Below are positions 1 through 64,000 of a stretch of DNA of 64,000 nucleotides, in pieces. Where the stretch lies: contig CAMLJY010000024.1 in the NCBI GenBank assembly GCA_946480465.1, positions 1 to 64,000 of the forward strand, read 5' to 3'. The first letter of the stretch is position 1. Each line of letters starts with the position of its first letter. Under the pieces are notes generated by a model, which was not told the DNA's origin, did no database searches, and worked only from the letters and a program-made list of their open reading frames with translations. A program made the translations under genes and the position numbers. Origin of the DNA: an uncultured Burkholderiales bacterium (lineage in GTDB: Bacteria; Pseudomonadota; Gammaproteobacteria; Burkholderiales; Burkholderiaceae).

Positions 1-1546
1 CGCGCACCTCCAGCGAATGCGCCATGCTGGCGCGGTCGACCTTGGTGTTGATGTCACCGACGAGGTAGGTCTTCAGGTCCAGGTACTGGATGAGCGCCAG
101 CGGATCGTCGGTGCCGGCGCGGTCGGCGTGGCGGTCGAAGACCTGGCGGGCGTTGTAGCCGCCGATGGCGGATTTGAAGCGCGCGCTGAACAGCTCGTCG
201 CGCATCGGGCCGCGCAGGATGGACACCGAATGGAAATACGCCTCCACCGAGCTGCGCGCCATGCCCTCGAAGGTGGTCTTGGCGCGGAAGACCCGCGGCG
301 CCCAGTCGGCCTTCGGGTAGATGCGGCCCAGCAGCCCGAACAGCGGCTTGCGCAGGCCCGGCGGCAGCGCGGAACGCATGCGCTCCTCGAGCAGGTGCAG
401 CCGGTAGCGGCGGTAGCCGCCGAAGCTCTCGTCGCCACCGTCGCCGGACAAGGCCACGGTCACCCGCTGGCGCGCCAGCTGGCACACCCGGTAGGTGGGA
501 ATGGCGGAGCTGTCGGCATAGGGCTCGTCGTAGAGGCGGGCGAGCGTGTCGATCAGGTCGAAGTCGTCGCTGCGCACGGTCTCGACGTGGTGCCGGGTCT
601 TGTAGCGGTCGGCGACGATCTTGGCGAACTCGCTTTCGTTGAACTGCGGGTCGTCGAAAGCGATCGAGCAGGTGTTGACGGGCTCGTCGGAGATGGCCGC
701 CATCGAGGCGACCACGGCACTCGAATCGACGCCGCCGGACAGGAAGGCGCCCAGCGGCACCTCGGCAATCATGCGCAGCTTCACCGATTCGTCGAGGCGG
801 TGCCGCAGTTCGGCGCAGGCGTCTTCCGCGCTGATGGGGTTGTCGAGCGAGAAGCGGACGTCCCAGTAGGCCTTGGGCTGCGGCATCGGCTCGCCACGGC
901 GCCACAGCAGCGTGTGCGCCGGCGGCAGCTTCAGGGCCTGCTTGAAGACCGTGCGCGGTTCCGCCACGTAACCCAGCGCGAAGTACTCCTCCACCGCGAG
1001 CGGGTCCAGCTCGCGGTCGAGGCGGATGCCGCCGCTGTGATAGGCCAGCACCGACTTCAGCTCGGAGCCGAAGGCCAGCATGCCGTCGTCCAGCTGGGCG
1101 TAGAACATCGGCTTCACGCCCAGGCGGTCACGCGCGAGGAAGAAGGTCTGCCGGTTCCGGTCCCAGATGGCGAAGGCGAACATGCCGCGCAGGCGGTCGA
1201 CGCAGCGCTCGCCCCAGGCTTCCCAGGCGTGCACGATGCACTCGGTGTCGCTCTTCGTGTGGAAGACGTAGCCCAGGCCCTGCAGCTCGGCCATCAGCGC
1301 CTGGTAGTTGTAGATCTCGCCGTTGAAGACGATGACGATGGTCTTGTCGGCGTTGAACAGCGGCTGCTGCCCGGTCGCGATGTCGATGATCGACAGGCGC
1401 CGGTGGCCGAAGCCGAGGCCGGGCTCGGTGTACAGGCTGCCTTCGTCCGGCCCGCGGTGCAGCTGCGAGTCGTTCATGCGCTGCAGCGCCGGACGGTCGA
1501 TGGCCCGCTGACCCCGGGTGTCGAAAAGACCGGTGATTCCGCACAT
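1..1546 (-). CDS. XrtA-associated asparagine-synthase-like amidotransferase (3' end cut by window edge)
   Basis: The protein starts MCGITGLF, which puts the nucleophilic cysteine of class II glutamine amidotransferases at position 2 once Met is removed. The synthetase half carries the pyrophosphate-binding motif LSGGVDSSAVV and a later LSGDGGDE. This is the asparagine synthase (glutamine-hydrolysing) fold, and in exosortase A loci this gene is a standing member (amidotransferase 1). It probably transfers amide nitrogen to a sugar acid or lipid-linked sugar rather than making free asparagine; that is inference from context. About 515 codons are visible and the family is usually around 630 residues, so roughly the last fifth lies outside the window. 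It follows the upstream glycosyltransferase by 10 bases and is the most distal visible gene of the polysaccharide operon. Confidence 0.9.
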   Translation of the reverse strand, partial: MCGITGLFDTRGQRAIDRPALQRMNDSQLHRGPDEGSLYTEPGLGFGHRRLSIIDIATGQQPLFNADKTIVIVFNGEIYNYQALMAELQGLGYVFHTKSDTECIVHAWEAWGERCVDRLRGMFAFAIWDRNRQTFFLARDRLGVKPMFYAQLDDGMLAFGSELKSVLAYHSGGIRLDRELDPLAVEEYFALGYVAEPRTVFKQALKLPPAHTLLWRRGEPMPQPKAYWDVRFSLDNPISAEDACAELRHRLDESVKLRMIAEVPLGAFLSGGVDSSAVVASMAAISDEPVNTCSIAFDDPQFNESEFAKIVADRYKTRHHVETVRSDDFDLIDTLARLYDEPYADSSAIPTYRVCQLARQRVTVALSGDGGDESFGGYRRYRLHLLEERMRSALPPGLRKPLFGLLGRIYPKADWAPRVFRAKTTFEGMARSSVEAYFHSVSILRGPMRDELFSARFKSAIGGYNARQVFDRHADRAGTDDPLALIQYLDLKTYLVGDINTKVDRASMAHSLEVR

Positions 1547-1556
1547 GATGTTTGCT

Positions 1557-2714
1557 TCAAAGTTGCCGCTGGCCGAGCCCTGCGACCTTCAGTCGCGAGT
1601 CGTACAGCTGCCGATACCGATCGACCATCGCTTCCAGGCTGAAGCGCTGCTCGACCAGACGCCGCCCTTCCCGCCCCCACTCGGCCGCCTGCTCCGGCGC
1701 GCTGGCCAGTTCGCGAAGGCGGCCTGCCATCGCGTGGGCGTCTCGTGCCGGCACAAGAGCGCCGCTGCGCCCGGCGTCGACCAGTTCGGCATTGCCACCC
1801 ACTTCCGTGGCAATCACCGGCAAGCCGCTCGCCATGGCCTCCAGGATGGTATTGGAAACCCCTTCAGCCCGTGAAGGCAGCACGAAACAATCGAGGCCGC
1901 GCATGATATCCGCCACATCGTTGCGCTCTCCGGGCAGCCAGGCCAGGTCGGCCACCCCCTGCGCCTGCAGCAGTTCCTGCGCCGCTCGCCGCAGCGGACC
2001 GTCGCCGATCATCACCAGCCGCAGGCGCGAGCGCAGTCCTGGTTCGTCCCGCAGCGCCTGCACGAAGGCCTCGGCCAGCAGCAGTTGGTCCTTCACCGCC
2101 TGCATGCGCCCGACGGTGCCGACCAGCCACTGCGAGGGCGCCTGGAACGGACAACCGCTGATCGGCTGGCGCTGCGGCGCCGGCCGGAACCTGGCCGCGT
2201 CGACACCGTTGTAGATCTGCGAGATGTGCCGCGGCGCCACGCCGACCCGGTGCTCGAGGTAGCCCGCGAGGTCACGCGACAGCGCCACGTGGTGCTGCAC
2301 GAACGGCCGGTAGGCGCGCCGGATCCACTGGTGTTTGCGGCTCAGGCCGTCCAGGTCGTCGACGTCACGCCCGTGCTCGCCATGGATGCGCACGGGCACG
2401 CCGGCGGCCCAGGCCGGCACGGCCACCTCCAGCGCGGCGAGGTTGCGCGTGTGCACGACCGCCGGGCGCCAGGCCTTGAACAGCCGGTACAGCCGCGGGT
2501 ACAGGCCGAAGGCGTGGCCCGGCGGCTTGTGAAGCGCCACGAACTCCACGTCGTCGCGCTGCACGCGGGACCGGAAGCTGGTGACCTCGGTCAGGGCCAC
2601 CACCGCATGCCGGTACAGCTGCGGCGGCATGTGGTTGATGAGGTTGACGACCCCGTTCTCCAGCCCGCCGACGTCGAAGCGGAAGAGCACGTGGACGATC
2701 AGCGGCCGGCTCAT
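1557..2714 (-). CDS. XrtA/PEP-CTERM-associated GT4 glycosyltransferase
   Basis: A 385-residue GT-B glycosyltransferase. The N-terminus (VLFRFDVGGLENGVVNLI) is typical of the sugar transferase family tied to exosortase A loci. The C-terminal donor-binding half has the E-x7-E signature of GT4 enzymes in RAEGVSNTILEAMASG. It should add a sugar to the growing polysaccharide repeat unit on the cytoplasmic face of the inner membrane; the sugar cannot be told from sequence. It lies 70 bases after the GtrA gene and 10 bases before the amidotransferase, in the same orientation. Family assignment is firm, exact specificity unknown. Confidence 0.9.
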   Translation of the reverse strand: MSRPLIVHVLFRFDVGGLENGVVNLINHMPPQLYRHAVVALTEVTSFRSRVQRDDVEFVALHKPPGHAFGLYPRLYRLFKAWRPAVVHTRNLAALEVAVPAWAAGVPVRIHGEHGRDVDDLDGLSRKHQWIRRAYRPFVQHHVALSRDLAGYLEHRVGVAPRHISQIYNGVDAARFRPAPQRQPISGCPFQAPSQWLVGTVGRMQAVKDQLLLAEAFVQALRDEPGLRSRLRLVMIGDGPLRRAAQELLQAQGVADLAWLPGERNDVADIMRGLDCFVLPSRAEGVSNTILEAMASGLPVIATEVGGNAELVDAGRSGALVPARDAHAMAGRLRELASAPEQAAEWGREGRRLVEQRFSLEAMVDRYRQLYDSRLKVAGLGQRQL

Positions 2715-2784
2715 GAACCCGCCCCCGCGCGTGCCATCGCCACGCCCGCCACGGCGACGGCGGCGGCCACGCCGAACGGCGCGC

Positions 2785-3216
2785 TCAAAGCGCCCGAGGC
2801 GGAATCGCCGAAGCCTCGGCTTCCGCGACCGCCGCCGCCGGCCTGAAGACCCATGCGCGCTGCAGGATGAACAGCACGATCGCGACCACGACGATCATGA
2901 CCGCCTGGCCAATGGCCGGCCCGACGATCCGCCCTTCCACGAGCAGCGTGAGGCCGAGCACGTTGATCAGGTAACCCATGGCATAGGCCGCCACGAAACG
3001 CGTGGCGCGCTTCCAGCCCGCGTCGCGCCGCTCGAAGGTCCAGTTCCTGTGCAGCTGGAAGGCCAGGGCCACGCCAGCGGCATAGGACACCGTCATGGCC
3101 GCCCCATACGGCAGGCCGGCGGCCAGGAGCAGCAGGAACAGCCCGTACAGGGCCGCGTTGGATGCCAACCCAGCGACGACGTAGCGAGCGCCCTGGCGCA
3201 GCAGCGCGCGCGTCAC
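2785..3216 (-). CDS. GtrA-like membrane protein
   Basis: A 143-residue integral membrane protein with four predicted hydrophobic segments and the GtrA-family pattern VAGLASNAALYGLFLLLLA near the N-terminus and FQLHRNWTFERR in the middle. GtrA proteins are thought to flip or position polyprenyl-phosphate-linked sugars, usually with a GtrB-type glycosyltransferase. Here the partner is the GT2 gene immediately upstream: the GTG start of this gene overlaps the TGA stop of that gene (GTGA), so the two are probably translationally coupled. The GTG start is chosen because it begins the conserved N-terminus and matches the coupled arrangement. Confidence 0.88.
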   Translation of the reverse strand: MTRALLRQGARYVVAGLASNAALYGLFLLLLAAGLPYGAAMTVSYAAGVALAFQLHRNWTFERRDAGWKRATRFVAAYAMGYLINVLGLTLLVEGRIVGPAIGQAVMIVVVAIVLFILQRAWVFRPAAAVAEAEASAIPPRAL

Positions 3217-4223
3217 GACGGCGTCCTCTGCCGGGCCGGGTCAACGGCCAGCTCGTGCACCGTCCGCATCACGTACTGGGGTTTCCGGTTGACGTTGAGA
3301 TGAAGCCGTCCGAGGTATTCCCCGATCACGCCCAGCGCGAGCAGCTGCGCTCCGCCCAGGATCAGGATGGCGATGATGGTCGACGCGAACCCGGGCACCG
3401 CGATGTTGGCCGCGAAATACTGGGCCACGTAGAACACGCCCAGGCCGAAACCCGCCAGCGCAGTGAAAAAGCCCAGCGCGCTGACCAGCTGCAGCGGCAG
3501 CAGGGAGAAGTTGGTGTACAGGTTCAGCGCCAGCACCAGGAGCTTGCGAAGCGAGTAGCCGGACCGCCCCTCGGCCCGCGCATGGTGCTCCACCTCGACC
3601 GCCCCGACCCGGCTGGTGCACCAGGCCAGCAAGCCGTCCAGGTAGGTGAAGTTCAGGTCGTAGAACTGGATGCTGCGAACCAGTTGATGGCGCATCACGC
3701 GGAAGGTGGTCGGCGTGATCGTGCTCTTGAACACCGTGCGGTAGAAGCGCCACACCAGCGCCGCGCCCAGGTTGCGCCAGGAAGCATGCTGGCGTTCCGA
3801 CGTGGTCCCGTAGACGAGATCCAGGCCCCGGCTTTTGATGGCATCGAGCAGCCTGGCGATCTCCTCGGGCGGGTTCTGCAGGTCGTCGTCCATCGTGACG
3901 ACGTATTCGCCGCGGGCGAGGCTGAGGCCGCACATCAGCGCGTTGTGCTGCCCGTAGTTGCGCATCAGCTGGACCGCGACGAGCCGCTCCGCGTAGCGCG
4001 GACGCACGGCCTCGATGGCCGACCACGAACCGTCCGGGCTGCCATCCTCGACCAGGATGATCTCGTAGCGGTCGGACAGGCGGTCCAGCGCCGCGGTCAG
4101 CCGCTCCATCAACTGCCCGATGCTGGCCTGCGAGTTGTAGACGGGAATGACGACCGAGATGTCGAGCTCGGCCTCGGCTCCGCGCTGCCCTCGCAGCGTC
4201 GCGGTGCGCACGGGCTGGGTCAT
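3213..4223 (-). CDS. GtrB/dolichyl-phosphate-mannose-synthase-like GT2 glycosyltransferase
   Basis: A 336-residue GT2 enzyme. ISVVIPVYNSQ near residue 22 begins the GT-A fold, and VTMDDDLQNPPEE holds the metal-binding acidic motif. Two C-terminal transmembrane segments (around residues 245-305) anchor it, as in GtrB/Pgf-type polyprenyl-phosphate sugar synthases. The ATG at 4223 is chosen because it overlaps the stop of the acetyltransferase gene (ATGA) and directly precedes the conserved domain; the open frame extends about 60 codons further up but only inside that neighbour. With GtrA downstream it should make and present a lipid-linked sugar used to decorate the polymer. Confidence 0.9.
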   Translation of the reverse strand: MTQPVRTATLRGQRGAEAELDISVVIPVYNSQASIGQLMERLTAALDRLSDRYEIILVEDGSPDGSWSAIEAVRPRYAERLVAVQLMRNYGQHNALMCGLSLARGEYVVTMDDDLQNPPEEIARLLDAIKSRGLDLVYGTTSERQHASWRNLGAALVWRFYRTVFKSTITPTTFRVMRHQLVRSIQFYDLNFTYLDGLLAWCTSRVGAVEVEHHARAEGRSGYSLRKLLVLALNLYTNFSLLPLQLVSALGFFTALAGFGLGVFYVAQYFAANIAVPGFASTIIAILILGGAQLLALGVIGEYLGRLHLNVNRKPQYVMRTVHELAVDPARQRTPS

Positions 4224-5023
4224 GGCACCTCCGGCGCGGACGGCGCCTGCCAGTTCGCGCTGGCCCAGTGGAAAGTCATTTGGCATTCTTCGAATCGCCA
4301 GCCGAGGCGGGCATAGAGATTGAGGACCGGGATGTTGCGCGCGGAGATGGTCGTTCGCACCGTGCGCGCGCCCATGGCGGCATGCCGAAGGGCCATCGAG
4401 CGCCACATGCGGCGGCCCCAGCCGCGCCCATGCAGGTGGGGAGAAACGGCGGTGAGGTGCCAGTAGGCGGCGTCATCATCCAGTTCCTCGACGATGAAGA
4501 AGCCCGCCACCCTGCCTTCGTGGCGCACGAGCAGGACCTGCTGCGTCGCGCTGTCGAGGCTGCGCAGCACCCAATCGGCATAGCGCCGCCCCGCCAGCGC
4601 GGGACCGACGCGCCAATCCACGTTCCAGCGGCCGGTCGCAAAGGCGGTCGCGGCGATCGACTGCAACTCTGGCAGGTCCTGGGCCGTCGCGTGCTCCCAG
4701 CACAGCGGCGCCTCGTCCGACGGCTGCGGCGACAGGTCCAGGTGCATCGAGTACACCATCTCGACGAAGCGGAAGCCGGCAGCCTCGAGGAGAAAGGACT
4801 CCGCGAGCCGATGCTCCTTCAACCGCGCGCTGGCCAGCATGACTTCGTTCGACTCGAGCCAGGCCTGCATGGCCGCGGCACGGTCCATGGCCTGGCGCGG
4901 CTGATGGACCGCGATGGATTCGACCTGCGCGACACGGACCCCGAAGGATTCGGTGTCCCAGGGCACCAGCTCCATCGACAGCTCGAGGTCGGGGGCGCTC
5001 AGGCGCAAGGCGGGCACGGTCAT
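4220..5023 (-). CDS. GNAT N-acetyltransferase, WecD-like
   Basis: A 267-residue protein with an N-terminal region (LVPWDTESFGVRVAQVE) resembling WecD-type sugar-amine acetyltransferases. The C-terminal GNAT domain has the acetyl-CoA loop in VSPHLHGRGWGRRMWRSMA (the Q/R-x-x-G-x-G/A motif) followed by NLYARLGWRFEE. It is probably an acetyl- or acyltransferase acting on an amino sugar of the repeat unit. Both ends overlap neighbours by four bases (ATGA with the amidohydrolase upstream and with GT2 downstream). Whether the amine is on a sugar or on an amino acid added by the ATP-grasp enzyme two genes upstream is open. Confidence 0.8.
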   Translation of the reverse strand: MTVPALRLSAPDLELSMELVPWDTESFGVRVAQVESIAVHQPRQAMDRAAAMQAWLESNEVMLASARLKEHRLAESFLLEAAGFRFVEMVYSMHLDLSPQPSDEAPLCWEHATAQDLPELQSIAATAFATGRWNVDWRVGPALAGRRYADWVLRSLDSATQQVLLVRHEGRVAGFFIVEELDDDAAYWHLTAVSPHLHGRGWGRRMWRSMALRHAAMGARTVRTTISARNIPVLNLYARLGWRFEECQMTFHWASANWQAPSAPEVP

Positions 5024-5805
5024 TGTTCCGTCACTCCGAGGAAGCGCGCGAGGTTTCCCATCGCGGCGTTGTGCCGCTTGTCATCAGGCAGGCCCGCGCC
5101 CAGCGCCTCGAAACGCACCCGAACCGCCTGGGGCGAATACTCCGGCCAGTCGGTGCCGATGCACACCCGCCGATCGAAACTGGACAGCAGGAAGCGCAAG
5201 TCGAGGTCAAGCGAGCTGCCGGCGTACTTCATGAGCGTCATCGACAGATCGAGCAGCAGGTTGGGGTTGTGGCGGACCAGTTCGGCATAACGCAGCAACT
5301 GCACGTCCCCGCCGTGCACCAGCACGACCCGCGTCTGCGGCGCCTGCCGCAGCGATTCGACGATGTCCTGCAGGGGGTCCGTCCCGGGATGGTCGGGCAG
5401 CCGGCAGTGCATGTAGGTGCACAGGAAGACGACGAGGCCGGCCTCGCCGGCCGCCTTCAGCAGCGGCCCCAGCGTGCCGAGGCGCCGCGTGAACCCGCTG
5501 AAGCGCGGATGCAGCTTGATGCCCGCAAAGCCCAGGGCACGCAGGCGGCGCATCGCCTGCAGGTCGCCGTCGGCGAGCGGGTCGACGCCGGCGATCGGCA
5601 CCAGGCGCGGATAGCGGCGGCAGGCCTGCGCAAAGGCTTCGTGCTCGTAGCCCTCGATGCCGGCAAGGCCGATGGCGCAGGCCAGCGGCATCCCCGCACT
5701 GCCAAGGTCGCGATCGAGCGCATCGAAACCGGCCTGGATGCCGCGGCCCAGCCAGTCGCCGCTCAGCGTCGGGTGCGCCAGGGAGTCGAAGATCGATTGC
5801 ACGAG
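5020..5805 (-). CDS. Amidohydrolase-family (amidohydrolase 2) protein
   Basis: About 261 residues. Features of the TIM-barrel metal-dependent hydrolase (Amidohydro_2) family are visible: GIKLHPRF, VVLVHGGDVQLLRYAEL, and near the end RVCIGTDWPEYSP with the conserved aspartate. The usual N-terminal HxH metal pair is not evident (the start reads VQSIFDSLAHPTLSG), so catalysis may differ. The GTG at 5805 is preferred because GGGAG lies five bases upstream; an alternative GTG at 5820 would overlap the stop of the ATP-grasp gene. Its place between ATP-grasp and GNAT genes suggests a role in making or trimming a carboxyl or amide substituent on the polysaccharide. The substrate is unknown. Confidence 0.75.
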   Translation of the reverse strand, partial: LVQSIFDSLAHPTLSGDWLGRGIQAGFDALDRDLGSAGMPLACAIGLAGIEGYEHEAFAQACRRYPRLVPIAGVDPLADGDLQAMRRLRALGFAGIKLHPRFSGFTRRLGTLGPLLKAAGEAGLVVFLCTYMHCRLPDHPGTDPLQDIVESLRQAPQTRVVLVHGGDVQLLRYAELVRHNPNLLLDLSMTLMKYAGSSLDLDLRFLLSSFDRRVCIGTDWPEYSPQAVRVRFEALGAGLPDDKRHNAAMGNLARFLGVTEQ

Positions 5806-5816
5806 GGCTCCCGCGG

Positions 5817-7022
5817 TCACCCGGCGACGGCAAGCCGCAGCCGTTCGCGGCCGGCCTCGGCCCGGCGCATGGCACCCGCCGGGTCGTCGCCCACGGCGAT
5901 CACGTGGCCGCAGCGCGCCGTGGCATCGCGCAGCACGCCGATGCGGTGCCCCGGCTCCACGTACAGCTGCACGTCCACGATGCCCGGCAACGATCGCGCC
6001 TCCTCGATGCCCTCGATCGCGCCGAGCAAGCCCGGCGGCACGGTGACGAAGCAGATGGCCGCGCCGCGATGGTGCGGGGCAGGCTGCAGGTCGGGCGCCT
6101 CGTTCAGGGCCACCGAGATGCAGGCCGAGACCATGTTGAAGCCCGTGCTCAAGGGCACGAGGTGGCTGGTGATGAAGCCCCCGCCGGCGCGCGCCGCACA
6201 CTCCATGACCACCGGCCCGTCGCGGCCGAGGCGCAATTCGGCATGGGCGGCGGACCCCTCGATGCCCAGGGCGCGCACGGTCATGACGGCCGTCGCTTCC
6301 ACCGCAGCCCGGTCGGCCGATGACAGGCGGCTGGGCTGCTGGTGGCCCAGCTCGACGTAATGAGGCGGGCCGCTGGTGAACTTGTCCGTGACCGCGAGCA
6401 CGTTGACCTCGCCGGCCCGGCTCAGCATCTCGACGCTGAACTCGTCCCCCTCGACGAACTCCTCGACCATGACCCCTTCGCCCGGCAGGCAGAACGACTG
6501 GGCATGCGCGAATGCCGGCGGGAGCAGGCCGGCCGCCGCGGCGGCGAGCCGCGTGACGCCGCGGCCGCCGCTGCTGAAGGCGGGCTTGACGATGATGTCG
6601 CCGCCCAGCGAGGACGCCGCGTCCGCCGCGGAATCCAGCGTGTGCACGTGGTGGTAGCGCGGACACGGGACACCGGCACGGGCCAGCGCTTCACGCATGG
6701 CCGCCTTGTGGGTGGCGCGGTGCGTGGTCGCGGGATCGGGGCCGGCCAGGCCCAGGCTGGCGCAGAGTTGCCCGAGCGCGGGCATGGGGTAGTCGGCGGC
6801 GTAGGTCAGCGCGCCGTCGATCTCGAAGCGACGCGCCTGCGCGAGCAATGCCGCCGCATCGCGCAGGTCGCAGATGATGCGCTCGTCAGCGAGGGCAAGG
6901 CCGGGCGCCGCGGCATCCGGATCGGCACCGATGACGAAGAGGCCGCGCGCCCGCGCTTCGCGGTAGATGGGGATCTGCGCCAGGCGCGCCCCCAGCACCA
7001 GCAACCTGCGTTGGCGCACCAT
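5817..7022 (-). CDS. ATP-grasp ligase of polysaccharide cluster
   Basis: A 401-residue protein of the carbamoyl-phosphate-synthase-like ATP-grasp superfamily. An N-terminal Rossmann-like preATP-grasp domain (LLVLGARLAQIPIYREARARG) is followed by the ATP-grasp core, with the lysine in DIIVKPAFSSGGRGVTRL, the acidic stretch VMVEEFVEGDEFSVE, and the metal-binding VMECAARAGGGFIT. Such enzymes join a carboxylate to an amine through an acyl phosphate. In glycan loci they can add amino acids or small acids to sugars. It is followed closely by the amidohydrolase and GNAT genes, forming a likely decoration cassette. Substrates are not deducible. Confidence 0.85.
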   Translation of the reverse strand: MVRQRRLLVLGARLAQIPIYREARARGLFVIGADPDAAAPGLALADERIICDLRDAAALLAQARRFEIDGALTYAADYPMPALGQLCASLGLAGPDPATTHRATHKAAMREALARAGVPCPRYHHVHTLDSAADAASSLGGDIIVKPAFSSGGRGVTRLAAAAAGLLPPAFAHAQSFCLPGEGVMVEEFVEGDEFSVEMLSRAGEVNVLAVTDKFTSGPPHYVELGHQQPSRLSSADRAAVEATAVMTVRALGIEGSAAHAELRLGRDGPVVMECAARAGGGFITSHLVPLSTGFNMVSACISVALNEAPDLQPAPHHRGAAICFVTVPPGLLGAIEGIEEARSLPGIVDVQLYVEPGHRIGVLRDATARCGHVIAVGDDPAGAMRRAEAGRERLRLAVAG

Positions 7023-7040
7023 GCCCTCGCCCCGGCACGC

Positions 7041-8321
<1,281 letters not shown>

Positions 8322-8451
8322 CGTTCACTTCCCTCTGTTTTGACGGCGTCCAGCGCCGTGGGGCGCGGATCCGCTCGAAACCGGCATTCTCACGCAGGAA
8401 CGCAGGCGCGCCGTTGAGCGCACGCAGCCGCACCGGAATCGAAACACCGCA

Positions 8452-9681
8452 CTATTTCGCACTTGCCCCGGCAGCGGCTGGGGCCTGCAAGGTTCGCGAC
8501 AGCTTGCGGAAGACGGCAATCTGCGCCGCCGTCGTGTCCTGCCAGCCAAAGTCCTCGGCATGGGCGCGCGTCGCGGCGCGGTCCCAGGGCGTGGACAGCA
8601 CCTGCGCCAGCGCATCGGCCAGCGCGGCGGGCGTGCGCTCGGCCGCCAGGCGGCCGGCGGCCGGCGTGCACACCGCCTCCGGAATGCCGCCGACGGCGGT
8701 GGCGACCGCCGGCGTGCCGCAGGCCATGGCTTCCAGCAGCACGTTGGGCCAGCCTTCTCGGCTGGAGGCCAGCACCAGCACGTCGGCCGCGCTGTACCAG
8801 CGCAGCAGGTCGGCCTGCGGCACGGCGCCCACCAGTTGCACCGCGTCCGCCAGGCCGCGCGCGGCCGCCAGCTGCTGCAGTCGCTCACGCTCGGGGCCGG
8901 CACCGGCGATGCGCAGGCAGGCCCCCGGCCAGCGCGCCCGCAGCAGCGCCAGCGCCTCGATCGCCAAGTCGTGCCCCTTCAGCGGCACCAGGTTGCCGAC
9001 GCTCAGGATCACCGGCTGGCCGCCGATGCCCAGCGCGGCACGCATCTCGGAGGGGGGCAGCGGGCGGAAGCGCTCCAGGTCGATGCCGTTGCGCATCACG
9101 TGCAGGCGATCGGGCGGCATGCCCAGGTCCCGCATCGCCTCGGTCAGCGCCCGCGAGACGCCGACGCAGGCGCCGGCCTGGCGCGCGGCCCAGCGCATCA
9201 GCGCGGCCGGAAGGCGGTAGCGGCCGATCAGGTTGATGTCGGAGCCGCGCGCGGTGATCACCAGCGGCTTGCCCAGCCAGCGCGCGACCAGCGCGGCGGC
9301 GACGCCGTCGGGGTAGAAGTAGTGGGCGTCGATGAGGTCGAAGTCGAAGCCCTGCGCCTGGGCGCGCCGCGCGGCGCCGAGCATGCTCAGTGCCAGGCCG
9401 AGCGGCGCCAGGTTCATGCCGACCTTGGGGACCAGCGCGTAGCGCGGGTGGTCGACCACGATGCCGTTCAGCACCTCGTGCCGCGGCACCGCCGCCTGGC
9501 GGGCGTAGTGGCCGAAGCGCGGGTGCGTGGATGGGAACCAGGGCACCGGCGCCACCACGCGCGACTGCACCTGGCCGCTGCGCAGCAGCTCGCGCAGGCG
9601 GGTCTCGACGAACACGCCATGGCCCGGCTGCACGCTGCTGGGGTACAGCGTCGACAGCAGCAGGGTGCGCAGCACCGTCAC
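8452..9681 (-). CDS. GT4 glycosyltransferase
   Basis: A 409-residue GT-B enzyme. The N-terminal domain begins LLLSTLYPSSVQPGHGVFVE, a common start of exopolysaccharide GT4 enzymes, and contains DLIDAHYFYPDGVAAAL. The donor site has the E-x7-E motif in SREGWPNVLLEAMACG. The GTG start overlaps the TGA stop of the upstream deacetylase gene (GTGA). It probably elongates the repeat unit in the cytoplasm; the donor and linkage are unknown. Confidence 0.9.
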   Translation of the reverse strand: MTVLRTLLLSTLYPSSVQPGHGVFVETRLRELLRSGQVQSRVVAPVPWFPSTHPRFGHYARQAAVPRHEVLNGIVVDHPRYALVPKVGMNLAPLGLALSMLGAARRAQAQGFDFDLIDAHYFYPDGVAAALVARWLGKPLVITARGSDINLIGRYRLPAALMRWAARQAGACVGVSRALTEAMRDLGMPPDRLHVMRNGIDLERFRPLPPSEMRAALGIGGQPVILSVGNLVPLKGHDLAIEALALLRARWPGACLRIAGAGPERERLQQLAAARGLADAVQLVGAVPQADLLRWYSAADVLVLASSREGWPNVLLEAMACGTPAVATAVGGIPEAVCTPAAGRLAAERTPAALADALAQVLSTPWDRAATRAHAEDFGWQDTTAAQIAVFRKLSRTLQAPAAAGASAK

Positions 9682-10631
9682 GTGGTGACCAGGTTGTGCG
9701 CCAGCCGCGCACCGAAGCGCCAGCGGCTGCGGTCCCAGGGGGTGAAGCGCGGCAGGCGCAGGCGGTCGGTGCTCACGTGCGAGGCGCCGCGGCCGGTGGT
9801 GACGGCGCAGTCGAAGCCCAGCTCGGCGACGATGCGCACCGTCTCGTCGTTGAAGTCGCGGCCGGGCACGCCGTTCGGGTACGCGAAGAGGCCGATGCGC
9901 TCACCGACGATCGCCTCCAGCGCGCGGCGCGACTCGTCGATCTCGCGCTGCGCCTCGGGGCGCGGCAGCGTGGCCAGGATGGGGTGCGAGACCGTGTGCG
10001 CGCCGATCTGCATGCCGGCCCGGTGCAGCGCGCGCACCTGGGCCGAGCTCATCATCAGGTCGTCCGGCAGCTGCGCGCCGCTGCGTTCGGCGATGGCCGC
10101 GACCAGCGCCGTGCGCTCGGCCATCGGCCGGTACTTGATCGCGCCGAGGATGGCGTCGATCGCGGCGCGCCGGCTCGCGGCATCGGCGAGCGTGAATTCG
10201 GCCGGTCCGTCGATGCCGAGGCCGCCCAGGTCCAGGCGGGAACGGCTGCTGCGCCGCACCGCCTCGATCACGCCGTCGTTCCACATCCGGCCGCCGTCGA
10301 GGAAGCCGGTGGCGACGAAGAAGGTGGCGCACAAGCCGTGCCTCTTCAGGACTGGCAGCGCGACGTCGTGGTTGTCGGCATACCCATCGTCGAAGGTGAT
10401 GGCCAGCGCGCGCCGCGGCAGGCGGCCTTCGGCCAGCTCGCGCGCCGCCGCATCCAGTGGCAGCACGCGGAACCAGCGCGCGAGCCAGGAGCACAGCTCG
10501 TCGAAGCGGCGCGAATCGACCTCGCCGGGGAACAGCGGGTCCGGCTCGGCAACCACGCGATGGAAGATCAGGATCGACAGGCGGCCACGCGGGCCGCCGG
10601 GCGAGGTCAGGCTGAACAGGGCACGCAGCAT
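9678..10631 (-). CDS. Polysaccharide deacetylase (NodB/CE4 homology)
   Basis: A 317-residue CE4-type protein. The catalytic/metal aspartates appear in LAITFDDGYADNHD and the metal histidines in QIGAHTVSHPIL (H-x3-H). ALFAYPNGVPG matches a later NodB motif. It should remove N-acetyl groups from the amino sugars of the polymer or lipid-linked repeat. No signal peptide is evident, so it probably acts in the cytoplasm or is membrane associated. The ATG at 10631 begins the family homology 20 bases after the exosortase gene; a longer open frame to 10883 lies within that gene. It is distinct in sequence from the DUF3473 deacetylase at 13274-14161. Confidence 0.88.
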   Translation of the reverse strand: MLRALFSLTSPGGPRGRLSILIFHRVVAEPDPLFPGEVDSRRFDELCSWLARWFRVLPLDAAARELAEGRLPRRALAITFDDGYADNHDVALPVLKRHGLCATFFVATGFLDGGRMWNDGVIEAVRRSSRSRLDLGGLGIDGPAEFTLADAASRRAAIDAILGAIKYRPMAERTALVAAIAERSGAQLPDDLMMSSAQVRALHRAGMQIGAHTVSHPILATLPRPEAQREIDESRRALEAIVGERIGLFAYPNGVPGRDFNDETVRIVAELGFDCAVTTGRGASHVSTDRLRLPRFTPWDRSRWRFGARLAHNLVTT

Positions 10632-10651
10632 GAGAAGCGGGCGCCTCCGGC

Positions 10652-12217
10652 TCAGGGAACCAGCGCGCGCTGCCGCGCCTGTTCCAGGGCACCGAAGAGC
10701 CCGGGCAGGCCGTCCGCACTGAAGCGCGCGAGCACCGCATCGGCCGGTTCCGGCTTGGCTTCGGTGTAGATGAACAGCATTGCGGAGTCGTCGCCCCGGC
10801 CGATCAGGCGCGACCAGGCGCCCAGCAGCTTGGCCTCGATGTCGCCGCCCGCGAGCCGCCCGTCGACCCAGTACGCGCGCCACACGCGGACCTCGCGCCG
10901 GCCATCGGCGGACGACTGGTCGGCGTCGAGCAGGGTCTGCGCGCGCAAGCGGGCGCCGGCGGCGGGCACCAGGGAGGGTGGCAGCGCGTTCCAGCGCTTG
11001 TCGTCCGCCAGCAGCAGGCGGTGGTTGGAGCTGACCAGCTTGCGCGTGTCGTCCTGCTGGCGGTAGTAGGCGACGTAGATGCCGACGCTGTCGGCCCCCC
11101 GGGCGTAGCGCACACGCGCCTCGGCCGAGGGGTTTTCGAAGCCCGGCGACCAGGGCATCGGCTGATCCGCCTGGCGCGTCCAGCCGCCGCCCAGTTCAGG
11201 CGGAAACTCCAGCTGCACCACCGCCTCGCGCTCGCGCGCATCGATCTGCGCCAGCACCAGCAGCGGCGCGGCGGTCACCACCAGCGCCAGCCCGGCGACG
11301 AGCCAGGCCGGCCGCGGCAGCGTGCCGGCCCGCAGCGGCGCGGGCTCGGCCGACTGCTCCGGCTGCGCCTCGGTCCAGCGCGCGCCGATGGTGTAAAGGA
11401 TGACCATCACGATGCCGAACAGCGCCCAGCCGTACACCAGGTGGTCCGCGCCGACGGCCAGGCGGTTGCTCGACAGGTGGCCGAGCATGACGATCAGGTA
11501 GGCGCGCAGCCAGTTGGCCAGGATCGGCACGATCATCGAGATGACCACGAAGATCACCCGGCGCTTCGTCGAGTGGTAGTTCAGGTACGCGAACAGCGTG
11601 CCGACCATGGTCGAGGCCATCAGGTAGCGCACGCCGCTGCACGCTTCCACCACCGACCAGTTGCCGCTGGGGATCACGAACTGCAGGCCCTCGCGGTAGA
11701 CCGGGATGCCGGTCAGGCGCAACGCGCCGACCGTGACGTCGGCGGTCCATTGCATCAGCACCGGCATCACGAAGTCGCCCGCCGGCACCGCGAAGAACAG
11801 GAAACCCAGCGGGAACGTCAGCACGCGTGCCACGCGCCAGCCCAGCACCAGCGGCACCAGCAGCACCAGCACGCCGACCAGCGCGAACTGCGCCGCGGTG
11901 TTCACCGCCACCAGCCGCGCCAGCAGCCAGACGAAGCCGAGCACCGCGGTGCCCACCACCAGCCAGGGCATGGGCTCGGGCTTCAGCGCCAGCACCTGCG
12001 CGCGCAGGCGCCAGATCAGCCACAGCGAGATCGGCGGCACCACCCAGGCGTGCGCGAAGGTCTCGGAACGGTTCCAGATCGCCACCATCGCGAGGCCGGT
12101 CTCGCGATGGATCCACAGCGTGGCCAGCAGCAGCCCGCCCAGCAGCAGCAGCGCCTGGCGCCAGGCCGGCGCCAGCGGCACGCGGCCGCTCAGGGGGTTG
12201 GACGCGGAGGCGGTCAC
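10652..12217 (-). CDS. xrtA: Exosortase A fused to EpsI domain
   Basis: A 521-residue protein. Residues 1-280 form the multi-pass exosortase domain with the catalytic triad visible: Cys193 in VVEACSGVRYL, Arg238 in NWLRAYLIVMLGH and His259 in GADHLVYGW. After the last membrane segment comes a periplasmic EpsI (DUF3485) domain, with GGGWTRQ and YVAYYRQQ. Exosortase A cleaves PEP-CTERM proteins in the inner membrane and is obligately linked to exopolysaccharide loci. Its predicted substrate in this window is the PEP-CTERM protein at 30156-30923. The fused XrtA-EpsI arrangement is usual for the EpsH type. All three catalytic residues are intact. Confidence 0.96.
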   Translation of the reverse strand: MTASASNPLSGRVPLAPAWRQALLLLGGLLLATLWIHRETGLAMVAIWNRSETFAHAWVVPPISLWLIWRLRAQVLALKPEPMPWLVVGTAVLGFVWLLARLVAVNTAAQFALVGVLVLLVPLVLGWRVARVLTFPLGFLFFAVPAGDFVMPVLMQWTADVTVGALRLTGIPVYREGLQFVIPSGNWSVVEACSGVRYLMASTMVGTLFAYLNYHSTKRRVIFVVISMIVPILANWLRAYLIVMLGHLSSNRLAVGADHLVYGWALFGIVMVILYTIGARWTEAQPEQSAEPAPLRAGTLPRPAWLVAGLALVVTAAPLLVLAQIDAREREAVVQLEFPPELGGGWTRQADQPMPWSPGFENPSAEARVRYARGADSVGIYVAYYRQQDDTRKLVSSNHRLLLADDKRWNALPPSLVPAAGARLRAQTLLDADQSSADGRREVRVWRAYWVDGRLAGGDIEAKLLGAWSRLIGRGDDSAMLFIYTEAKPEPADAVLARFSADGLPGLFGALEQARQRALVP

Positions 12218-12227
12218 TCGAGCCTCG

Positions 12228-13265
12228 TCAGCCCAGGCTGCGCACGATGAAGGGGCCGAGCCAGTTCGCCAGCCCGATGGGCATGCGCCGCCAGGTCTCG
12301 ATCAAGAGCTTGAACTTGGCGTTGTTCGGGTTGTTCTGGGGCACGCTCTCGCGCGCGTACAGGCAGTACTCGTAATGCAGCGGCGTGGGCTCGAAGCCCC
12401 AGTTCTTCTTGAACGAGTACGAACCGGTGCCCTGCTTGCTGCGGCCGTAGTCGAAGACCTTCAGGCCCCTGGCGCAGGCGCGGCGCATCAACTCCCAGTA
12501 CTTGAAGTCGTTGCCGGCCAGGTCGCGCGCGGCGGTGTCGTCGCCGGCGTAGTAGGGCAGCACCTCGTCGCGGAAGTAGAAGCTGAGCACGCTGGAAATC
12601 GGCTGGCCTTCGGCCGTGCAGACGGTCTGCACCTCGCAGTCGTCCTTGAACTCGTCACGCAGCGCCTGGAAGTAGCGCTTCGGCATGGCCGGCGTACCGT
12701 GGCGGTGCACGTTGTCGGCGTAGAGCGCGAAGAAGCGGTCGACGCCGGGATCGAGCGCACTGGCCAGGCCGTTCTTGATGCCTTTGCGCACCATCGCCCG
12801 CTGCTTGCGCGGGATGGCCAGCATGTTGGCCTCTTCCTCCGGCAGGATCTCTTTCCGGAAGGTGACGTACAGGTCCTGCAGCGGCCAGTCTTCATGGCGG
12901 CGCTGCACGTTGCGCATCTCCAGGTGCGGCACGCGCAGCTGGCGGGCGATGGACTGGGCCTCGGCCTCCAGCGCGGCGACGGTGGCCGCGTCCTGCGCGG
13001 CGGCGCCGCCATACACCGCGAAGGGCAGCGAGGTGAGCGCCGAGCCGAACAGCCAGCTGCGCACGTGGGCCAGTGGTAACACCCCGGTGACGCGGCCACC
13101 TTCTTCGGCGAAGAGGAAGTGCGTGTCGTGGCGGAACACCTGCTCGAGGATGCGCTGCCAGCCGGCGCGGTGGAAGAAGCTGGCCTCGGGGCAGGCGAAG
13201 ACGAACTCGTCCCAGCGGGCGGCAGCAGCCGCATCTCGCGACGACAGGCGATGGATCGTGGTCAC
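12228..13265 (-). CDS. FemAB-related protein, XrtA/PEP-CTERM system-associated
   Basis: About 345 residues with a tandem GNAT-like (FemAB) fold. N-terminal WDEFVFACPEASFFHRAGWQ and the central RKQRAMVRKGIKNGL are characteristic of the exosortase A-linked FemAB family. The C-terminal part FDYGRSKQGTGSYSFKKNWG is the conserved acyl-acceptor region. FemAB proteins transfer amino acids from aminoacyl-tRNA; in exosortase loci the role is unproven but probably concerns polymer or cell-envelope modification. The GTG at 13265 is chosen because it begins the conserved domain and sits just after the upstream stop; the ribosome-binding site is weak, so the start is uncertain by a few codons. Confidence 0.88.
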   Translation of the reverse strand: MTTIHRLSSRDAAAAARWDEFVFACPEASFFHRAGWQRILEQVFRHDTHFLFAEEGGRVTGVLPLAHVRSWLFGSALTSLPFAVYGGAAAQDAATVAALEAEAQSIARQLRVPHLEMRNVQRRHEDWPLQDLYVTFRKEILPEEEANMLAIPRKQRAMVRKGIKNGLASALDPGVDRFFALYADNVHRHGTPAMPKRYFQALRDEFKDDCEVQTVCTAEGQPISSVLSFYFRDEVLPYYAGDDTAARDLAGNDFKYWELMRRACARGLKVFDYGRSKQGTGSYSFKKNWGFEPTPLHYEYCLYARESVPQNNPNNAKFKLLIETWRRMPIGLANWLGPFIVRSLG

Positions 13266-13273
13266 AACGGGGA

Positions 13274-14161
13274 CTAGATGATGACCGGCGCGACGGTCTG
13301 GGGCAGCACCGGCGGCGTGGCGCGCCGGCCGAGGAAGATGTCGTCCATGCGGCCCCATTGGAAGTCGGCCAGCAGCGCACGCAGCCGGCCTTCCATGCGG
13401 GGGATGTTGACGTAGTGGCGGAAGCGGGTCTTCAGGTCGATGCCGGGTACGCGCGGCTGCCCGGCGTCGATCTCCCAGGGGTGGAAGTAGAAGATCGCCG
13501 GCTCCTGGTCGACCGCATTGACCTGCCGCAGCATCCAGCGCGACAGCGCATAGGGCAACAGCCGGAAGTAGCCACCGCCGGAGGACGGGAAGTTGCGGCC
13601 GCCCAGGCGCAGTGTGGTCACCGGGATCTCGAGCAGCCGCTCGTTGACGCGGTAGGCGAAGCGCGGCGAGTCCGGCATGCCGTAGTGGTCGTGCTGGATC
13701 GGGTAGATGCTGGAGCTGTAGCGGTAGCCGGCGCGGGCCAGGGTCTCGAAGGCCCAGAGGTTGCCAGTGCCGATGGAGAAGCTGGGAGCGCGGTAGCCCT
13801 TGACCTCGACCTGCCCCAGGTCCTCCAGGATCCCCTTCGCGCGGCTCACGTCCTCGAGGAAACGGGCTTCGTCGAGGTCGCTGGCGCGCTCATGACCGTG
13901 GCCGTGGCTGGCCAGTTCGTGGCCGCGCGCGACGATCTCGCGCACCAGCTGCGGGTAGCGCTCGGCGATCCAGCCCAGCGTGAAGAAGGTGGCCTGCGCC
14001 CGGCGCTCGGACAGCAGGTCGAGGATGCGCATCACGTTGCGCTCGACGCGGCATTCACGCGTGTCCCAATCGCCGCGGGCGATGTAGGGCGCGAACGCCG
14101 AGACCTGGAAGTAATCCTCCACGTCGATCGTCAGCGCATTGGTGATGGGGGTCGGGCTCAT
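13274..14161 (-). CDS. XrtA-associated DUF3473 polysaccharide deacetylase
   Basis: A 295-residue NodB-type deacetylase with the C-terminal DUF3473 extension typical of exosortase A clusters. LTIDVEDYFQVSAF begins the fold with the catalytic acid, GHELASHGHGHERAS carries the metal histidines, and GYRAPSFSIG is the next conserved motif. The C-terminal part EPAIFYFHPWEIDAGQPR closes the active site. No signal peptide is seen. Together with the second deacetylase in this operon it implies that the polymer contains de-N-acetylated hexosamine. It lies 37 bases after wecB. Confidence 0.93.
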   Translation of the reverse strand: MSPTPITNALTIDVEDYFQVSAFAPYIARGDWDTRECRVERNVMRILDLLSERRAQATFFTLGWIAERYPQLVREIVARGHELASHGHGHERASDLDEARFLEDVSRAKGILEDLGQVEVKGYRAPSFSIGTGNLWAFETLARAGYRYSSSIYPIQHDHYGMPDSPRFAYRVNERLLEIPVTTLRLGGRNFPSSGGGYFRLLPYALSRWMLRQVNAVDQEPAIFYFHPWEIDAGQPRVPGIDLKTRFRHYVNIPRMEGRLRALLADFQWGRMDDIFLGRRATPPVLPQTVAPVII

Positions 14162-14198
14162 CGTCGGGTCCGGCCGGATGGGGCGAGGCTGTTGCTGA

Positions 14199-15362
14199 TC
14201 AGTGACCGCCTGCCTTCAGCCACGGCCACAGGTCGGCCGCGATTCGCTTGGCCGCTTGACCGTCCCAGTATTCCGGCACTCGCCCGGTTTTGCCACGCCC
14301 GGCCAGGATCTCCGCGACGCCGCCGAGAATTGCTGCACGGTCGCGCCCCACCATCGTGTTGGTGCCCTGCTCGACGGTGATCGGCCGCTCGGTGTTCTCG
14401 CGCATCGTCAGGCACGGCACGCCGAGCGCGGTGGTCTCTTCCTGCAGGCCGCCGGAATCAGTCAGCACCATCTTCGCGCCCGCCATCAGGCCGACCATTT
14501 CCAGGTAGCCCTGCGGCGGCAGGATGGCAACCACCGATGGATCGAGCAGGCCCCCGAGGCCGAAACGCTCGATGTTGGAACGGGTGCGCGGGTGCATCGC
14601 GAACACCAGCGGCAGCTGCTTCGAGACGGTGGCCAGCGTCTCCAGCAGCCCGCGCAGCACAGCGGGATCGTCGACGTTGGACGGCCGGTGCATCGTGACG
14701 ACGGCGTAGCCGTTGGCATGCTTGAGCAGCGCCGGATCGAGGCCGTGGGTGCGCAGCGTGTCGGCCGCGCTGCGGGCGCGGTCGCGGCTGTCGAGCAGCG
14801 AATCGATCATCACGTTGCCGGTGAAGATCACGCGCTCCGGCGCAACGCCTTCCTTCAGCAGGTTGTCGGCCGCGCTGCGCTCGGTGGTGTAGAGCCGGTC
14901 GGCGACCTGGTCGGTCAGCACGCGGTTGATTTCCTCCGGCATCTTGCGGTCGTAGCTGCGCAGGCCGGCCTCGACGTGGGCCACCGGCACGCCCCGCTTG
15001 ACGGCGACCAGCGTGCAGGCCAGCGTGGAGTTGACGTCGCCCACCACCAGCACGCAGCTCGGCCTGTGTTCGTCGATCACCGGCTCGAAGCGCTTCATCA
15101 CCTCGGCGGTCTGCACCGCGTGGCTGCCGGAACCGACCTCGAGGTTGATGTCCGGCTTGGGCAGGCCCAGGTCGACGAAGAGCTGTTCGCTCATGCCGTG
15201 GTCGTAGTGCTGGCCGGTATGCACCAGCAGCGCCGGGATCGGGGGCTGGTGCGCGGCCAGCGCACGCAGGATCGGCGCCATCTTCATGAAGTTCGGACGC
15301 GCGCCGACGACGCAGATCACCGGGCCCAGTTCGCCCGGTGCGGTAGAAGCGGTAGAGGTCAT
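14199..15362 (-). CDS. wecB: UDP-N-acetylglucosamine 2-epimerase (non-hydrolysing)
   Basis: A 387-residue GT-B-fold epimerase that interconverts UDP-GlcNAc and UDP-ManNAc in the cytoplasm. VVGARPNFMKMAPIL, HTGQHYDHGMS, HVEAGLRSYDRKMPEEINR and LTDSGGLQEE are all family motifs including the UDP-binding and catalytic residues. The ATG overlaps the stop of the ATPase gene upstream (ATGA). With the TviB-type dehydrogenase it would supply UDP-ManNAcA, or the two may act on separate branches. Length matches the family norm. Confidence 0.95.
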   Translation of the reverse strand: MTSTASTAPGELGPVICVVGARPNFMKMAPILRALAAHQPPIPALLVHTGQHYDHGMSEQLFVDLGLPKPDINLEVGSGSHAVQTAEVMKRFEPVIDEHRPSCVLVVGDVNSTLACTLVAVKRGVPVAHVEAGLRSYDRKMPEEINRVLTDQVADRLYTTERSAADNLLKEGVAPERVIFTGNVMIDSLLDSRDRARSAADTLRTHGLDPALLKHANGYAVVTMHRPSNVDDPAVLRGLLETLATVSKQLPLVFAMHPRTRSNIERFGLGGLLDPSVVAILPPQGYLEMVGLMAGAKMVLTDSGGLQEETTALGVPCLTMRENTERPITVEQGTNTMVGRDRAAILGGVAEILAGRGKTGRVPEYWDGQAAKRIAADLWPWLKAGGH

Positions 15363-16468
15363 GGGGCCTTAGTATCGTCGCCCGACGGCCGCGTCACCGC
15401 GCCGACGAGCTGCTGGAGCAGCTGCAGGATCTGCAGGTTGGTGCGCTCCAGCCTGAGCAGACCGCGTTCCAGCCGCTGCAGCTGGTCCCCGCGGTGCTCG
15501 GCGGTCAGGCTCGCGAGCTGGCGCGTCATCGCGCCGGCCGCCTCCGGGTCCAGCTTCAGGCGGGACAGGTCGACGTCCAGCTCGACCACGTCGGTCCCGC
15601 CCGCTCCCACCGCACCCGGCACCGGGCGCACTGGCGCGGCCTGCGCCGGCGGGATCGCCGATTCCTGGGCCATGTCGCGCACGACCTCGTCGACGTCCGC
15701 GCGGGTCAGGTGGGTCTTGCCGGCGAGGAAGCCGAGCAGCAGCAGCCGGTCGCACACGGAATTGATGCGCCGCGGGATGCCGTTGCTGGCCTTGAAGATG
15801 GCCTCGAAGGCATCGGCGTCGAAGCTGGGCTTGCCGGTGGAGCCCGCGCACTTCAAGCGGTGCTCGATGTAGTGCTGTGTCTCGTCGACGTCCAGCGGGC
15901 CGATGTGGCAGGTGGCCGCGACGCGCTGGCGAAACTGCTCCATCTCCGGCCGCTGCAGGATCTCGCGGAACTCCGGCTGGCCGACCAGGAAGCTTTGCAT
16001 CAGCGCCTGGTTGCCGAACTGGAAGTTCGACAGCATGCGCAGCTCTTCCACCGCGCGCGGCGTCAGGTTCTGCGCCTCGTCGACGATCAAGAGGCAGCGC
16101 TTGCCCTTGCTGGTCTGGCTGATCAGGAAGGCTTCCAGCGTGATCAGCAGCTCGGACTTGGGCACGTCCTTGACGCGGAAGCCGAAGGCGGCGCCGACCA
16201 TGCGCAGCGTGTCTTCCGCCCCCAGCTGCGTCGTGACGAGGTGGCCGACGATGACGTTGGTGCCGTGCAGCCCGTCGATCAGCGCGCGCAGCAGCGTGGT
16301 CTTGCCGGCGCCGATCTCGCCGGTGATGACGATGAAGCCCTCGTTGCGCGAGACGCCGTAGTCCAGGTAGGCCTTGGCGCGCCGGTGCTGCTTGCTGCCG
16401 AAGTAGAAGCTGGGGTCGGGGTTGAGCTGGAAGGGCTTGTTGGCGAGCCCGTAGAACGCTTCGTACAT
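15359..16468 (-). CDS. XrtA-associated ExeA-like AAA ATPase
   Basis: A 369-residue protein beginning MYEAFYGLANKPFQLNPDP, the signature start of the exosortase A-linked ATPase family. The Walker A motif GEIGAGKTT is at residues 50-58, Walker B is CLLIVDEAQNL, and a sensor region RRINSVCDRLLLLG follows. The C-terminal about 100 residues (from roughly 270) are proline/alanine rich and then probably coiled coil. ExeA-like ATPases energise envelope assembly; here the job is unproven but the gene is constant in these loci. It lies 14 bases after the barrel gene. Confidence 0.92.
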   Translation of the reverse strand: MYEAFYGLANKPFQLNPDPSFYFGSKQHRRAKAYLDYGVSRNEGFIVITGEIGAGKTTLLRALIDGLHGTNVIVGHLVTTQLGAEDTLRMVGAAFGFRVKDVPKSELLITLEAFLISQTSKGKRCLLIVDEAQNLTPRAVEELRMLSNFQFGNQALMQSFLVGQPEFREILQRPEMEQFRQRVAATCHIGPLDVDETQHYIEHRLKCAGSTGKPSFDADAFEAIFKASNGIPRRINSVCDRLLLLGFLAGKTHLTRADVDEVVRDMAQESAIPPAQAAPVRPVPGAVGAGGTDVVELDVDLSRLKLDPEAAGAMTRQLASLTAEHRGDQLQRLERGLLRLERTNLQILQLLQQLVGAVTRPSGDDTKAP

Positions 16469-16482
16469 GTCAGTGCAGCCCG

Positions 16483-18027
16483 TCAGAACCGGATCCCGAG
16501 GGTCGCGAAGATGGCGTTTTCCGTGTAGGGCGACTGCGTGCTGTCGAATTCGACGTGGCGGGCGCCGAGCGACACGTGCCCCCGAGACTGGAGCTGGCTG
16601 CTCCAGTGCAGGTTGATCGAGCGCAACTCATTGCCCGGCTGGCCCAGTTCTTCGCGCGTCTCGTGCTGTGACAGGGTGAGGCTCACGCTGCTGCGTGGGG
16701 TGAGCCGGTGGCCCAGCGCCAGCGAGTAGCCCTGCTGGCGCACGCGGCCGGCCGCACCCAGGCCGTCGTCCGGTCGCGCCCGCGCATCGATGCGGCGGTT
16801 CTCGCTGCGGAACGCCGAGAACGAGGCGTTCGTGCGCACGCCCTGCAGGCCGAAGGACAGCTCCTGGCGGTTGCTCAGCGTGACCGACGACGACAGCAGA
16901 CCGATGCCCACGGTCTCGGTCGGCGAACGGCCCGCCAGCCGCAGCTGCTCCAGCACCGCCTCGCGGCGCGCCGTGGGGTCGGCGATCTGCTGCGCCGCGT
17001 TGGCGTACAGCAGGTCGAACAGGGTAACGGCGCCGGCATTGACGATGCTGGGCGACGAGGTCGAAACGTCACGCAGGCTGGTGAAGCGCCAGTTGCTGCG
17101 CGGCGTGCGGTACTCGATGTTGACGCTGTGCGCGTCGCCGAAGTAGCGATGGTCGCGTTGCAGGTCGACCCGCGTGCGCTGGCTCGGCGTCCACAGCAGG
17201 CCCACGCCCCAGGTCGTGCTGTTCGCCTCGGTGGCGGTGGTCACGTCGCTGCGCTCGCGGCCGGCGCTGGCGCGCAGCATCAGGTCCGGTGAGTAGCGGT
17301 GGTTCAAGGTGCCGGCCAGGCGGCTGGTCGTCGTCGAGCGGCCGGCGTCGTAGCTGACGCGCTGCCGGCTGGCCTGCAGGCTCCAGCCCGTCTGCACGCC
17401 CGCGACCGAGCCCACCGTCACGGTGCCGGCGTTGGTTCGCGAATCGCCCAGGCCGGACGGGGTGTCGGTCGATTGGCGCGCATGCTCGAAGCGGGCGTCG
17501 TAGGAGAGGCTCGAACCGATCAGGCCGCGCAGGCTCGGCGCGACCAGCAGGTTGCGCGCTTCGGTGCGGTTGGAGGTATCGGCCGTCGCGTCCACGCTTT
17601 GCACGCCGAAAGGCGACAGCACGTTCTGCGAGATGCCGGCCGACGCGTCCAGGAACAGGAAGTTGTCGATCAGTTCGGCATTGCTGACCGCGCGCAGGCT
17701 CTGGGTGGTCGAGTTCGCACGCGTTTCACGCGCATGCACCGAGCCGGACAGCTGGTAGTCGAGCGATCCCTGGAACTGGTCGGTGCGCCGGGCCACCGAC
17801 ACGCCCGCCGACAGCAGCGTGATCGCGTCGGAGCGTTTCTCGCTGCCCTTGAGCAAGGCGTTGTCGGTCACCGTCTCGGTGACGGACGCATTCGAGCTGA
17901 AGGTGAACGCCCGGGCGCCGGCGCCGCGGCCGGGCTCGCCCGTTTGCGCCCATGCGCACGCAGCGCTGGCGGCCAGGCAAGCCAACACGGTCCATCGCGG
18001 ATCAAGCACGCACGAGCGCCTCTGCAT
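16483..18027 (-). CDS. PEP-CTERM system-associated outer-membrane beta-barrel protein
   Basis: A 514-residue protein with a signal peptide (cleavage probably after ACAWAQ, about residue 28). Beyond that it shows the alternating, Ser/Thr/Arg-rich pattern of outer-membrane beta-strands, with repeated turns such as GLGDSRTNAG. It ends in IFATLGIRF with a terminal phenylalanine, the usual signal for outer-membrane insertion. Position between the ATPase and tyrosine kinase matches the uncharacterised barrel family of exosortase A loci. It may be the polymer's outer-membrane exit or a secretin-like partner; that is inference. Confidence 0.85.
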   Translation of the reverse strand: MQRRSCVLDPRWTVLACLAASAACAWAQTGEPGRGAGARAFTFSSNASVTETVTDNALLKGSEKRSDAITLLSAGVSVARRTDQFQGSLDYQLSGSVHARETRANSTTQSLRAVSNAELIDNFLFLDASAGISQNVLSPFGVQSVDATADTSNRTEARNLLVAPSLRGLIGSSLSYDARFEHARQSTDTPSGLGDSRTNAGTVTVGSVAGVQTGWSLQASRQRVSYDAGRSTTTSRLAGTLNHRYSPDLMLRASAGRERSDVTTATEANSTTWGVGLLWTPSQRTRVDLQRDHRYFGDAHSVNIEYRTPRSNWRFTSLRDVSTSSPSIVNAGAVTLFDLLYANAAQQIADPTARREAVLEQLRLAGRSPTETVGIGLLSSSVTLSNRQELSFGLQGVRTNASFSAFRSENRRIDARARPDDGLGAAGRVRQQGYSLALGHRLTPRSSVSLTLSQHETREELGQPGNELRSINLHWSSQLQSRGHVSLGARHVEFDSTQSPYTENAIFATLGIRF

Positions 18028-18080
18028 GGTGCGTGGGTCAGGAGCTGCGAATCAAGGCGGTGTGCACGGCGCGCGCTTCT

Positions 18081-19064
18081 TCAGCCTTGCTGCGGGGGCT
18101 GCTGGTCGTAGCTGTAGCCGTACCCATAGCCGTAGCCATAGGCGCCGTGCGCGCTGCTCTGCACCTTGTTGAGCAGCATCATCTTCACGGGACAGCTCTC
18201 GATGGTCGACAGCGCATGCTGGACGTCAGCCTGCAGCGTGCGGCCCGCGTGCACGACGACGACGATCTGCCCCATGTGCGACGCCAGCACGCGCGACTCG
18301 GTGGTCAGCAGCAGCGGCGGGGAGTCGAAGATGATGATGCGGTCGTTGTAGCGCGTCGCCATGTCGTCGAGCAGCTGGCGCATCGATTCGCTGGCCAGCA
18401 ATTCGGTCGCCCGCGGGTGCGGGGCGCCGCTGGGCAGGATGGTCAGCTTGTCGACGTTGGTGCGCAGCAGCACGTTCGACATCTCCGCCCGGCCTTCCAG
18501 CAGCTCCAGCAGGCCCGGCCCAGGGGGCAGGCCCAGCATGCGGAGGATGGACGGCCGCGCGACGTCGGCATCGACCAGCATCACGGTGTGGTCCAGCTCG
18601 GCCGCGATGCTCATCGCGAGGTTGACGGCGGTGAAGCTCTTGCCCTCGCCGGCCATCGCACTCGTCACCATGATCAGCCGGCCGTGGTTGACCGGCACGG
18701 CGCCTTTGCCGATGGCGTTGAGGATCAGCGGGCGCTTGATCACCCGGTACTGGTCACCGACGTTGGAGCGCGGCGCGTTCGGCGTCACGATGCCGGCGGC
18801 GATCAGCGCGTCCAGGTCCAGATCCACCCGCCGCGAGGTCACCAGCGGCTCGGGCGCGACGCGCCGGGGTTCGGCGGCGGTGGCCGCGGCAGCAGGCGGC
18901 ACCTGGACCGCGGCGGCGGGCGCCAGGGGCTCGGTCACCGGCGGAGCTTCGGGAGGCGCAGCCACAACAGGTGCCGCGGCCGGCGAGGCCTCGCCGGGAA
19001 TCTCGACCCCCGCCTGGCGCAACTGGGCCAGGCGCTGGGCGGCTTGCTCGATCAGGCTGCTCAT
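18081..19064 (-). CDS. XrtA-associated tyrosine autokinase (BY-kinase)
   Basis: A 327-residue cytoplasmic BY-kinase. The P-loop is in TSAMAGEGKSFTAVNLA, Walker A' in VMLVDADVARPSI and Walker B in IIIFDSPPLLL. The N-terminal about 90 residues are Ala/Pro rich. The C-terminus carries a Gly-Tyr repeat with six tyrosines before DQQPPQQG, the autophosphorylation cluster that controls polymer length with the chain-length protein. That partner is encoded immediately upstream, four bases away. The split kinase/membrane-protein layout is typical of proteobacterial exosortase A loci. Confidence 0.93.
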   Translation of the reverse strand: MSSLIEQAAQRLAQLRQAGVEIPGEASPAAAPVVAAPPEAPPVTEPLAPAAAVQVPPAAAATAAEPRRVAPEPLVTSRRVDLDLDALIAAGIVTPNAPRSNVGDQYRVIKRPLILNAIGKGAVPVNHGRLIMVTSAMAGEGKSFTAVNLAMSIAAELDHTVMLVDADVARPSILRMLGLPPGPGLLELLEGRAEMSNVLLRTNVDKLTILPSGAPHPRATELLASESMRQLLDDMATRYNDRIIIFDSPPLLLTTESRVLASHMGQIVVVVHAGRTLQADVQHALSTIESCPVKMMLLNKVQSSAHGAYGYGYGYGYSYDQQPPQQG

Positions 19065-19068
19065 CGGC

Positions 19069-20649
19069 TCACCCTGCCTGTCTGCTGGCGAGGATCGCCA
19101 GACCCATAAGCCCGATCGCGTAGGCGATCACCAGAGACCCGGAACCGGCGATGAACCGGTAGAGGTCGACCCGCGAGCGCCGTGCATCGACCTCGCTCAT
19201 CACCAGGGAGACCACGCCCAGCACCGGCAGTCCGGTCTTGGCGCGCAACTCGTAGGCCGCGTCGTAGACCGGGCGCAGCTGGCTGGCAGCGAAGGCGGTG
19301 AAGAGCCCCGCCCCCAGCGCGGCGATGAGCGCCATCGGATAGAGCAGGAAGCGGTTCGGCGACACCGGCTTCGGCGACACGCGCGGCGGGTCGATCAGGC
19401 GGAAGTCGGCGACGCCTGAAGCGACATCGAGGTCGCCGGACATCACGGCGGATTGGCGGCGGGCGATCAGGTCCTCGTAGTTCTTCTTGTTGATCGCGTA
19501 GTCGCGGTTCAGCTGGGCCGCCTCGGCCTCGATCTGCGGGGAAGTCTTCAGCGAGGCCTTGGCCGCCGCAAAACGCGACGAATACTCGGCCACGCGCGCC
19601 TTCAGGGCCGCCACCTGGATCTCGGAAGTGGCAAGCGCCCGGCTCAGCTCCTGGTACGCCAGGCTCTGCTGGACCGCTGCATGGGTGGCCATCGGCGCAT
19701 TCGCCGCCAGCTTGCGCTGCTCGGCGATTTCCTTCTTCTTCTGTTCTTCCAGGTCGTGGATCAGCTTGCGGGTGCTGACCACGTCCGGATGCTGGTCGGT
19801 GTAGCGCTGCAGCAGGCCGTCCAGGTTGCGGCGCTGCGCATCGATGCGCGCATCCAGTTCGGGCGTGGCCACGGTGACGGCCTGATCCGGCAACAGGCTG
19901 GGCAGGTTGCCGCTGCCGGACCTGTCCTGGGCGATCTGGGCCTTGGCGGCATCGCGCGCGTTCTCGGCTTCGCGCAGTTCGAGTCGGGCCTGCTCCAGCT
20001 GCTTGCTGATGTCGGCCAGGCGTGAGGCCGAATCGCGCCCATCGGAGGTCTGCAGGTCGATGTTGCGCAGGCGGAACTCCTTCAGCCGCGCCTCGGCCTC
20101 CTCAAGCTTGGCCTCGTAGCTGCGGATCTGCTCGTTCAGGAAGGTCTTGGCCTGGTCGGTGTCCTTGCGACTCGCGCCCAGGCTGGACTCGACGAAGATC
20201 GATACCAGGGACTGGATGACCCGCTTGGCCTTTTCCTTGTCGGATTCCCGGTAGTTCAGCGTGTAGAGGTTGTCGCGGCCGGTGCTCTTGATCTCGAGCG
20301 TCTTGGCCAGCTTCTCGATCAGCGCCTCCTGCTGGGCCTTGGACTCGCTCTTCAGGTCCAGGTCCGCCATGCGGATCAGCTTCTCGATGTTGGGACGGCT
20401 GATCAGCGTGCGGCTGAGCATGCCCACCTGCTGCTCGACGTTGGGCTGCACGGTCAGGCCCGACATCAGCGGCTTCAGGATCGACTGCGTGTCGACGTAG
20501 ATGCGGGCGGTGGCCTCGTACTTGTCCGGGATGTAGTACACGGCGATGGCGCCGGCGATGCCGACCACCCAGGCCACCGCCAGCGCCGGCCAGCGGAACT
20601 TCCACATCCGGCGGACCACCGTCGCCAGTTGGCTCAGAACGTCTTCCAT
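19069..20649 (-). CDS. Polysaccharide chain-length determinant (Wzz-like), XrtA type
   Basis: A 526-residue inner-membrane protein. There is a membrane segment at about residues 18-38, a Wzz domain with YIPDKYEATARIYVDTQSIL, long coiled-coil stretches through the middle, and two C-terminal membrane segments (about 430-450 and 500-520). Proteins of this type form the periplasmic part of the export complex and set chain length together with the tyrosine kinase encoded next. The gene follows the export lipoprotein gene by 80 bases. Confidence 0.93.
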   Translation of the reverse strand: MEDVLSQLATVVRRMWKFRWPALAVAWVVGIAGAIAVYYIPDKYEATARIYVDTQSILKPLMSGLTVQPNVEQQVGMLSRTLISRPNIEKLIRMADLDLKSESKAQQEALIEKLAKTLEIKSTGRDNLYTLNYRESDKEKAKRVIQSLVSIFVESSLGASRKDTDQAKTFLNEQIRSYEAKLEEAEARLKEFRLRNIDLQTSDGRDSASRLADISKQLEQARLELREAENARDAAKAQIAQDRSGSGNLPSLLPDQAVTVATPELDARIDAQRRNLDGLLQRYTDQHPDVVSTRKLIHDLEEQKKKEIAEQRKLAANAPMATHAAVQQSLAYQELSRALATSEIQVAALKARVAEYSSRFAAAKASLKTSPQIEAEAAQLNRDYAINKKNYEDLIARRQSAVMSGDLDVASGVADFRLIDPPRVSPKPVSPNRFLLYPMALIAALGAGLFTAFAASQLRPVYDAAYELRAKTGLPVLGVVSLVMSEVDARRSRVDLYRFIAGSGSLVIAYAIGLMGLAILASRQAG

Positions 20650-20729
20650 GGCAGTTCGCTACGCTTTGCTGGGGGCGCCTTCGGCACCGGCTTCAGGCCG
20701 GCGCCCGTTGTCGGTGGGACGCGTCGTCG

Positions 20730-21365
20730 TCAGAACAGGCTCTGCGGAATGATCAGGATGTCGCCCGGCTTCATCTCGACGTTGGCGGAGACGTCGCCGC
20801 GCTTGACCAGGTCGCGCAGGCGGACCGAATACTGCTTGTTGCCTTCCGAGGCCCGCAAGATGGTCGCGCCATTGCCATCGGCGAAGTCCGTCAGGCCGCC
20901 GACGGCGATCAGCACGTCCAGCACCGTCATCTTCTGCTTGAACGGCAGGATCTGCGGCTTCGCGGCCTCGCCGACGACCCGGATTTGTTCGCTGTAGGGA
21001 CCGACGAAGCCGGTGACGATGACCGTGACGATGGGGTCGCGCACGTACTTCGACAGTGCCTTCTCGACGTCGCGCGCCAGTTCCGCGGGGGTGCGGCCCT
21101 GCGCCACGATCTCGTCAATCAGCGGCGTGGCGACCTTGCCGTCCGGCCGCACCGGCACCGACATCGACAGCTCGGGGTTGCGCCAGACCGTGATGCTGAG
21201 GTTGTCCCCGGCACCGATGACGTAGCTGTAATCGGTGACGCCAGCCACGGCCGGCGCGGGCGGATGCTTGCTCGAGGCGCAGGCTGCAAGCAGCGCGACG
21301 AACGCCAATGCCAATGCCAATGCCCGCCGGATCCAGTCTCCGGGGCCGACTTGAGCAGCTTTCAC
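20730..21365 (-). CDS. Polysaccharide export outer-membrane lipoprotein (Wza/EpsE-like)
   Basis: A 211-residue lipoprotein, the first gene of the exopolysaccharide operon. The signal peptide ends in the lipobox LLAACASS with the lipidated cysteine at residue 29. A Poly_export domain follows (YVIGAGDNLSITVWRNPELS) and then a SLBB-like domain (IRVVGEAAKPQILPFKQKMTVLDVLIAVGG). It is shorter than Wza, as is usual for the exosortase A version. The GTG start at 21365 is supported by GGAAGGG eight bases upstream. It should form or gate the polymer channel in the outer membrane. Confidence 0.93.
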   Translation of the reverse strand: MKAAQVGPGDWIRRALALALAFVALLAACASSKHPPAPAVAGVTDYSYVIGAGDNLSITVWRNPELSMSVPVRPDGKVATPLIDEIVAQGRTPAELARDVEKALSKYVRDPIVTVIVTGFVGPYSEQIRVVGEAAKPQILPFKQKMTVLDVLIAVGGLTDFADGNGATILRASEGNKQYSVRLRDLVKRGDVSANVEMKPGDILIIPQSLF

Positions 21366-21652
21366 GTGATTCCCTTCCTAAGTCGCATCTGGGCGGCGGG
21401 TGAACCGCCTGGACAGCCCTTCCGGTTGCATCCGAGGCTCATCCGAAAGTCCATCCAAGAGCGTGCGCGCGGCCGCTCCCGCGCGGCGTCATGGTGACGG
21501 CGGCGCGAGGGCCGGATCATGACACACTGCCCCTTCGCAACGAGGGCGCTTTCCAGGCCGAGAGCGCGCGCACCGGGAAAAAGTACCGCAGGGGCTGGCG
21601 CCGCTAGCATGCCGGCCGGTGCCTGCGTCGTTGCCGTGTCGAAAGGGCGGAT
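21366..21652. other. Divergent intergenic region (export operon / ThiF gene)
   Basis: This 287-base gap separates the minus-strand exopolysaccharide operon from the plus-strand ThiF gene and must hold the main operon promoter. On the minus strand a possible TTGGAT / 17 bases / TCGGAT pair is visible inside 21421-21460, but both boxes are poor matches. No sigma-54 element or clear palindrome was found. I call no specific promoter. Confidence 0.4.
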
Positions 21653-22531
21653 TTGGATCAGACCTACCTCTATGCCTCTGCGTTTTCACGCAATCTCGGC
21701 TGGCTCGCGGACCACGAGCAGGAGACGCTGCGGCAGAAGACCGTTGCGATCGCCGGCATGGGGGGCGTCGGCGGAGTGCACCTGCTGACGCTGGCACGAC
21801 TGGGGATCGGCGGCTTCCGCATCGCCGACTTCGATCGCTTCGCCCTCGCCAACTTCAACCGCCAGGTGGGCGCCATGGTCTCGACGCTGGATCAGCCGAA
21901 GGCCGAGGTGCTCGGGCGCATGGCGCTGGACATCAACCCGGAGCTGCGACTGACCCGGTTCGACGACGGCGTGACGCCGCAGACGCTGGATGACTTCCTC
22001 GATGGCGTGCATCTCTACGTCGACGGCCTGGATTTCTTCGCCTTCGCGGCACGGCGGCTGATCTTCGCGGAGTGCGCGCGGCGCGGCATCCCCGCGGTGA
22101 CCGTCGCACCGGTCGGCATGGGCGCGGCACTGCTGGTGTTCCTGCCCGGCCGCATGAGCTTCGAGGACTACTTCCAGTGGAACGGCCACGACGAGGTCGA
22201 GATGGGCCTGCGGCTGCTCGTGGGCCTGACGCCCGCTGGCCTGCACCGCGGCTACCTGCGCGACGTGTCGCGCGTGGACCTGGGCGCGCGCAAGACGCCG
22301 TCGACCATCATGGGCTGCCAGATCGCCGCCGGGGTCGCGGCCACCGAGGCCCTGAAGATCCTGCTCGGGCGCGGCCCGGTCCGTGCAGCCCCCTGGTCCA
22401 TCCAGTTCGACGCCTATCGCCAAAAGATCGCGCACACCTGGCGCCCCGGCGGCAACCGGCATCCACTGCAGCGCTTGATGCTGATGGTGGCGCGCCGCCA
22501 GTACACGCGCCTGCTCTCTCCGCGCACCTGA
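21653..22531 (+). CDS. ThiF/MoeB/HesA-family E1-like adenylyltransferase
   Basis: A 292-residue protein with the nucleotide-binding GMGGVGGVHLLTLARLGIGG, the conserved RIADFDRFALANFNRQ (aspartate plus arginine) and lysine in STLDQPKAEVLGRMA, followed by YVDGLDFF. These are the ATP-adenylation residues of E1 enzymes that activate the C-terminus of a ubiquitin-like protein or a small carboxylate. The two CxxC zinc pairs of MoeB/ThiF are absent. The start is TTG with AAGGG upstream; no ATG exists in frame before the domain. The nitroreductase-like gene follows after 5 bases. In mycobacteria a ThiF and a nitroreductase domain are fused in Rv1355c (MoeY); this looks like the unfused version. The substrate is unknown. 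Confidence 0.85.
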   Translation: MDQTYLYASAFSRNLGWLADHEQETLRQKTVAIAGMGGVGGVHLLTLARLGIGGFRIADFDRFALANFNRQVGAMVSTLDQPKAEVLGRMALDINPELRLTRFDDGVTPQTLDDFLDGVHLYVDGLDFFAFAARRLIFAECARRGIPAVTVAPVGMGAALLVFLPGRMSFEDYFQWNGHDEVEMGLRLLVGLTPAGLHRGYLRDVSRVDLGARKTPSTIMGCQIAAGVAATEALKILLGRGPVRAAPWSIQFDAYRQKIAHTWRPGGNRHPLQRLMLMVARRQYTRLLSPRT

Positions 22532-22536
22532 GCCCC

Positions 22537-23619
22537 ATGCAGAACTCCGCGCTGCTCCAGATCCTCGACCTCGCGCGCTGGGCCCCCAGCGGCGACAACA
22601 CCCAGCCCTGGCGCTTCGAGCCGCTGGCCGAAGACCGCTTCGTGATCCACGGCCGCGACACCCGCGACCATGTCGTCTACGACCTGGACGGGCATCCGAG
22701 CCAGATCTCGCTGGGCGCACTGATCGAGACCGCCGCCATCGCCGCCAGCGCCCACGGCCTGGCGCTGCAATGCCAGCGTGACCCCGGCGCGCCCGAGACC
22801 CACCCGCGCTTCGAGGTCCGGCTGATCCCGCAGGCCGGCCTCGTCCGCAGCCCGCTGCTGGAATTCATCCCCCAGCGGCGCGTGCAGCGCAGGCCGATGC
22901 CCACGACCCCCCTGACGCCAGCACAGCGCCAAGCGCTGCAGGCCTCGGTCGGTCCCGGCTACCGCCTTCATTTCCTCGAGACGCCGGCCGCGCGCGCTGC
23001 GATGGCGCGGTTGCTCTTTGCCAGCGCGAAGATCCGGCTGACGATCCCCGAGGCCTTCGAGGTCCACCGCAGCATCATCGAATGGAACGCCCGCTTCAGC
23101 CGTGACCGCGTGCCCAGCGCCGCACTGGGCGTGGACGCGCTCAACCTCGCGATGATGCGCTTCGCCCTGCAGGGCAACTGGCAGCGCGTGCATTGGTTGA
23201 ACCGCTACGCCGGCGCGACGGTGATGCCGCGCCTGCTGATGGACTGGCTGCCGGCGGTGCGGTGCGCGGCGCACGTCGCCATCCTGGCGGACACCCCGCC
23301 CAGCACGATGGACGACTACGTCGCCGGCGGGCGCGCGATGCAGCGCTTCTGGCTCACCGCGACCTCGCACGGACTCAACCATCAGCCGGAAGTCACGCCG
23401 CTGATCTTCGGCCGCTACGTGCGCGAGGGCCGGCGCTTCAGCAGCGAAGCTTCAGCCTGGTCCCGGGCCGAACGCCTGGTGCCCTGGCTGGACCGGCTGC
23501 TCGACGGGCAATCGACCCGCGCCGTGTGGCTGGGCCGCCTCGGCGGTGGACCGCCGGCGAGTGCCCGCTCGGAACGTTTGTCGCTCGAGGACCTGATGGT
23601 CGGCGGCAAGGCCCGGTAA
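22537..23619 (+). CDS. Nitroreductase-like protein paired with ThiF enzyme
   Basis: A 360-residue protein starting LLQILDLARWAPSGDNTQPWRFE, the FMN-binding start of the nitroreductase fold (ARWAPSGDNTQPW). The middle part is longer and more divergent than classical NfsA/B enzymes, and TATSHGLNHQPEVTPLIF supplies the later flavin-contact region. It probably reduces or cleaves a substrate activated by the ThiF enzyme encoded just before it. ATG at 22537 follows the ThiF stop by 5 bases, so the two are co-transcribed. The reaction cannot be named. Confidence 0.8.
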   Translation: MQNSALLQILDLARWAPSGDNTQPWRFEPLAEDRFVIHGRDTRDHVVYDLDGHPSQISLGALIETAAIAASAHGLALQCQRDPGAPETHPRFEVRLIPQAGLVRSPLLEFIPQRRVQRRPMPTTPLTPAQRQALQASVGPGYRLHFLETPAARAAMARLLFASAKIRLTIPEAFEVHRSIIEWNARFSRDRVPSAALGVDALNLAMMRFALQGNWQRVHWLNRYAGATVMPRLLMDWLPAVRCAAHVAILADTPPSTMDDYVAGGRAMQRFWLTATSHGLNHQPEVTPLIFGRYVREGRRFSSEASAWSRAERLVPWLDRLLDGQSTRAVWLGRLGGGPPASARSERLSLEDLMVGGKAR

Positions 23620-23623
23620 GGCT

Positions 23624-23646
23624 GCCGCGGGCCACGGCTCCGCGGC
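23624..23646. terminator. Possible stem-loop between convergent genes
   Basis: A perfect 7-bp GC stem (GCCGCGG / CCGCGGC) with a 9-base loop lies between the nitroreductase stop and the end of the barrel gene. It is followed on the plus strand by GCTTTCGGGTTT, only a weak T-run. Its position between converging transcripts fits a terminator; the tail makes it uncertain. Confidence 0.35.
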
Positions 23647-23683
23647 GCTTTCGGGTTTCAGCCCGCGGCCGCGCCGGCGCCGC

Positions 23684-24976
23684 TCACAGCCGATACGCGG
23701 CCACGAACTGCCAGCTGCGCCGGTACGGCACGGAGCCGAAGTGCGTATCGGCGCGGCCATCCTGCTGCTGCACCTGCAGCGCCAGCTCGAACTGGCTCCA
23801 GCGCCGCCGCAGCTCGATCCACGTCATGCGGCTGTGGTCCTGCTGGTTGCGCTGGACGAATCCCGTCAGGTCGAGGCCGCGCATGCCGAGGTCCTTCTGC
23901 TGCACGTAGACCAGCACGGCGCGGCGCGCAGCGAGGTCCTGCTGCCGTTCAGCCTCCAGCAGGTAGGACAGGTCGGTGCCGGCATCGACGGCGCGCTGCC
24001 AGCCCTGCCGGTCGAGCGCAAAGCCGTTGTACTGCAGCTCAGCGGTGACCGACAGCTTGGAGGCCGAGGTCCAGGTCGCACCCGCCACCGCGCGCTGCGA
24101 CCGGCGTGTCTCGTTCGTGCCCCAGGCCCGCGCCGCCAGTGTCCGGTCGCGGCCGGCCGCCACCTCGCCGTGAAGCACCACCGAGTCGCCGGCCAGCGCC
24201 GTCAGGTTCGCACCCACCAGCGTGCCATCGCCTTCGGCCTTGTAGGCCAGCACCTGGCCACTGATGCCTTCCCTCAGCTCGTGGCTCAGCATCAGCACCG
24301 CGCGATCGCGGTTGTTGGTCGAGCCCAGGTCCAGGCTGAAGCCGTCGGCACTGGGCCGGTTCGCCAGCTTGGGTGACAGGATCACCGCCGCCGAGCCCCC
24401 CTGCCACAGGCGCTGACCACGCAGCACCACGCTGCCCTGGCGCGCCTCGCGCAGGGCGACCGGATCAGGGGTGGTGATGTTGCGCTGGCTGCCGTCGCGG
24501 AAGAAGTCGGTGGGGTTGTAGCCGTAGCCGGGCCCAAACCTCAGGTTGACGCGGCCAAGGTCGGCATATGTCGAGCCGGCCTCGTCCTGCCAGCTGACGA
24601 AGGCTTCGCGCAGTGTGTTGATGGTGGCATCGATGCCGACCGGCTCGGGATCGACGTGATCGAGGCGGTCGGACAAGGTCAGGCGCCACGGGCCGCCGAG
24701 CGATCGGCTGTAGAACAGGTCGGCCGACAAGCGGCCCAGGTTCTCGGAGGGCAACCCGAACCTCTGAGTGGCGCGGCCGGCCGCTGCCTCGAAGAACAGG
24801 CGCAGCGGCAGCTTCGTGTCGGACGGTGCGGCCGCGGGCTCGGGCGCGGTGGGCAGGTTCAGCGCATCCAGGTCGCTGCCGGGGGTCCCCGCGGCTTGCG
24901 CCGCCATCGCCAGGCCGGCGGTCAGCAGCCCCGTTGCGGCCCAGGGCCTCAGACACGCAATGCGCAGCACCGTCAT
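23684..24976 (-). CDS. Putative outer-membrane beta-barrel (porin-like) protein
   Basis: A 430-residue protein with a signal peptide (cleavage near AMAAQA, residue about 28). The rest has alternating beta-strand character with aromatic girdles, e.g. FGPGYGYNPTDFF and LSYLLEAERQQDL, ending WQFVAAYRL. It resembles DUF1302-type/alginate-export-like barrels, but I cannot assign a family with certainty. The ATG overlaps the stop of the LolA-like gene upstream (ATGA). In this operon it is the likely outer-membrane partner of the ABC transporter and LolA-like carrier. Confidence 0.72.
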   Translation of the reverse strand: MTVLRIACLRPWAATGLLTAGLAMAAQAAGTPGSDLDALNLPTAPEPAAAPSDTKLPLRLFFEAAAGRATQRFGLPSENLGRLSADLFYSRSLGGPWRLTLSDRLDHVDPEPVGIDATINTLREAFVSWQDEAGSTYADLGRVNLRFGPGYGYNPTDFFRDGSQRNITTPDPVALREARQGSVVLRGQRLWQGGSAAVILSPKLANRPSADGFSLDLGSTNNRDRAVLMLSHELREGISGQVLAYKAEGDGTLVGANLTALAGDSVVLHGEVAAGRDRTLAARAWGTNETRRSQRAVAGATWTSASKLSVTAELQYNGFALDRQGWQRAVDAGTDLSYLLEAERQQDLAARRAVLVYVQQKDLGMRGLDLTGFVQRNQQDHSRMTWIELRRRWSQFELALQVQQQDGRADTHFGSVPYRRSWQFVAAYRL

Positions 24977-25746
24977 TCCCGTTGAAACCTCGGAAGGTAG
25001 TCTCGATTGAACCAGGCCTGCGGGATGGCCGGCGTCGCGAATTCGCTGAATTGCATCAGCGTCACGGCCTGGGGATTCAGGCCGTCGATGATAACGGTCT
25101 CGGTCGGGCGCTCCCGGCCCAGCTGGGTCTGATAGCGCCGGAAGTACGCCGTCTTCAGCAACCGCCCGGACTCGGCCATGAAGCGCGCCTTCAGCGGCCG
25201 GTGGCTCTCGGTGTCGACCCAGAGCTCGATGTCGGCGTAGGTCGCGCTGGGCGAATTGGCTTTCAGGTCCAGCAGGTAGCTGCGGCGCGTCTTGCGTTCG
25301 CCATCGACGATGTCCTCCTCGGTGCGGATGCGCGCCGCGTAGTCCTTGGCGAGGTTCACGGTGACGACGTCGCCATTGGCCGCCTGCCCCATCAGCCGCT
25401 GCTGCGGCGAAATGCGGATGCTGGCCTTGGTGCCGGGGTCGTAGAACCACATGTCATCGCCGTTCTTCAGCAGCAGCTTGCCCGCATCGCGGGCCGGCTC
25501 GACGAAGCTGATGAGCGTGGCGTACTGCCCGCCCTGCTCTTGCGGGCGCGAATAGGTCATCAGCACGCTGGTGTCGACCTGCTTGCCCGCCTCGAACTCC
25601 ACCAGCCGCACCTTGGCGCTGAACGGCCGGCCCGGGTTGCGGATCGCATCGCTGGCAACCAGCAGCTCGTGGGCGCTTGGCGCCGCGCGAACGCCCGTTC
25701 CGGCAAGGGCAGCGCCCGCGCCGATGATGAAGTAGCGGCGTCGCAT
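24973..25746 (-). CDS. Outer-membrane lipoprotein-sorting (LolA-like) protein
   Basis: A 257-residue periplasmic protein. An arginine-rich signal peptide (MRRRYFIIGAGAALAGTG) leads into a LolA-like fold: LISFVEPARDAGKLLLKNGDDMW, YDPGTKASIRISPQQRLMG and IELWVDTESHRPLKARF. The start is set by a strong ribosome-binding site AGGAGG eight bases before the ATG. The N-terminus has RRRYF rather than a true RRxFLK motif, so Sec export is more likely than Tat. Position between an ABC permease and an outer-membrane barrel suggests it ferries a lipid or lipoprotein across the periplasm. Confidence 0.82.
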   Translation of the reverse strand: MRRRYFIIGAGAALAGTGVRAAPSAHELLVASDAIRNPGRPFSAKVRLVEFEAGKQVDTSVLMTYSRPQEQGGQYATLISFVEPARDAGKLLLKNGDDMWFYDPGTKASIRISPQQRLMGQAANGDVVTVNLAKDYAARIRTEEDIVDGERKTRRSYLLDLKANSPSATYADIELWVDTESHRPLKARFMAESGRLLKTAYFRRYQTQLGRERPTETVIIDGLNPQAVTLMQFSEFATPAIPQAWFNRDYLPRFQRE

Positions 25747-25759
25747 GGTGTGGACCTCC

Positions 25760-27190
25760 TCAGGCGTGGCGCAGCGCATCGACGATCTTGAGCCCTGCCG
25801 CCCGGCGCGCCGGCCACCAGGCGGACAGTGTGGCGACCACGATCAGTCCGAGGGTCGTGCCGACGACCATCCCGCTCTCGCCCCAAACCCGCAATACGAG
25901 CGGCAGCGCTTCGGCGCTTCCAGGCGGCAGCCATTCGAGGTCGAGCACGTTGATCACTGCCGATGCGACGATGGCGAAAAGCGCCCCGGCGACGGCGCCC
26001 GCCACGCCCAGCAGCAAGCCCTCGAGCACGAACAGCTGCCGGATGCCGCGCTGGCGCAGACCCATGGCACGCAAGGTGCCGATCTCGACCGTGCGCTCGA
26101 CGACGGCGGTGTTCATCGTGTTGCTCACGGAGAACAGCACCAGGCTGCCGATCAGCACGAAGATGAATCCGAAGATCGTGTTGAAGAGCTGGATGGTCTG
26201 CAGGAAGAACGGATTCAGCTCCTCCAGGTCCAGCACCGTGAGCGGCTGCTTGCCGGACCACATGGGCAGCATCGCGCGCAGCCGCTGTGCCGCGGGTGCG
26301 ACCTGATCCGGCCGCTTCAGCTGAAGCATGATCGCGGTCGCCTTCGGCGGCGAGCGACCGAACACCAGGCGCTGCGCCTGCGACAAGTGCAGGGCGACAT
26401 AGACGTCATCCAGCTCCTTGAACCCCTGCCCTTCGGCCTCCACCACCTCCAGCGCCGCCACGTTGGGCGTGCCACGCGGGCTGCTGGCCAGCAGTTCGAT
26501 GCGCCGCTGCGAGGGTGGCGGCGCCGCCGCGGCACCGCGCGATCCACCCTTGCTGGTGCTGCCCTTCTGCTCCTGCTGGGTCAGCGCGAGGATGTCGGCC
26601 GGCATCGCGGGGCCGTCCGCGGGCGCGGGCTCCTTCTCCGGTTGCGGGCAGTCCGCGATCTTCAAGGGGCCGCACAGCTGCAGCACCCGCGCGACGCCGA
26701 CGCCAATGATCGCGGCGTCCGGGCGCGAGTTCACCAGCGCGAAAGGCGGCGACTCCAGTGGAATTCCGTAATGGTTCCATTCCCGCATCAATGCGCTCTC
26801 CGCCGGCTGCAGGCCGACGCCGACGATGGTCTTCGACACGCCGGCGGCATAGTTGCCCGCGATGCCGCCGAATTGGAGCGTCGGCGTCGCCACCAGCACG
26901 AGCGGGCCGAGCACCTCGTCCGCACGGATCGCATCGGCGATGCGCTGGGCATCGTGGATCGCATATGCGGTCGGATCGCCGCTGCCGTAAAGGTTGAAGT
27001 CGCGGTGCTGCACCTGCAGGTGGCCGCCGCTGCGCACGTAGGCAGTCTCCATGCTGTAGCGGATGTTGGCGCTGTAGCCGCCGAACATCAGGATCGATGC
27101 CGCCCCGGTGGCCAGCGCCGCCAGCGTGGCGAGCGACCGGCGGCGGTTGCGCAGCAGGTTGCGCAGCGCGAGCATCAGCATCTCGATCAT
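25760..27190 (-). CDS. ABC transporter permease, FtsX/MacB/LolE-like
   Basis: A 476-residue permease with the FtsX-type layout: one membrane segment near residues 18-38 (LATLAALATGAASILMFGG), a large periplasmic domain of about 300 residues, and three C-terminal segments (FGFIFVLIGSLVLFSVSNTMN, LLGVAGAVAGALFAIVASAV and GMVVGTTLGLIVVATLSAWW). The motif VERTVEIGTLRAMGLRQRGIRQLFVLEG is the coupling region of this family. The ATG at 27190 begins the conserved MLALRNLLRNRRRS. The periplasmic domain contains a Pro/Gly/Lys-rich insert. The ATPase gene is 58 bases upstream. It is expected to extract a lipid or lipoprotein from the inner membrane. Confidence 0.88.
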   Translation of the reverse strand: MIEMLMLALRNLLRNRRRSLATLAALATGAASILMFGGYSANIRYSMETAYVRSGGHLQVQHRDFNLYGSGDPTAYAIHDAQRIADAIRADEVLGPLVLVATPTLQFGGIAGNYAAGVSKTIVGVGLQPAESALMREWNHYGIPLESPPFALVNSRPDAAIIGVGVARVLQLCGPLKIADCPQPEKEPAPADGPAMPADILALTQQEQKGSTSKGGSRGAAAAPPPSQRRIELLASSPRGTPNVAALEVVEAEGQGFKELDDVYVALHLSQAQRLVFGRSPPKATAIMLQLKRPDQVAPAAQRLRAMLPMWSGKQPLTVLDLEELNPFFLQTIQLFNTIFGFIFVLIGSLVLFSVSNTMNTAVVERTVEIGTLRAMGLRQRGIRQLFVLEGLLLGVAGAVAGALFAIVASAVINVLDLEWLPPGSAEALPLVLRVWGESGMVVGTTLGLIVVATLSAWWPARRAAGLKIVDALRHA

Positions 27191-27248
27191 GCGCGGCCCC
27201 TTCGAGCCCGCAAACGCGTGCCTCCCGCGGGTGGGCGCCCCGCCATGT

Positions 27249-28061
27249 TCATGCCACGTCTCCCCGCGCCGCATTGCGGCGGTGCGAGACGATGACGCCG
27301 TCCTTCAGGAAGAGAGCGTCGTCAGCCGACTTGAACACGGCCGGGTCATGCGACGCGAAGACGAACGAGATGCGGTGACGGCGCTGCATGTGCCGCATCA
27401 GCGCGAGGATGGCGGCGCCGGTCTTGCTGTCGAGGTTCGCGGTCGGTTCGTCGGCAATGACGAGCTTGGGCTTCATGGCCAGGGCCCGGGCGATCGCGAT
27501 GCGCTGCCGTTGCCCACCGGACAGCTGCCCGGGACGATGTTTTGCCTTGTCGGTGAGCCCGACGGCATCGAGCAGCTTGGGCACGCGATCCGCGCGGGTG
27601 CGCTGCGACGCACCAGCCAGGACCAGCGGGTATTCGATGTTCTCGTACGCGGTGAGCACCGGCAGCAGGTTGAAGTTCTGGAAGATGAAGCCGATGTGCC
27701 GGCCCCGGAAATCCGACAGCGCGTCGTCGTCCAGCGCGCCGACCTCGGTGCCGTTGACGATGACGTCGCCCTGATCGGGCCGGTCGATGCAGCCCAGCAT
27801 GTTCAGCAGCGTCGTCTTGCCACTACCCGACGGGCCGAGCAGCACGGTGAAGTTGCCGGGACGGATCAGCAGGTCGATGCCACGGATCACGGGCACCTCC
27901 ACGTCGTCCAGCCGGTAGCCCTTGTGAACGCCACGCAGCTCCGCCACAGCGGGCGGCACGGCAGCGGCGCCGGACGCGGCGAGCGCCTGGCCATCCGCGG
28001 CGCCTGCGTCGTCGGCCTCGGGTGCGGCGGGTTCGGTATCGGCGACTTCAGGCTCTGTCAT
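27249..28061 (-). CDS. ABC transporter ATP-binding protein, LolD-like
   Basis: A 270-residue ATPase: Walker A GPSGSGKTTLLNMLG, Q-loop FIFQNFNLLPVL, signature LSGGQRQRIAIARAL, Walker B LVIADEPTANLDS, H-loop FASHDP. About 40 acidic/alanine-rich residues precede the domain, longer than in LolD. ATG at 28061 is preferred over a TTG 18 bases earlier. This is the first gene of a four-gene minus-strand operon (ATPase, permease, LolA-like, barrel), divergent from the acyltransferase gene 56 bases away. Confidence 0.92.
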   Translation of the reverse strand: MTEPEVADTEPAAPEADDAGAADGQALAASGAAAVPPAVAELRGVHKGYRLDDVEVPVIRGIDLLIRPGNFTVLLGPSGSGKTTLLNMLGCIDRPDQGDVIVNGTEVGALDDDALSDFRGRHIGFIFQNFNLLPVLTAYENIEYPLVLAGASQRTRADRVPKLLDAVGLTDKAKHRPGQLSGGQRQRIAIARALAMKPKLVIADEPTANLDSKTGAAILALMRHMQRRHRISFVFASHDPAVFKSADDALFLKDGVIVSHRRNAARGDVA

Positions 28062-28117
28062 GATTGATCGAAAGGTCAACGCGATGGGGGGCCGGCCCTC
28101 GGAGGAGCATCAATGCC

Positions 28118-28822
28118 ATGAAGACCAACTGGCAAGACATCGTCCTGTGCGGACTCTTCATCAGCGCGATTCTGGCTGGTTCGTTCGGCATCGCGTGGGT
28201 CATCCATCCTTTCACCGTTGCGTGGTTCAAGGCCTACCACGTGCTGGTCGACGCAGCGGCGATGGTCCTCGCCTACGGGCTGCTGTCGTCGCTGGTCGTC
28301 CGGGTCAGCCTGCGCATCAAGCCGATGCCCACGCGGAAGACGACGTACCGGATGGACGATCCGATTCTGACGTACTGGAAGTTTCTGACGATCCTCTACC
28401 GCCTCGGCCAGGCAGCGCTGTCCTGGTGCGTTCCGGTCTTTGCCAGGCCGGTGCTGGACGCCTTGTTCGGCGCGCGCATCGGCAAAGAAGCGGCCTTCGG
28501 CGGCACCATCGACGACCCGTACATGGTGAGCCTCGGTGATCGCGTGATCCTCGGCCATGGTTCGCTCGTGACGGGCAACTACATCGACAACGGCCAGCTG
28601 GTGTGCGGCACGGTCACGATCGGCAGCGGCGTCACCATCGGCGCGAACGCCCTCATCCTGCCCAACACGGTCATCGGCGATGGCGCCACGGTGGTAAGCG
28701 GCGCGGTCGTCGGTCCGGATGCAGTCATCAAGCCCGGCGAAGTCTGGCGCGGCAACCCGGCCCGGCCCTGGCTGGCCGCGCGGGCCCCGGCCGTCGCCGC
28801 CGCCTCCTCACCCGACGCCTGA
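28118..28822 (+). CDS. Membrane-anchored hexapeptide-repeat (LbH) acyltransferase
   Basis: A 234-residue protein with two N-terminal membrane segments (about residues 6-28 and 40-62), then left-handed beta-helix hexapeptide repeats: VTIGSGVTIGANALILPNTV, IGDGATVVSGAVVGPDAVI, GEVWRGNPARPW. Such enzymes transfer acetyl or other acyl groups to sugars or lipids. The ATG at 28118 has GGAGGAG upstream. It is alone on the plus strand, and its end overlaps the end of the convergent GT1 gene by 15 bases. It may acylate the product exported by the neighbouring ABC system or the exopolysaccharide; no direct evidence decides. Confidence 0.82.
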   Translation: MKTNWQDIVLCGLFISAILAGSFGIAWVIHPFTVAWFKAYHVLVDAAAMVLAYGLLSSLVVRVSLRIKPMPTRKTTYRMDDPILTYWKFLTILYRLGQAALSWCVPVFARPVLDALFGARIGKEAAFGGTIDDPYMVSLGDRVILGHGSLVTGNYIDNGQLVCGTVTIGSGVTIGANALILPNTVIGDGATVVSGAVVGPDAVIKPGEVWRGNPARPWLAARAPAVAAASSPDA

Positions 28823-30004
28823 CCGGAGCACCCGGGCAAGGCGCTCGGCCGCCGGTCCGGCAGACTGCAGCCGGTCGCCCAATTGCCGAGCGGCGCGCGC
28901 CGCATTGGGATCACCCAGGAGTTCGCGCACGGCCGAGCGCAGCGCATCGCCGGAGAGGCGGTCACTGCGAATGCAGCGGGCCGCACCGGCCTTGACCAGC
29001 GGGGCCATGTTCATGAACTGGTCCATGTTGCTGGGAATGCCCAACACCGGCCGCCCGAGGCACAGCGCCTGCTGCGTGGTCATGCTGCCGCCGTTGCAGA
29101 TCACCAGCGAGGAACGCGCGGTGGCCCGATCGCCAGGGAGATACGCCGCACAGTGAAAGTGGTCCGCCAGGTCCGCGGGCAGCGCGGCGCCGGCGGTCGA
29201 CGCGATGACGCGGACCGGCGCATCGCGCAGTGCCGACAGCACTTGCCCCAGCGCCTCGGCACTGCCCGAGCTGCCCAGCGTCACGTAGACGATGGGCCGG
29301 TCCTCGGGAAGCGTGTCCCACCATACCGGCTGGTCGATCGGCGGCGACCAGAGGACCGGGCCGAGGAAATGGTGCGTGGCCGGCATCGGGCGCATCGGGA
29401 AGAGCGCAGGGTCATCGGCATAGAGCACCGCGTCGGCTTCGGTATAGACGCGCCGCAATTCGCTGCCCACGCTCGGCAGCCCATGTTCGCGCAGCACCCT
29501 GTTCAGTGGCCGGCAGTGGGCGCGCATCGCGACACGGCTGCCCAACCCGAAGAGCGCCCGGGCGACGGGCAAGGGCAAGACCCGAGACAAGGGCAGTACC
29601 GGCATCGGGAATGGAAGATCGACCCAGGGACTCCAATAGGCATTGGTCAGGGTCAGGTAGGGCACCTTCGCCAGCCGGGCACTGACCGCGAGAGACAGGC
29701 GGAAATCTCCGAGCACGGCGTCCGGCCGGTGCCTGTCGATCAATGCAAGATCCGCCCGGACGTAGTCGCTCAACGTGGCGGCGGTGTACAGCGGCCGGCC
29801 TTGCGCCAGCGCTCGGGTGAACGCGGCCGGATCGATCGACTGGAGGGCATCGAAGCGGATGCCATCGGCCTCCACCCAGGCCCGCCGTTCGGGGGTGGTT
29901 GCAACGACGCAGTCGAAGCCCATGGGCGCCAGGTCGCGGGCGAGGGCGATCGGTCGGGCGACGTGGGCCAGCGTCACCGCCTCGGCCAGCATCAGGATGC
30001 GCAT
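28808..30004 (-). CDS. GT1-family (UGT/MGT-like) glycosyltransferase
   Basis: A 398-residue GT-B enzyme. MRILMLAEAVTLAHVARPIALARDL is a UDP-glycosyltransferase-type N-terminus with the His acceptor-base position. The C-terminal donor site reads LVICNGGSMTTQQALCLGRPVLGIPSNMDQ, an altered form of the HxGGxGT motif, so the donor may be unusual. GT1 enzymes glycosylate small or lipid acceptors rather than growing polysaccharide. ATG at 30004 is chosen because it begins the conserved start; the open frame continues to 30079 with no homology. No co-directional neighbour. Confidence 0.82.
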   Translation of the reverse strand: MRILMLAEAVTLAHVARPIALARDLAPMGFDCVVATTPERRAWVEADGIRFDALQSIDPAAFTRALAQGRPLYTAATLSDYVRADLALIDRHRPDAVLGDFRLSLAVSARLAKVPYLTLTNAYWSPWVDLPFPMPVLPLSRVLPLPVARALFGLGSRVAMRAHCRPLNRVLREHGLPSVGSELRRVYTEADAVLYADDPALFPMRPMPATHHFLGPVLWSPPIDQPVWWDTLPEDRPIVYVTLGSSGSAEALGQVLSALRDAPVRVIASTAGAALPADLADHFHCAAYLPGDRATARSSLVICNGGSMTTQQALCLGRPVLGIPSNMDQFMNMAPLVKAGAARCIRSDRLSGDALRSAVRELLGDPNAARAARQLGDRLQSAGPAAERLARVLRSGVG

Positions 30005-30110
30005 GGCCTGGGATCGTAGTGGAGCGCCGCGCTCAACACTGACCGTCGACAGTCGCCAAAGGAACGGTGCGCACGCCACGCCAACGTGGCTCGTGCCCGG
30101 ACACCAATGA

Positions 30111-30137
30111 AAAAGGGCTCCTTGACGGAGCCCTTTT
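30111..30137. terminator. Bidirectional rho-independent terminator
   Basis: AAAA-GGGCTCC-TTGAC-GGAGCCC-TTTT: a perfect 7-bp GC stem with a 5-base loop, extended by four A:T pairs, with a T-run on either strand. It lies 18 bases after the stop of the PEP-CTERM gene (minus strand) and is one of the clearest terminators in the window. Confidence 0.92.
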
Positions 30138-30155
30138 CAAATGTCGAGCAGCAGA

Positions 30156-30923
30156 TTACTGCTGGCGACGACGGCGCGAGGCGACGCCCAGACCGGCGAG
30201 CGCCAGGCCGACCAGAGCCAGCGAAGCAGGCTCGGGCACGACCGTCACCTGGTTCAGGCGCAGGTCGACTTCGAGCAGTTCACCCGAGACGATGCTCGAG
30301 AACAGCGTGACTTGCAGGGCACCGAGGTTCCCCCAATCCACACCCGAGCCGCCGCAGGTGGCGAAGGTGCCGCACAGCAGGAACGCGTCCAGCGGAATGT
30401 GCGACACGTAGCCCGGGAAGTTCGGGACCAGGTGCACGGTGGAGTCCAGGGTGATCGACGACCAGTTGCCGGCGTCCGTCCAGGCCTCGATGGTGAAGAC
30501 GAACGGGTGGTCGTTCGAGACGGTCAGCAGTTCGAACGAATCGGTGGCGGCATTGCCAACGAAGATGCCACCCAGGCCCGTGGTGTCAACGGTCTCGCCA
30601 GCGTTGGCGCCGTCCCACTTCACGACCGCATGGCCCGTGACGCCGGCGTCCGTGGACACCGACAGCAAGCCGCCGGAAATGGTGGTGCGCATGCCGTTGA
30701 AGTCGTCGCCAGACGACTTGAACGCACCGATGTCGCGGTAGCCGCCGAGGATGGAGGCCGCAGCGGCGCCGTTCTGCGCAAACACGCCGGAGGCGTCGCT
30801 GACCTCGTCACGGACGGACATGCCGCCAACGGGCTCGTTGAACAGGTCGATCGTCACGTCGGCGTGGGCGGCACCCGCCACCAGGCCAGCTGCGAGGACC
30901 ATCGCCTTGAGTAGTTGCTTCAT
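30156..30923 (-). CDS. PEP-CTERM sorting-domain protein (exosortase A substrate)
   Basis: A 255-residue secreted protein. The signal peptide MKQLLKAMVLAAGLVAGAAHA is followed by a Gly/Ser/Asp-rich beta-type body with one Cys pair (LLCGTFATCGG). Residues 229-255 form the PEP-CTERM tripartite signal: VPEPASLALV, hydrophobic segment, then SRRRRQQ. It should be cut by the exosortase A encoded at 10652-12217 and released to the extracellular matrix. In floc-forming betaproteobacteria such proteins join the exopolysaccharide. A GAGAGAGG ribosome site precedes the ATG. It is a monocistronic unit with its own sigma-54 promoter and terminator. The body has no recognisable domain. Confidence 0.95.
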   Translation of the reverse strand: MKQLLKAMVLAAGLVAGAAHADVTIDLFNEPVGGMSVRDEVSDASGVFAQNGAAAASILGGYRDIGAFKSSGDDFNGMRTTISGGLLSVSTDAGVTGHAVVKWDGANAGETVDTTGLGGIFVGNAATDSFELLTVSNDHPFVFTIEAWTDAGNWSSITLDSTVHLVPNFPGYVSHIPLDAFLLCGTFATCGGSGVDWGNLGALQVTLFSSIVSGELLEVDLRLNQVTVVPEPASLALVGLALAGLGVASRRRRQQ

Positions 30924-30985
30924 GGATAACCTCTCTCGATTAGGGATTCTTCAGCGGACACGACGGGGACCGCCTGCCCCACCAA

Positions 30986-31001
30986 AGCACCGAGCGTGCC
31001 A
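30986..31001 (-). promoter_or_regulatory. Sigma-54 promoter of the PEP-CTERM gene
   Basis: On the minus strand the sequence reads TGGCACGCTCGGTGCT, against the sigma-54 consensus TGGCAC-N5-TTGC(A/T). The -24 GG and -12 GC are present at exact spacing. Transcription would begin near 30975, about 50 bases before the ATG at 30923. Confidence 0.88.
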
Positions 31002-31050
31002 GCGACAAAAATACTAACCGCATCAACAAGTTGGGAACTCGGCCCCGAAA

Positions 31051-31078
31051 CGGATCGCGCCAGGTGTAAGGCGATCCG
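31051..31078. promoter_or_regulatory. Candidate PrsR upstream activator site
   Basis: A perfect 8-bp inverted repeat, CGGATCGC-N12-GCGATCCG, centred about 90 bases upstream of the predicted sigma-54 start of the PEP-CTERM gene. That is where enhancer-binding proteins usually bind. The remaining intergenic DNA up to 31263 also holds the prsR promoter; a TTGACA at 31174-31179 has no good -10 partner. Confidence 0.6.
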
Positions 31079-31263
31079 ACACCCCGAAAAGCAGAAGCAT
31101 CGAAGCGCGCAACGCGTAGGGCCCGCTCGGCGCGAAATATGCACGCGGACGTGCCGGGGCCACCTTGTGTGCGTTGACAATGTGGCTATCCTCGCCGCCA
31201 CCCACCCTCCCCCGCGCGAAGGTGGTTAGGACCCACTTCTCCGCACCGCGAGACCACTCTGCC

Positions 31264-32634
31264 ATGCGCTCCCTGGACGGCCCGCAACTCCTGATCGTCG
31301 AGGACGACGTGGCTCTGCAAAAGCAGATCCGCTGGTCCCTCGACCGATTCACCTCCGTGACCGCTCTTGACCGGGACTCGGCGCTGGCACAGTTCCGGCG
31401 CCACCGGACGCCGGTCGTCACCATGGACCTGGGCCTGCCGCCCGACCCGGACTCCGTCTCGGAAGGCTTCAAGCTGCTCGATGCGCTGCTGGACGCCGAC
31501 CCTGACGTCAAGGTCATCGTGCTGACCGGCCAGAACGACCGGGCGAACGCGCTGCGCGCGGTGGACCTCGGCGCCTACGATTTCATGGCCAAGCCCTTCG
31601 AGCCCGAGTTGCTGTCACTGACGATCGATCGTGCGCTGCGGCTGGCGGACTTGCAGGCGGAAAACCGCCGCCTGCAGGAGAGCAAAGGAGCGGACGGCAT
31701 GGCCGGTCTGCTGACGCGGGACCCGGAGATGCTGCGCATCGCGCGCCTCATCGAGCGTGTCGCCGCGGCCGACGCCACCGTGCTGCTGCTGGGCGAAAGC
31801 GGCACCGGCAAGGAGGTGCTCGCCCAGGCCCTGCACCGCGCCTCTGGGCGCAGCGGGCGCTTCGTGCCGATCAATTGCGCGGCCATCCCGGACACCCTGC
31901 TCGAAAGCGAGTTGTTCGGCTATGAGAAGGGCGCATTCACGGGCGCGGTGAAGACCACGCCCGGCAAGATCGAAAGCGCGGCCAACGGCACGCTGATGCT
32001 GGACGAAATCGGTGACCTGCCGCTTGCGCTTCAGGCCAAGCTGCTGCGCTTCCTGCAGCAGCGCACCGTCGAACGCATCGGCGGGCGCCAGGAGATCCCG
32101 GTGGACGTGCGCGTCGTCGGCGCGACCCACCAGGACCTGAAGGCAATGATCTCCGCCGGCACGTTCCGCGAGGATCTGTACTACCGCCTGGCGGAGATCG
32201 AGGTCCGCATCCCGCCGCTGCGCGAGCGGGTGGGCGACGCCGTGCTGCTGGCCCACGCGTTCCTGAACCGGTTCGCCGCGGAACAGCGGCGCGGCACGAT
32301 GGGCTTCAGCGACGACGCGATCCGCCTCATCGAGTCCAGCCCCTGGGAAGGCAACGTGCGCCAGCTGCTGAGCGCAGTGAAGCGGGCGGTCATCATGTCG
32401 GACGGGCGGCGCGTCACGAGCGAAGACCTGGGCCTGGCCATGCCGGCCGGCCAGGCCGGCTCGTCCGAAGAGGCGCCGGTGCTCGACCTGCGCCAGGTCC
32501 GAGAGGCCGCCGAGAAGCAGGCGGTGCTGACCGCGCTCGCTCGCACGAACAACAACGTGCTGCGCGCGGCCGAGCTGCTCGGTGTCAGCCGTCCGACCCT
32601 GTACGACCTGATGAACCGGCTGTCCATCAAATAA
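31264..32634 (+). CDS. prsR: PEP-CTERM-box sigma-54 response regulator PrsR
   Basis: A 456-residue NtrC-type activator. The receiver domain (residues 7-125) has its phospho-acceptor Asp55 in VVTMDLGLPP. The AAA+ domain has Walker A GESGTGKE at 177-184 and the sigma-54 contact loop GAFTGA at 223-228. The Fis-type helix-turn-helix at the C-terminus includes NNNVLRAAELLGVSRPTLYDLM. It should activate sigma-54 promoters of PEP-CTERM genes after phosphorylation by PrsK. The nearest candidate target is the divergent PEP-CTERM gene 340 bases away. ATG at 31264 begins the receiver domain; an open frame from 31165 adds unconserved sequence. Confidence 0.95.
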   Translation: MRSLDGPQLLIVEDDVALQKQIRWSLDRFTSVTALDRDSALAQFRRHRTPVVTMDLGLPPDPDSVSEGFKLLDALLDADPDVKVIVLTGQNDRANALRAVDLGAYDFMAKPFEPELLSLTIDRALRLADLQAENRRLQESKGADGMAGLLTRDPEMLRIARLIERVAAADATVLLLGESGTGKEVLAQALHRASGRSGRFVPINCAAIPDTLLESELFGYEKGAFTGAVKTTPGKIESAANGTLMLDEIGDLPLALQAKLLRFLQQRTVERIGGRQEIPVDVRVVGATHQDLKAMISAGTFREDLYYRLAEIEVRIPPLRERVGDAVLLAHAFLNRFAAEQRRGTMGFSDDAIRLIESSPWEGNVRQLLSAVKRAVIMSDGRRVTSEDLGLAMPAGQAGSSEEAPVLDLRQVREAAEKQAVLTALARTNNNVLRAAELLGVSRPTLYDLMNRLSIK

Positions 32635-32650
32635 CCGAACCGAGATCCCC

Positions 32651-35422
32651 GTGACGAGATCCCTCCCACGCGCCGCTGCCACGCTGGCGCTGCCCCTCCT
32701 GCTGCTGGCCTGCGGCGCCGATCCCACGGAACGCGAGCTGCTCGACTCGGCCAAGGCGCTGATCGCCAAGTCCGACGCCAGCGGTGCGCGCATCCAGCTG
32801 CAGAACGCGCTGCTGAAGAACCCCCAGTCGGCCGAGGCGCGCTTGCTGCTCGGCAAGCTGCTGCTCGATGCCGGCCAGCCGGAGCAGGCGGAGATCGAAC
32901 TGAAGAAGGCGCAGGACCTGGGCGCGCCTGCGGATCGCCTGATGCCGCTGCTGGCCCGCGCCACGCTTCAGCGGCATCCGCCGCAGAAGGTGATCGACCA
33001 ATTCGGCGCGGTGAACCTGCAAGACGCCGCCGCGGACGCCGAGTTGAAATCGGCCGTCGTCGTCGCATTGGCTCGCACCGGACAGCGCCCACGCGCCGAA
33101 GCGCTTGCGAAGGACGTGCTGGCGCGCGTGCCCGACAGTCCGCACATGCTGCTCACCCAGGCCCGGCTGCAGGCGGCGTCGGAAGGTGTCGACGCCTCGC
33201 TGGCCGCGGTCAAGAAAGTGCTGGAGCTCAACCCCGGGCTGGCCGAGGGCTGGCAGTTCCAAGGCGAGCTGCTGGCCTTTGGCAAGCGCGACCTCGACGG
33301 CGCGGTGACGTCGTTCGAGCGCTGGGTGGCCCTGCAACCCTCCAGCGCCTACGCGCATTCGACGCTGGTGGCCCTGCACTTCGCACGGCATGACGTGGCG
33401 GCCGCACGCAAGCAGCACGCGGCCATGGAGAAGGCCCTGCCGACGGCGCTGCAGACCCGCTACGTCGACGCGCAGGTGACCTTCGCCGAGAACAACTCCT
33501 TGCGCGCCCGAGAACTGGTCCAGGCCGTGCTGAAGGCCGCCCCCAAGGACGCGCGCCTGCTGCAGTTCGCCGGCACCATCGAAGCGCAGCTCAACTCGCC
33601 GTCGCAGGCCGCCGCCTACCTGAACAAGGCGCTGTCCCTGTCGCCGGACCTCGTCACCGCCAGGCGGCTGCTGGCCAAGACGAACCTGCGCATGGGGCAG
33701 GACGAGCGGGCCCTCGAGGTGCTTCGCCCCCTGCTCGGCCCCGAGTCGCGGGATGCGGAGGCCTTCACGCTGGCCGCGGAGGCGGCGCTGGCCGGCGGCG
33801 ACCTCAAGGCCGCGGAACTGCTGTTCGCCCGGGCCAAGGCACTGCAGCCGGAAGACGCCAAGGTGCGCACCGCGCTCGCCTTGACGCAACTGTCGAAGGG
33901 GCAGACGGAGGAAGGCGTCGCCGAGTTGAAGCGCATCGCCGCGGCGGACAAGGACGTCGTCGCCGACCTCGCGCTCATCAGCGCGCTGCTGCGCCGCAAC
34001 GACCTGGACGGCGCACTGAAGGCCATCGCTGCACTGGCGGTCAAGGAGCCGAAGAACCCGCGCACACCCCACATGCGGGGCCGGGTGCTGCTGATGAAGC
34101 GGGACCAGGCCGGCGCCCGCAAGAGCTTCGAGGACGCGCTGGCCCTCGACCCGGCGTTCTTCCCGGCCACGGCCAGCCTCGCGACCCTCGACTACACCTC
34201 GGGCAAGCCCGACGCCGCGCGCCAGCGACTCGAGGAGGTGCTGAAGGCCGATCCACGCCACCTGCAGGCCCTGATCAGCCTCGCGGACCTCGGCATCCGG
34301 CAGAAGGCGCCGCCTGCATCGAACGCCGAGTGGCTGAACAAGGCGATCGCAGCGCACCCGGGTGAAGCGACGCCGCGCCTGATGCTGGTGAACCTGTGGC
34401 TCGCGAATGGGGATCGCAAGCAGGCGCTCGAAGTGGCGCAGGCCGCCGTCGCGGCGATGCCGGACCAGCCGGCACTGCTCGATGCGCTGGGCCGCGCCCA
34501 GGTGGCCACGGGCGAACTGAACCAGGCGGTCGCCACCTTCGCCAAGCTCAGCACGTTGAAGTCCAGTTCGCCGCAACCGCTGCTGCGGCTGGCGGACGCT
34601 TACCGCGCCGCACGCAACGACGCATCGGCCGAGCAGGCGCTCAAGCGGGCGCTGGCTGTTTCGCCGCGCAACCTGGATGCGCAGCGCGGACTGATCATCA
34701 TGGCCCTGCGCGGCAAGCGGGTGAACGATGCGCTGGCGGTGGCGCGGCAGGTGCAGAAGGAACGCCCCGAAGAGGCCGTGGGCTACCTGCTCGAGGGCAA
34801 CATCCACGCCGAGGCCAAGAGTCCGGACGAGGCGATCAAGGCCTACCGGCGCGGACTGGAAAAGCCGGAGGGCCGCCTGCTCGCGATCCAGATCCACGAG
34901 ACGCTGCTGAAGCAGAAGCGAACGCCCGAGGCCGAGCAGTTCGTCGCTGAATGGCTGAAGAAGGATCCGAAGGACGCGCTCTTCCTGTTCCACCTCGGTA
35001 ATGTCGCGCTGCGCGCGGAAGACTGGGCCGCTGCCGAGAAGCGCTACACGCAGGTGGTGGAACTGCAGCCCAACAACCCCAAGGCGCTGAACAACCTGGC
35101 CTGGCTGAAGGTGAAGACCAAGCAGCCGGACGCCACGGCCTTTGCGGAGCGAGCGGTGGCGCTGGCGCCGCGCGACCCGCGCATGCTGGACACGCTGGCG
35201 CTGGCGCTCGGGCAGAGCGGACAAACCGCGCGCGCGATCGAGGTGGCGAAGTCCGCGGTGACCCTGTCGGGCAACGATGCCGGGCTGCGCCTCGCGCTGG
35301 CGCGCCTGCACGTGGCGGCGGGCCAGAAGCAGCAGGCGCGCGAACTGCTCGAGGAACTGGCCAAGCTCGGCGACAAGTTCGACAAGCAGCCCGAAGTGCA
35401 GAAGCTGCTCAAGGAGGTCTGA
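32651..35422 (+). CDS. prsT: XrtA/PEP-CTERM TPR-repeat lipoprotein PrsT
   Basis: A 923-residue lipoprotein. The signal peptide ends at Cys21 in LLLLACGAD. The rest is made of about twenty tetratricopeptide repeats (for example AEARLLLGKLLLDAGQPEQAEIELKKA and PNNPKALNNLAWLKVKTKQ). The length and repeat content match the PEP-CTERM system TPR lipoprotein family (PrsT). It begins with GTG 16 bases after prsR and is surely co-transcribed. It probably scaffolds the export or sorting complex in the periplasm, but no function is established. Confidence 0.93.
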   Translation: MTRSLPRAAATLALPLLLLACGADPTERELLDSAKALIAKSDASGARIQLQNALLKNPQSAEARLLLGKLLLDAGQPEQAEIELKKAQDLGAPADRLMPLLARATLQRHPPQKVIDQFGAVNLQDAAADAELKSAVVVALARTGQRPRAEALAKDVLARVPDSPHMLLTQARLQAASEGVDASLAAVKKVLELNPGLAEGWQFQGELLAFGKRDLDGAVTSFERWVALQPSSAYAHSTLVALHFARHDVAAARKQHAAMEKALPTALQTRYVDAQVTFAENNSLRARELVQAVLKAAPKDARLLQFAGTIEAQLNSPSQAAAYLNKALSLSPDLVTARRLLAKTNLRMGQDERALEVLRPLLGPESRDAEAFTLAAEAALAGGDLKAAELLFARAKALQPEDAKVRTALALTQLSKGQTEEGVAELKRIAAADKDVVADLALISALLRRNDLDGALKAIAALAVKEPKNPRTPHMRGRVLLMKRDQAGARKSFEDALALDPAFFPATASLATLDYTSGKPDAARQRLEEVLKADPRHLQALISLADLGIRQKAPPASNAEWLNKAIAAHPGEATPRLMLVNLWLANGDRKQALEVAQAAVAAMPDQPALLDALGRAQVATGELNQAVATFAKLSTLKSSSPQPLLRLADAYRAARNDASAEQALKRALAVSPRNLDAQRGLIIMALRGKRVNDALAVARQVQKERPEEAVGYLLEGNIHAEAKSPDEAIKAYRRGLEKPEGRLLAIQIHETLLKQKRTPEAEQFVAEWLKKDPKDALFLFHLGNVALRAEDWAAAEKRYTQVVELQPNNPKALNNLAWLKVKTKQPDATAFAERAVALAPRDPRMLDTLALALGQSGQTARAIEVAKSAVTLSGNDAGLRLALARLHVAAGQKQQARELLEELAKLGDKFDKQPEVQKLLKEV

Positions 35423-35479
35423 TCGCCGCTCCCGGCGCGCGTGCCGCGCCGCCTCGGGCCCGCGGTCGGAACGTGCGGC

Positions 35480-37555
35480 TCAGCTCTGCATCAGCGGCAT
35501 CAACATGCGCACGGTCGTGCCTCGGCCGACCTCGCTGTCCACCTCGATGCTGCCGCCGAGTTCCTTCACGTACTGGTGGCTCTCGTACGCGCCGATGCCC
35601 ATGCCGCTGGCCTTGGTGGTGTTGAAGGGACGATGCAGCTTGGTCTGCACGAACTCGGGCGTCATGCCCGCGCCGGTGTCTCGCACCTCGACCACGGCGC
35701 GGCCCGCGTCGCGGTAGAGCCGCACCAGCACCTGCCCGGAAGGCGGCGTCGCATCGAGCGCGTTCTGCACCACGTGGCCGATGACGCGCTCCAGCCGCGT
35801 CTCGTCGCCACGGGTGGCGACGGCGTCGATCACCTCCAGGTCCACCTGCCGCGCACTTCGGGCGGCAGCAGCGCCGATGCGCTGCAGCACCGCTTCCAGG
35901 TTCACCCCCAGTGATCCGCCGGCCTGGGCATGCCCTTCGCGCAGCTGCAGCATCATCTGGCGCATCTTTTCCAGCGAGTGCTGCACCGTCAGCATCATGT
36001 CCTGCTGGAACTCCGGGTTGTCGGCGTGGCGCTCGGCGTTCTTCATCATCAGCGACAGCTGCGTGACGATGTTCTTCAGGTCATGCACGACGAAGGCGGA
36101 CATGCGGTTGAAGGAGTCGAGCTTGCGCGACTCCATCAGCGCCTCGGTCGCACGGGTGTGGGCGAGGAAGGCAGCGGCCTGGCGCGCGGCGTTCTTGAGC
36201 AGGTCGCGCACTTCCCAGTCCAGGTCGAACGGCGTGCGCGACTTCATCAGGATCACGAAGCCCACGAGTTCGTCGGCAACGATCAGCGGAATGACCAGCC
36301 AGGCGCCGACGTGGGTCGACAGCCACACGGGCAACACGAGATCGCCGTAGAAGCGCGGCTGGTTCCGGAACTCCGCCAGGTCGACGATCCAGTCGCGCTC
36401 GCGCATGAAGCGGCACAACGCGCTGTCGGCGGGCTCGGCCTCGGTGCCGACCGGGGCATTCCAGCGCTCCGTCTGGATGAATCGCTCGCCGCTGGCATCG
36501 CGCGACCACAGGCTGCCCGCGGGGCTCTCGACCAGGTCGGCCAGCCCCTGGATCAGGGACAGGCCGACCTCCTGCGGGGAACCGCGGGACGAGAGCCGCG
36601 CGGTGAACCGAAGCCACTCCTGGCGGTAGTCGTAGCGGTAGCGGAAGAAGTGCTTGTTCAGGAACACGCGCAGCCGTGAGCGCAGCGTGCCCGACAGCAG
36701 CAGCAGCAGCAGCACCAGGCCGGCGGAGAACAGCAGGGCGATCTGCAGCGCCCTCCCCCAGCTGCCGCCGACATAACGAACGTAGTAGCCGGCCGCGGCA
36801 ACGAACAGCAGGTAGCCGCCGATCAGCAGCAGGGTCGCCGAGTAGAAGGCCGCGGCGCGCGAGACCCGCATCTTCTCGATCCACAGCTCGTGGCGGCGCG
36901 ACGCGATGACGAGCAGCGGCACCACCACCGCGTGCACCAGGCCGCGCGCGTCGAGCGAGCCCTGGTCGAAGCGGCCGAACATGATGGCTTCGGCGTACAG
37001 GTACAGATCGAACAGGAAGCCCACGCCCAGGGCCAGGCAGACGAGCTTGGCGTTCCAGCGCCCACCCTCCCGCTGGCCGCGGAACAGCTGCTCGATCAGC
37101 ACCAGGCCGAAGATGGCGACGCCCAGCGAGCTGGCCAGCACCGGCCGCGCCAGCGCTTCGCGCCAATCCGGGTTCACGACCACGGCCAGCCGCAGGCCCG
37201 CGGCCGCGGCGATGCTCAGCACCGCGATGCGCAGCAAGGTGCGGTGGGTGGAGGCCTTGTCCTGCTCCTCGCCGGGGCGCAGCAGGGCCAGCACGAAGCC
37301 GAACCAGAGGCCGCAGCGCAGCAGGTCGATGACCACGCCGGTGCCGGCCACTGCGAGCGAGCCGGTGAAGACCAGCGCCGTCTCGGTGGCGCCCCAGGCC
37401 GCGCTGGCCGCACTGGCCGCGAGCAGCCAGGCGTAGGCCGGTTCCCCGCTGCGCTTGGGCCAGCCCCAGCGCCGCAGCAGGTGCAGCGAGAAGCCGAAAT
37501 ACAGCAGCGCGGTGAGGGCGACCCCGGCCACGCCGGGGGCGAAGGCGGCGGTCAT
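35480..37555 (-). CDS. prsK: XrtA/PEP-CTERM histidine kinase PrsK
   Basis: A 691-residue sensor kinase. There are eight to ten N-terminal membrane segments in the first about 290 residues, then a GAF-like domain (about 310-460). The phospho-acceptor His491 lies in MSAFVVHDLKNIVTQ, and the ATPase domain has N-box NALDATP, DTGAGMTPEF and ASGMGIGAYESH. It is the cognate kinase of PrsR. The gene converges on prsT with 57 bases between. ATG at 37555 is chosen; a GTG two codons earlier is possible. The signal sensed is unknown. Confidence 0.94.
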   Translation of the reverse strand: MTAAFAPGVAGVALTALLYFGFSLHLLRRWGWPKRSGEPAYAWLLAASAASAAWGATETALVFTGSLAVAGTGVVIDLLRCGLWFGFVLALLRPGEEQDKASTHRTLLRIAVLSIAAAAGLRLAVVVNPDWREALARPVLASSLGVAIFGLVLIEQLFRGQREGGRWNAKLVCLALGVGFLFDLYLYAEAIMFGRFDQGSLDARGLVHAVVVPLLVIASRRHELWIEKMRVSRAAAFYSATLLLIGGYLLFVAAAGYYVRYVGGSWGRALQIALLFSAGLVLLLLLLSGTLRSRLRVFLNKHFFRYRYDYRQEWLRFTARLSSRGSPQEVGLSLIQGLADLVESPAGSLWSRDASGERFIQTERWNAPVGTEAEPADSALCRFMRERDWIVDLAEFRNQPRFYGDLVLPVWLSTHVGAWLVIPLIVADELVGFVILMKSRTPFDLDWEVRDLLKNAARQAAAFLAHTRATEALMESRKLDSFNRMSAFVVHDLKNIVTQLSLMMKNAERHADNPEFQQDMMLTVQHSLEKMRQMMLQLREGHAQAGGSLGVNLEAVLQRIGAAAARSARQVDLEVIDAVATRGDETRLERVIGHVVQNALDATPPSGQVLVRLYRDAGRAVVEVRDTGAGMTPEFVQTKLHRPFNTTKASGMGIGAYESHQYVKELGGSIEVDSEVGRGTTVRMLMPLMQS

Positions 37556-37595
37556 CGCCACGCGTCCGGCGCAGTGCCGGCCGCGGCCCCGGCGC

Positions 37596-38978
37596 TCAGC
37601 GCGCGCCCTTGCCCGTCAGCACCACGCCCACCGTCTCGAACAGCACGACGAAGTCGAGGAACAGCGAATGGTTCTTGACGTAGTAGAGGTCGTACTGCAG
37701 CTTCTCGGCCGAATCCTCGACCGTCGAACCGTACTGGTACTTCACCTGCGCCCATCCCGTCAGTCCCGGCTTGATGCTGTGGCGGACGGAATAGTAAGGA
37801 ATCTCCTGCTTCAGCTGCTCGACGAAGTAGGGCCGCTCGGGGCGCGGGCCAACCAGGCTCATCTCGCCCTTGAGCACGTTGAACAGCTGCGGCAGTTCGT
37901 CGATGCGGGTGCGGCGGATGATCCCGCCGACCTTGGTCACCCGGCTGTCCTGGGCGGCGGCCCAGACCGGCTTGCCATCCTTCTCGGCATCGGTGCGCAT
38001 GCTGCGGAACTTGGCCACCTTGAAGACCTTGCCGTTCGCGCCGACGCGTTCCTGGCGGTACAGGATCGGGCCGCGGCTTTCCAGCTTGATGGCGATGGCC
38101 GTCAGCAGCATCACCGGCGCGGACACGAGGATCAGGATCGTCGAGCAGACGATGTCGAAGACCCGCTTGACGGCCGTGCGGTACAGGCCCTGGTTGAAGC
38201 CATCGCCGAAGATCAGCCAGCCGGCATTGACGTAGTCGATGCGGATCTGGCCGAGCATGCGCTCGAAGTAGGTGGTGATGTCGAACACGCGCACGCCGGC
38301 CAGCTTGCAGTCGAGCAGTTCGCGCATCGGCATGCTGCCGGAGCGGCGTTCGGTGAGCGCGACCACGATCTCGTCGACGCCCAGGTGCCGCGCGGTGTCG
38401 GTGAGCGAGCGCTGGTTGCTCAGCCGTTCGGCCTCGGGCACGGCCGACTGCTTCTCGTTCGGACCGGGGAAGTAGCCGACGATGCGGGCCAGCGGATCAG
38501 CGGCCTTCAACGTGGCGCCGACCATTTGCGCGGCCGGGCCGGTGCCGAAGATCAGCACGCGGTTGCTGGCACGCGACTGGCCGGCCCAGTGGCCGACGAA
38601 GACGCGGCGCACGATCACCATCGAAATCACCAGCATCGCCGACACGCGCACGGCCGCGGTGTTGACGAAGTCGGTCGGCAGCAGCGCGAAGACCTGGTAG
38701 GTCAGCGCCAGCGCCAGCACCAGCGCCAGTGCGGCACGCAGGCAGGACTCGCCGATCGAGCGCTTGGCCACGCGCTGGTAGAGGCCGGAAAAGGCATTGA
38801 CGACGAACATGCCGGCGGCCAGCGTCAGCACGTGCGTTCCGGCGACCATGCTGCTGGTGGCCTGCGGGCCGCCCTGCACGAGCATCACCGCGGCGAGCGC
38901 GACCAGCGCGAGCCCCAGGTCGAACAGGATGCGGCGCAGCGTCCAGGCGTGGAAGTAGTGGTTGAAGACCCGAATCAT
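37596..38978 (-). CDS. Priming sugar-phosphate transferase, XrtA-associated
   Basis: A 460-residue polyisoprenyl-phosphate hexose-1-phosphate transferase. Four or five N-terminal membrane segments and a CoA-binding-like region (RVLIFGTGPAAQMVGATL) precede the bacterial sugar transferase domain from about residue 275 (KRVFDIVCSTILILVSAP, YRQERVGANGKVF, RIDELPQLFNVLKGEMSLVGPRP, KPGLTGWAQVKY). It starts the exopolysaccharide repeat by loading the first sugar phosphate on undecaprenyl phosphate. prsK follows 40 bases later on the same strand and may be co-transcribed. Confidence 0.94.
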   Translation of the reverse strand: MIRVFNHYFHAWTLRRILFDLGLALVALAAVMLVQGGPQATSSMVAGTHVLTLAAGMFVVNAFSGLYQRVAKRSIGESCLRAALALVLALALTYQVFALLPTDFVNTAAVRVSAMLVISMVIVRRVFVGHWAGQSRASNRVLIFGTGPAAQMVGATLKAADPLARIVGYFPGPNEKQSAVPEAERLSNQRSLTDTARHLGVDEIVVALTERRSGSMPMRELLDCKLAGVRVFDITTYFERMLGQIRIDYVNAGWLIFGDGFNQGLYRTAVKRVFDIVCSTILILVSAPVMLLTAIAIKLESRGPILYRQERVGANGKVFKVAKFRSMRTDAEKDGKPVWAAAQDSRVTKVGGIIRRTRIDELPQLFNVLKGEMSLVGPRPERPYFVEQLKQEIPYYSVRHSIKPGLTGWAQVKYQYGSTVEDSAEKLQYDLYYVKNHSLFLDFVVLFETVGVVLTGKGAR

Positions 38979-39319
38979 TTTTTCTCCCGCCAGTTTGCTG
39001 GAGGCCCGTCACTGGTCTGCTGGCGGACACAGCGATGGGTGCCCGCCCTGCGACGATCGGCCCGCCGCTGGCTCGTTTTGTGCTTGTCGCCCTCTCGGCC
39101 CGCTTCGTGGTCAAGCCTGCAGAGGCGCTCCCAAGGTGACGGGGGACTGTAAGCATCGCAAAACAGCCGCCGCAACCCCAGCCTTGAGGGGGCACTGCGA
39201 CCGATGTCACGAACCGGCGCGCGGCGTGGCCCCCAATCGACCGCCACTGCCGCGCGGAGCGCGATGGTAGGCGAATGGCGTGGGGGGACGGCGTTCCGAG
39301 GCGTTACCGCGCGGGCGGC
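38979..39319. other. Intergenic region upstream of priming transferase
   Basis: 341 bases between the priming transferase start and the end of the protease gene. On the minus strand a weak sigma-70 pair is visible: TTGCGG at 39170-39175, 18 bases, TACAGT at 39146-39151. No sigma-54 element, terminator or convincing small gene was found. Confidence 0.35.
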
Positions 39320-40090
39320 TCACCGGCGGCCCATCAGCTCGACTGCATGCCGCACCGGAATCGCGTAGCTGATGCCGGTGGGCTGGCTCAGCGCCGACTC
39401 GCGCGAGGCCTTGACGAAGACGCTGTTGACGATGCCCAGCACGCGGCCGCTGTCGGCATCGAGGACGGGGCTGCCGCTGTTGCCGGGATAGGCGGTGGCA
39501 TCGAGCTGGTAGACCTCGAAGCTGCCCTGTCGCATGCGCGCCACCGCGCGTTCGTTGAGCTGCCTGGCGCTGGGCTGGGGCTGGGCGATGGCCACGGTCG
39601 CCGCCACGATGCCGCGGTGCGTCACCGGAACGAAGCCCAGCACCACCCCGACCGGGTAGCCGATCAGCGCCACCGCGCTGCCGTCCTTGGCAGCGGCGGC
39701 GGGATCGGCCAGCGGCAGCGCGGGCACCGGCGGTCCGTCGAACTTCAGCAAGGCCAGGTCATGCGCGGCGTCGGCGGCGACGAGGGTCGCCGCGCGCACG
39801 TCGCGGTCGTCACGGGGCTTGGGCAGGACCACGGCGAGCCGGTCCGCCGGCTCGGCCTCCGGGGCCGGCGGCAGCACGTGTGCGTTGGTGATCAGGTGGT
39901 TGCCGTCGCCGACGACGAAGCCGGTGCCGCGGAAACTGAACCGCGGGTTCTTCAGCGCGTTGATGGTGCCCACCGCGAGCACCGAAGGCTTGGCGGCCTC
40001 GACCACCTCGACCAGCCCGGCACAGGCTGTCCGGACCAGCGCCGCCGCGAGCAGCAGGGCGGCGGCACCGCCGCGCAGCATCTTGTTCAT
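39320..40090 (-). CDS. Trypsin-like serine protease (S1C-type, no PDZ)
   Basis: A 256-residue exported protease. The signal peptide ends near LVRTACA. The catalytic residues are visible: His in LITNAHVL, Asp in AAHDLALLKF and Ser in YPGNSGSPV. No PDZ domain follows, unlike DegP. A similar protease is common beside PEP-CTERM genes, so a role in matrix or envelope protein processing is plausible. It stands alone; the octamer repeat lies about 80 bases upstream of its start. Confidence 0.88.
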   Translation of the reverse strand: MNKMLRGGAAALLLAAALVRTACAGLVEVVEAAKPSVLAVGTINALKNPRFSFRGTGFVVGDGNHLITNAHVLPPAPEAEPADRLAVVLPKPRDDRDVRAATLVAADAAHDLALLKFDGPPVPALPLADPAAAAKDGSAVALIGYPVGVVLGFVPVTHRGIVAATVAIAQPQPSARQLNERAVARMRQGSFEVYQLDATAYPGNSGSPVLDADSGRVLGIVNSVFVKASRESALSQPTGISYAIPVRHAVELMGRR

Positions 40091-40170
40091 CAGGCGGGGA
40101 TCGGAACAGGAGACGGGGCGCAGCCGCCTGCCGGCCGCGCAAGCCGGCGATTCTGCCAGCCGGGTCCGGC

Positions 40171-40290
40171 GCTCGGGCGCTCGGGCGCTCGGGCGCTCGG
40201 GCGCTCGGGCGCTCGGGCGCTCAGGTGCTCAGGTGCTCAGGTGCTCGGGTGCTCGGGTGCTCAGGTGCTCAGGTGCTCAGGTGCTCAGGT
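40171..40290. repeat. 15-copy octamer tandem repeat
   Basis: Fifteen uninterrupted 8-bp units without indels. In plus-strand order they are six GCTCGGGC, three GCTCAGGT, two GCTCGGGT and four GCTCAGGT, with a degenerate GCTCACGC unit at 40291-40298. The units vary only at two positions. The degenerate unit contains the stop codon (TCA, 40293-40295) of the FeeM-PilZ gene, so the array starts right at that stop and reaches to about 80 bases before the protease start. It should be unstable in copy number. Confidence 0.97.
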
Positions 40291-40292
40291 GC

Positions 40293-41615
40293 TCACGCGC
40301 AGGCCAGATCCACCTCGGCCGGTAGCGCGCCCTGTCCGGCTGGCCGCGGCGCCAGGTCGGCATGCGTGCGGCCGCGCTGAAGGGCATCGACGCAGGCATG
40401 CCACGCAGCATCGGCGGTGGTGATCTGGAAGCCGTACGACAGCGTGGTCGCCGCGTCGGCGGCCCGGCGCACGACCGTGGCGTCGACCACCGACCAAAGG
40501 CCTTCGCCCAGCTCCACGCTGAGCCAGCCGCGCTGCCCGGACGGCAGTGGCGCGTCGCCCTCGGCGCGGAAGCCGGACCGCGAGAGGTCGGTCAAGCGCA
40601 GCGGGCACTCGCCGCCGCCTCCCAGCGGCCGCCAACTGGCCGGGAAGCTGATCGAGTAGCGCGGGTGGGCGCGCTGCAGGGTCGCGTCCACCGGCTGCCC
40701 CGCGGGCAAAGGCCCCAGCGCATACATGCTGCGCAGCAGCAGCTGCCGGCGCGGGTCCAGCGCGGCGTAAGCGCGGGTGCGACGGACGAAGAAGTACTCG
40801 ATCAGCGCCTCGGTCATCACCGGATCGTTGGTGGTGTGATAACGCCTCAGCGGAGCGACCACGTTCGGCAGGCGGTGCTCGATGAAGTAGCGGTACAGGT
40901 TGCGCCGGTCCGGCCGCGTGCCGTAGCCGGCCTTCAGCTTGCCGGGCAGCGCATGCAGGTCCAGCGTCGCGCCGACGGCGGGCGCGCCGTTGGCGAAGTC
41001 GTAGCGGTCGACGACGGCCGCGGGCAGGCGTTCGAAGCCCAGCAGCGCCTCGTACATCTCGATCTTGTTCGGGTTGACCGCGATCACGAGATGGCGGGTG
41101 TCGAAATACGCCCGGCAGTAGTCGTGCATGAACTTCATCAGCGGGAAGAGGATGCGCCCGCCGGTGCGGCGGTAGTCGCGGTGCACCGCCAGCGCCGAGA
41201 CCTCGGCGATGCGCCCCTGCTTGGCCCGCACGGCAGCGAGGTCGAACGCGGTCTGCATCGGAAAGCCGAACAGGCCCTCCCGGATCAGCGACAGGGTGCC
41301 GACGACGCGCCCATCCACCTTGGCGCACAGCGTGGTCGTGGTGGGCAGCGCGTGGTACGCGGTGACGCGCAGGCCCGAGGGATCGGGCGCCATGTAGCCC
41401 TCGCCGACGTAGGCGTCGTGCAGCAGCGCGAAGCAGGCCTCCAGTTCCTCGCGGGTGTCGGCGATCTTCAGCTGCAGGCGCGGCCCGGGGTCGAATTCGC
41501 AATCGACCATGGCGCGCGCCAGTGCAAAGCGCCACGGCCGCGGCAGCAGCGCCACGGCGCGCCTGGTCAATTGATGGGCCGAACGCCTCAACACCGATCC
41601 CAGCGAACGCTTCAT
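40293..41615 (-). CDS. FeeM-type N-acyl amino acid synthase/acyltransferase with C-terminal PilZ domain
   Basis: A 440-residue two-domain protein. Residues about 45-280 form a GNAT-like autoinducer-synthase/FeeM core (IADTREELEACFALLHDAYV, RIAEVSALAVHRDYRRTGG), which in known members joins a fatty acyl chain from acyl-ACP to an amino acid. Residues about 312-405 are a PilZ domain with both c-di-GMP motifs intact: RxxxR at 315-319 and DxSxxG at 343-348. ATG at 41615 begins the homology. The combination suggests signal-lipid synthesis controlled by c-di-GMP. The acyl acceptor is unproven. Exosortase-linked acyltransferases of this fold are known. Confidence 0.85.
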   Translation of the reverse strand: MKRSLGSVLRRSAHQLTRRAVALLPRPWRFALARAMVDCEFDPGPRLQLKIADTREELEACFALLHDAYVGEGYMAPDPSGLRVTAYHALPTTTTLCAKVDGRVVGTLSLIREGLFGFPMQTAFDLAAVRAKQGRIAEVSALAVHRDYRRTGGRILFPLMKFMHDYCRAYFDTRHLVIAVNPNKIEMYEALLGFERLPAAVVDRYDFANGAPAVGATLDLHALPGKLKAGYGTRPDRRNLYRYFIEHRLPNVVAPLRRYHTTNDPVMTEALIEYFFVRRTRAYAALDPRRQLLLRSMYALGPLPAGQPVDATLQRAHPRYSISFPASWRPLGGGGECPLRLTDLSRSGFRAEGDAPLPSGQRGWLSVELGEGLWSVVDATVVRRAADAATTLSYGFQITTADAAWHACVDALQRGRTHADLAPRPAGQGALPAEVDLACA

Positions 41616-41756
41616 CGCTCCCCCTCGAGCCGCGGACGGCGGGGCCGCCGCCGGACCGCCCGGTGCGTCGCCCTCCCACGATGGATCTACGGCGCGCGGC
41701 GCGCCGGCTTGAGCCCCGGCGGCGCGATGCACGCAAACCGATACAAGTGTTGCGAC

Positions 41757-42284
41757 TCAGCCGGGCCGCTGCACCAGCCGCACGCGGCGCTGCCGGCCCT
41801 CGGGCCGGCCGATGTGGCCCAGCGGCAGCTCGGTGCTGGTCTTGATGCGGTTCAGCACGATGGACGACTTCACGTTGACGACGCCTGGCAGCCGCGTCAG
41901 CCGGCGCAGCACCGAGTCCGACAGCTCGTGCAGCGAGGCGGCGACGATCTGCAGCAGGTAGTCGGACTCGCCGGCGATCGAGTACGCATCGAGCACCTCG
42001 GGCAGGTCGGCCAGGGCGCGCTCGAAGGCCACGCCCTCCTCGCCGCCGTGCCGCGCCAGCGTCACGTAGGTGAAGGACCGCACCGCCAGGGACAGCACCG
42101 CGGGATCGAGCAGCGCCACGTAGGCGCGGATCACGCCCAGCCCCTCCAGCCGCTGGATGCGCCGGCTCACCTGCGAAGCCGACAGGCCCAGCCGCTCGCC
42201 CACGACCTGGTTGGTGGCATGGCAGTCACGCTGCAGCTGCACGAGAAGCTCGATGTCCAGCGGGTCGAGCAGCAGGTCGTCCAT
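41757..42284 (-). CDS. Lrp/AsnC-family transcriptional regulator
   Basis: A 175-residue regulator. The N-terminal helix-turn-helix LDIELLVQLQRDCHATNQVVGERLGLSASQVSRRIQRLEGLGVI is typical of Lrp/AsnC, and the C-terminal RAM domain (VLDAYSIAGESDYLLQIVA) binds an amino-acid effector. It is divergent from hppD, 133 bases apart, and is therefore likely to regulate aromatic amino-acid breakdown in response to tyrosine, phenylalanine or a related compound. ATG at 42284 begins the domain. Confidence 0.92.
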   Translation of the reverse strand: MDDLLLDPLDIELLVQLQRDCHATNQVVGERLGLSASQVSRRIQRLEGLGVIRAYVALLDPAVLSLAVRSFTYVTLARHGGEEGVAFERALADLPEVLDAYSIAGESDYLLQIVAASLHELSDSVLRRLTRLPGVVNVKSSIVLNRIKTSTELPLGHIGRPEGRQRRVRLVQRPG

Positions 42285-42332
42285 GAATCCCCCGGCGTTA
42301 TGCACATACCGTGCGCAATATAGCCATGCCAG

Positions 42333-42345
42333 CGCATCAGATGCG
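42333..42345. promoter_or_regulatory. Palindrome in Lrp-hppD intergenic region
   Basis: CGCATC-A-GATGCG, a perfect 13-base palindrome located 73 bases before the hppD start and 49 bases from the Lrp start. A second interrupted dyad, TATG-CA-CATA, lies near 42299-42308. Both are candidate operators for the divergent Lrp-type regulator. Confidence 0.45.
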
Positions 42346-42417
42346 TACACCTTGCGCGACAAGCGCTCAAGAATTCAACTCTCACGCGCCGACGCGCACC
42401 AAACTTCGAGGACCGCC

Positions 42418-43545
42418 ATGAGCCAGCCCAGTTCCCGTCCCGCCAGCATCGAACCGCACAACCCGATGGGTACCGACGGCTTCGAGTTCATCGAGTACGC
42501 CGCGCCGGACCCGGCGGCGATGGGCGCGCTGTTCGAGCGCATGGGCTTCAAGGCGATCGCCAAGCACCGCCACAAGAACGTCACCCTGTACCGCCAGGGC
42601 GAGATCAACTTCATCGTCAATGCCGAGCCGGATTCCTTCGCGCAGCGCTTCGCCCGGCTGCACGGCCCCAGCATCTGCGCCATCGCCTTCCGCGTGCAGG
42701 ACGCCAAGTACGCCTACGAACGCGCCATTTCGCTCGGCGCCTGGGGCTACGCCGGCGCGGCCGGCCCCGGCGAGCTGAACATCCCCGCCATCAAGGGCAT
42801 CGGCGACTCGATCATCTACTTCGTCGACCGCTGGCGCGGCAAGAACGGCGCGAAGGAAGGCGAGATCGGCAACATCGGCTTCTTCGACGTCGACTTCGAG
42901 CCCCTGCCCGGTGCCACGCTGGACGTGCCCGGCAACGGCCTGCAGCTGATCGACCACCTGACGCACAACGTGCACAAGGGCCGCATGGCGGAATGGGCCG
43001 ACTTCTACGAGCGCCTGTTCAACTTCCGCGAGATCCGCTACTTCGACATCGAGGGCCAGGTCACCGGCGTGAAGAGCAAGGCCATGACCAGCCCCTGCGG
43101 CAAGATCCGCATCCCGATCAACGAGGAAGGCAACGACAACAAGGGCCAGATCCAGGAGTACCTGGACCTGTACCACGGCGAAGGCATCCAGCACATCGCC
43201 CTGCTGTCGCGCGACCTGTACTCGACCGTGGACCGCATGCGCGGCAACGGCATCAAGCTGCTGTCGACGCCGGACACCTACTACGAGCTGGTCGACAAGC
43301 GCATCCCCGGCCACGGCGAAGACCTGCAGGCCATGCACCAGCGCCAGATCCTGGTCGACGGCAAGAAGGGCGACCTGCTGCTGCAGATCTTCACGGAGAA
43401 CCAGCTCGGGCCCATCTTCTTCGAGTTCATCCAGCGCAAGGGCAACGAAGGCTTCGGCGAAGGCAACTTCAAGGCGCTGTTCGAGAGCATCGAGCTCGAC
43501 CAGATGCGCCGCGGCGTGCTGAGCGCGGAACCGGCCAAGGCCTGA
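42418..43545 (+). CDS. hppD: 4-hydroxyphenylpyruvate dioxygenase
   Basis: A 375-residue Fe(II) dioxygenase converting 4-hydroxyphenylpyruvate to homogentisate in tyrosine degradation. The iron ligands are visible: His180 in IDHLTHNV, His259 in IQHIALLSRD and Glu336 in GPIFFEFIQRKG. Two vicinal-oxygen-chelate domains are present. ATG at 42418 has GAGGA upstream; a longer open frame from 42157 overlaps the divergent regulator and is not real. No other gene of the homogentisate pathway lies nearby. Confidence 0.96.
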   Translation: MSQPSSRPASIEPHNPMGTDGFEFIEYAAPDPAAMGALFERMGFKAIAKHRHKNVTLYRQGEINFIVNAEPDSFAQRFARLHGPSICAIAFRVQDAKYAYERAISLGAWGYAGAAGPGELNIPAIKGIGDSIIYFVDRWRGKNGAKEGEIGNIGFFDVDFEPLPGATLDVPGNGLQLIDHLTHNVHKGRMAEWADFYERLFNFREIRYFDIEGQVTGVKSKAMTSPCGKIRIPINEEGNDNKGQIQEYLDLYHGEGIQHIALLSRDLYSTVDRMRGNGIKLLSTPDTYYELVDKRIPGHGEDLQAMHQRQILVDGKKGDLLLQIFTENQLGPIFFEFIQRKGNEGFGEGNFKALFESIELDQMRRGVLSAEPAKA

Positions 43546-43661
43546 GGACACGAGCCGCCGCGCCGGCGTGACGCGCCGTTACCGCCGCGCGCCAGCCGTG
43601 GTGGCCGGGTGTACGACACTTCGGCCTCACGCCCGCGCGCGCCGCAGCCGGGCCCCGCCCG

Positions 43662-44567
43662 ATGCCGACGCCTCCCCCCGCCGCCGCCCGCGCCGCTTCC
43701 ACCGCCCAGCGCATCGATGGCCATGCCGGTCCGCCCGACCTGGACGCCGTCGCGCGCACGCTGCTGATTCCGCTCGCCGCGCGCGCCCACGGCGACGCGA
43801 TGTTCCCGGCGCTTGCGGTGAACGATCGCCACGCGGCGGCGCTGCTCGCGCAGCTGGAAGTCGACGTCGCGCCCTTCGTCGCCGACCGGCACTCGGTGTG
43901 CGGCGTGCTCAGCCGCACGCAGCTGATGCGCCGCGTCGCCGAGTCCTTCTTCGCCTGCCACCCGCGCGCCACCGGCGTTGCGCTGGGCGCCGGCCTCAGC
44001 CACTACCACCAGTGGCTGGACAACGGCCACAACCGCTGGATCGACGTCGACCGGGCGCCGGTCACCGCGCTGCGCGAACGCTGGCTGCCCTCGGCCAAGC
44101 GGCGCCTGAACCGCTGCGCGGACCTGAGCGACCCCGGCTGGTGGCAGCAGGCCGGCCTGCCGCAAGGCCGTGACGGCACGCCGCTGCTGCTGCTGGCCGA
44201 AGGGGTGCTGATGTACCTCGAGCCGCGGCAGGTCAACCACCTCTTGTGGCTGTTCGGTGAACACGCGCCGGCGGGTTCGCTGCTGCTGGCCGACTGCTTC
44301 GGCCGGCACCTGGTCGGGCTCGAAGCCTGGCATCCGAGCGTGCGGCTCACCGACGCGCGCTTTCGCTGGGGCCTGAAGGCGGTGGAAGACTTGGCGCGCC
44401 CGCACCCGCGGCTGCAGGTCGTGGCCGAGCAGCCGGTGATGGACGCGATGGGCCCGCCCGAGGCCTACGCGGCGCGCTGGTTCCGCTTCATGACCGGCGT
44501 GCCGTTCTACAGTGTCTACCTGCTCGGCGTGGGCCGGGATCCGGGAGACGAGGGAGCTGGAGCATGA
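43662..44567 (+). CDS. Class I SAM-dependent methyltransferase (LCM/PPM family)
   Basis: A 301-residue protein with the leucine-carboxyl-methyltransferase-type pattern: VARTLLIPLAARAHGDAMFP near the start, AGLSHYHQWLDNGHNRWIDVD in the SAM region, and LLLLAEGVLMYLEPRQV. Such enzymes methylate carboxylates or hydroxyls of small molecules or proteins. Its stop overlaps the start of the SDR gene (ATGA), so the two are coupled. A role in secondary metabolism is possible but unsupported. Confidence 0.8.
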   Translation: MPTPPPAAARAASTAQRIDGHAGPPDLDAVARTLLIPLAARAHGDAMFPALAVNDRHAAALLAQLEVDVAPFVADRHSVCGVLSRTQLMRRVAESFFACHPRATGVALGAGLSHYHQWLDNGHNRWIDVDRAPVTALRERWLPSAKRRLNRCADLSDPGWWQQAGLPQGRDGTPLLLLAEGVLMYLEPRQVNHLLWLFGEHAPAGSLLLADCFGRHLVGLEAWHPSVRLTDARFRWGLKAVEDLARPHPRLQVVAEQPVMDAMGPPEAYAARWFRFMTGVPFYSVYLLGVGRDPGDEGAGA

Positions 44568-45361
44568 CGACAGCATCGACCGACGCCGCGGTCGCGGTGG
44601 TCACCGGCGGAGCGCGCGGCATCGGCCTGGCGATCGCGCGCTGGTTCCTGGCCCGCGGCCACCGCGTGGCGCTGCTCGACATCGACACCGACACGCTGCG
44701 CCGCACCGAGGCCGCACTGGCCGACGCCGAACGCGTGCTGGCGCTGCCGACCGACGTCTCGCAGCCCGGCCAGGTCGACGGCGCGGTGGCGGCCGTGGTG
44801 CGGCGCTTCGGCCGCATCGACGCACTGGTCAACAACGCCGGCGTCGCGGTGTTCAAGCCCATCGGCGAGACCAGCTACGAGGACTGGCGCCACGTGCTCG
44901 GCACCAACCTCGACGGCGCCTTCCTCTGCACGCAGGCCTGCGCGCCGGTGATGCAGGCCGGCGGCGGCGGCGCGGTGGTGAACATCGCATCGATCTCCGG
45001 CCTGCGCGCCAGCACCCTGCGCGTGGCCTACGGCACCAGCAAGGCGGCCTTGATCCACCTGACGAAGCAGCAGGCGGTGGAGCTGGGCACGGTGGGCATC
45101 CGCGTCAATGCGGTGGCACCGGGGCCGGTGGACACCGAGATGGCGAAGCTGGTGCACAGCGTCGCGATCCGCTCCGACTACCACGACGTGATCCCGCTCA
45201 ACCGCTACGGCACGAGCGAGGAGATCGCCGAGGCCGTCGGCTTCCTCTGCAGCCCGGCGGCCAGCTACGTGAACGGCCAGGTGCTGGCGGTGGACGGCGG
45301 TTTCGACGCCGCCGGCGTAGGCCTGCCGACGCTGCGGCGCAACGCGGGCCAGGCCTCCTAG
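44564..45361 (+). CDS. SDR-family NAD(P)-dependent oxidoreductase
   Basis: A 265-residue classical short-chain dehydrogenase. The cofactor motif is VTGGARGIGLAIA, NNAGV follows near residue 90, and the catalytic Ser-Tyr-Lys residues lie in ASISG and AYGTSKAAL. AVDGGF closes the C-terminus. It acts on an alcohol or ketone; the substrate is unknown. The ATGA overlap with the methyltransferase suggests joint action on one compound. Confidence 0.88.
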   Translation: MTTASTDAAVAVVTGGARGIGLAIARWFLARGHRVALLDIDTDTLRRTEAALADAERVLALPTDVSQPGQVDGAVAAVVRRFGRIDALVNNAGVAVFKPIGETSYEDWRHVLGTNLDGAFLCTQACAPVMQAGGGGAVVNIASISGLRASTLRVAYGTSKAALIHLTKQQAVELGTVGIRVNAVAPGPVDTEMAKLVHSVAIRSDYHDVIPLNRYGTSEEIAEAVGFLCSPAASYVNGQVLAVDGGFDAAGVGLPTLRRNAGQAS

Positions 45362-45461
45362 CGCCGGAAGGACGCGGCACGGCCGAAGCGGCCGAAGCGG
45401 CCGGACGACGCCGGACGGCGGCGATCCCGGCGGCGGCCCCGGCGGCGAACGGCCCTCGGCA

Positions 45462-45998
45462 TCAGTGCATGCCGGGCGTGCCCATGGGCAGGAAGACGAC
45501 CCGGCGGGACGGCTGCGGCACCGACGATGACGGCACCGGCGCCGGCGCGGCAGCCTCGCCCGACCCCGGCGTGCCGCACACGCGCAGCATCGCACCCGCC
45601 ACCGCGTCCAGCTGCGCGGCGATGGCGCCGACGATGTCGTCGATCGACACCACGCCGGCCAGCTGCGCGTCGCCTTCCACCACCACCAGCCGGCGCACGC
45701 CGTACTGCAGCATCAGCTGCGCGGCCTGGTTCAGCTCGGCATCGGCGCGCACGGCCACCAGGCGGTGCCGTGCGATGTCGCCCACCCGCAAGGTCGGGAC
45801 GCTCGCTTCGCGCGTCAGACCTTCGAGCGCCAGGTCGCGGTCGGTGACGATGCCGGACACGCGGTGGCCGCCGTCCGCCTCGGACGTCACCACCAGCGCG
45901 CCCACCTCGTGCTCCCGCATCAGGTGAGCGGCCTCGGCCAGGCTGGCCGCGGCGTCGACGGTCACCGCGCCGCGGTGGCACAGGGTTCGGATGGACAT
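45462..45998 (-). CDS. CBS-domain pair protein
   Basis: A 178-residue cytoplasmic protein made of two CBS domains (residues about 5-65 with GALVVTSEADGGHRVSGIVTDRDL, and 72-125 with VRRLVVVEGDAQLAGVVSIDDIV). The Pro/Ser tail has no recognisable domain. CBS pairs bind adenosine nucleotides and sense energy state. Monocistronic; an FNR-like box lies 55 bases upstream of its ATG, suggesting induction under low oxygen or energy stress with the neighbouring Usp genes. Confidence 0.88.
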   Translation of the reverse strand: MSIRTLCHRGAVTVDAAASLAEAAHLMREHEVGALVVTSEADGGHRVSGIVTDRDLALEGLTREASVPTLRVGDIARHRLVAVRADAELNQAAQLMLQYGVRRLVVVEGDAQLAGVVSIDDIVGAIAAQLDAVAGAMLRVCGTPGSGEAAAPAPVPSSSVPQPSRRVVFLPMGTPGMH

Positions 45999-46053
45999 CG
46001 CCAGGCTCCGTGGATGAATGCGCCGATGTTCCGGCCGCGCCGCCCAAGGCGGC

Positions 46054-46067
46054 TTGCGCTGGCGCAA
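46054..46067 (-). promoter_or_regulatory. FNR-like box, CBS gene promoter
   Basis: TTGCG-CTGG-CGCAA, flanked by C and G so the dyad is 6+6. A possible -10 GAACAT lies 22 bases downstream on the minus strand (46026-46031). Confidence 0.55.
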
Positions 46068-46155
46068 GCGGCAGGACCCTGGCGGGCGGGCGCCGGCCGT
46101 GCACCGACCGGGACCCGCGCCCAGCAAGCGCCGGCCGCGTGCGGCAAGCCGCCCC

Positions 46156-46169
46156 TTGCGCCCGCTCAA
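46156..46169 (+). promoter_or_regulatory. FNR-like box, alcohol dehydrogenase promoter
   Basis: TTGCG-CCCG-CTCAA. A -10-like CAGAAT (46191-46196) lies exactly 21 bases downstream. It would start transcription almost at the ATG (46204), so a leaderless mRNA is possible. Confidence 0.5.
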
Positions 46170-46203
46170 GCGCATGGCGCGGCAGCGCCGCAGAATCAAC
46201 CGC

Positions 46204-47193
46204 ATGCAGGCGATGGTTGCACTCCAGCCGCGGGCCCCTTTGGTGCTGCAGCAGCGGCCCACGCCCGTGCCGGGACCGCAGGAACTGCGCCTGCGCGTGC
46301 TGGCGTGCGCCGTCTGCCGGACCGACCTGCACGTGGTGGACGGCGACCTGCCGCAGGCGCGCTACCCGGTCGTGCCCGGGCACGAGGTGGTGGGCATCGT
46401 CGAAGCGGTCGGGCCGGGCGTGGCGCCGGGGATCGTCGGCCGACGCGTCGGCCTGCCCTGGCTCGGCGGCACCTGCGGCCGCTGCCCCTACTGCCTGGAC
46501 GGCCGGGAGAACCTGTGCGACGCGCCCGAGTTCACCGGCTGCACGCGCGACGGCGGCTTCGCGACCCACGTGATCGCCCGCGCCGACTACTGCCTGCCGC
46601 TCGAGGGCCTGCCCGCCGATGCGGCGCAGGTGGCTCCCCTGCTCTGCGCCGGGCTGATCGGCTGGCGCACCCTGCGCGCCGCCGGTGATGGGGCGCGCTC
46701 GCTGGGCTTGTACGGCTTCGGCGCCGCGGCCCACCTCGTCGCGCAGGTGGCGCGGCACGAGGGCCGGCGCATCGCCGCCTTCACACGTCCGGGGGACGGC
46801 ACGGCGCAGGAGCTGGCGCGCCGCCTCGGCGCGCACTGGGCCGGCGGCAGCGACCAGCCGCCGCCGGAGCCGCTGGACGCGGCGCTGATCTTCGCGCCCA
46901 CGGGCGCCCTGGTGCCGCAGGCGCTGGCCGCGGTGCGCAAGGGCGGCTGCGTCGTCTGCGGCGGCATCCACATGAGCGACCTGCCCTCGTTCCCGTACCG
47001 ACTGCTGTGGGAAGAGCGGCAGCTGCGCTCGGTGGCCAACCTGACGCGCAGCGACGGACACGCCTTCCTCGCCCACGCGGCGCGGCATCCGCTGGACGTT
47101 CACTTCACGACTTATCCGCTGCAGCAGGCCAACCGGGCGCTGGACGACCTGCGCGACGGCCACGTCAGCGGCGCCGCGGTGCTCGTGCCCTGA
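46204..47193 (+). CDS. Zinc-dependent alcohol dehydrogenase
   Basis: A 329-residue MDR-family dehydrogenase. Catalytic zinc ligands: Cys in CAVCRTDLH and His-Glu in PGHEVVGIV. The structural-zinc cysteines are in GTCGRCPYCLDGRENLCD. The nucleotide-binding region LGLYGFGAAAHLVAQV has an alanine in place of a usual glycine of GxGxxG. It resembles the short AdhA-like enzymes that oxidise or reduce simple alcohols. The ATG at 46204 begins the conserved part. It is divergent from the CBS gene, each with its own FNR-like box. Confidence 0.9.
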   Translation: MQAMVALQPRAPLVLQQRPTPVPGPQELRLRVLACAVCRTDLHVVDGDLPQARYPVVPGHEVVGIVEAVGPGVAPGIVGRRVGLPWLGGTCGRCPYCLDGRENLCDAPEFTGCTRDGGFATHVIARADYCLPLEGLPADAAQVAPLLCAGLIGWRTLRAAGDGARSLGLYGFGAAAHLVAQVARHEGRRIAAFTRPGDGTAQELARRLGAHWAGGSDQPPPEPLDAALIFAPTGALVPQALAAVRKGGCVVCGGIHMSDLPSFPYRLLWEERQLRSVANLTRSDGHAFLAHAARHPLDVHFTTYPLQQANRALDDLRDGHVSGAAVLVP

Positions 47194-47259
47194 GCGCGCA
47201 CGGTCGCGGTAGCGCGCGGACCGGCGCATCGGCCGGCGCCTTGCTGCACAGAAGCGGGG

Positions 47260-47694
47260 TCAGGTCGCCACCAGCACCGGCACCTTCGACAGCGCCAGCA
47301 CCGCCTGCGTCTGGCTGCCCAGCAGCATCGACGCGAGGGCGCCGCGCCCGCGCGTGGCCATCACGATCAGGTCGTGGTGGTCGCGCTCCGCGGTGTCGAC
47401 GATCTCCCGGCTCGGAGACTCCGCGGTGCGCACCAGGCGCGTGATGCGCTCGGCCCGCTCGCCCTGGCGCGCCAGCGCCTCGTCGAGCCGCCGGCGGGCC
47501 TGTTCCAGCGCGGTCTCGGTCAGCCCGGCGTGGCCGGCGCGCCCCAGGCCCATCTCGCCGAATTCGGTCGCAGCAGGGTCGGCCACCACCATCAGCGCGG
47601 ACACGCGTCCCTTGGGCGCCACGCTCAGCGCCAACGCCACCGCCTTGTCGGCATGCTCCGATCCATCCGTTGCCACCAGCACGTTCTCGAACAT
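47260..47694 (-). CDS. Universal stress protein (UspA family)
   Basis: A 144-residue Usp. It starts MFENVLVATDGSEHADKAVALAL with the nucleotide-binding Asp. It ends with the ATP motif ATRGRGALASMLLGSQTQAVL (G-x2-G-x9-G-S) and VPVLVAT. A single domain, intact. An FNR-like box lies 60 bases upstream. Its closest local relative is the truncated copy at 48907-49086, whose ends and promoter match this gene. Confidence 0.93.
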   Translation of the reverse strand: MFENVLVATDGSEHADKAVALALSVAPKGRVSALMVVADPAATEFGEMGLGRAGHAGLTETALEQARRRLDEALARQGERAERITRLVRTAESPSREIVDTAERDHHDLIVMATRGRGALASMLLGSQTQAVLALSKVPVLVAT

Positions 47695-47753
47695 CGCCGT
47701 TCCTTCGTCAGTCGGGGATGCGGCCACTGTGGCACCGCCGGTGCGGCGCCGGC

Positions 47754-47767
47754 TTGCGCCACCGCAA
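47754..47767 (-). promoter_or_regulatory. FNR-like box, Usp promoter
   Basis: TTGCG-CCAC-CGCAA, a perfect dyad with flanking C/G. A -10-like CACAGT (47726-47731) lies 22 bases downstream on the minus strand. The same CACAGT follows the box of the truncated Usp copy at 49146-49159. Confidence 0.6.
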
Positions 47768-47842
47768 GGTGAAGGGTGAGGCACGCCGCCGTGCACGGGC
47801 GCCCGCGCGGAGCTGCCGGTCTCAGGCGCTGTTCGCGGCTTC

Positions 47843-48910
47843 TCAGGGCCCTGGCGAGGCTGCCCGCACGGCCGGGCTCGACGGCCGCGGCCAGGCATCC
47901 GGCAGCGTCAGCCGCAGGTACTGGCCGTCGCGGAAGACGGCCAGCCGCGTGCCGGCCGTGCGCCGCCACTGCAGCAGCGCCAGGGCCAGGTCGGCGCTGC
48001 CCGCGACGAGCTGGCCGTCGAAGCCGACGATGATGTCGCCGGACCGCAGCCCCGCCGCTTCCGCCTGGCTGTTCACCGCCACCAGGTCCACCAGCGCACC
48101 ATGCGTGTGGGCACGGCCGAGCGCCAAGGCCTCGCCGGGCGTCAGGTCGTGGAACTCGGCACCCAGGCGCGGCCGCTCGATGGGGCCGGCTTGCAGTTCG
48201 CGCGCCACCTGCAGCACCACCTCGATCGGCACCGACAGGCTGACGCCCGGCGAGCCGGCGCTGGCGACCACCGTGCGCACGTTCAGGCCCACGATGGCCC
48301 CTTCGGCGTCGACCAGCGGGCCGCCGGAGTTGCCGGGGTTCAGGGCCGCGTCGCTTTGGATATAGCTCATCACCGGTTCGTCGGCGAAGTGCCGGCGCGT
48401 GCCGCCGACGACCCCGGCCGAGACCGAGTGGGCCAGGCCATAGGGTTCGCCCAGCGCCAGCACCCAGTCGCCGGCGCGCAGCGCGGTCGCCCGGCCGAAG
48501 GCCGGCAGCACGGGCGGTGCCACCGGCAGGCGGATCAGCGCGATGTCGGAGGCTTCGTCGCTGCCCAGCACCTCGGCCACGTGGATGCGGCCATCGGACA
48601 TCTTCACCGCCACGCGGCGGCTGCGTTCGACCACGTGCGCCGCGGTGACGGCCAGGCCGCGGCCATCGATGAAGAAGCCCGAGCCGACGCGGGCCACGCC
48701 GCCCAGGTCGCGCCGGCCGCCGGGCTGGTCCTCCAGCGGATCACCGTCCATTCCATAGACGCCAAAGGACACGGGGCCGGCGCGCTCCACCGCGGCGGCG
48801 AAACCGGGCAGCAGCGGAGCCGCCACCGCCGGTCCGGCCAGCGCGGCCACGCACAACGCGGCCACGCACAGCGCCGCCGCGGCCAGACAACGGCGGCGGC
48901 CGTGCCTCAA
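47843..48910 (-). CDS. HtrA/DegP-like serine protease with PDZ domain
   Basis: A 355-residue exported S1C protease. The signal peptide contains two direct copies of CVAAL and ends near GPAVAA. The catalytic triad is His in AVTAAHVVE, Asp in ASDIALIRL and Ser in NPGNSGGPLV. One PDZ domain (about residues 255-335, with LRSGDIIVGFDGQLV) follows. The start is TTG overlapping the TGA of the truncated Usp gene (TTGA); no better start precedes the signal peptide. It should degrade or refold damaged periplasmic proteins and appears to be driven from the Usp promoter upstream. Confidence 0.88.
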   Translation of the reverse strand: MRHGRRRCLAAAALCVAALCVAALAGPAVAAPLLPGFAAAVERAGPVSFGVYGMDGDPLEDQPGGRRDLGGVARVGSGFFIDGRGLAVTAAHVVERSRRVAVKMSDGRIHVAEVLGSDEASDIALIRLPVAPPVLPAFGRATALRAGDWVLALGEPYGLAHSVSAGVVGGTRRHFADEPVMSYIQSDAALNPGNSGGPLVDAEGAIVGLNVRTVVASAGSPGVSLSVPIEVVLQVARELQAGPIERPRLGAEFHDLTPGEALALGRAHTHGALVDLVAVNSQAEAAGLRSGDIIVGFDGQLVAGSADLALALLQWRRTAGTRLAVFRDGQYLRLTLPDAWPRPSSPAVRAASPGP

Positions 48911-49086
48911 GGCGCCACCAGCACCGGCACTTTCGACAGCGACAGCACGCGTTGCTTCTGGCTGCCCGGCAGCGCGCCGGTCACCATGCGCGTCTTCGGA
49001 TCACCGTCCGCCATGCGCAGCGCGAGCGCGATCGCCTTGTCGGAATGCTTGGAGCCGTCGACGGCGACCAGGATGTGCCTGAACAT
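48907..49086 (-). pseudogene. Universal stress protein remnant with internal deletion
   Basis: Only 59 codons. The first about 32 (MFRHILVAVDGSKHSDKAIALAL) match the start of the Usp at 47260-47694. The last about 25 (GALPGSQKQRVLSLSKVPVLVAP) match its end, including the GSQ part of the ATP motif. The intervening roughly 85 residues are gone with the frame kept. The promoter and FNR-like box are conserved relative to the intact copy. It may survive only as a leader that couples translation to the HtrA gene, whose TTG start overlaps its stop. Confidence 0.8.
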
Positions 49087-49145
49087 GGTCGATCCCCAGG
49101 GGGTTGATGCTGCCGGCCACTGTGGCAGCACCACCGCCGGATCGA

Positions 49146-49159
49146 TTGACGAAGCGCAA
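49146..49159 (-). promoter_or_regulatory. FNR-like box, Usp remnant-HtrA promoter
   Basis: TTGAC-GAAG-CGCAA, one mismatch from the local pattern. CACAGT (49119-49124) lies 21 bases downstream. Distance to the ATG is 60 bases, the same as for the intact Usp copy. Confidence 0.5.
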
Positions 49160-49257
49160 GAAGGCGCCTTGCGGCGCCGCGACCACCCGGGGTCCCGGCA
49201 CGAGCGGGCACACCACGTCGCTCACCGTCCAGCACCGCGCCCGCCGACCACCCGAGC

Positions 49258-49271
49258 TTGCGCAATATCAA
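49258..49271 (+). promoter_or_regulatory. FNR-like box, Usp-Pat operon promoter
   Basis: TTGCG-CAAT-ATCAA, half canonical FNR (ATCAA) and half the local TTGCG variant. The -10-like AACAAT (49293-49298) is exactly 21 bases downstream, and the Usp ATG is at 49334. Confidence 0.62.
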
Positions 49272-49333
49272 GCTGCGCGAGGCCGCGCTGCGAACAATGC
49301 ACGTGGGTCACCCGCAGCAGAAAGGCAAAGACC

Positions 49334-49756
49334 ATGAAGATCCTCCTGGCCGTCGACGGCAGCACCTACACCAAGCACATGCTGGCCTACATCGCCGCGC
49401 ATGACGAACTGGTCGCCCCGTCGAACGAGTTCACGGCGCTGACGGTCGTGCCGCCGGTGCCGCCCCACGCCAGCCGCTTCCTGTCCCACTCCGTGCTGGA
49501 GGACTACTACCGCGACGAGGCGCAGCGCGTGCTCGAACCGGTGCGGCACTTCGCCGCGCAGCACGGCTGGAAGCTGCAGGCGCAGCAACTGGTCGGCCAG
49601 GCAGGCGATGCCATCGCCCAGTTCGCGGCCGAGGGCCGCTTCGACCTGGTCGTGCTCGGCTCGCATGGCCATTCCGCGCTCGCCAACGTCGTGCTCGGCT
49701 CGGTGGCCGCGCGCGTGCTGGCGCAGTGCAAGACGCCGCTGCTGATCGTGCGATGA
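49334..49756 (+). CDS. Universal stress protein (UspA family)
   Basis: A 140-residue single-domain Usp: MKILLAVDGSTYTKHMLAYI at the start, and VVLGSHGHSALANVVLGSVAARVL as the ATP-binding motif. It differs clearly from the two minus-strand Usp copies, so it is not a recent duplicate. The Pat-type gene follows 22 bases later on the same strand, suggesting one operon under the FNR-like promoter. Confidence 0.93.
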   Translation: MKILLAVDGSTYTKHMLAYIAAHDELVAPSNEFTALTVVPPVPPHASRFLSHSVLEDYYRDEAQRVLEPVRHFAAQHGWKLQAQQLVGQAGDAIAQFAAEGRFDLVVLGSHGHSALANVVLGSVAARVLAQCKTPLLIVR

Positions 49757-49778
49757 AGGCCCGGTCGAGGGCCTTCGC

Positions 49779-52430
49779 ATGACCACGCGCCACCTGGACG
49801 CCTTGCTGCGCCCGGCCTCGGTGGCCGTCATCGGCGCCTCCGACCGGGTCGGCAGCGTCGGCGGCACCGTGTGGCGCAACCTGCGCGCCGGCGGATTCCC
49901 GGGACCGGTGCTCGCGGTCAATCCGCACCACCGCACGCTGGACGGCCAGCCGGTCGCACCCAGCGTCGAAGCCCTGCCGGCGGTGCCGGACCTGGCCGTC
50001 ATCTGCACACCGGCCCACACCGTGCCCGCGCTCATCGCACAGCTGGGCGCCCGGGGCACGCGCGCCGCCATCGTGATGACGGCCGGGCTGGATGCCCCGA
50101 CGAAGCAGGCCATGCTGGACGCCGCGCGGCCGCACCTGCTGCGCGTGCTGGGTCCCAACTGCCTGGGCCTGCTGACGCCGGCGCTGGGCCTGAACGCGAG
50201 CTTCGCGCACACCGACGCGCTGGCCGGCCCCATCGCCTTCGTGTCGCAATCGGGCGCGCTGGTGACCGCGGTGCTGGACTGGGCGAAGTCGCGCCGCATC
50301 GGCTTTTCGCACCTGGTGTCGCTGGGCGAACATGCCGACGTCGATTTCGGCGACCTGCTGGACTGGCTCGCCAGCGATCCGCACACCAGCGCCATCCTGC
50401 TCTACATCGAATCGATCGAAGCGCCCCGCAAGTTCATGTCGGCCGCCCGCGCGGCGGCGCGCAACAAGCCGGTCATCGTCGTCAAGGCCGGGCGGGCCGG
50501 CAACGGCATGAAGGCGGCGGCCTCGCACACCGGCGCGCTCGCGGGCTCGGACCTGGTGTTCGACGCGGCGATCCGCCGCGCCGGCATGCTGCGCGTCGAC
50601 ACCCTGGCCGACCTCTTCATGGCGGCCCAGACGCTGGCCCGCTTCGCCGGCAACCGCAGCCGCCAGCTCATCGTCATGACGAACGGCGGCGGCGCCGGCG
50701 TGATGGCCGCGGACGCGGCCGGCCTGCTGGGCGTGCCGCTCGCGCCGCTGGAGCCGGCGCTGCTGGCGGCGCTGGACGGCGCCCTGCCGCCGAACTGGTC
50801 GCGCGCGAACCCGATCGACATCATCGGGGACGCTCCGATCGAACGTTACACGGCGACGCTGCGCGTGTTGCTGGAACACACCGACGCGGCGCTGCTGTTC
50901 GTGCACGCGCCCACCGCGATCGTGCGCAGCGAGGACATCGCCCGCGCCTGCGTGCCGCTGCTGCGCGAGCACCCCGGCCGCGTGATGGCCAGCTGGCTCG
51001 GCGACGCGGCGGTGGCCCAGGCGCGCGGGCTCTTCACCGACGCCGGCGTCGCGGACTACCAGACGCCCGAGGAAGCGGTGCGCGCCTTCGCGATGCTGTC
51101 CACCTACCGGCGCAACCAGGCTTCGCTGCTGGAGGCGCCGGCGGAATCGCCCGCGGTGCCGACCGACCGGGCCGCGGCCCGCGCGCTCGTCGCGCGACGG
51201 CTCGCCGAAGGCGGCGGCTGGCTGGGCGAGCCCGAGGCCAAGGCCTTGCTGCGCGCCTACGGCATCGCCTCGGTCGACACCGCCGTGGCGGTGGACGCCG
51301 CAGCCGCCGTGTCCACCGCCGAGCGCCTCGGCTACCCGGTCGTGCTGAAGATCCTGTCGCCCGACATCACGCACAAGTCCGACGTCGGCGGCGTCGCCTT
51401 GTCGCTGCACGATGGTGCGGCGGTGCGCGCGGCCGCCGAGCGCATGCAGGAGCGCGTGCGCCGCGAGCGGCCCGAAGCCCGCGTCACCGGCTTCACGGTG
51501 CAGCCGATGGTGAAGCGCCCGCAAGCGATCGAGCTGATCGCCGGCGCGAGCGTCGATCCGCTGTTCGGCCCGGTGATCCTCTTCGGCCAGGGCGGCACCG
51601 CCGTCGAGGTCGTCGGCGACCGCGCGCTGGCGCTGCCGCCGCTGAACGAGGCCCTGGCGCGCGACCTGGTGCAGCGCACCCGCGTGTCGCGCCTGCTCGG
51701 CGGCTGGCGCGACCATGCACCGGCGCGCGTCGACGCGGTGTGCGCGGTGCTCGTCGCGCTGTCGCAGATGCTGGCCGACCTGCCCGACCTGGCGGAGCTG
51801 GACATCAACCCGCTGTGGGCCGATGCCGACGGCGTGCTGGCGCTGGACGCCCGCGTGCGCATCGACGCCGCCGCGGGCGGCGGCAGCGCCCGCTTCGCGA
51901 TCCGGCCCTACCCCGACCAGCTGGAGGAACGGGCGGCGTGGCAGGGGCGAAGCATCGTGCTGCGCCCGATCCGGCCGGAAGACGGCGAGCGCCACCGCGC
52001 CTTCATCGAGCGCCTGGACCCGGAGGACCTGCGCATGCGCTTCTTCCAGAGCCGGCGCGCGCTGCACGCCGGCGAACTGGCGCGGCTGACGCAGATCGAC
52101 TACGAGCGGGAAATGGCCTTCGTCGCCGTCGCGGCCGATGCCGCCGGAACGGAGGAGACGCTGGGCGTCGTGCGCGCCATCGCCGATCCCGACAACGAGG
52201 AAGCCGAGCTGGCGATCGTCGTGCGCTCCGACCTCAAGCAGCGCGGCCTGGGCGCCTTGCTGACGCGCAAGATGATCGGCTACTGCCGGGACCGGGGTAC
52301 CCGGCGGCTGGTGGCGCTGGTGCTGCGCGAGAACCACGGCATGCAGGCGCTGGCCCGCGCCGAAGGCTTTGCGAGCGACCCGGCCTGGAAGGACCGCGAC
52401 GCGCTGCGCATGGTGCTGCCGCTGCATTGA
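49779..52430 (+). CDS. Pat-type NDP-forming acyl-CoA synthetase with GNAT acetyltransferase domain
   Basis: An 883-residue protein. Order of domains: CoA-binding (VAVIGASDRVGSVGG), succinyl-CoA-synthetase-like with the region SHTGALAGSD, ATP-grasp (residues about 480-690: PVVLKILSPDITHKSDVGGV), and a C-terminal GNAT domain (KQRGLGALLTRKMIGY). This is the layout of the protein lysine acetyltransferase Pat/YfiQ, which acetylates and inactivates acetyl-CoA synthetase and other enzymes, linking metabolism to acetyl-CoA level. In Pat the synthetase part is usually inactive; here the His of SHTGA is retained, so catalysis is not excluded. Co-transcribed with the preceding Usp. Confidence 0.92.
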   Translation: MTTRHLDALLRPASVAVIGASDRVGSVGGTVWRNLRAGGFPGPVLAVNPHHRTLDGQPVAPSVEALPAVPDLAVICTPAHTVPALIAQLGARGTRAAIVMTAGLDAPTKQAMLDAARPHLLRVLGPNCLGLLTPALGLNASFAHTDALAGPIAFVSQSGALVTAVLDWAKSRRIGFSHLVSLGEHADVDFGDLLDWLASDPHTSAILLYIESIEAPRKFMSAARAAARNKPVIVVKAGRAGNGMKAAASHTGALAGSDLVFDAAIRRAGMLRVDTLADLFMAAQTLARFAGNRSRQLIVMTNGGGAGVMAADAAGLLGVPLAPLEPALLAALDGALPPNWSRANPIDIIGDAPIERYTATLRVLLEHTDAALLFVHAPTAIVRSEDIARACVPLLREHPGRVMASWLGDAAVAQARGLFTDAGVADYQTPEEAVRAFAMLSTYRRNQASLLEAPAESPAVPTDRAAARALVARRLAEGGGWLGEPEAKALLRAYGIASVDTAVAVDAAAAVSTAERLGYPVVLKILSPDITHKSDVGGVALSLHDGAAVRAAAERMQERVRRERPEARVTGFTVQPMVKRPQAIELIAGASVDPLFGPVILFGQGGTAVEVVGDRALALPPLNEALARDLVQRTRVSRLLGGWRDHAPARVDAVCAVLVALSQMLADLPDLAELDINPLWADADGVLALDARVRIDAAAGGGSARFAIRPYPDQLEERAAWQGRSIVLRPIRPEDGERHRAFIERLDPEDLRMRFFQSRRALHAGELARLTQIDYEREMAFVAVAADAAGTEETLGVVRAIADPDNEEAELAIVVRSDLKQRGLGALLTRKMIGYCRDRGTRRLVALVLRENHGMQALARAEGFASDPAWKDRDALRMVLPLH

Positions 52431-52495
52431 CGCGGCCGTCCGGGACGTCGCTCACGCCCCTGTCGAGGAGCATGAGCGAAAGGCTCCCGGGCTCT

Positions 52496-53854
52496 TCAGC
52501 CCAGGTCGATGCGCTCGCCGTCCTCCGGCACGCGGGCCGGCCAGCCGCAGCGCTCCTCGATGGCGAGCCGCAGCGCGTCGGCGGCGGCCGGCTCGCCGTG
52601 GTTCACCAGCACCTCGCGCGGGGCCGAGGGCAGGCGCTGCAGCCAGCGCAGCAGGCCCTCGCGGTCGGCATGCGCGGACAGCGACGCCATGGACACCACT
52701 TCCGCCCGCACCGGCACGTGCTGGCCGTGGATCTTCAGCGTCGTCGCCCCCGCCAGCAGCGCCGCGCCGCGCGTGCCGGGCGCCTGGAAGCCCGGCAGGA
52801 TGATGGTGTTGCGCGGGTCGCCCGCATACGCCACCAGGTGGTGCAGCACGCGGCCGCCGGTCAGCATGCCGCTGGCCGACACGATGACCGACGGCCACTT
52901 GAGGGCGTTCAAGCGCTTGGAATCCTCGACCGTCTCGACGATGCGGGTCCCGGCCGCGATGCGCTCGCAGTCCGCCTCGGACAAGCGGTGCAGTGCCGCC
53001 CAGCGCATGTACAGCCGCGTGGCGCTGGCCGCCATCGGGCTGTTCAGGTAGATCGGCAGGTCCGGGATGCGGTGCGCGGCCTTCAGCTGCTGCAGCGCGT
53101 GCAGCAGCACCTGCGCACGGCCGACGGCGAAGGCCGGGATCACGACGATGCCGCCACGGGCGGCGGTGCGGCCGATCGCGCCAGCGAGTCCGTCCAGCGC
53201 ATCCGCCGGGTCGTGCGACCGGTCGCCATAGGTCGACTCGACGATGACCAGGTCGGCCGCCACCGGCGGTTGCGGCGGGCGCATCAGGAGATCGTCGTCG
53301 CGGCCCAGGTCGCCGGAGAACAGCACCGACCGCTCTCCCGCCTGCAGGCGCACGCTCGCCGCGCCGAGGATGTGCCCGGCCGGGCGGAACGTCACCCGCA
53401 TGCCCGGGACCGGCTCGAAGGCCTCGTCGAAACCCTCGGGCTCGAAGCGCTCGAGCACGCGCAAGGCATCGTCCCGCGTGAACAGCGGCAGCGCCGGCCG
53501 GTGGCGCGAGAAGCCATGGCGGTTGGCATAGGCCGCCTCCTCTTCGAACAGGTGGCCGGCGTCGGCCAGCAGCAGGCGGCACAGGTCCAGCGTCGCGTGC
53601 GTCGCGTGCACCCGGCCCTTGAAGCCCAGCTTGGCCAGGCGCGGCAGGAAGCCGCTGTGGTCGAGGTGCGCATGCGTCAGCACGACGGCGTCGATCGAGT
53701 GCGCCGGCACCGGCAACTCGCGCCAGTTGCGCAGCCGCAGCTGCTTCACGCCCTGGAACAGCCCGCAGTCGACGAGCACGCGGCGGCCCCCGTGCTCGAC
53801 CAGGGTCTTCGAACCGGTGACGGTGCCGGTCGCACCGAGGAATTGGATCTGCAT
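52496..53854 (-). CDS. MBL-fold/beta-CASP metallo-hydrolase (RNase-like)
   Basis: A 452-residue protein. The metal site HAHLDHSG is at about residues 61-68. GHILGAASVRL, SGDLGRDDD and the C-terminal SLSAHADR complete the MBL-beta-CASP-RMMBL architecture of the CPSF73/YSH1-like family found in bacteria. Known relatives are endo- or exoribonucleases. It is often found in Usp islands. It runs convergent to the Pat gene and has its own FNR-like box 36 bases before the ATG. Confidence 0.9.
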   Translation of the reverse strand: MQIQFLGATGTVTGSKTLVEHGGRRVLVDCGLFQGVKQLRLRNWRELPVPAHSIDAVVLTHAHLDHSGFLPRLAKLGFKGRVHATHATLDLCRLLLADAGHLFEEEAAYANRHGFSRHRPALPLFTRDDALRVLERFEPEGFDEAFEPVPGMRVTFRPAGHILGAASVRLQAGERSVLFSGDLGRDDDLLMRPPQPPVAADLVIVESTYGDRSHDPADALDGLAGAIGRTAARGGIVVIPAFAVGRAQVLLHALQQLKAAHRIPDLPIYLNSPMAASATRLYMRWAALHRLSEADCERIAAGTRIVETVEDSKRLNALKWPSVIVSASGMLTGGRVLHHLVAYAGDPRNTIILPGFQAPGTRGAALLAGATTLKIHGQHVPVRAEVVSMASLSAHADREGLLRWLQRLPSAPREVLVNHGEPAAADALRLAIEERCGWPARVPEDGERIDLG

Positions 53855-53889
53855 GCGATCGACGCTAACGCCCGGCCGAGCCGGCCCGC

Positions 53890-53903
53890 TTGCGATAGCG
53901 CAA
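53890..53903 (-). promoter_or_regulatory. FNR-like box, MBL gene promoter
   Basis: TTGCG-ATAG-CGCAA with flanking C/G. TAGCGT (53862-53867) lies 22 bases downstream. The transcription start would be close to the ATG at 53854. Confidence 0.55.
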
Positions 53904-53923
53904 GCGCGGCGGTGCGCGGGCCT

Positions 53924-55144
53924 TCAGCGCCCGCCGCTGTCGTGCAGCCGCACCCGCGCCCCCGGCTGCAGCGCCGGGGGCGGATAGACGACCACCCGCG
54001 CCCCCGCGGCCAGGCCGCCACGCAGCCAGGCCTCGTTGCCGTTGCGCCCGCCCACGTCCACCCGCTGCAGCTGCGCCCGGCCCTCCTGCACGACGAACAC
54101 CGCCATGCCGCCGCTGCCGTCGTCGGCCACCGGGAACACCGCGCTCACCGGCACCAGCAGCGCGCCGTCCTGCACCACGGTGATCACGCGCACCGTGACG
54201 CGGAAGCCGTCGCCCAGCAGGCGCCACGGCGGCGGCGCGCGGTCCGGCGCCTCCAGGTCGATCAGCACCTTCACGCGCTGCTCCTCGACGCCGAGCGCGG
54301 AGACCTTGGTGAAGGCCGCCGGCTCGACCCGGCGCACCCGCCCCTGCAGCGGCACCGGCCCGCCCCAGCGCTCGATGGACACGCGGCTGCCGGGCACCGC
54401 CTGCAGCGCGTCGCTGGTCAGCAGCTCGGCCACCACCTCGAGGTCCGCCAGGTCGCCCAGCTCGATCAGCGGCGTGCCCAGCGCCACGCTGGCCTCGCTG
54501 TTCTGCAGCACGCGCAGCACGCTGCCGGCGATCGGCGAGCGCAGCGCGAAGGCCCGCCCCGCCGCCGGCTGCCGCACCGCGCCCAGCGCCGCGCGCGCCT
54601 GTTCCACGCCATGCGCGGCGACGCGCCGGTCGCCTGCGGCCGCCTCCAGCTCCTTCTGCGCCGCGGCCAACGCCAGCCGGTCCGCATCCAGCCGCGTCGG
54701 CGCCAGGAAGCCCTGCTGCGCCAGCTGCTCGCTGCGCAAGGCCTCGTTGGCCGCCTGCTGGCGCGCCACGCGGGCCCGCTCCAGGCGCGCATCGGCCCGC
54801 TGCACGGTCGCCTGCGCGATCTGCAACTGGGCCTCCTGCTCGCGCAAGGTGCGCTCGTCCACCAGCGGCGACAGCGCCGGCTCCAGCAGGGCGACCACCG
54901 CGCCCGCCGCCACCGCATCACCTTCGCGCAGCGCGATGCGCTGCACCCGGCCGGACAGCGGCGCCGACACCACGTAGCGCTCGCGCAGCCGGGTGCGGCC
55001 GTCTTCCTCGATCGCCGCCTCGAAGCGGCCCTGCCGGGCCACCGCGGTCTCCACCGCCAGCGGCCGCGGCGCGAAGGCCCAGGCCAGCAGCGCCCCCGCG
55101 GCCAGCACGGCGCCGGCCACCACGGCGAGCGTCGTCTTCTTCAT
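53924..55144 (-). CDS. HlyD/MacA-like periplasmic adaptor of ABC exporter
   Basis: A 406-residue membrane-fusion protein. N-terminal anchor MKKTTLAVVAGAVLAAGALLAW, then barrel-sandwich (VSAPLSGRVQRIALREGDAV), a long coiled-coil hairpin (about 95-190), the second lipoyl half (ALRSPIAGSVLRVL) and beta-barrel domain. It would bridge the ABC permease and an outer-membrane factor. The ATG at 55144 is preferred over the overlapping ATG at 55150 because GAGGGA is correctly spaced only for the former. It is the last gene of the three-gene ABC operon; no TolC-like gene is in the window. Confidence 0.9.
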   Translation of the reverse strand: MKKTTLAVVAGAVLAAGALLAWAFAPRPLAVETAVARQGRFEAAIEEDGRTRLRERYVVSAPLSGRVQRIALREGDAVAAGAVVALLEPALSPLVDERTLREQEAQLQIAQATVQRADARLERARVARQQAANEALRSEQLAQQGFLAPTRLDADRLALAAAQKELEAAAGDRRVAAHGVEQARAALGAVRQPAAGRAFALRSPIAGSVLRVLQNSEASVALGTPLIELGDLADLEVVAELLTSDALQAVPGSRVSIERWGGPVPLQGRVRRVEPAAFTKVSALGVEEQRVKVLIDLEAPDRAPPPWRLLGDGFRVTVRVITVVQDGALLVPVSAVFPVADDGSGGMAVFVVQEGRAQLQRVDVGGRNGNEAWLRGGLAAGARVVVYPPPALQPGARVRLHDSGGR

Positions 55145-55146
55145 GC

Positions 55147-57516
55147 TCATTCCCTCGTCTTGAGGACCGCCACCAGGTCGAGGCGGTCGATGCGCCGGCG
55201 CACCACCAGCGCGCTGGCCAGGCCCGCGGCCAGCACGCACAGCGCCGCCCAGGCGTAGGTGCGCGGCTGGATCGTGGCCGGGAACAGGAACTGGTCGGAG
55301 CGCAGCAGCTGGTTCACGCCGTGCACCAGCGCCCAGCCCGCGGCCATGCCCAGCGGCAGGGCGACCAGGATGGCCAGCGCCATCTCGCCCAGCAGCAGCG
55401 CCGACACCTCGGCGCGGGTGAAGCCCAGCACGCGCAGCGAGGCCAGCTCCCAGCCGCGCTCGGCCAGCGCGATGCGCGCGTTGTTGTAGACCACGCCCAC
55501 CGAGATCACCGCGGCGAAGGCGGTCAGCACCGTGCTCATGATGCGCACGTTGCGGGCGCTGATCTCCTCCATGTTGCGCAGCATCGTGGCCTTGCTGAAG
55601 GCACCGGCCGACCGCGGCAGCGCCTTGCTGGCTTCCAGCAGCGCCGCCTCGCGGCCGGGCTCCAGGCCCAGCACCCAGCCGCTGGAGACGTCGCCTTCGC
55701 CCAGCGCGCGGTTCAGCGCCCGGCGGTCCATGTAGGCGTTCAGTCCCATCATGTCGCGCACCGTGCCGCTGACCGTGATGGTCAGCGTGCGCGGCGCGCC
55801 CACCAGCACCTCGGCCTGCACGGCGTCGCCCACGCGCAGCCCCAGCTTGTCGGCCAGGCGGTCGGTCAGCACCAGGCCGCCGCCGTCGAGCAGGGTCTCG
55901 CGGCCGGCCACGTCGATCACGCGGTAGAGGTCCGGCCGCGCGGCGTAGCCGCGGATCAGGCCGCGCTCGCGGCGGTGCCCGTGCACCAGCGTGACCGGCA
56001 CGAAGCGCGTCGACTCGACCTGGCGCACACCCGGCAGCCGGGCCAGTTCCAGCCGCGCCGCATCGTCCACCGCGTCCACCGTCCACACCGTGACGTCGCC
56101 GCGCAGGCCCAGCTCGAACTGGGTGTGCACGATGGTGTCGATGGCGTCGCGGAAGAAGTTGCCCATGATGGTGATGGCCACCGCGGCGGCGATGCCGCCG
56201 ATGCCCATCAGCGTGCGCAGGGGCCGCCGCTCCATGTTGCGCACGATCATGCGCAGCGCCGGCGCCATGCGCTGCACGCCCAGGCGCTCCAGCAGCGTGC
56301 GGCGGTAGCGGCCGGGCGCCGGCGGCCGCATCGCCTCGGCCGGCGGCAGCCGCACGGTGGCGAGCACCGCGTTCAGCGTGCCCAGCACCGCGGTGACCAG
56401 CCCGACGCCGGCGCTGATGGCCACCAGCCCCGGCGCCAGCCGGTGCTGGAAGCGCGGGAACTGGAAGAACTCGGCGTACAGGCCGGTGAACATCGCGCCC
56501 AGCTGCCCGCCGAGCAGCAGGCCCAGCACCACGCCGGCCGCCACGATCAGCAGCACCAGCTTCAGGTAGTGCAGGCCGATGGCCAGGTCGGGGTAGCCCA
56601 GTGCCTTCAGCGCCGCGATCTGCTCGCGCTGCGTGCCCACCAGGCGCGAGATCACCACGTGCAGCAGGAAGGCGGCCACGCCCAGGAAGATCGCCGGCAG
56701 CACGGTGCCGATCACGCGCTGCTCCTTGATCTCGTTGTCCAGCATCTGGTGCGAGGCCTGCTCGGCCCGGCCGTGCACGTCGCGCCCGCCGTAGGGCGCG
56801 AGGCGGCGCGCCAGCGCGTCGATCGTGGCCTGCGCATCGGCCGCCGGCGCCAGGCGCACCGCCAGCTTGTTGAAGGCGCCGTCCATGTCGTAGGCGGCCG
56901 CGAGCACGCGCCGGTCGAGCCAGAACACGCCGTAGCCGCGCATGTCCGGCATGCCCCAGAGGCCGGCGAAGACGAACTCCGGCGACAGCGCCAGGCCGCT
57001 GATGCGCAGCGTGCGCAGGCGCCCGTTGAGCTGGGCCTGCAGCTCGTCGCCGGGCTTCAGCCCGCGCGCCAGCGCGAAGCCGCGCGAAACCAGCACCGGG
57101 ATGCGCTGGTCGCCGGCGCCTTCGTCGGCGCTGAGCATGCGGCCCGCGGCCACGTCGACGCGGTTCAGGCGCTGCGCCTGCTGCAGGTCCAGCCCGATCA
57201 GCTGGCCGATCACCGGGTCGGAGACGCCGGGCAGGGTCACCCGCACCATCGCCTCCTGGCCGGTCTGCACGTCGGCCACGCCGGGCAGTTCGCGCAGCGT
57301 GCTTTCCAGCGCCTGCGGCGCGCGCTTCAGGCTGGCGAACACGTCGGCGAAGCGGCCGGCGGCGTAATAACTGTCACGTGCAGCGGCCAGCGAATCGACC
57401 GCCGACAGGCTGGTCACGAAGCCGGCGATGCCGGCGGCGACCACCAGCGCGATGGTCAGCGCCTGGCTCCACAGCAGCCGCAGGTCGCGCCACAGCTTGC
57501 GGTCCAGCGCCTTCAT
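55147..57516 (-). CDS. ABC transporter permease (double FtsX, MacB/DevC-like)
   Basis: A 789-residue permease with two FtsX units. It has an N-terminal membrane segment (about 18-38), a large periplasmic domain, three central segments (from TVLPAIFLGVAAFLLHVVISRL, about 275-400), another (GIGGIAAAVAITIMGNFF, about 445), a second periplasmic domain and three C-terminal segments. GTQREQIAALKALGYPD and ERGWELASLRVLGFTRAEV are the two coupling-helix regions. The ATG at 57516 begins the conserved LWRDLRLLWSQALTIALVVAAG. With the ATPase and adaptor genes it forms a drug or lipid exporter of unknown cargo. Confidence 0.9.
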   Translation of the reverse strand: MKALDRKLWRDLRLLWSQALTIALVVAAGIAGFVTSLSAVDSLAAARDSYYAAGRFADVFASLKRAPQALESTLRELPGVADVQTGQEAMVRVTLPGVSDPVIGQLIGLDLQQAQRLNRVDVAAGRMLSADEGAGDQRIPVLVSRGFALARGLKPGDELQAQLNGRLRTLRISGLALSPEFVFAGLWGMPDMRGYGVFWLDRRVLAAAYDMDGAFNKLAVRLAPAADAQATIDALARRLAPYGGRDVHGRAEQASHQMLDNEIKEQRVIGTVLPAIFLGVAAFLLHVVISRLVGTQREQIAALKALGYPDLAIGLHYLKLVLLIVAAGVVLGLLLGGQLGAMFTGLYAEFFQFPRFQHRLAPGLVAISAGVGLVTAVLGTLNAVLATVRLPPAEAMRPPAPGRYRRTLLERLGVQRMAPALRMIVRNMERRPLRTLMGIGGIAAAVAITIMGNFFRDAIDTIVHTQFELGLRGDVTVWTVDAVDDAARLELARLPGVRQVESTRFVPVTLVHGHRRERGLIRGYAARPDLYRVIDVAGRETLLDGGGLVLTDRLADKLGLRVGDAVQAEVLVGAPRTLTITVSGTVRDMMGLNAYMDRRALNRALGEGDVSSGWVLGLEPGREAALLEASKALPRSAGAFSKATMLRNMEEISARNVRIMSTVLTAFAAVISVGVVYNNARIALAERGWELASLRVLGFTRAEVSALLLGEMALAILVALPLGMAAGWALVHGVNQLLRSDQFLFPATIQPRTYAWAALCVLAAGLASALVVRRRIDRLDLVAVLKTRE

Positions 57517-57541
57517 GCGGCCTGCCCCGCGGCGGCGTGCC

Positions 57542-58261
<720 letters not shown>

Positions 58262-58288
58262 TTGTCCGTCATGCCGCCGCCGCGGCGC

Positions 58289-58302
58289 TTGACCGCGGTC
58301 AA
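58289..58302 (-). promoter_or_regulatory. Possible FNR-like box, ABC exporter operon
   Basis: TTGAC-CGCG-GTCAA is a perfect 14-base palindrome just before the ABC operon and overlapping the last codons of the P-type ATPase gene. It departs from the local pattern at one position in each half, and its spacing to a -10 (GACAAA at 58261-58266) would place the start inside the first codons. Confidence 0.35.
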
Positions 58303-60818
58303 ACGAGGGCATCCGGGCCCGCCGCGGTCCGCCGCGCGCTGCGCAGCGACCACAGCCGCAGCACAGCCCATGCCGCCGGCAGGGCCGGAACGAGGGCCCA
58401 CGGGGCGAGCCCGAGCGGCAGCCCGAAGGCGCGCGCCGCCCAGGGCACGGCCAGCAGGGCGGCGCAGACGGCGCCCAGCACGGCCAGCAGCGTCAGATAA
58501 ACCGGATTGGACGCGTCATGGTCGCGCGCCGAACCGCGGAACCAGCGCAGCAGCAGCAGGTTGCCGCCGACGATGGCCGCCAGCACCAGCAGCCGCAGCT
58601 GCTCCACCGCCGCGCCGGCCAGCGCCCCCAGCGCATAGGCGCCCGCGACGCCGGCGAACGCGATGGCCCCGGCGGCGAGCGCACGCAGGGCGGCCGGCAG
58701 CGCGAACAGCCGTTCGGACGCCGGCCGCGGCGGCACCCGCATGGCGTCGTCCGGCGGCGGCTCGGCCTCGAAGACCAGCGAGCAGGCCGGGTCGATGATC
58801 AGTTCGAGCAGCACCACGTGCAGCGGCAGCAGCAGCACCGGCCCGCCCACCAGCAGCGGAATCATCGAGACGCCGACGATGGGCACGTGCACGGCAAACA
58901 GGTAGCCGAGCGACTTGCGCAGATTGGCGAAGATGCGCCGCCCGCCGGCCACGCCCTGCACCAGGGCGCCGAAGTCGTCGTCGAGCAGCACCAGCGAGGC
59001 GGCCTCGCGCGCCACGTCCGTGCCGCGCCGTCCCATCGCCACGCCGACGTCGGCCGCGCGCAGCGCCGGCGCATCGTTGACGCCGTCGCCGGTCATCGCC
59101 ACCACGGCACCCTGCGCCTGCAGCGCGCGCACCAGCCGCAGCTTCTGCGCCGGCGCGATGCGGGCGAACACGCTGGCCCGCGGCAGGCGCGCGGCCAGCT
59201 CGGCATCGCCCAGGCGCGCCAGCTCGGCCCCGGTGATGACCGTGCCGTCGCCGTCGATCAGGCCCGCCTGGTGCGCGATGGCCCGCGCGGTCGCCGGCGC
59301 GTCGCCGGTGATCATCACGACGCGCATGCCGGCCGCGCGGCAGGCGGCGATGGCCGCGGGCACTTCGGCGCGCAGCGGGTCCTGGAACACCAGCAGGCCG
59401 AGGGCTTCGAGCGCGGTGCGCGGCAGGCGGTCGTCGGGCAGCGGGCCGGACGCGGCGGCGTGCGCCACCGCGAGCACGCGCCGGCCTTCGGCGCTGAAGG
59501 CCTCGGCGGCCTCGCGCAGCGCGGCCAGCCGCGCCGGCGCATCGGCGCACAGCGCCAGCACCGCTTCGGGCGCGCCCTTGACCACCACCCGGCCCTCGCC
59601 CGCCGCGCCGGCCCACCAGTGCACGACGTAGGGCCGCCCTTCGCCGGTGCCGACGTGCGCCGCCATCGTCCAACCGGCACGGCCGGCGCGGCGCGCACCC
59701 CGCGCGGCGAGGATGGCGCGGTCCATCGGCTCCACCGGCTGCGGGCTGCAGGCCAGGGCCGCCGCATCCAGCAGCGCCTGCAGCGGCGGCGCCAGGGCCG
59801 CATCCGGGGCGGCCGCGGCCGTTCCGTCGTGCAGGCGTTCGAGCGTCATGCGGTTGTGCGTCAAGGTGCCGGTCTTGTCGACGCAGAGCACGCTGACGGT
59901 GCCCAGCGCCTCGATCGCCTGCGGCTGCCGCGTCAGCACCCGCACCTGCGCCAGCCGCCACGCGCCGAGCGCGAGCATCACGCTCCACACGACCGCGAAC
60001 TCCTCGGGAATCAGCGACATCGCCAGCGTCAGCCCGACGATGAGGCCGGTGGTCCACGAGCCCTCGCGCCAGCTGTAGAGCAGCACCGCCACCAGGCAGG
60101 TGGCGGCGGCCATCAGCGCGACGATGCGCACCAGCCGCTTCAGCTCGCGCTGCAGGCGGCTGGGCCGCGCCGCCATCTGCCGCAGCGAGCCGCCGATGCG
60201 GCCGAGCGCGGTGTAGGCGCCGGTGGCGCAGACGATGGCCAGGCCGTCGCCCTGCACCACCAGGCTGCCGGCATGCAGCACCGTGGCATCGCTTGCTTCG
60301 AGCGAACTACCGCCCGCGGCGGCGGCCGCGCCGCCGGCACCGGCGCGCTTGTCCACCGGGACCGATTCACCGGTCAGCAGCGATTCATCGACGCGCAGGC
60401 CGCTGCACTCGACGATGCGCGCATCGGCAGCCAGGCGATCGCCCTCGGCGACGAGCAGCCGGTCGCCGCGCACCAGCTCCTCGCTGGCGATCTGCACCGT
60501 CGCCCCGTCGCGCAGCACCCGGCAGCGCGGGCTCGACAGGTCGGCCAGCGCATGCAGCACGCGCTCGCTGCGCTGCTCCTGCCAGATCGCGAGCGCCGCC
60601 ACCGCCAGCACCGAGACGCCGAGCAGCGCCGCGTCCTGCAGCTCGCCGACCGCGGCATAGACGCTGGCCGCGGCCAGCAGCAGCAACAGCATCGGCTGCG
60701 TCAGCGCTTCCCAGGCGATGCGGACCAGGCCGCGGCGGTCGGCCCGCGGCAGGCGGTTCGGCCCGTCCCGGCGCCGCTGCGCCTCCACCTGGGCCCGGGT
60801 CAGTCCTGGGTCGGACAT
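58299..60818 (-). CDS. P2-type cation-transporting ATPase
   Basis: An 839-residue P-type ATPase. The actuator motif is [11 protein letters not shown], phosphorylated Asp314 lies in [24 protein letters not shown] is the nucleotide site, and [11 protein letters not shown] the hinge. Eight to ten membrane segments and a cation-ATPase N-terminal domain are present; there is no heavy-metal CxxC domain. It resembles Ca/Mg/Na-type P2 pumps; the ion is unclear. ATG at 60818 begins the cation-ATPase N-terminus ([19 protein letters not shown]). The start overlaps the 3' end of the hybrid kinase gene by 19 bases, so both are one operon. Confidence 0.92.
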
Positions 60819-62515
60819 GGGGTGAGGGCTGGCCGCGAACCATCGGCCTGGCGCACGGGGCACGGCGGCCCGCCGCCCGCAGCGGCGGCGGCCGGCGTTT
60901 CCGGCCCGGCCCGGCGCGCCAGGTGGCGACCGACGACGTCAGCCAGCGTCGCGAGGTCGAAGGGCTTGGCGATCACCTCGTCGATGCCCGCGGCGAGGCA
61001 GGCGGCCCGGCTGTCGGACAGCACGTTGGCCGTGACGGCGAGCAGCGGCACCCCGCCGCCGTGGGGCAAGGCCCGGATGCGCCGGGCGGCCGACATGCCA
61101 TCCAGGCGCGGCATGTGCATGTCCAGCAGCACCAGGTCATAGCAGCCGCCGGCGAACAGCTCGAGCGCCTCCTGGCCATCCGCCGCGACGTCGGGGACGA
61201 TGCCCAGCCGGCGCAGCGCGGCCACCGCGATCTCGCGGTTGACGGCATCGTCCTCGGCCAGCAGCACCCGCGCACCGGGAAACTGCGCCGGCGGCACCGT
61301 GGCCGCCGGTGCGCCGGCGTCCACCGGCGCGCCGGCACGCACCAGCCGGGCGGTGAACCAGAAGGTGCTGCCCGCCCCCGGCGTGCTGCAGGCGCCCGCT
61401 TCGCCGCCCATCAGCATCGCCAGGCGCCGCGTGATGGCCAGCCCGAGGCCGGTGCCGCCGTAGCGGCGCGTGATCGTGTTGTCGGCCTGCTCGAACGGAT
61501 GGAACAGGCGCTGCAGCACCTCCGGCGCAATGCCCGGCCCGGTGTCGCCGACCTCGAAGCGGACCAGCAGGCCCTGCTCGTTCTCGTCCACCGGCAACAC
61601 GCGCAGGCTGACCTCGCCCGCGTCGGTGAACTTCACCGCATTGGCCGCGTAGTTCAGCAACGCCTGCTGCAGCCACGTGCGGTCACCGCGCAGTCGGCCG
61701 GCCACCCCGCCGCGGTCCACCGACAGTCGCAGTCCCTTGTCGTGCGCCGACTGCTGCACCATGCCGGCCACGGCCTGCAGCACGGCGTCCAGCTCGAACA
61801 CCGTCTCCTCGGGTTCGTACTGGCCGGCCTCGATCTTCGACAGGTCGAGGATCGCGTTGACCACGTCCAGCAGGTGGCGGCCGGCGCGCTCGATCTTGGC
61901 CAGCCGGTCCTGCTGCTCCGGCGTCACGCCGGCGTCGACGATCAGTTCGGCCATGCCGATGATCGCGCCCAGCGGCGTGCGGATCTCGTGCGTCATGTTG
62001 GCCAGGAACGCGCTCTTGGCCTTGCTGGCCGCTTCGGCCTGCGCCTTGGCCTGCGCCAGTTCGGCGGTGCGGTCCGCCACCAGTTGCTCCAGGTGGTCGT
62101 GGTGCGCCTGCAGCGCCATCGCCAGCCGCTTGCGCTCGGTGATGACGTCGAAGATCGCGACGAAGTGATCGCGCCGTGGACTGAACACCTCGATCGCGAA
62201 CCACTGCTGCAGCGCCTGGACCCAGGTCTCGAAGCGCTCGGGCGCGCCGCCCGCGGCCACGCGCCCGTAACGCTCGAGCAGCGCGGCATCGCTCTCGCGC
62301 AGGTTCGGAATGAGCGTGCTGACCGCCCGGCCGGCCGCATCGGCAATGCCGGTCTGGCGATGGAAGGCGGGGTTGGTGTAGAGGTAGACGAAGTCGACCG
62401 GGCGCCCGTCCTCGTAGAGCATGCGGCAAAAGGCAACCCCGTTCATCGTGTGCTCCAGCACGCTGCGCAGCGTGCCGGCATCCATCGAGACAGGTTCGCG
62501 GCCGTCCTGAGTCAC
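60800..62515 (-). CDS. Soluble hybrid sensor histidine kinase
   Basis: About 571 residues, no membrane segment. Order: PAS-like domain (about 10-125, [19 protein letters not shown]), coiled coil, HisKA with His176 in [11 protein letters not shown], HATPase ([27 protein letters not shown]), and a receiver with Asp465 in [13 protein letters not shown]. Its partner is not in the window. Start: GTG at 62515 has GGAAGAG upstream; ATG at 62539 and 62569 are possible in frame, but 62569 lies upstream of the transcription start predicted from the FNR-like promoter. It probably reports cytoplasmic redox or energy state. Confidence 0.88.
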
Positions 62516-62586
62516 GACTCTTCCTTCGCCGCTCGGCATCGGGGGATCGGGGGTGCTGCATTCGACCATCGGGCGCCGTCCGCGCC

Positions 62587-62600
62587 TTGCGCGGAATCAA
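62587..62600 (-). promoter_or_regulatory. FNR-like box, hybrid kinase promoter
   Basis: TTGCG-CGGA-ATCAA. A good -10, TCGAAT (62560-62565), lies exactly 21 bases downstream on the minus strand, so transcription should begin near 62553. Confidence 0.62.
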
Positions 62601-62658
62601 GCCGGGGCGGCCCCGTGCGGCGGCGGCAGGAAAAAGCGCCGCGGCCACCGGCCAGGGG

Positions 62659-62672
62659 TTGATGGCCATCAA
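62659..62672 (+). promoter_or_regulatory. Consensus FNR/ANR box, Usp promoter
   Basis: TTGAT-GGCC-ATCAA is a perfect match to the FNR/ANR consensus and a full palindrome. The -10-like TAGCCT (62694-62699) is 21 bases downstream. The tandem Usp ATG is at 62755. Confidence 0.8.
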
Positions 62673-62754
62673 GCGCACGGCGCCGGGCGGGACTAGCCTG
62701 CGGTCTTCGGCGCGATGCCGCGCGCACGCCATTCCCCCTTTGACGGAGCCGTCC

Positions 62755-63633
62755 ATGACCGAACCCACCCCGCCCAACCGCATCCTCGTCGCCACCGACC
62801 TCAGTGCGCGCTGCGACCGTGCCGTCGCGCGGGCCGCGCAGCTGGCCCGCGCCTGGCACAGCGCGCTGGTCGTGGCGCACGTCGTCCATGCCGCCGAGGT
62901 CGCGCGGCGCGACCAGCTGGCCGGCTCCGCGCCCTCGTGGCGCCGCCCCGAATCGTGGGCCCAGACGCTGCAGCGCACGCTCGGCGCCGACCTCGATGCC
63001 GAAGGCATCGCCGCCACGGCCAGGGTCGTGATCGGCGCGCCGGCGGCCGCGGCGGTGCAGCAGGCGCTGGCCGATGAGGGGGCCGGCCTGGTGGTGCTGG
63101 GGGTCGCGAAAGACGCGCGCATGGACCGCATCCAGCTCGGCAGCACCGTGGACACGCTGGTGCGCCATTCCCGCGTGCCGGTGCTGAACGTGCGCGGCCG
63201 CGCCCGCGCCGCCTACCGTCACGTGGTGGTGGCCACGGACTTCTCCGCGCCCGCGCTGCAGGCCCTGCGCCTGGCGGCGCACTGGTTCCCGGGCGCGCGC
63301 CTGTCGCTGTTCCATGCCTACGTGCCCCCGGGCACGATGCTCGGCAACGGCGCCGCCGCGGACGATGCCTGGCGCGCCGCGGCCACGCAGGAGTGCACCG
63401 CGCACCTGGCCGAGGCCGCGCTGCCCGCCCCGGTCCTGGCCAGCCTGCAGCGGGTGATCGAGCGCGGGCAGCCGGAAGTCCTTCTGCCGGACTACGTCGC
63501 CAGCACCGGGGCCGATCTCGTCGTGCTGGGCTCGCAGGGGCGCAGCGGCCTCGCCCGCGCGCTGCTCGGCAGCACGGCGGAAAACCTGCTGCACGTGCTG
63601 GACTGCGACACCCTGGTCGTTCGCGGTGACTGA
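62755..63633 (+). CDS. Tandem-domain universal stress protein
   Basis: A 292-residue protein with two Usp domains: residues 8-146 (RILVATDLSARCDRAVARAA, ending VPVLNVRG) and 153-292 (HVVVATDFSAPALQALRLAA, ending DCDTLVVRG). The second half keeps the ATP motif GSQGRSGLARALLGSTAENLL; the first has a changed version (GVAKDARMDRIQLGSTVDTL). The upstream FNR consensus box suggests oxygen-dependent expression. The next gene overlaps its end by eight bases. Confidence 0.92.
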   Translation: MTEPTPPNRILVATDLSARCDRAVARAAQLARAWHSALVVAHVVHAAEVARRDQLAGSAPSWRRPESWAQTLQRTLGADLDAEGIAATARVVIGAPAAAAVQQALADEGAGLVVLGVAKDARMDRIQLGSTVDTLVRHSRVPVLNVRGRARAAYRHVVVATDFSAPALQALRLAAHWFPGARLSLFHAYVPPGTMLGNGAAADDAWRAAATQECTAHLAEAALPAPVLASLQRVIERGQPEVLLPDYVASTGADLVVLGSQGRSGLARALLGSTAENLLHVLDCDTLVVRGD

Positions 63634-64000
63634 TGCAGGCTGCCGCGGCCGGGACGCGCATCGCTGGCCGGCGCCGGACCGCGAGGTCGACGGCGCCGAG
63701 CCGGTGTGGCATGCGCTGCAGGCCGCGCAGGTGCTGCGCCACTTCGGGGCCGATGCCCGGCAGGGCCTGGGCGCACCCGAGGTGCGGCGCGCCCAGGAAC
63801 GGCACGGTCCCAACGCCTTGCCGGAGCCACCGCCACGATCGCGGTGGCGCACCCTCGCCCGGCAGTTCAAGAGCCCGCTGATCTACATCCTCTTCGTCGC
63901 CGCGGTGCTCGCGGTGGCACTGGGGCACCGCGGCGATGCGCTGGTGATCCTCGCCGTGGTGCTGGTCAACGCCCTGATCCCAGGAAGGCCGCGCCGAGCG
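63626..64000 (+). CDS. P-type cation ATPase, N-terminal part (cut by window edge; possible frameshift)
   Basis: The reading frame from GTG 63626 gives a P-type ATPase N-terminus: VWHALQAAQVLRHFGADARQ, RRAQERHGPNALPEPPP, then FKSPLIYILFVAAVLAVALG and DALVILAVVLVNALI. After about 63980 the expected continuation (IGFIQEGRAER) is broken. The bases encoding QEGRAER are present but in another frame, and about three residues before them are missing. This may be a true frameshift or a sequence error near the end of the window. If intact it would be a second P-type pump of the island. Confidence 0.72.
   Translation, partial: MTDAGCRGRDAHRWPAPDREVDGAEPVWHALQAAQVLRHFGADARQGLGAPEVRRAQERHGPNALPEPPPRSRWRTLARQFKSPLIYILFVAAVLAVALGHRGDALVILAVVLVNALIPGRPRRA

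What the first reader, a model, noticed from the sequence alone, without database searches (positions are those of the whole stretch)
45462..62755. A regulon of stress genes sharing an FNR-like box at fixed spacing
Eight intergenic boxes fit or nearly fit TTG(A/C)(G/T)-N4-(A/C)(G/T)CAA: 46054, 46156, 47754, 49146, 49258, 53890, 62587 and 62659. Each is oriented to one gene, with a -10-like hexamer 21-22 bases beyond the box, as in class II FNR promoters. One (62659) is a perfect TTGAT-N4-ATCAA, two are hybrids with one ATCAA half, and the commonest half-site is TTGCG. This suggests either an FNR/ANR protein tolerant of TTGCG or a second Crp/Fnr regulator with shifted specificity.
Basis: partly seen in the sequence, partly recalled or inferred. 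Interest (0 to 1): 0.8.

Follow-up and report, generated by a model that had tools for sequence, protein, structure and literature searches.

The report
FNR/FixK-type stress regulon in Burkholderiales
A cluster of bacterial stress genes shares one low-oxygen-type switch sequence in front of each gene or operon; the switches look real and belong to a known kind, and gene neighbourhoods in relatives point to a little-studied cousin of the oxygen sensor FNR as a likely reader.

Summary
All eight boxes are at the stated coordinates, lie between genes, and have their best -10-like hexamer 21 or 22 bases beyond the box. A ninth box (58289), before an ABC-FtsX-HlyD operon, was missed. Relatives in Burkholderiales show the same architecture: 34 directed boxes peak at the same gap. 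The enriched half-sites are TTGAT, TTGAC, TTGAG and TTGCG, a set already printed for Bradyrhizobium FixK2, whose regulon has similar genes (Usp, CBS, MBL, HlyD-ABC, ppsA). So this is an FNR/FixK-type class II regulon: a new member of a known kind.

Which protein reads it is open: the window has no Crp/Fnr gene and no genome is held for it. Relatives carry Fe-S FNR and a cysteine-less FNR-type group ("class B") that often sits in the same islands. TTGCG sites are mostly intergenic in nine genomes with class B (25 of 33) but not in four without it (4 of 20), which favours class B. Against this, several whole-genome counts do not separate the two sets, and TTGCG promoters exceed controls without class B too. 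Oxygen response was not tested.

The parts
46054..46067 (-). box TTGCG/CGCAA, directed to the CBS-domain gene
   Evidence: -10-like GAACAT at gap 22
46156..46169 (+). box TTGCG/CTCAA, directed to the Zn alcohol dehydrogenase gene
   Evidence: CAGAAT at gap 21; boxes before the orthologous gene in close relatives
47754..47767 (-). box TTGCG/CGCAA, directed to Usp1
   Evidence: CACAGT at gap 22
49146..49159 (-). box TTGAC/CGCAA, directed to the 59-aa mini-Usp and the trypsin/PDZ protease gene behind it
   Evidence: CACAGT at gap 21
49258..49271 (+). hybrid box TTGCG/ATCAA, directed to Usp2 and the acyl-CoA ligase-GNAT gene
   Evidence: AACAAT at gap 21
53890..53903 (-). box TTGCG/CGCAA, directed to the MBL/beta-CASP gene
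   Evidence: TAGCGT at gap 22
58289..58302 (-). ninth box TTGACCGCGGTCAA, directed to ABC-FtsX-HlyD; weakest -10 (ACAAAT at gap 23)
   Evidence: boxes upstream of the orthologous ABC gene in L194 (9629) and L204 (16390), 2 of the 5 loci that hold it beside ADH
62587..62600 (-). hybrid box TTGCG/ATCAA, directed to the sensor kinase-REC gene and the P-type ATPase gene behind it
   Evidence: TCGAAT at gap 21
62659..62672 (+). perfect TTGAT/ATCAA box, directed to the double Usp gene
   Evidence: TAGCCT at gap 21
45462..45998 (-). CBS-domain protein
   Evidence: PF00571, gene
46204..47193 (+). zinc alcohol dehydrogenase (start codon unsure; my finder took 46243)
   Evidence: PF08240; orthologues
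47260..47694 (-). universal stress protein Usp1
   Evidence: PF00582
47843..48865 (-). trypsin-like/PDZ protease
   Evidence: PF13365, PF13180
48907..49086 (-). 59-aa mini-Usp (N- and C-terminal parts of a Usp)
49334..49756 (+). universal stress protein Usp2
   Evidence: PF00582
49779..52430 (+). acyl-CoA ligase (ADP-forming type) fused to a GNAT domain
   Evidence: PF13549, PF13607, PF13302
52496..53854 (-). MBL-fold beta-CASP/RMMBL hydrolase
   Evidence: PF10996, PF07521
53924..58252 (-). ABC transporter operon: HlyD 53924-55144, FtsX 55147-57516, ATPase 57542-58252
58299..60818 (-). P-type cation ATPase
   Evidence: PF00122, PF00689
60800..62515 (-). histidine kinase with receiver domain
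   Evidence: PF00512, PF02518, PF00072
62755..63633 (+). double universal stress protein Usp3
   Evidence: PF00582, two stretches

Best explanation
The window holds a low-oxygen/energy-stress island in which nine gene or operon starts carry class II Crp/Fnr promoters: a dimer of an FNR/FixK-type activator binds a 14-bp palindrome centred near -41.5, next to a poor -10, and activates RNA polymerase. Shown: position, spacing, intergenic enrichment, and the half-site set TTG(AT, AC, AG, CG) in the window and its relatives. Since class B lacks the four cluster cysteines, it would not sense oxygen as FNR does but would be governed through its own expression or its neighbours, as FixK2 is by FixLJ.
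For: Window statistics. Relatives: 15 loci chosen by the ADH orthologue, one per genome, have 35 intergenic and 10 coding sites with both halves in {CG,AT,AC,AG}, against 7 and 16 for all other halves (Fisher p=2e-4). 34 directed boxes in 19 loci: TANNNT at gap 21 in 12, gap 22 in 3, one each at gaps 24 and 43, none elsewhere from 5 to 44 (shuffles). Class B: none of the 120 best homologues has CxxCx4-7C in its first 80 residues; Trp stands at the place of FNR Cys122 in all 95 resolved; LE[ST]VSR helix in 111 of 120. It is encoded in the ADH island in Variovorax L004 and L012 and in L202 and near Usp genes in Azohydromonas. In the 16 genomes searched for both ADH and Usp, 9 of 14 class B genes but 2 of 23 other FNR-type matches lie within 30 kb of such a hit (my tally; Fisher p=6e-4). 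TTGCG-bearing sites: 25 of 33 intergenic in nine class B genomes, 4 of 20 in four genomes without it (p=1.4e-4). TTGCGC class II promoters: 36 in 224 Mb with class B (0 control), 49 in 625 Mb without (11 control), rate p=0.002; 12 of the 36 lie within 20 kb of the class B gene, about 0.3 expected.
Against: No genome is held for the window, so class B is not shown in its owner. Counts over whole genomes do not separate the sets: TTGCG/CGCAA against control 92/57 with class B and 26/19 without; TTGCG/ATCAA 155/13 and 43/5 (my sums). TTGCG promoters exceed controls without class B too (189 against 87; 49 against 11). The 4 of 20 rests on four genomes, 11 of the sites being from Caldimonas. Genomes are related, so p-values are optimistic; coding calls come from a home-made gene finder. 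Only 23 of 108 ADH loci have a TTG[AC]-N6-[GT]CAA within 300 bases upstream, so the box is not a fixed companion of the gene. Half-sites AA, TG and TT also lean intergenic, on 5 cases to 1.
Confidence: 0.6

Rival explanations
1. Ordinary Fe-S FNR (ANR) alone reads all nine boxes and simply tolerates TTGCG; high G+C pressure turned TTGAT into TTGCG at tolerated positions.
For: R. sphaeroides FnrL at TTGCGcaggATCAA; TTGCG promoters exceed controls in genomes without class B; raw enrichments do not differ; Fe-S FNR and class B share the LE[ST]VSR helix.
Against: In four genomes without class B, TTGCG-bearing sites are intergenic in only 4 of 20. In the G122 tiles TTGA/TTGA sites are intergenic in 16 of 26 but TTGCG-bearing ones with an accepted partner in 6 of 22.
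Confidence: 0.27
2. Heterodimers of two FNR paralogues read the hybrid boxes, as proposed for Herbaspirillum Group III promoters.
For: Hybrid sites at uspA genes are published there (PMC5934665, passages); AT/CG is the commonest intergenic pair in island loci (12 of 42).
Against: In 21 directed mixed sites of relatives the CG half is gene-distal in 8 and gene-proximal in 13, so there is no fixed orientation; three of the window's boxes are TTGCG on both sides.
Confidence: 0.06
3. The palindromes belong to a regulator outside the Crp/Fnr family.
For: The regulator is not in the window; TTGCGC-NN-GCGCAA taken alone is an unspecific-looking palindrome.
Against: Half-sites interchange with TTGAT/TTGAC and the class II gap recurs in 34 directed sites.
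Confidence: 0.04
4. Chance palindromes in G+C-rich DNA.
For: Single TTGCG/CGCAA matches are common in coding DNA of relatives (9 of 17 sampled).
Against: 9 against 0.3 expected; -10 spacing; recurrence before orthologous genes in close relatives.
Confidence: 0.01

Closest known systems
FixK2 regulon of Bradyrhizobium diazoefficiens (PMC9104804; passages and table rows seen)
   Different: Alphaproteobacterium; class B matches FNR chains in the PDB far better than FixK2 (E 2e-26 against 9e-14); no FixLJ link shown here; the target genes were not compared by sequence.
FNR/FnrL regulons (R. sphaeroides, PMC2908626; passages seen)
   Same: uspA and hemN targets; TTGAT/TTGAC sites and one TTGCG site.
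   Different: The FnrL sites in the passage are mostly TTGAT/TTGAC; here TTGCG is commonest.
Herbaspirillum seropedicae Fnr1/Fnr3 (PMC5934665; passages seen)
   Same: Betaproteobacterium, several FNR paralogues, hybrid boxes, uspA targets, class II site at -42 before fnr1.
   Different: The paper speaks of conserved cluster cysteines in Fnr1 and Fnr3; its motif difference is at other positions and has a fixed orientation.
lxa locus of Burkholderia cenocepacia (described in PMC9104464; passages seen)
   Same: A locus of metabolism, stress and transport genes with six Usp genes, induced at low oxygen.
   Different: Not compared gene by gene here; the one Burkholderia genome searched (G008) gave only matches of 35-39% identity to class B, two of its three showing the N-terminal cysteine motif.

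Membership tests
Class II Crp/Fnr promoter | box followed by a -10 about 21-22 bases beyond | tested here: met
   8 of 8 reader sites, weak at 58289; 15 of 34 directed relatives have TANNNT at gap 21 or 22
Class II Crp/Fnr promoter | transcription start about 41.5 bases from the box centre | not testable with these tools
   needs transcript ends
FixK2/FNR-type regulon | TTG(A/C)-N6-(G/T)CAA boxes concentrated between genes | tested here: met
FixK2/FNR-type regulon | dependence on an FNR/FixK protein and on low oxygen | not testable with these tools
   no expression data; regulator outside the window
Fe-S FNR (class B protein of relatives) | three N-terminal cysteines plus Cys122 | tested here: not met
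   0 of 120 with the N-terminal motif, Trp at 122 in 95 of 95 resolved; 3 of 3 below the NCBIfam Fnr cut-off, 118-124 of 228 bits
Fe-S FNR (class B protein of relatives) | E-x-x-S-R recognition helix | tested here: met
   LE[ST]VSR in 111 of 120
FixK equivalog (NCBIfam) | score over the cut-off of 300 bits | tested here: not met
   60-72 bits in 3 class B proteins
lxa locus | orthologous gene content and induction at low oxygen | not tested
   the J2315 locus was not fetched

The most novel reading that the evidence does not exclude
Burkholderiales carry a separate, cysteine-less FNR subfamily (class B) that has widened half-site recognition to TTGCG and runs dedicated stress islands (Usp, ADH, CBS, MBL hydrolase, ABC operon, PEP synthase) beside its own two-component system, so that one box code splits the FNR regulon into an oxygen-sensing part and a part open to other signals.
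Probability: 0.4. Interest if true: 0.65.

Novelty: new member of a known kind. Interest (0 to 1): 0.45.

Why it matters
It gives a concrete, testable target list and a candidate reader for a Usp-rich stress island in an environmental Burkholderiales lineage, and suggests how one FNR-type box code may be shared between an oxygen sensor and a cysteine-less paralogue. The class II geometry recovered from raw sequence (gap 21, TANNNT) also makes a compact genome-scan signature.

Tried and rejected
Own-genome scan: impossible, no genome is held.

G122 as a stand-in genome (2.0 of 4.39 Mb of its main contig): a poor stand-in, it prefers TTGAG/TTGAT and lacks class B; kept as the case without class B.

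The search tool's own control (pattern read backwards) holds TAG or CTA for the TTGAT-bearing patterns and is probably biased low; I leaned on intergenic/coding splits instead.

Usp3 loci: 12 of 30 were dropped because my script did not turn minus-strand hits; of the 18 left, 4 had a box within 250 bases upstream and 0 downstream. Weak, not used further.

First half-site table held duplicate genomes and loci chosen by box; redone without them. Boxes near Fe-S FNR and near class B in 3-kb loci are too few to lean on. A first tally of gene linkage (11 of 17 against 1 of 15) left out rows; the recount over the 16 genomes searched for both genes is 9 of 14 against 2 of 23. The two paralogue groups separate in a tree, but the fork is under the strong-support mark and long branches are flagged.

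Literature: searches listed no paper that I recognised as describing the class B group; this is no proof of absence, as most subscription journals are missing. The original lxa paper was not read.
Full report
Observation. All eight boxes exist at the stated positions, lie between genes by my own gene finder, and have their best -10-like hexamer at gap 21 or 22 within gaps 15 to 29. Strict matches number 9 in the window, two of them coding; order-2 Markov sequences give 0.3 on average. The mean -10 score at gaps 21/22 is 2.81 for the eight against 0.93 in shuffles, none of 5000 as high. Of all TTGNN-N4-NNCAA sites, 9 of 13 are intergenic in 4043 intergenic bases; the ninth is 58289 TTGACCGCGGTCAA, before ABC-FtsX-HlyD. 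Its -10 is weak. Of five loci that hold the ABC orthologue beside ADH, two (L194, L204) have a box upstream of it; a third box, in L202, falls inside a called gene.

Genes. Pfam scans give CBS protein, zinc alcohol dehydrogenase, Usp1, trypsin/PDZ protease, a 59-aa mini-Usp, Usp2, acyl-CoA ligase-GNAT, MBL/beta-CASP hydrolase, HlyD, FtsX, ABC ATPase, P-type ATPase, kinase-receiver hybrid and a double Usp. Overlaps and short gaps suggest mini-Usp with the protease, Usp2 with the ligase, and the kinase with the P-type ATPase as operons (inference). None of the 53 genes called in the window matches a Crp/Fnr family.

Relatives. The ADH orthologue brought 80 loci, the best from Azohydromonas (72%); a family search found further genomes. 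Boxes stand 65 to 72 bases before the ADH in four of the five genomes with the most similar ADH (L111-L114, not L115), and TTGCGCAGGCTCAA stands 72 bases before it in L120. Over all loci the box is the exception: 23 of 108 have TTG[AC]-N6-[GT]CAA within 300 bases (2 of 110 dropped for lack of sequence, three genomes counted twice). In 15 ADH-chosen loci, one per genome, sites with both halves in {CG, AT, AC, AG} split 35 intergenic to 10 coding, all others 7 to 16. Per half, intergenic/coding: CG 28/10, AT 20/7, AC 15/4, AG 12/8; AA 2/1, TG 2/0, TT 1/0, CA 1/6, CC 1/6, GG 1/4, CT 1/3, GC 0/2, GT 0/1. So the well-supported half-sites form a defined set that includes TTGCG. In 34 directed boxes from 19 loci TANNNT falls at gap 21 in 12 and gap 22 in 3, otherwise twice between gaps 5 and 44.

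Known data. FixK2 of Bradyrhizobium has the box TTG(A/C)-N6-(T/G)CAA, and its target table shows all four half-sites and similar gene types: Usp, CBS, MBL hydrolase, ABC ATPase-permease-HlyD, ppsA (PMC9104804, passages). R. sphaeroides FnrL was found at TTGCGcaggATCAA (PMC2908626, passage). Herbaspirillum has hybrid FNR boxes at uspA genes (PMC5934665, passages). An lxa locus with six Usp genes is induced at low oxygen in B. cenocepacia (PMC9104464, passages). The regulon is therefore a new member of a known kind.

Among 30 Crp/Fnr loci of eight relatives are Fe-S FNR (CxxC motif, Cys122, LETVSR) and a second FNR-type group without the cysteines ("class B", my label). Of its 120 best homologues none has the N-terminal motif, Trp replaces Cys122 in all 95 resolved, and LE[ST]VSR is kept in 111. 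Class B falls below the NCBIfam Fnr cut-off and matches FNR better than FixK2 in the PDB. In Variovorax L004 and L012 and in L202 it lies in the ADH island; in the Variovorax loci the MBL orthologue is there too. In Azohydromonas, L004, L012 and L202 two genes related to kinase/receiver proteins lie near it; domains were checked only in Azohydromonas: an OmpR-type regulator and a PAS-GAF kinase. In the 16 genomes searched for both ADH and Usp, 9 of 14 class B genes and 2 of 23 other FNR-type matches lie within 30 kb of such a hit (my tally).

Does TTGCG go with class B? For: TTGCG-bearing sites, as cut out by the search tool, are intergenic in 25 of 33 in nine class B genomes, 3 of 12 in four genomes without it; eight further Caldimonas sites add 1 of 8, making 4 of 20 (p=1.4e-4). 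In G122 tiles, without class B, TTGA/TTGA sites are 16 of 26 intergenic, TTGCG-bearing ones with an accepted partner 6 of 22, others 43 of 246. Over 200 family genomes, 42 with a class B match at E up to 1e-45, TTGCGC class II promoters number 36 in 224 Mb (control 0) against 49 in 625 Mb (control 11), and 12 of the 36 lie within 20 kb of the class B gene; two of these are one divergent palindrome. Against: counts do not separate the sets (92/57 and 26/19; 155/13 and 43/5); a looser promoter pattern gives 90 against 16 with class B and 189 against 87 without, the raw rates not differing (p=0.22), the excess over control giving one-sided p=0.027. TTGAT-type promoters do not differ. Genomes are related. 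So class B is favoured, not proven, and Fe-S FNR probably shares sites.

Mechanism. Shown: box code, spacing, promoter location. Inferred: activation by class II contact; low-oxygen or energy-stress input; class B controlled through its expression or neighbours, since it lacks cluster ligands. The CG half has no fixed orientation (8 gene-distal, 13 gene-proximal), which speaks against an oriented heterodimer.

Odds.

Noticed in passing
window 48907-49086: Mini-Usp of 59 aa: it reads like the first ~27 and last ~30 residues of a Usp with the middle ~80 missing, frame intact and with its own box; Usp1 nearby looks like its full-length relative.
   Followed up: partly
window 46156, 53890, 58289: Three boxes end only 34-36 bases before the assigned start codon, so class II geometry would predict leaderless or nearly leaderless mRNAs for ADH, MBL and ABC; start codons are unsure.
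   Followed up: no
window 1-35500: Exopolysaccharide/exosortase cluster: glycosyltransferases, UDP-sugar dehydrogenase, EpsH-type exosortase, Wzz/GNVR, Poly_export, polysaccharide deacetylases, asparagine synthase, PEP-CTERM protein, sigma-54 activator and TPR protein.
   Followed up: partly
window 40293-41555: Protein joining an N-acyl amino acid synthase (FeeM) domain to a PilZ domain.
   Followed up: no
window 63626-64000: A second P-type ATPase gene begins right behind the double Usp and runs off the window, so the island probably continues.
   Followed up: no
G122 tiles (L205-L304): This genome without class B favours TTGAG half-sites (AG/AG 5 intergenic, 1 coding), as if box preference drifts between lineages.
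   Followed up: no
G036:C103:40266-40333: One TTGCGC palindrome with a class II -10 on both sides, 18 kb from the class B gene: a possible divergent double promoter.
   Followed up: no
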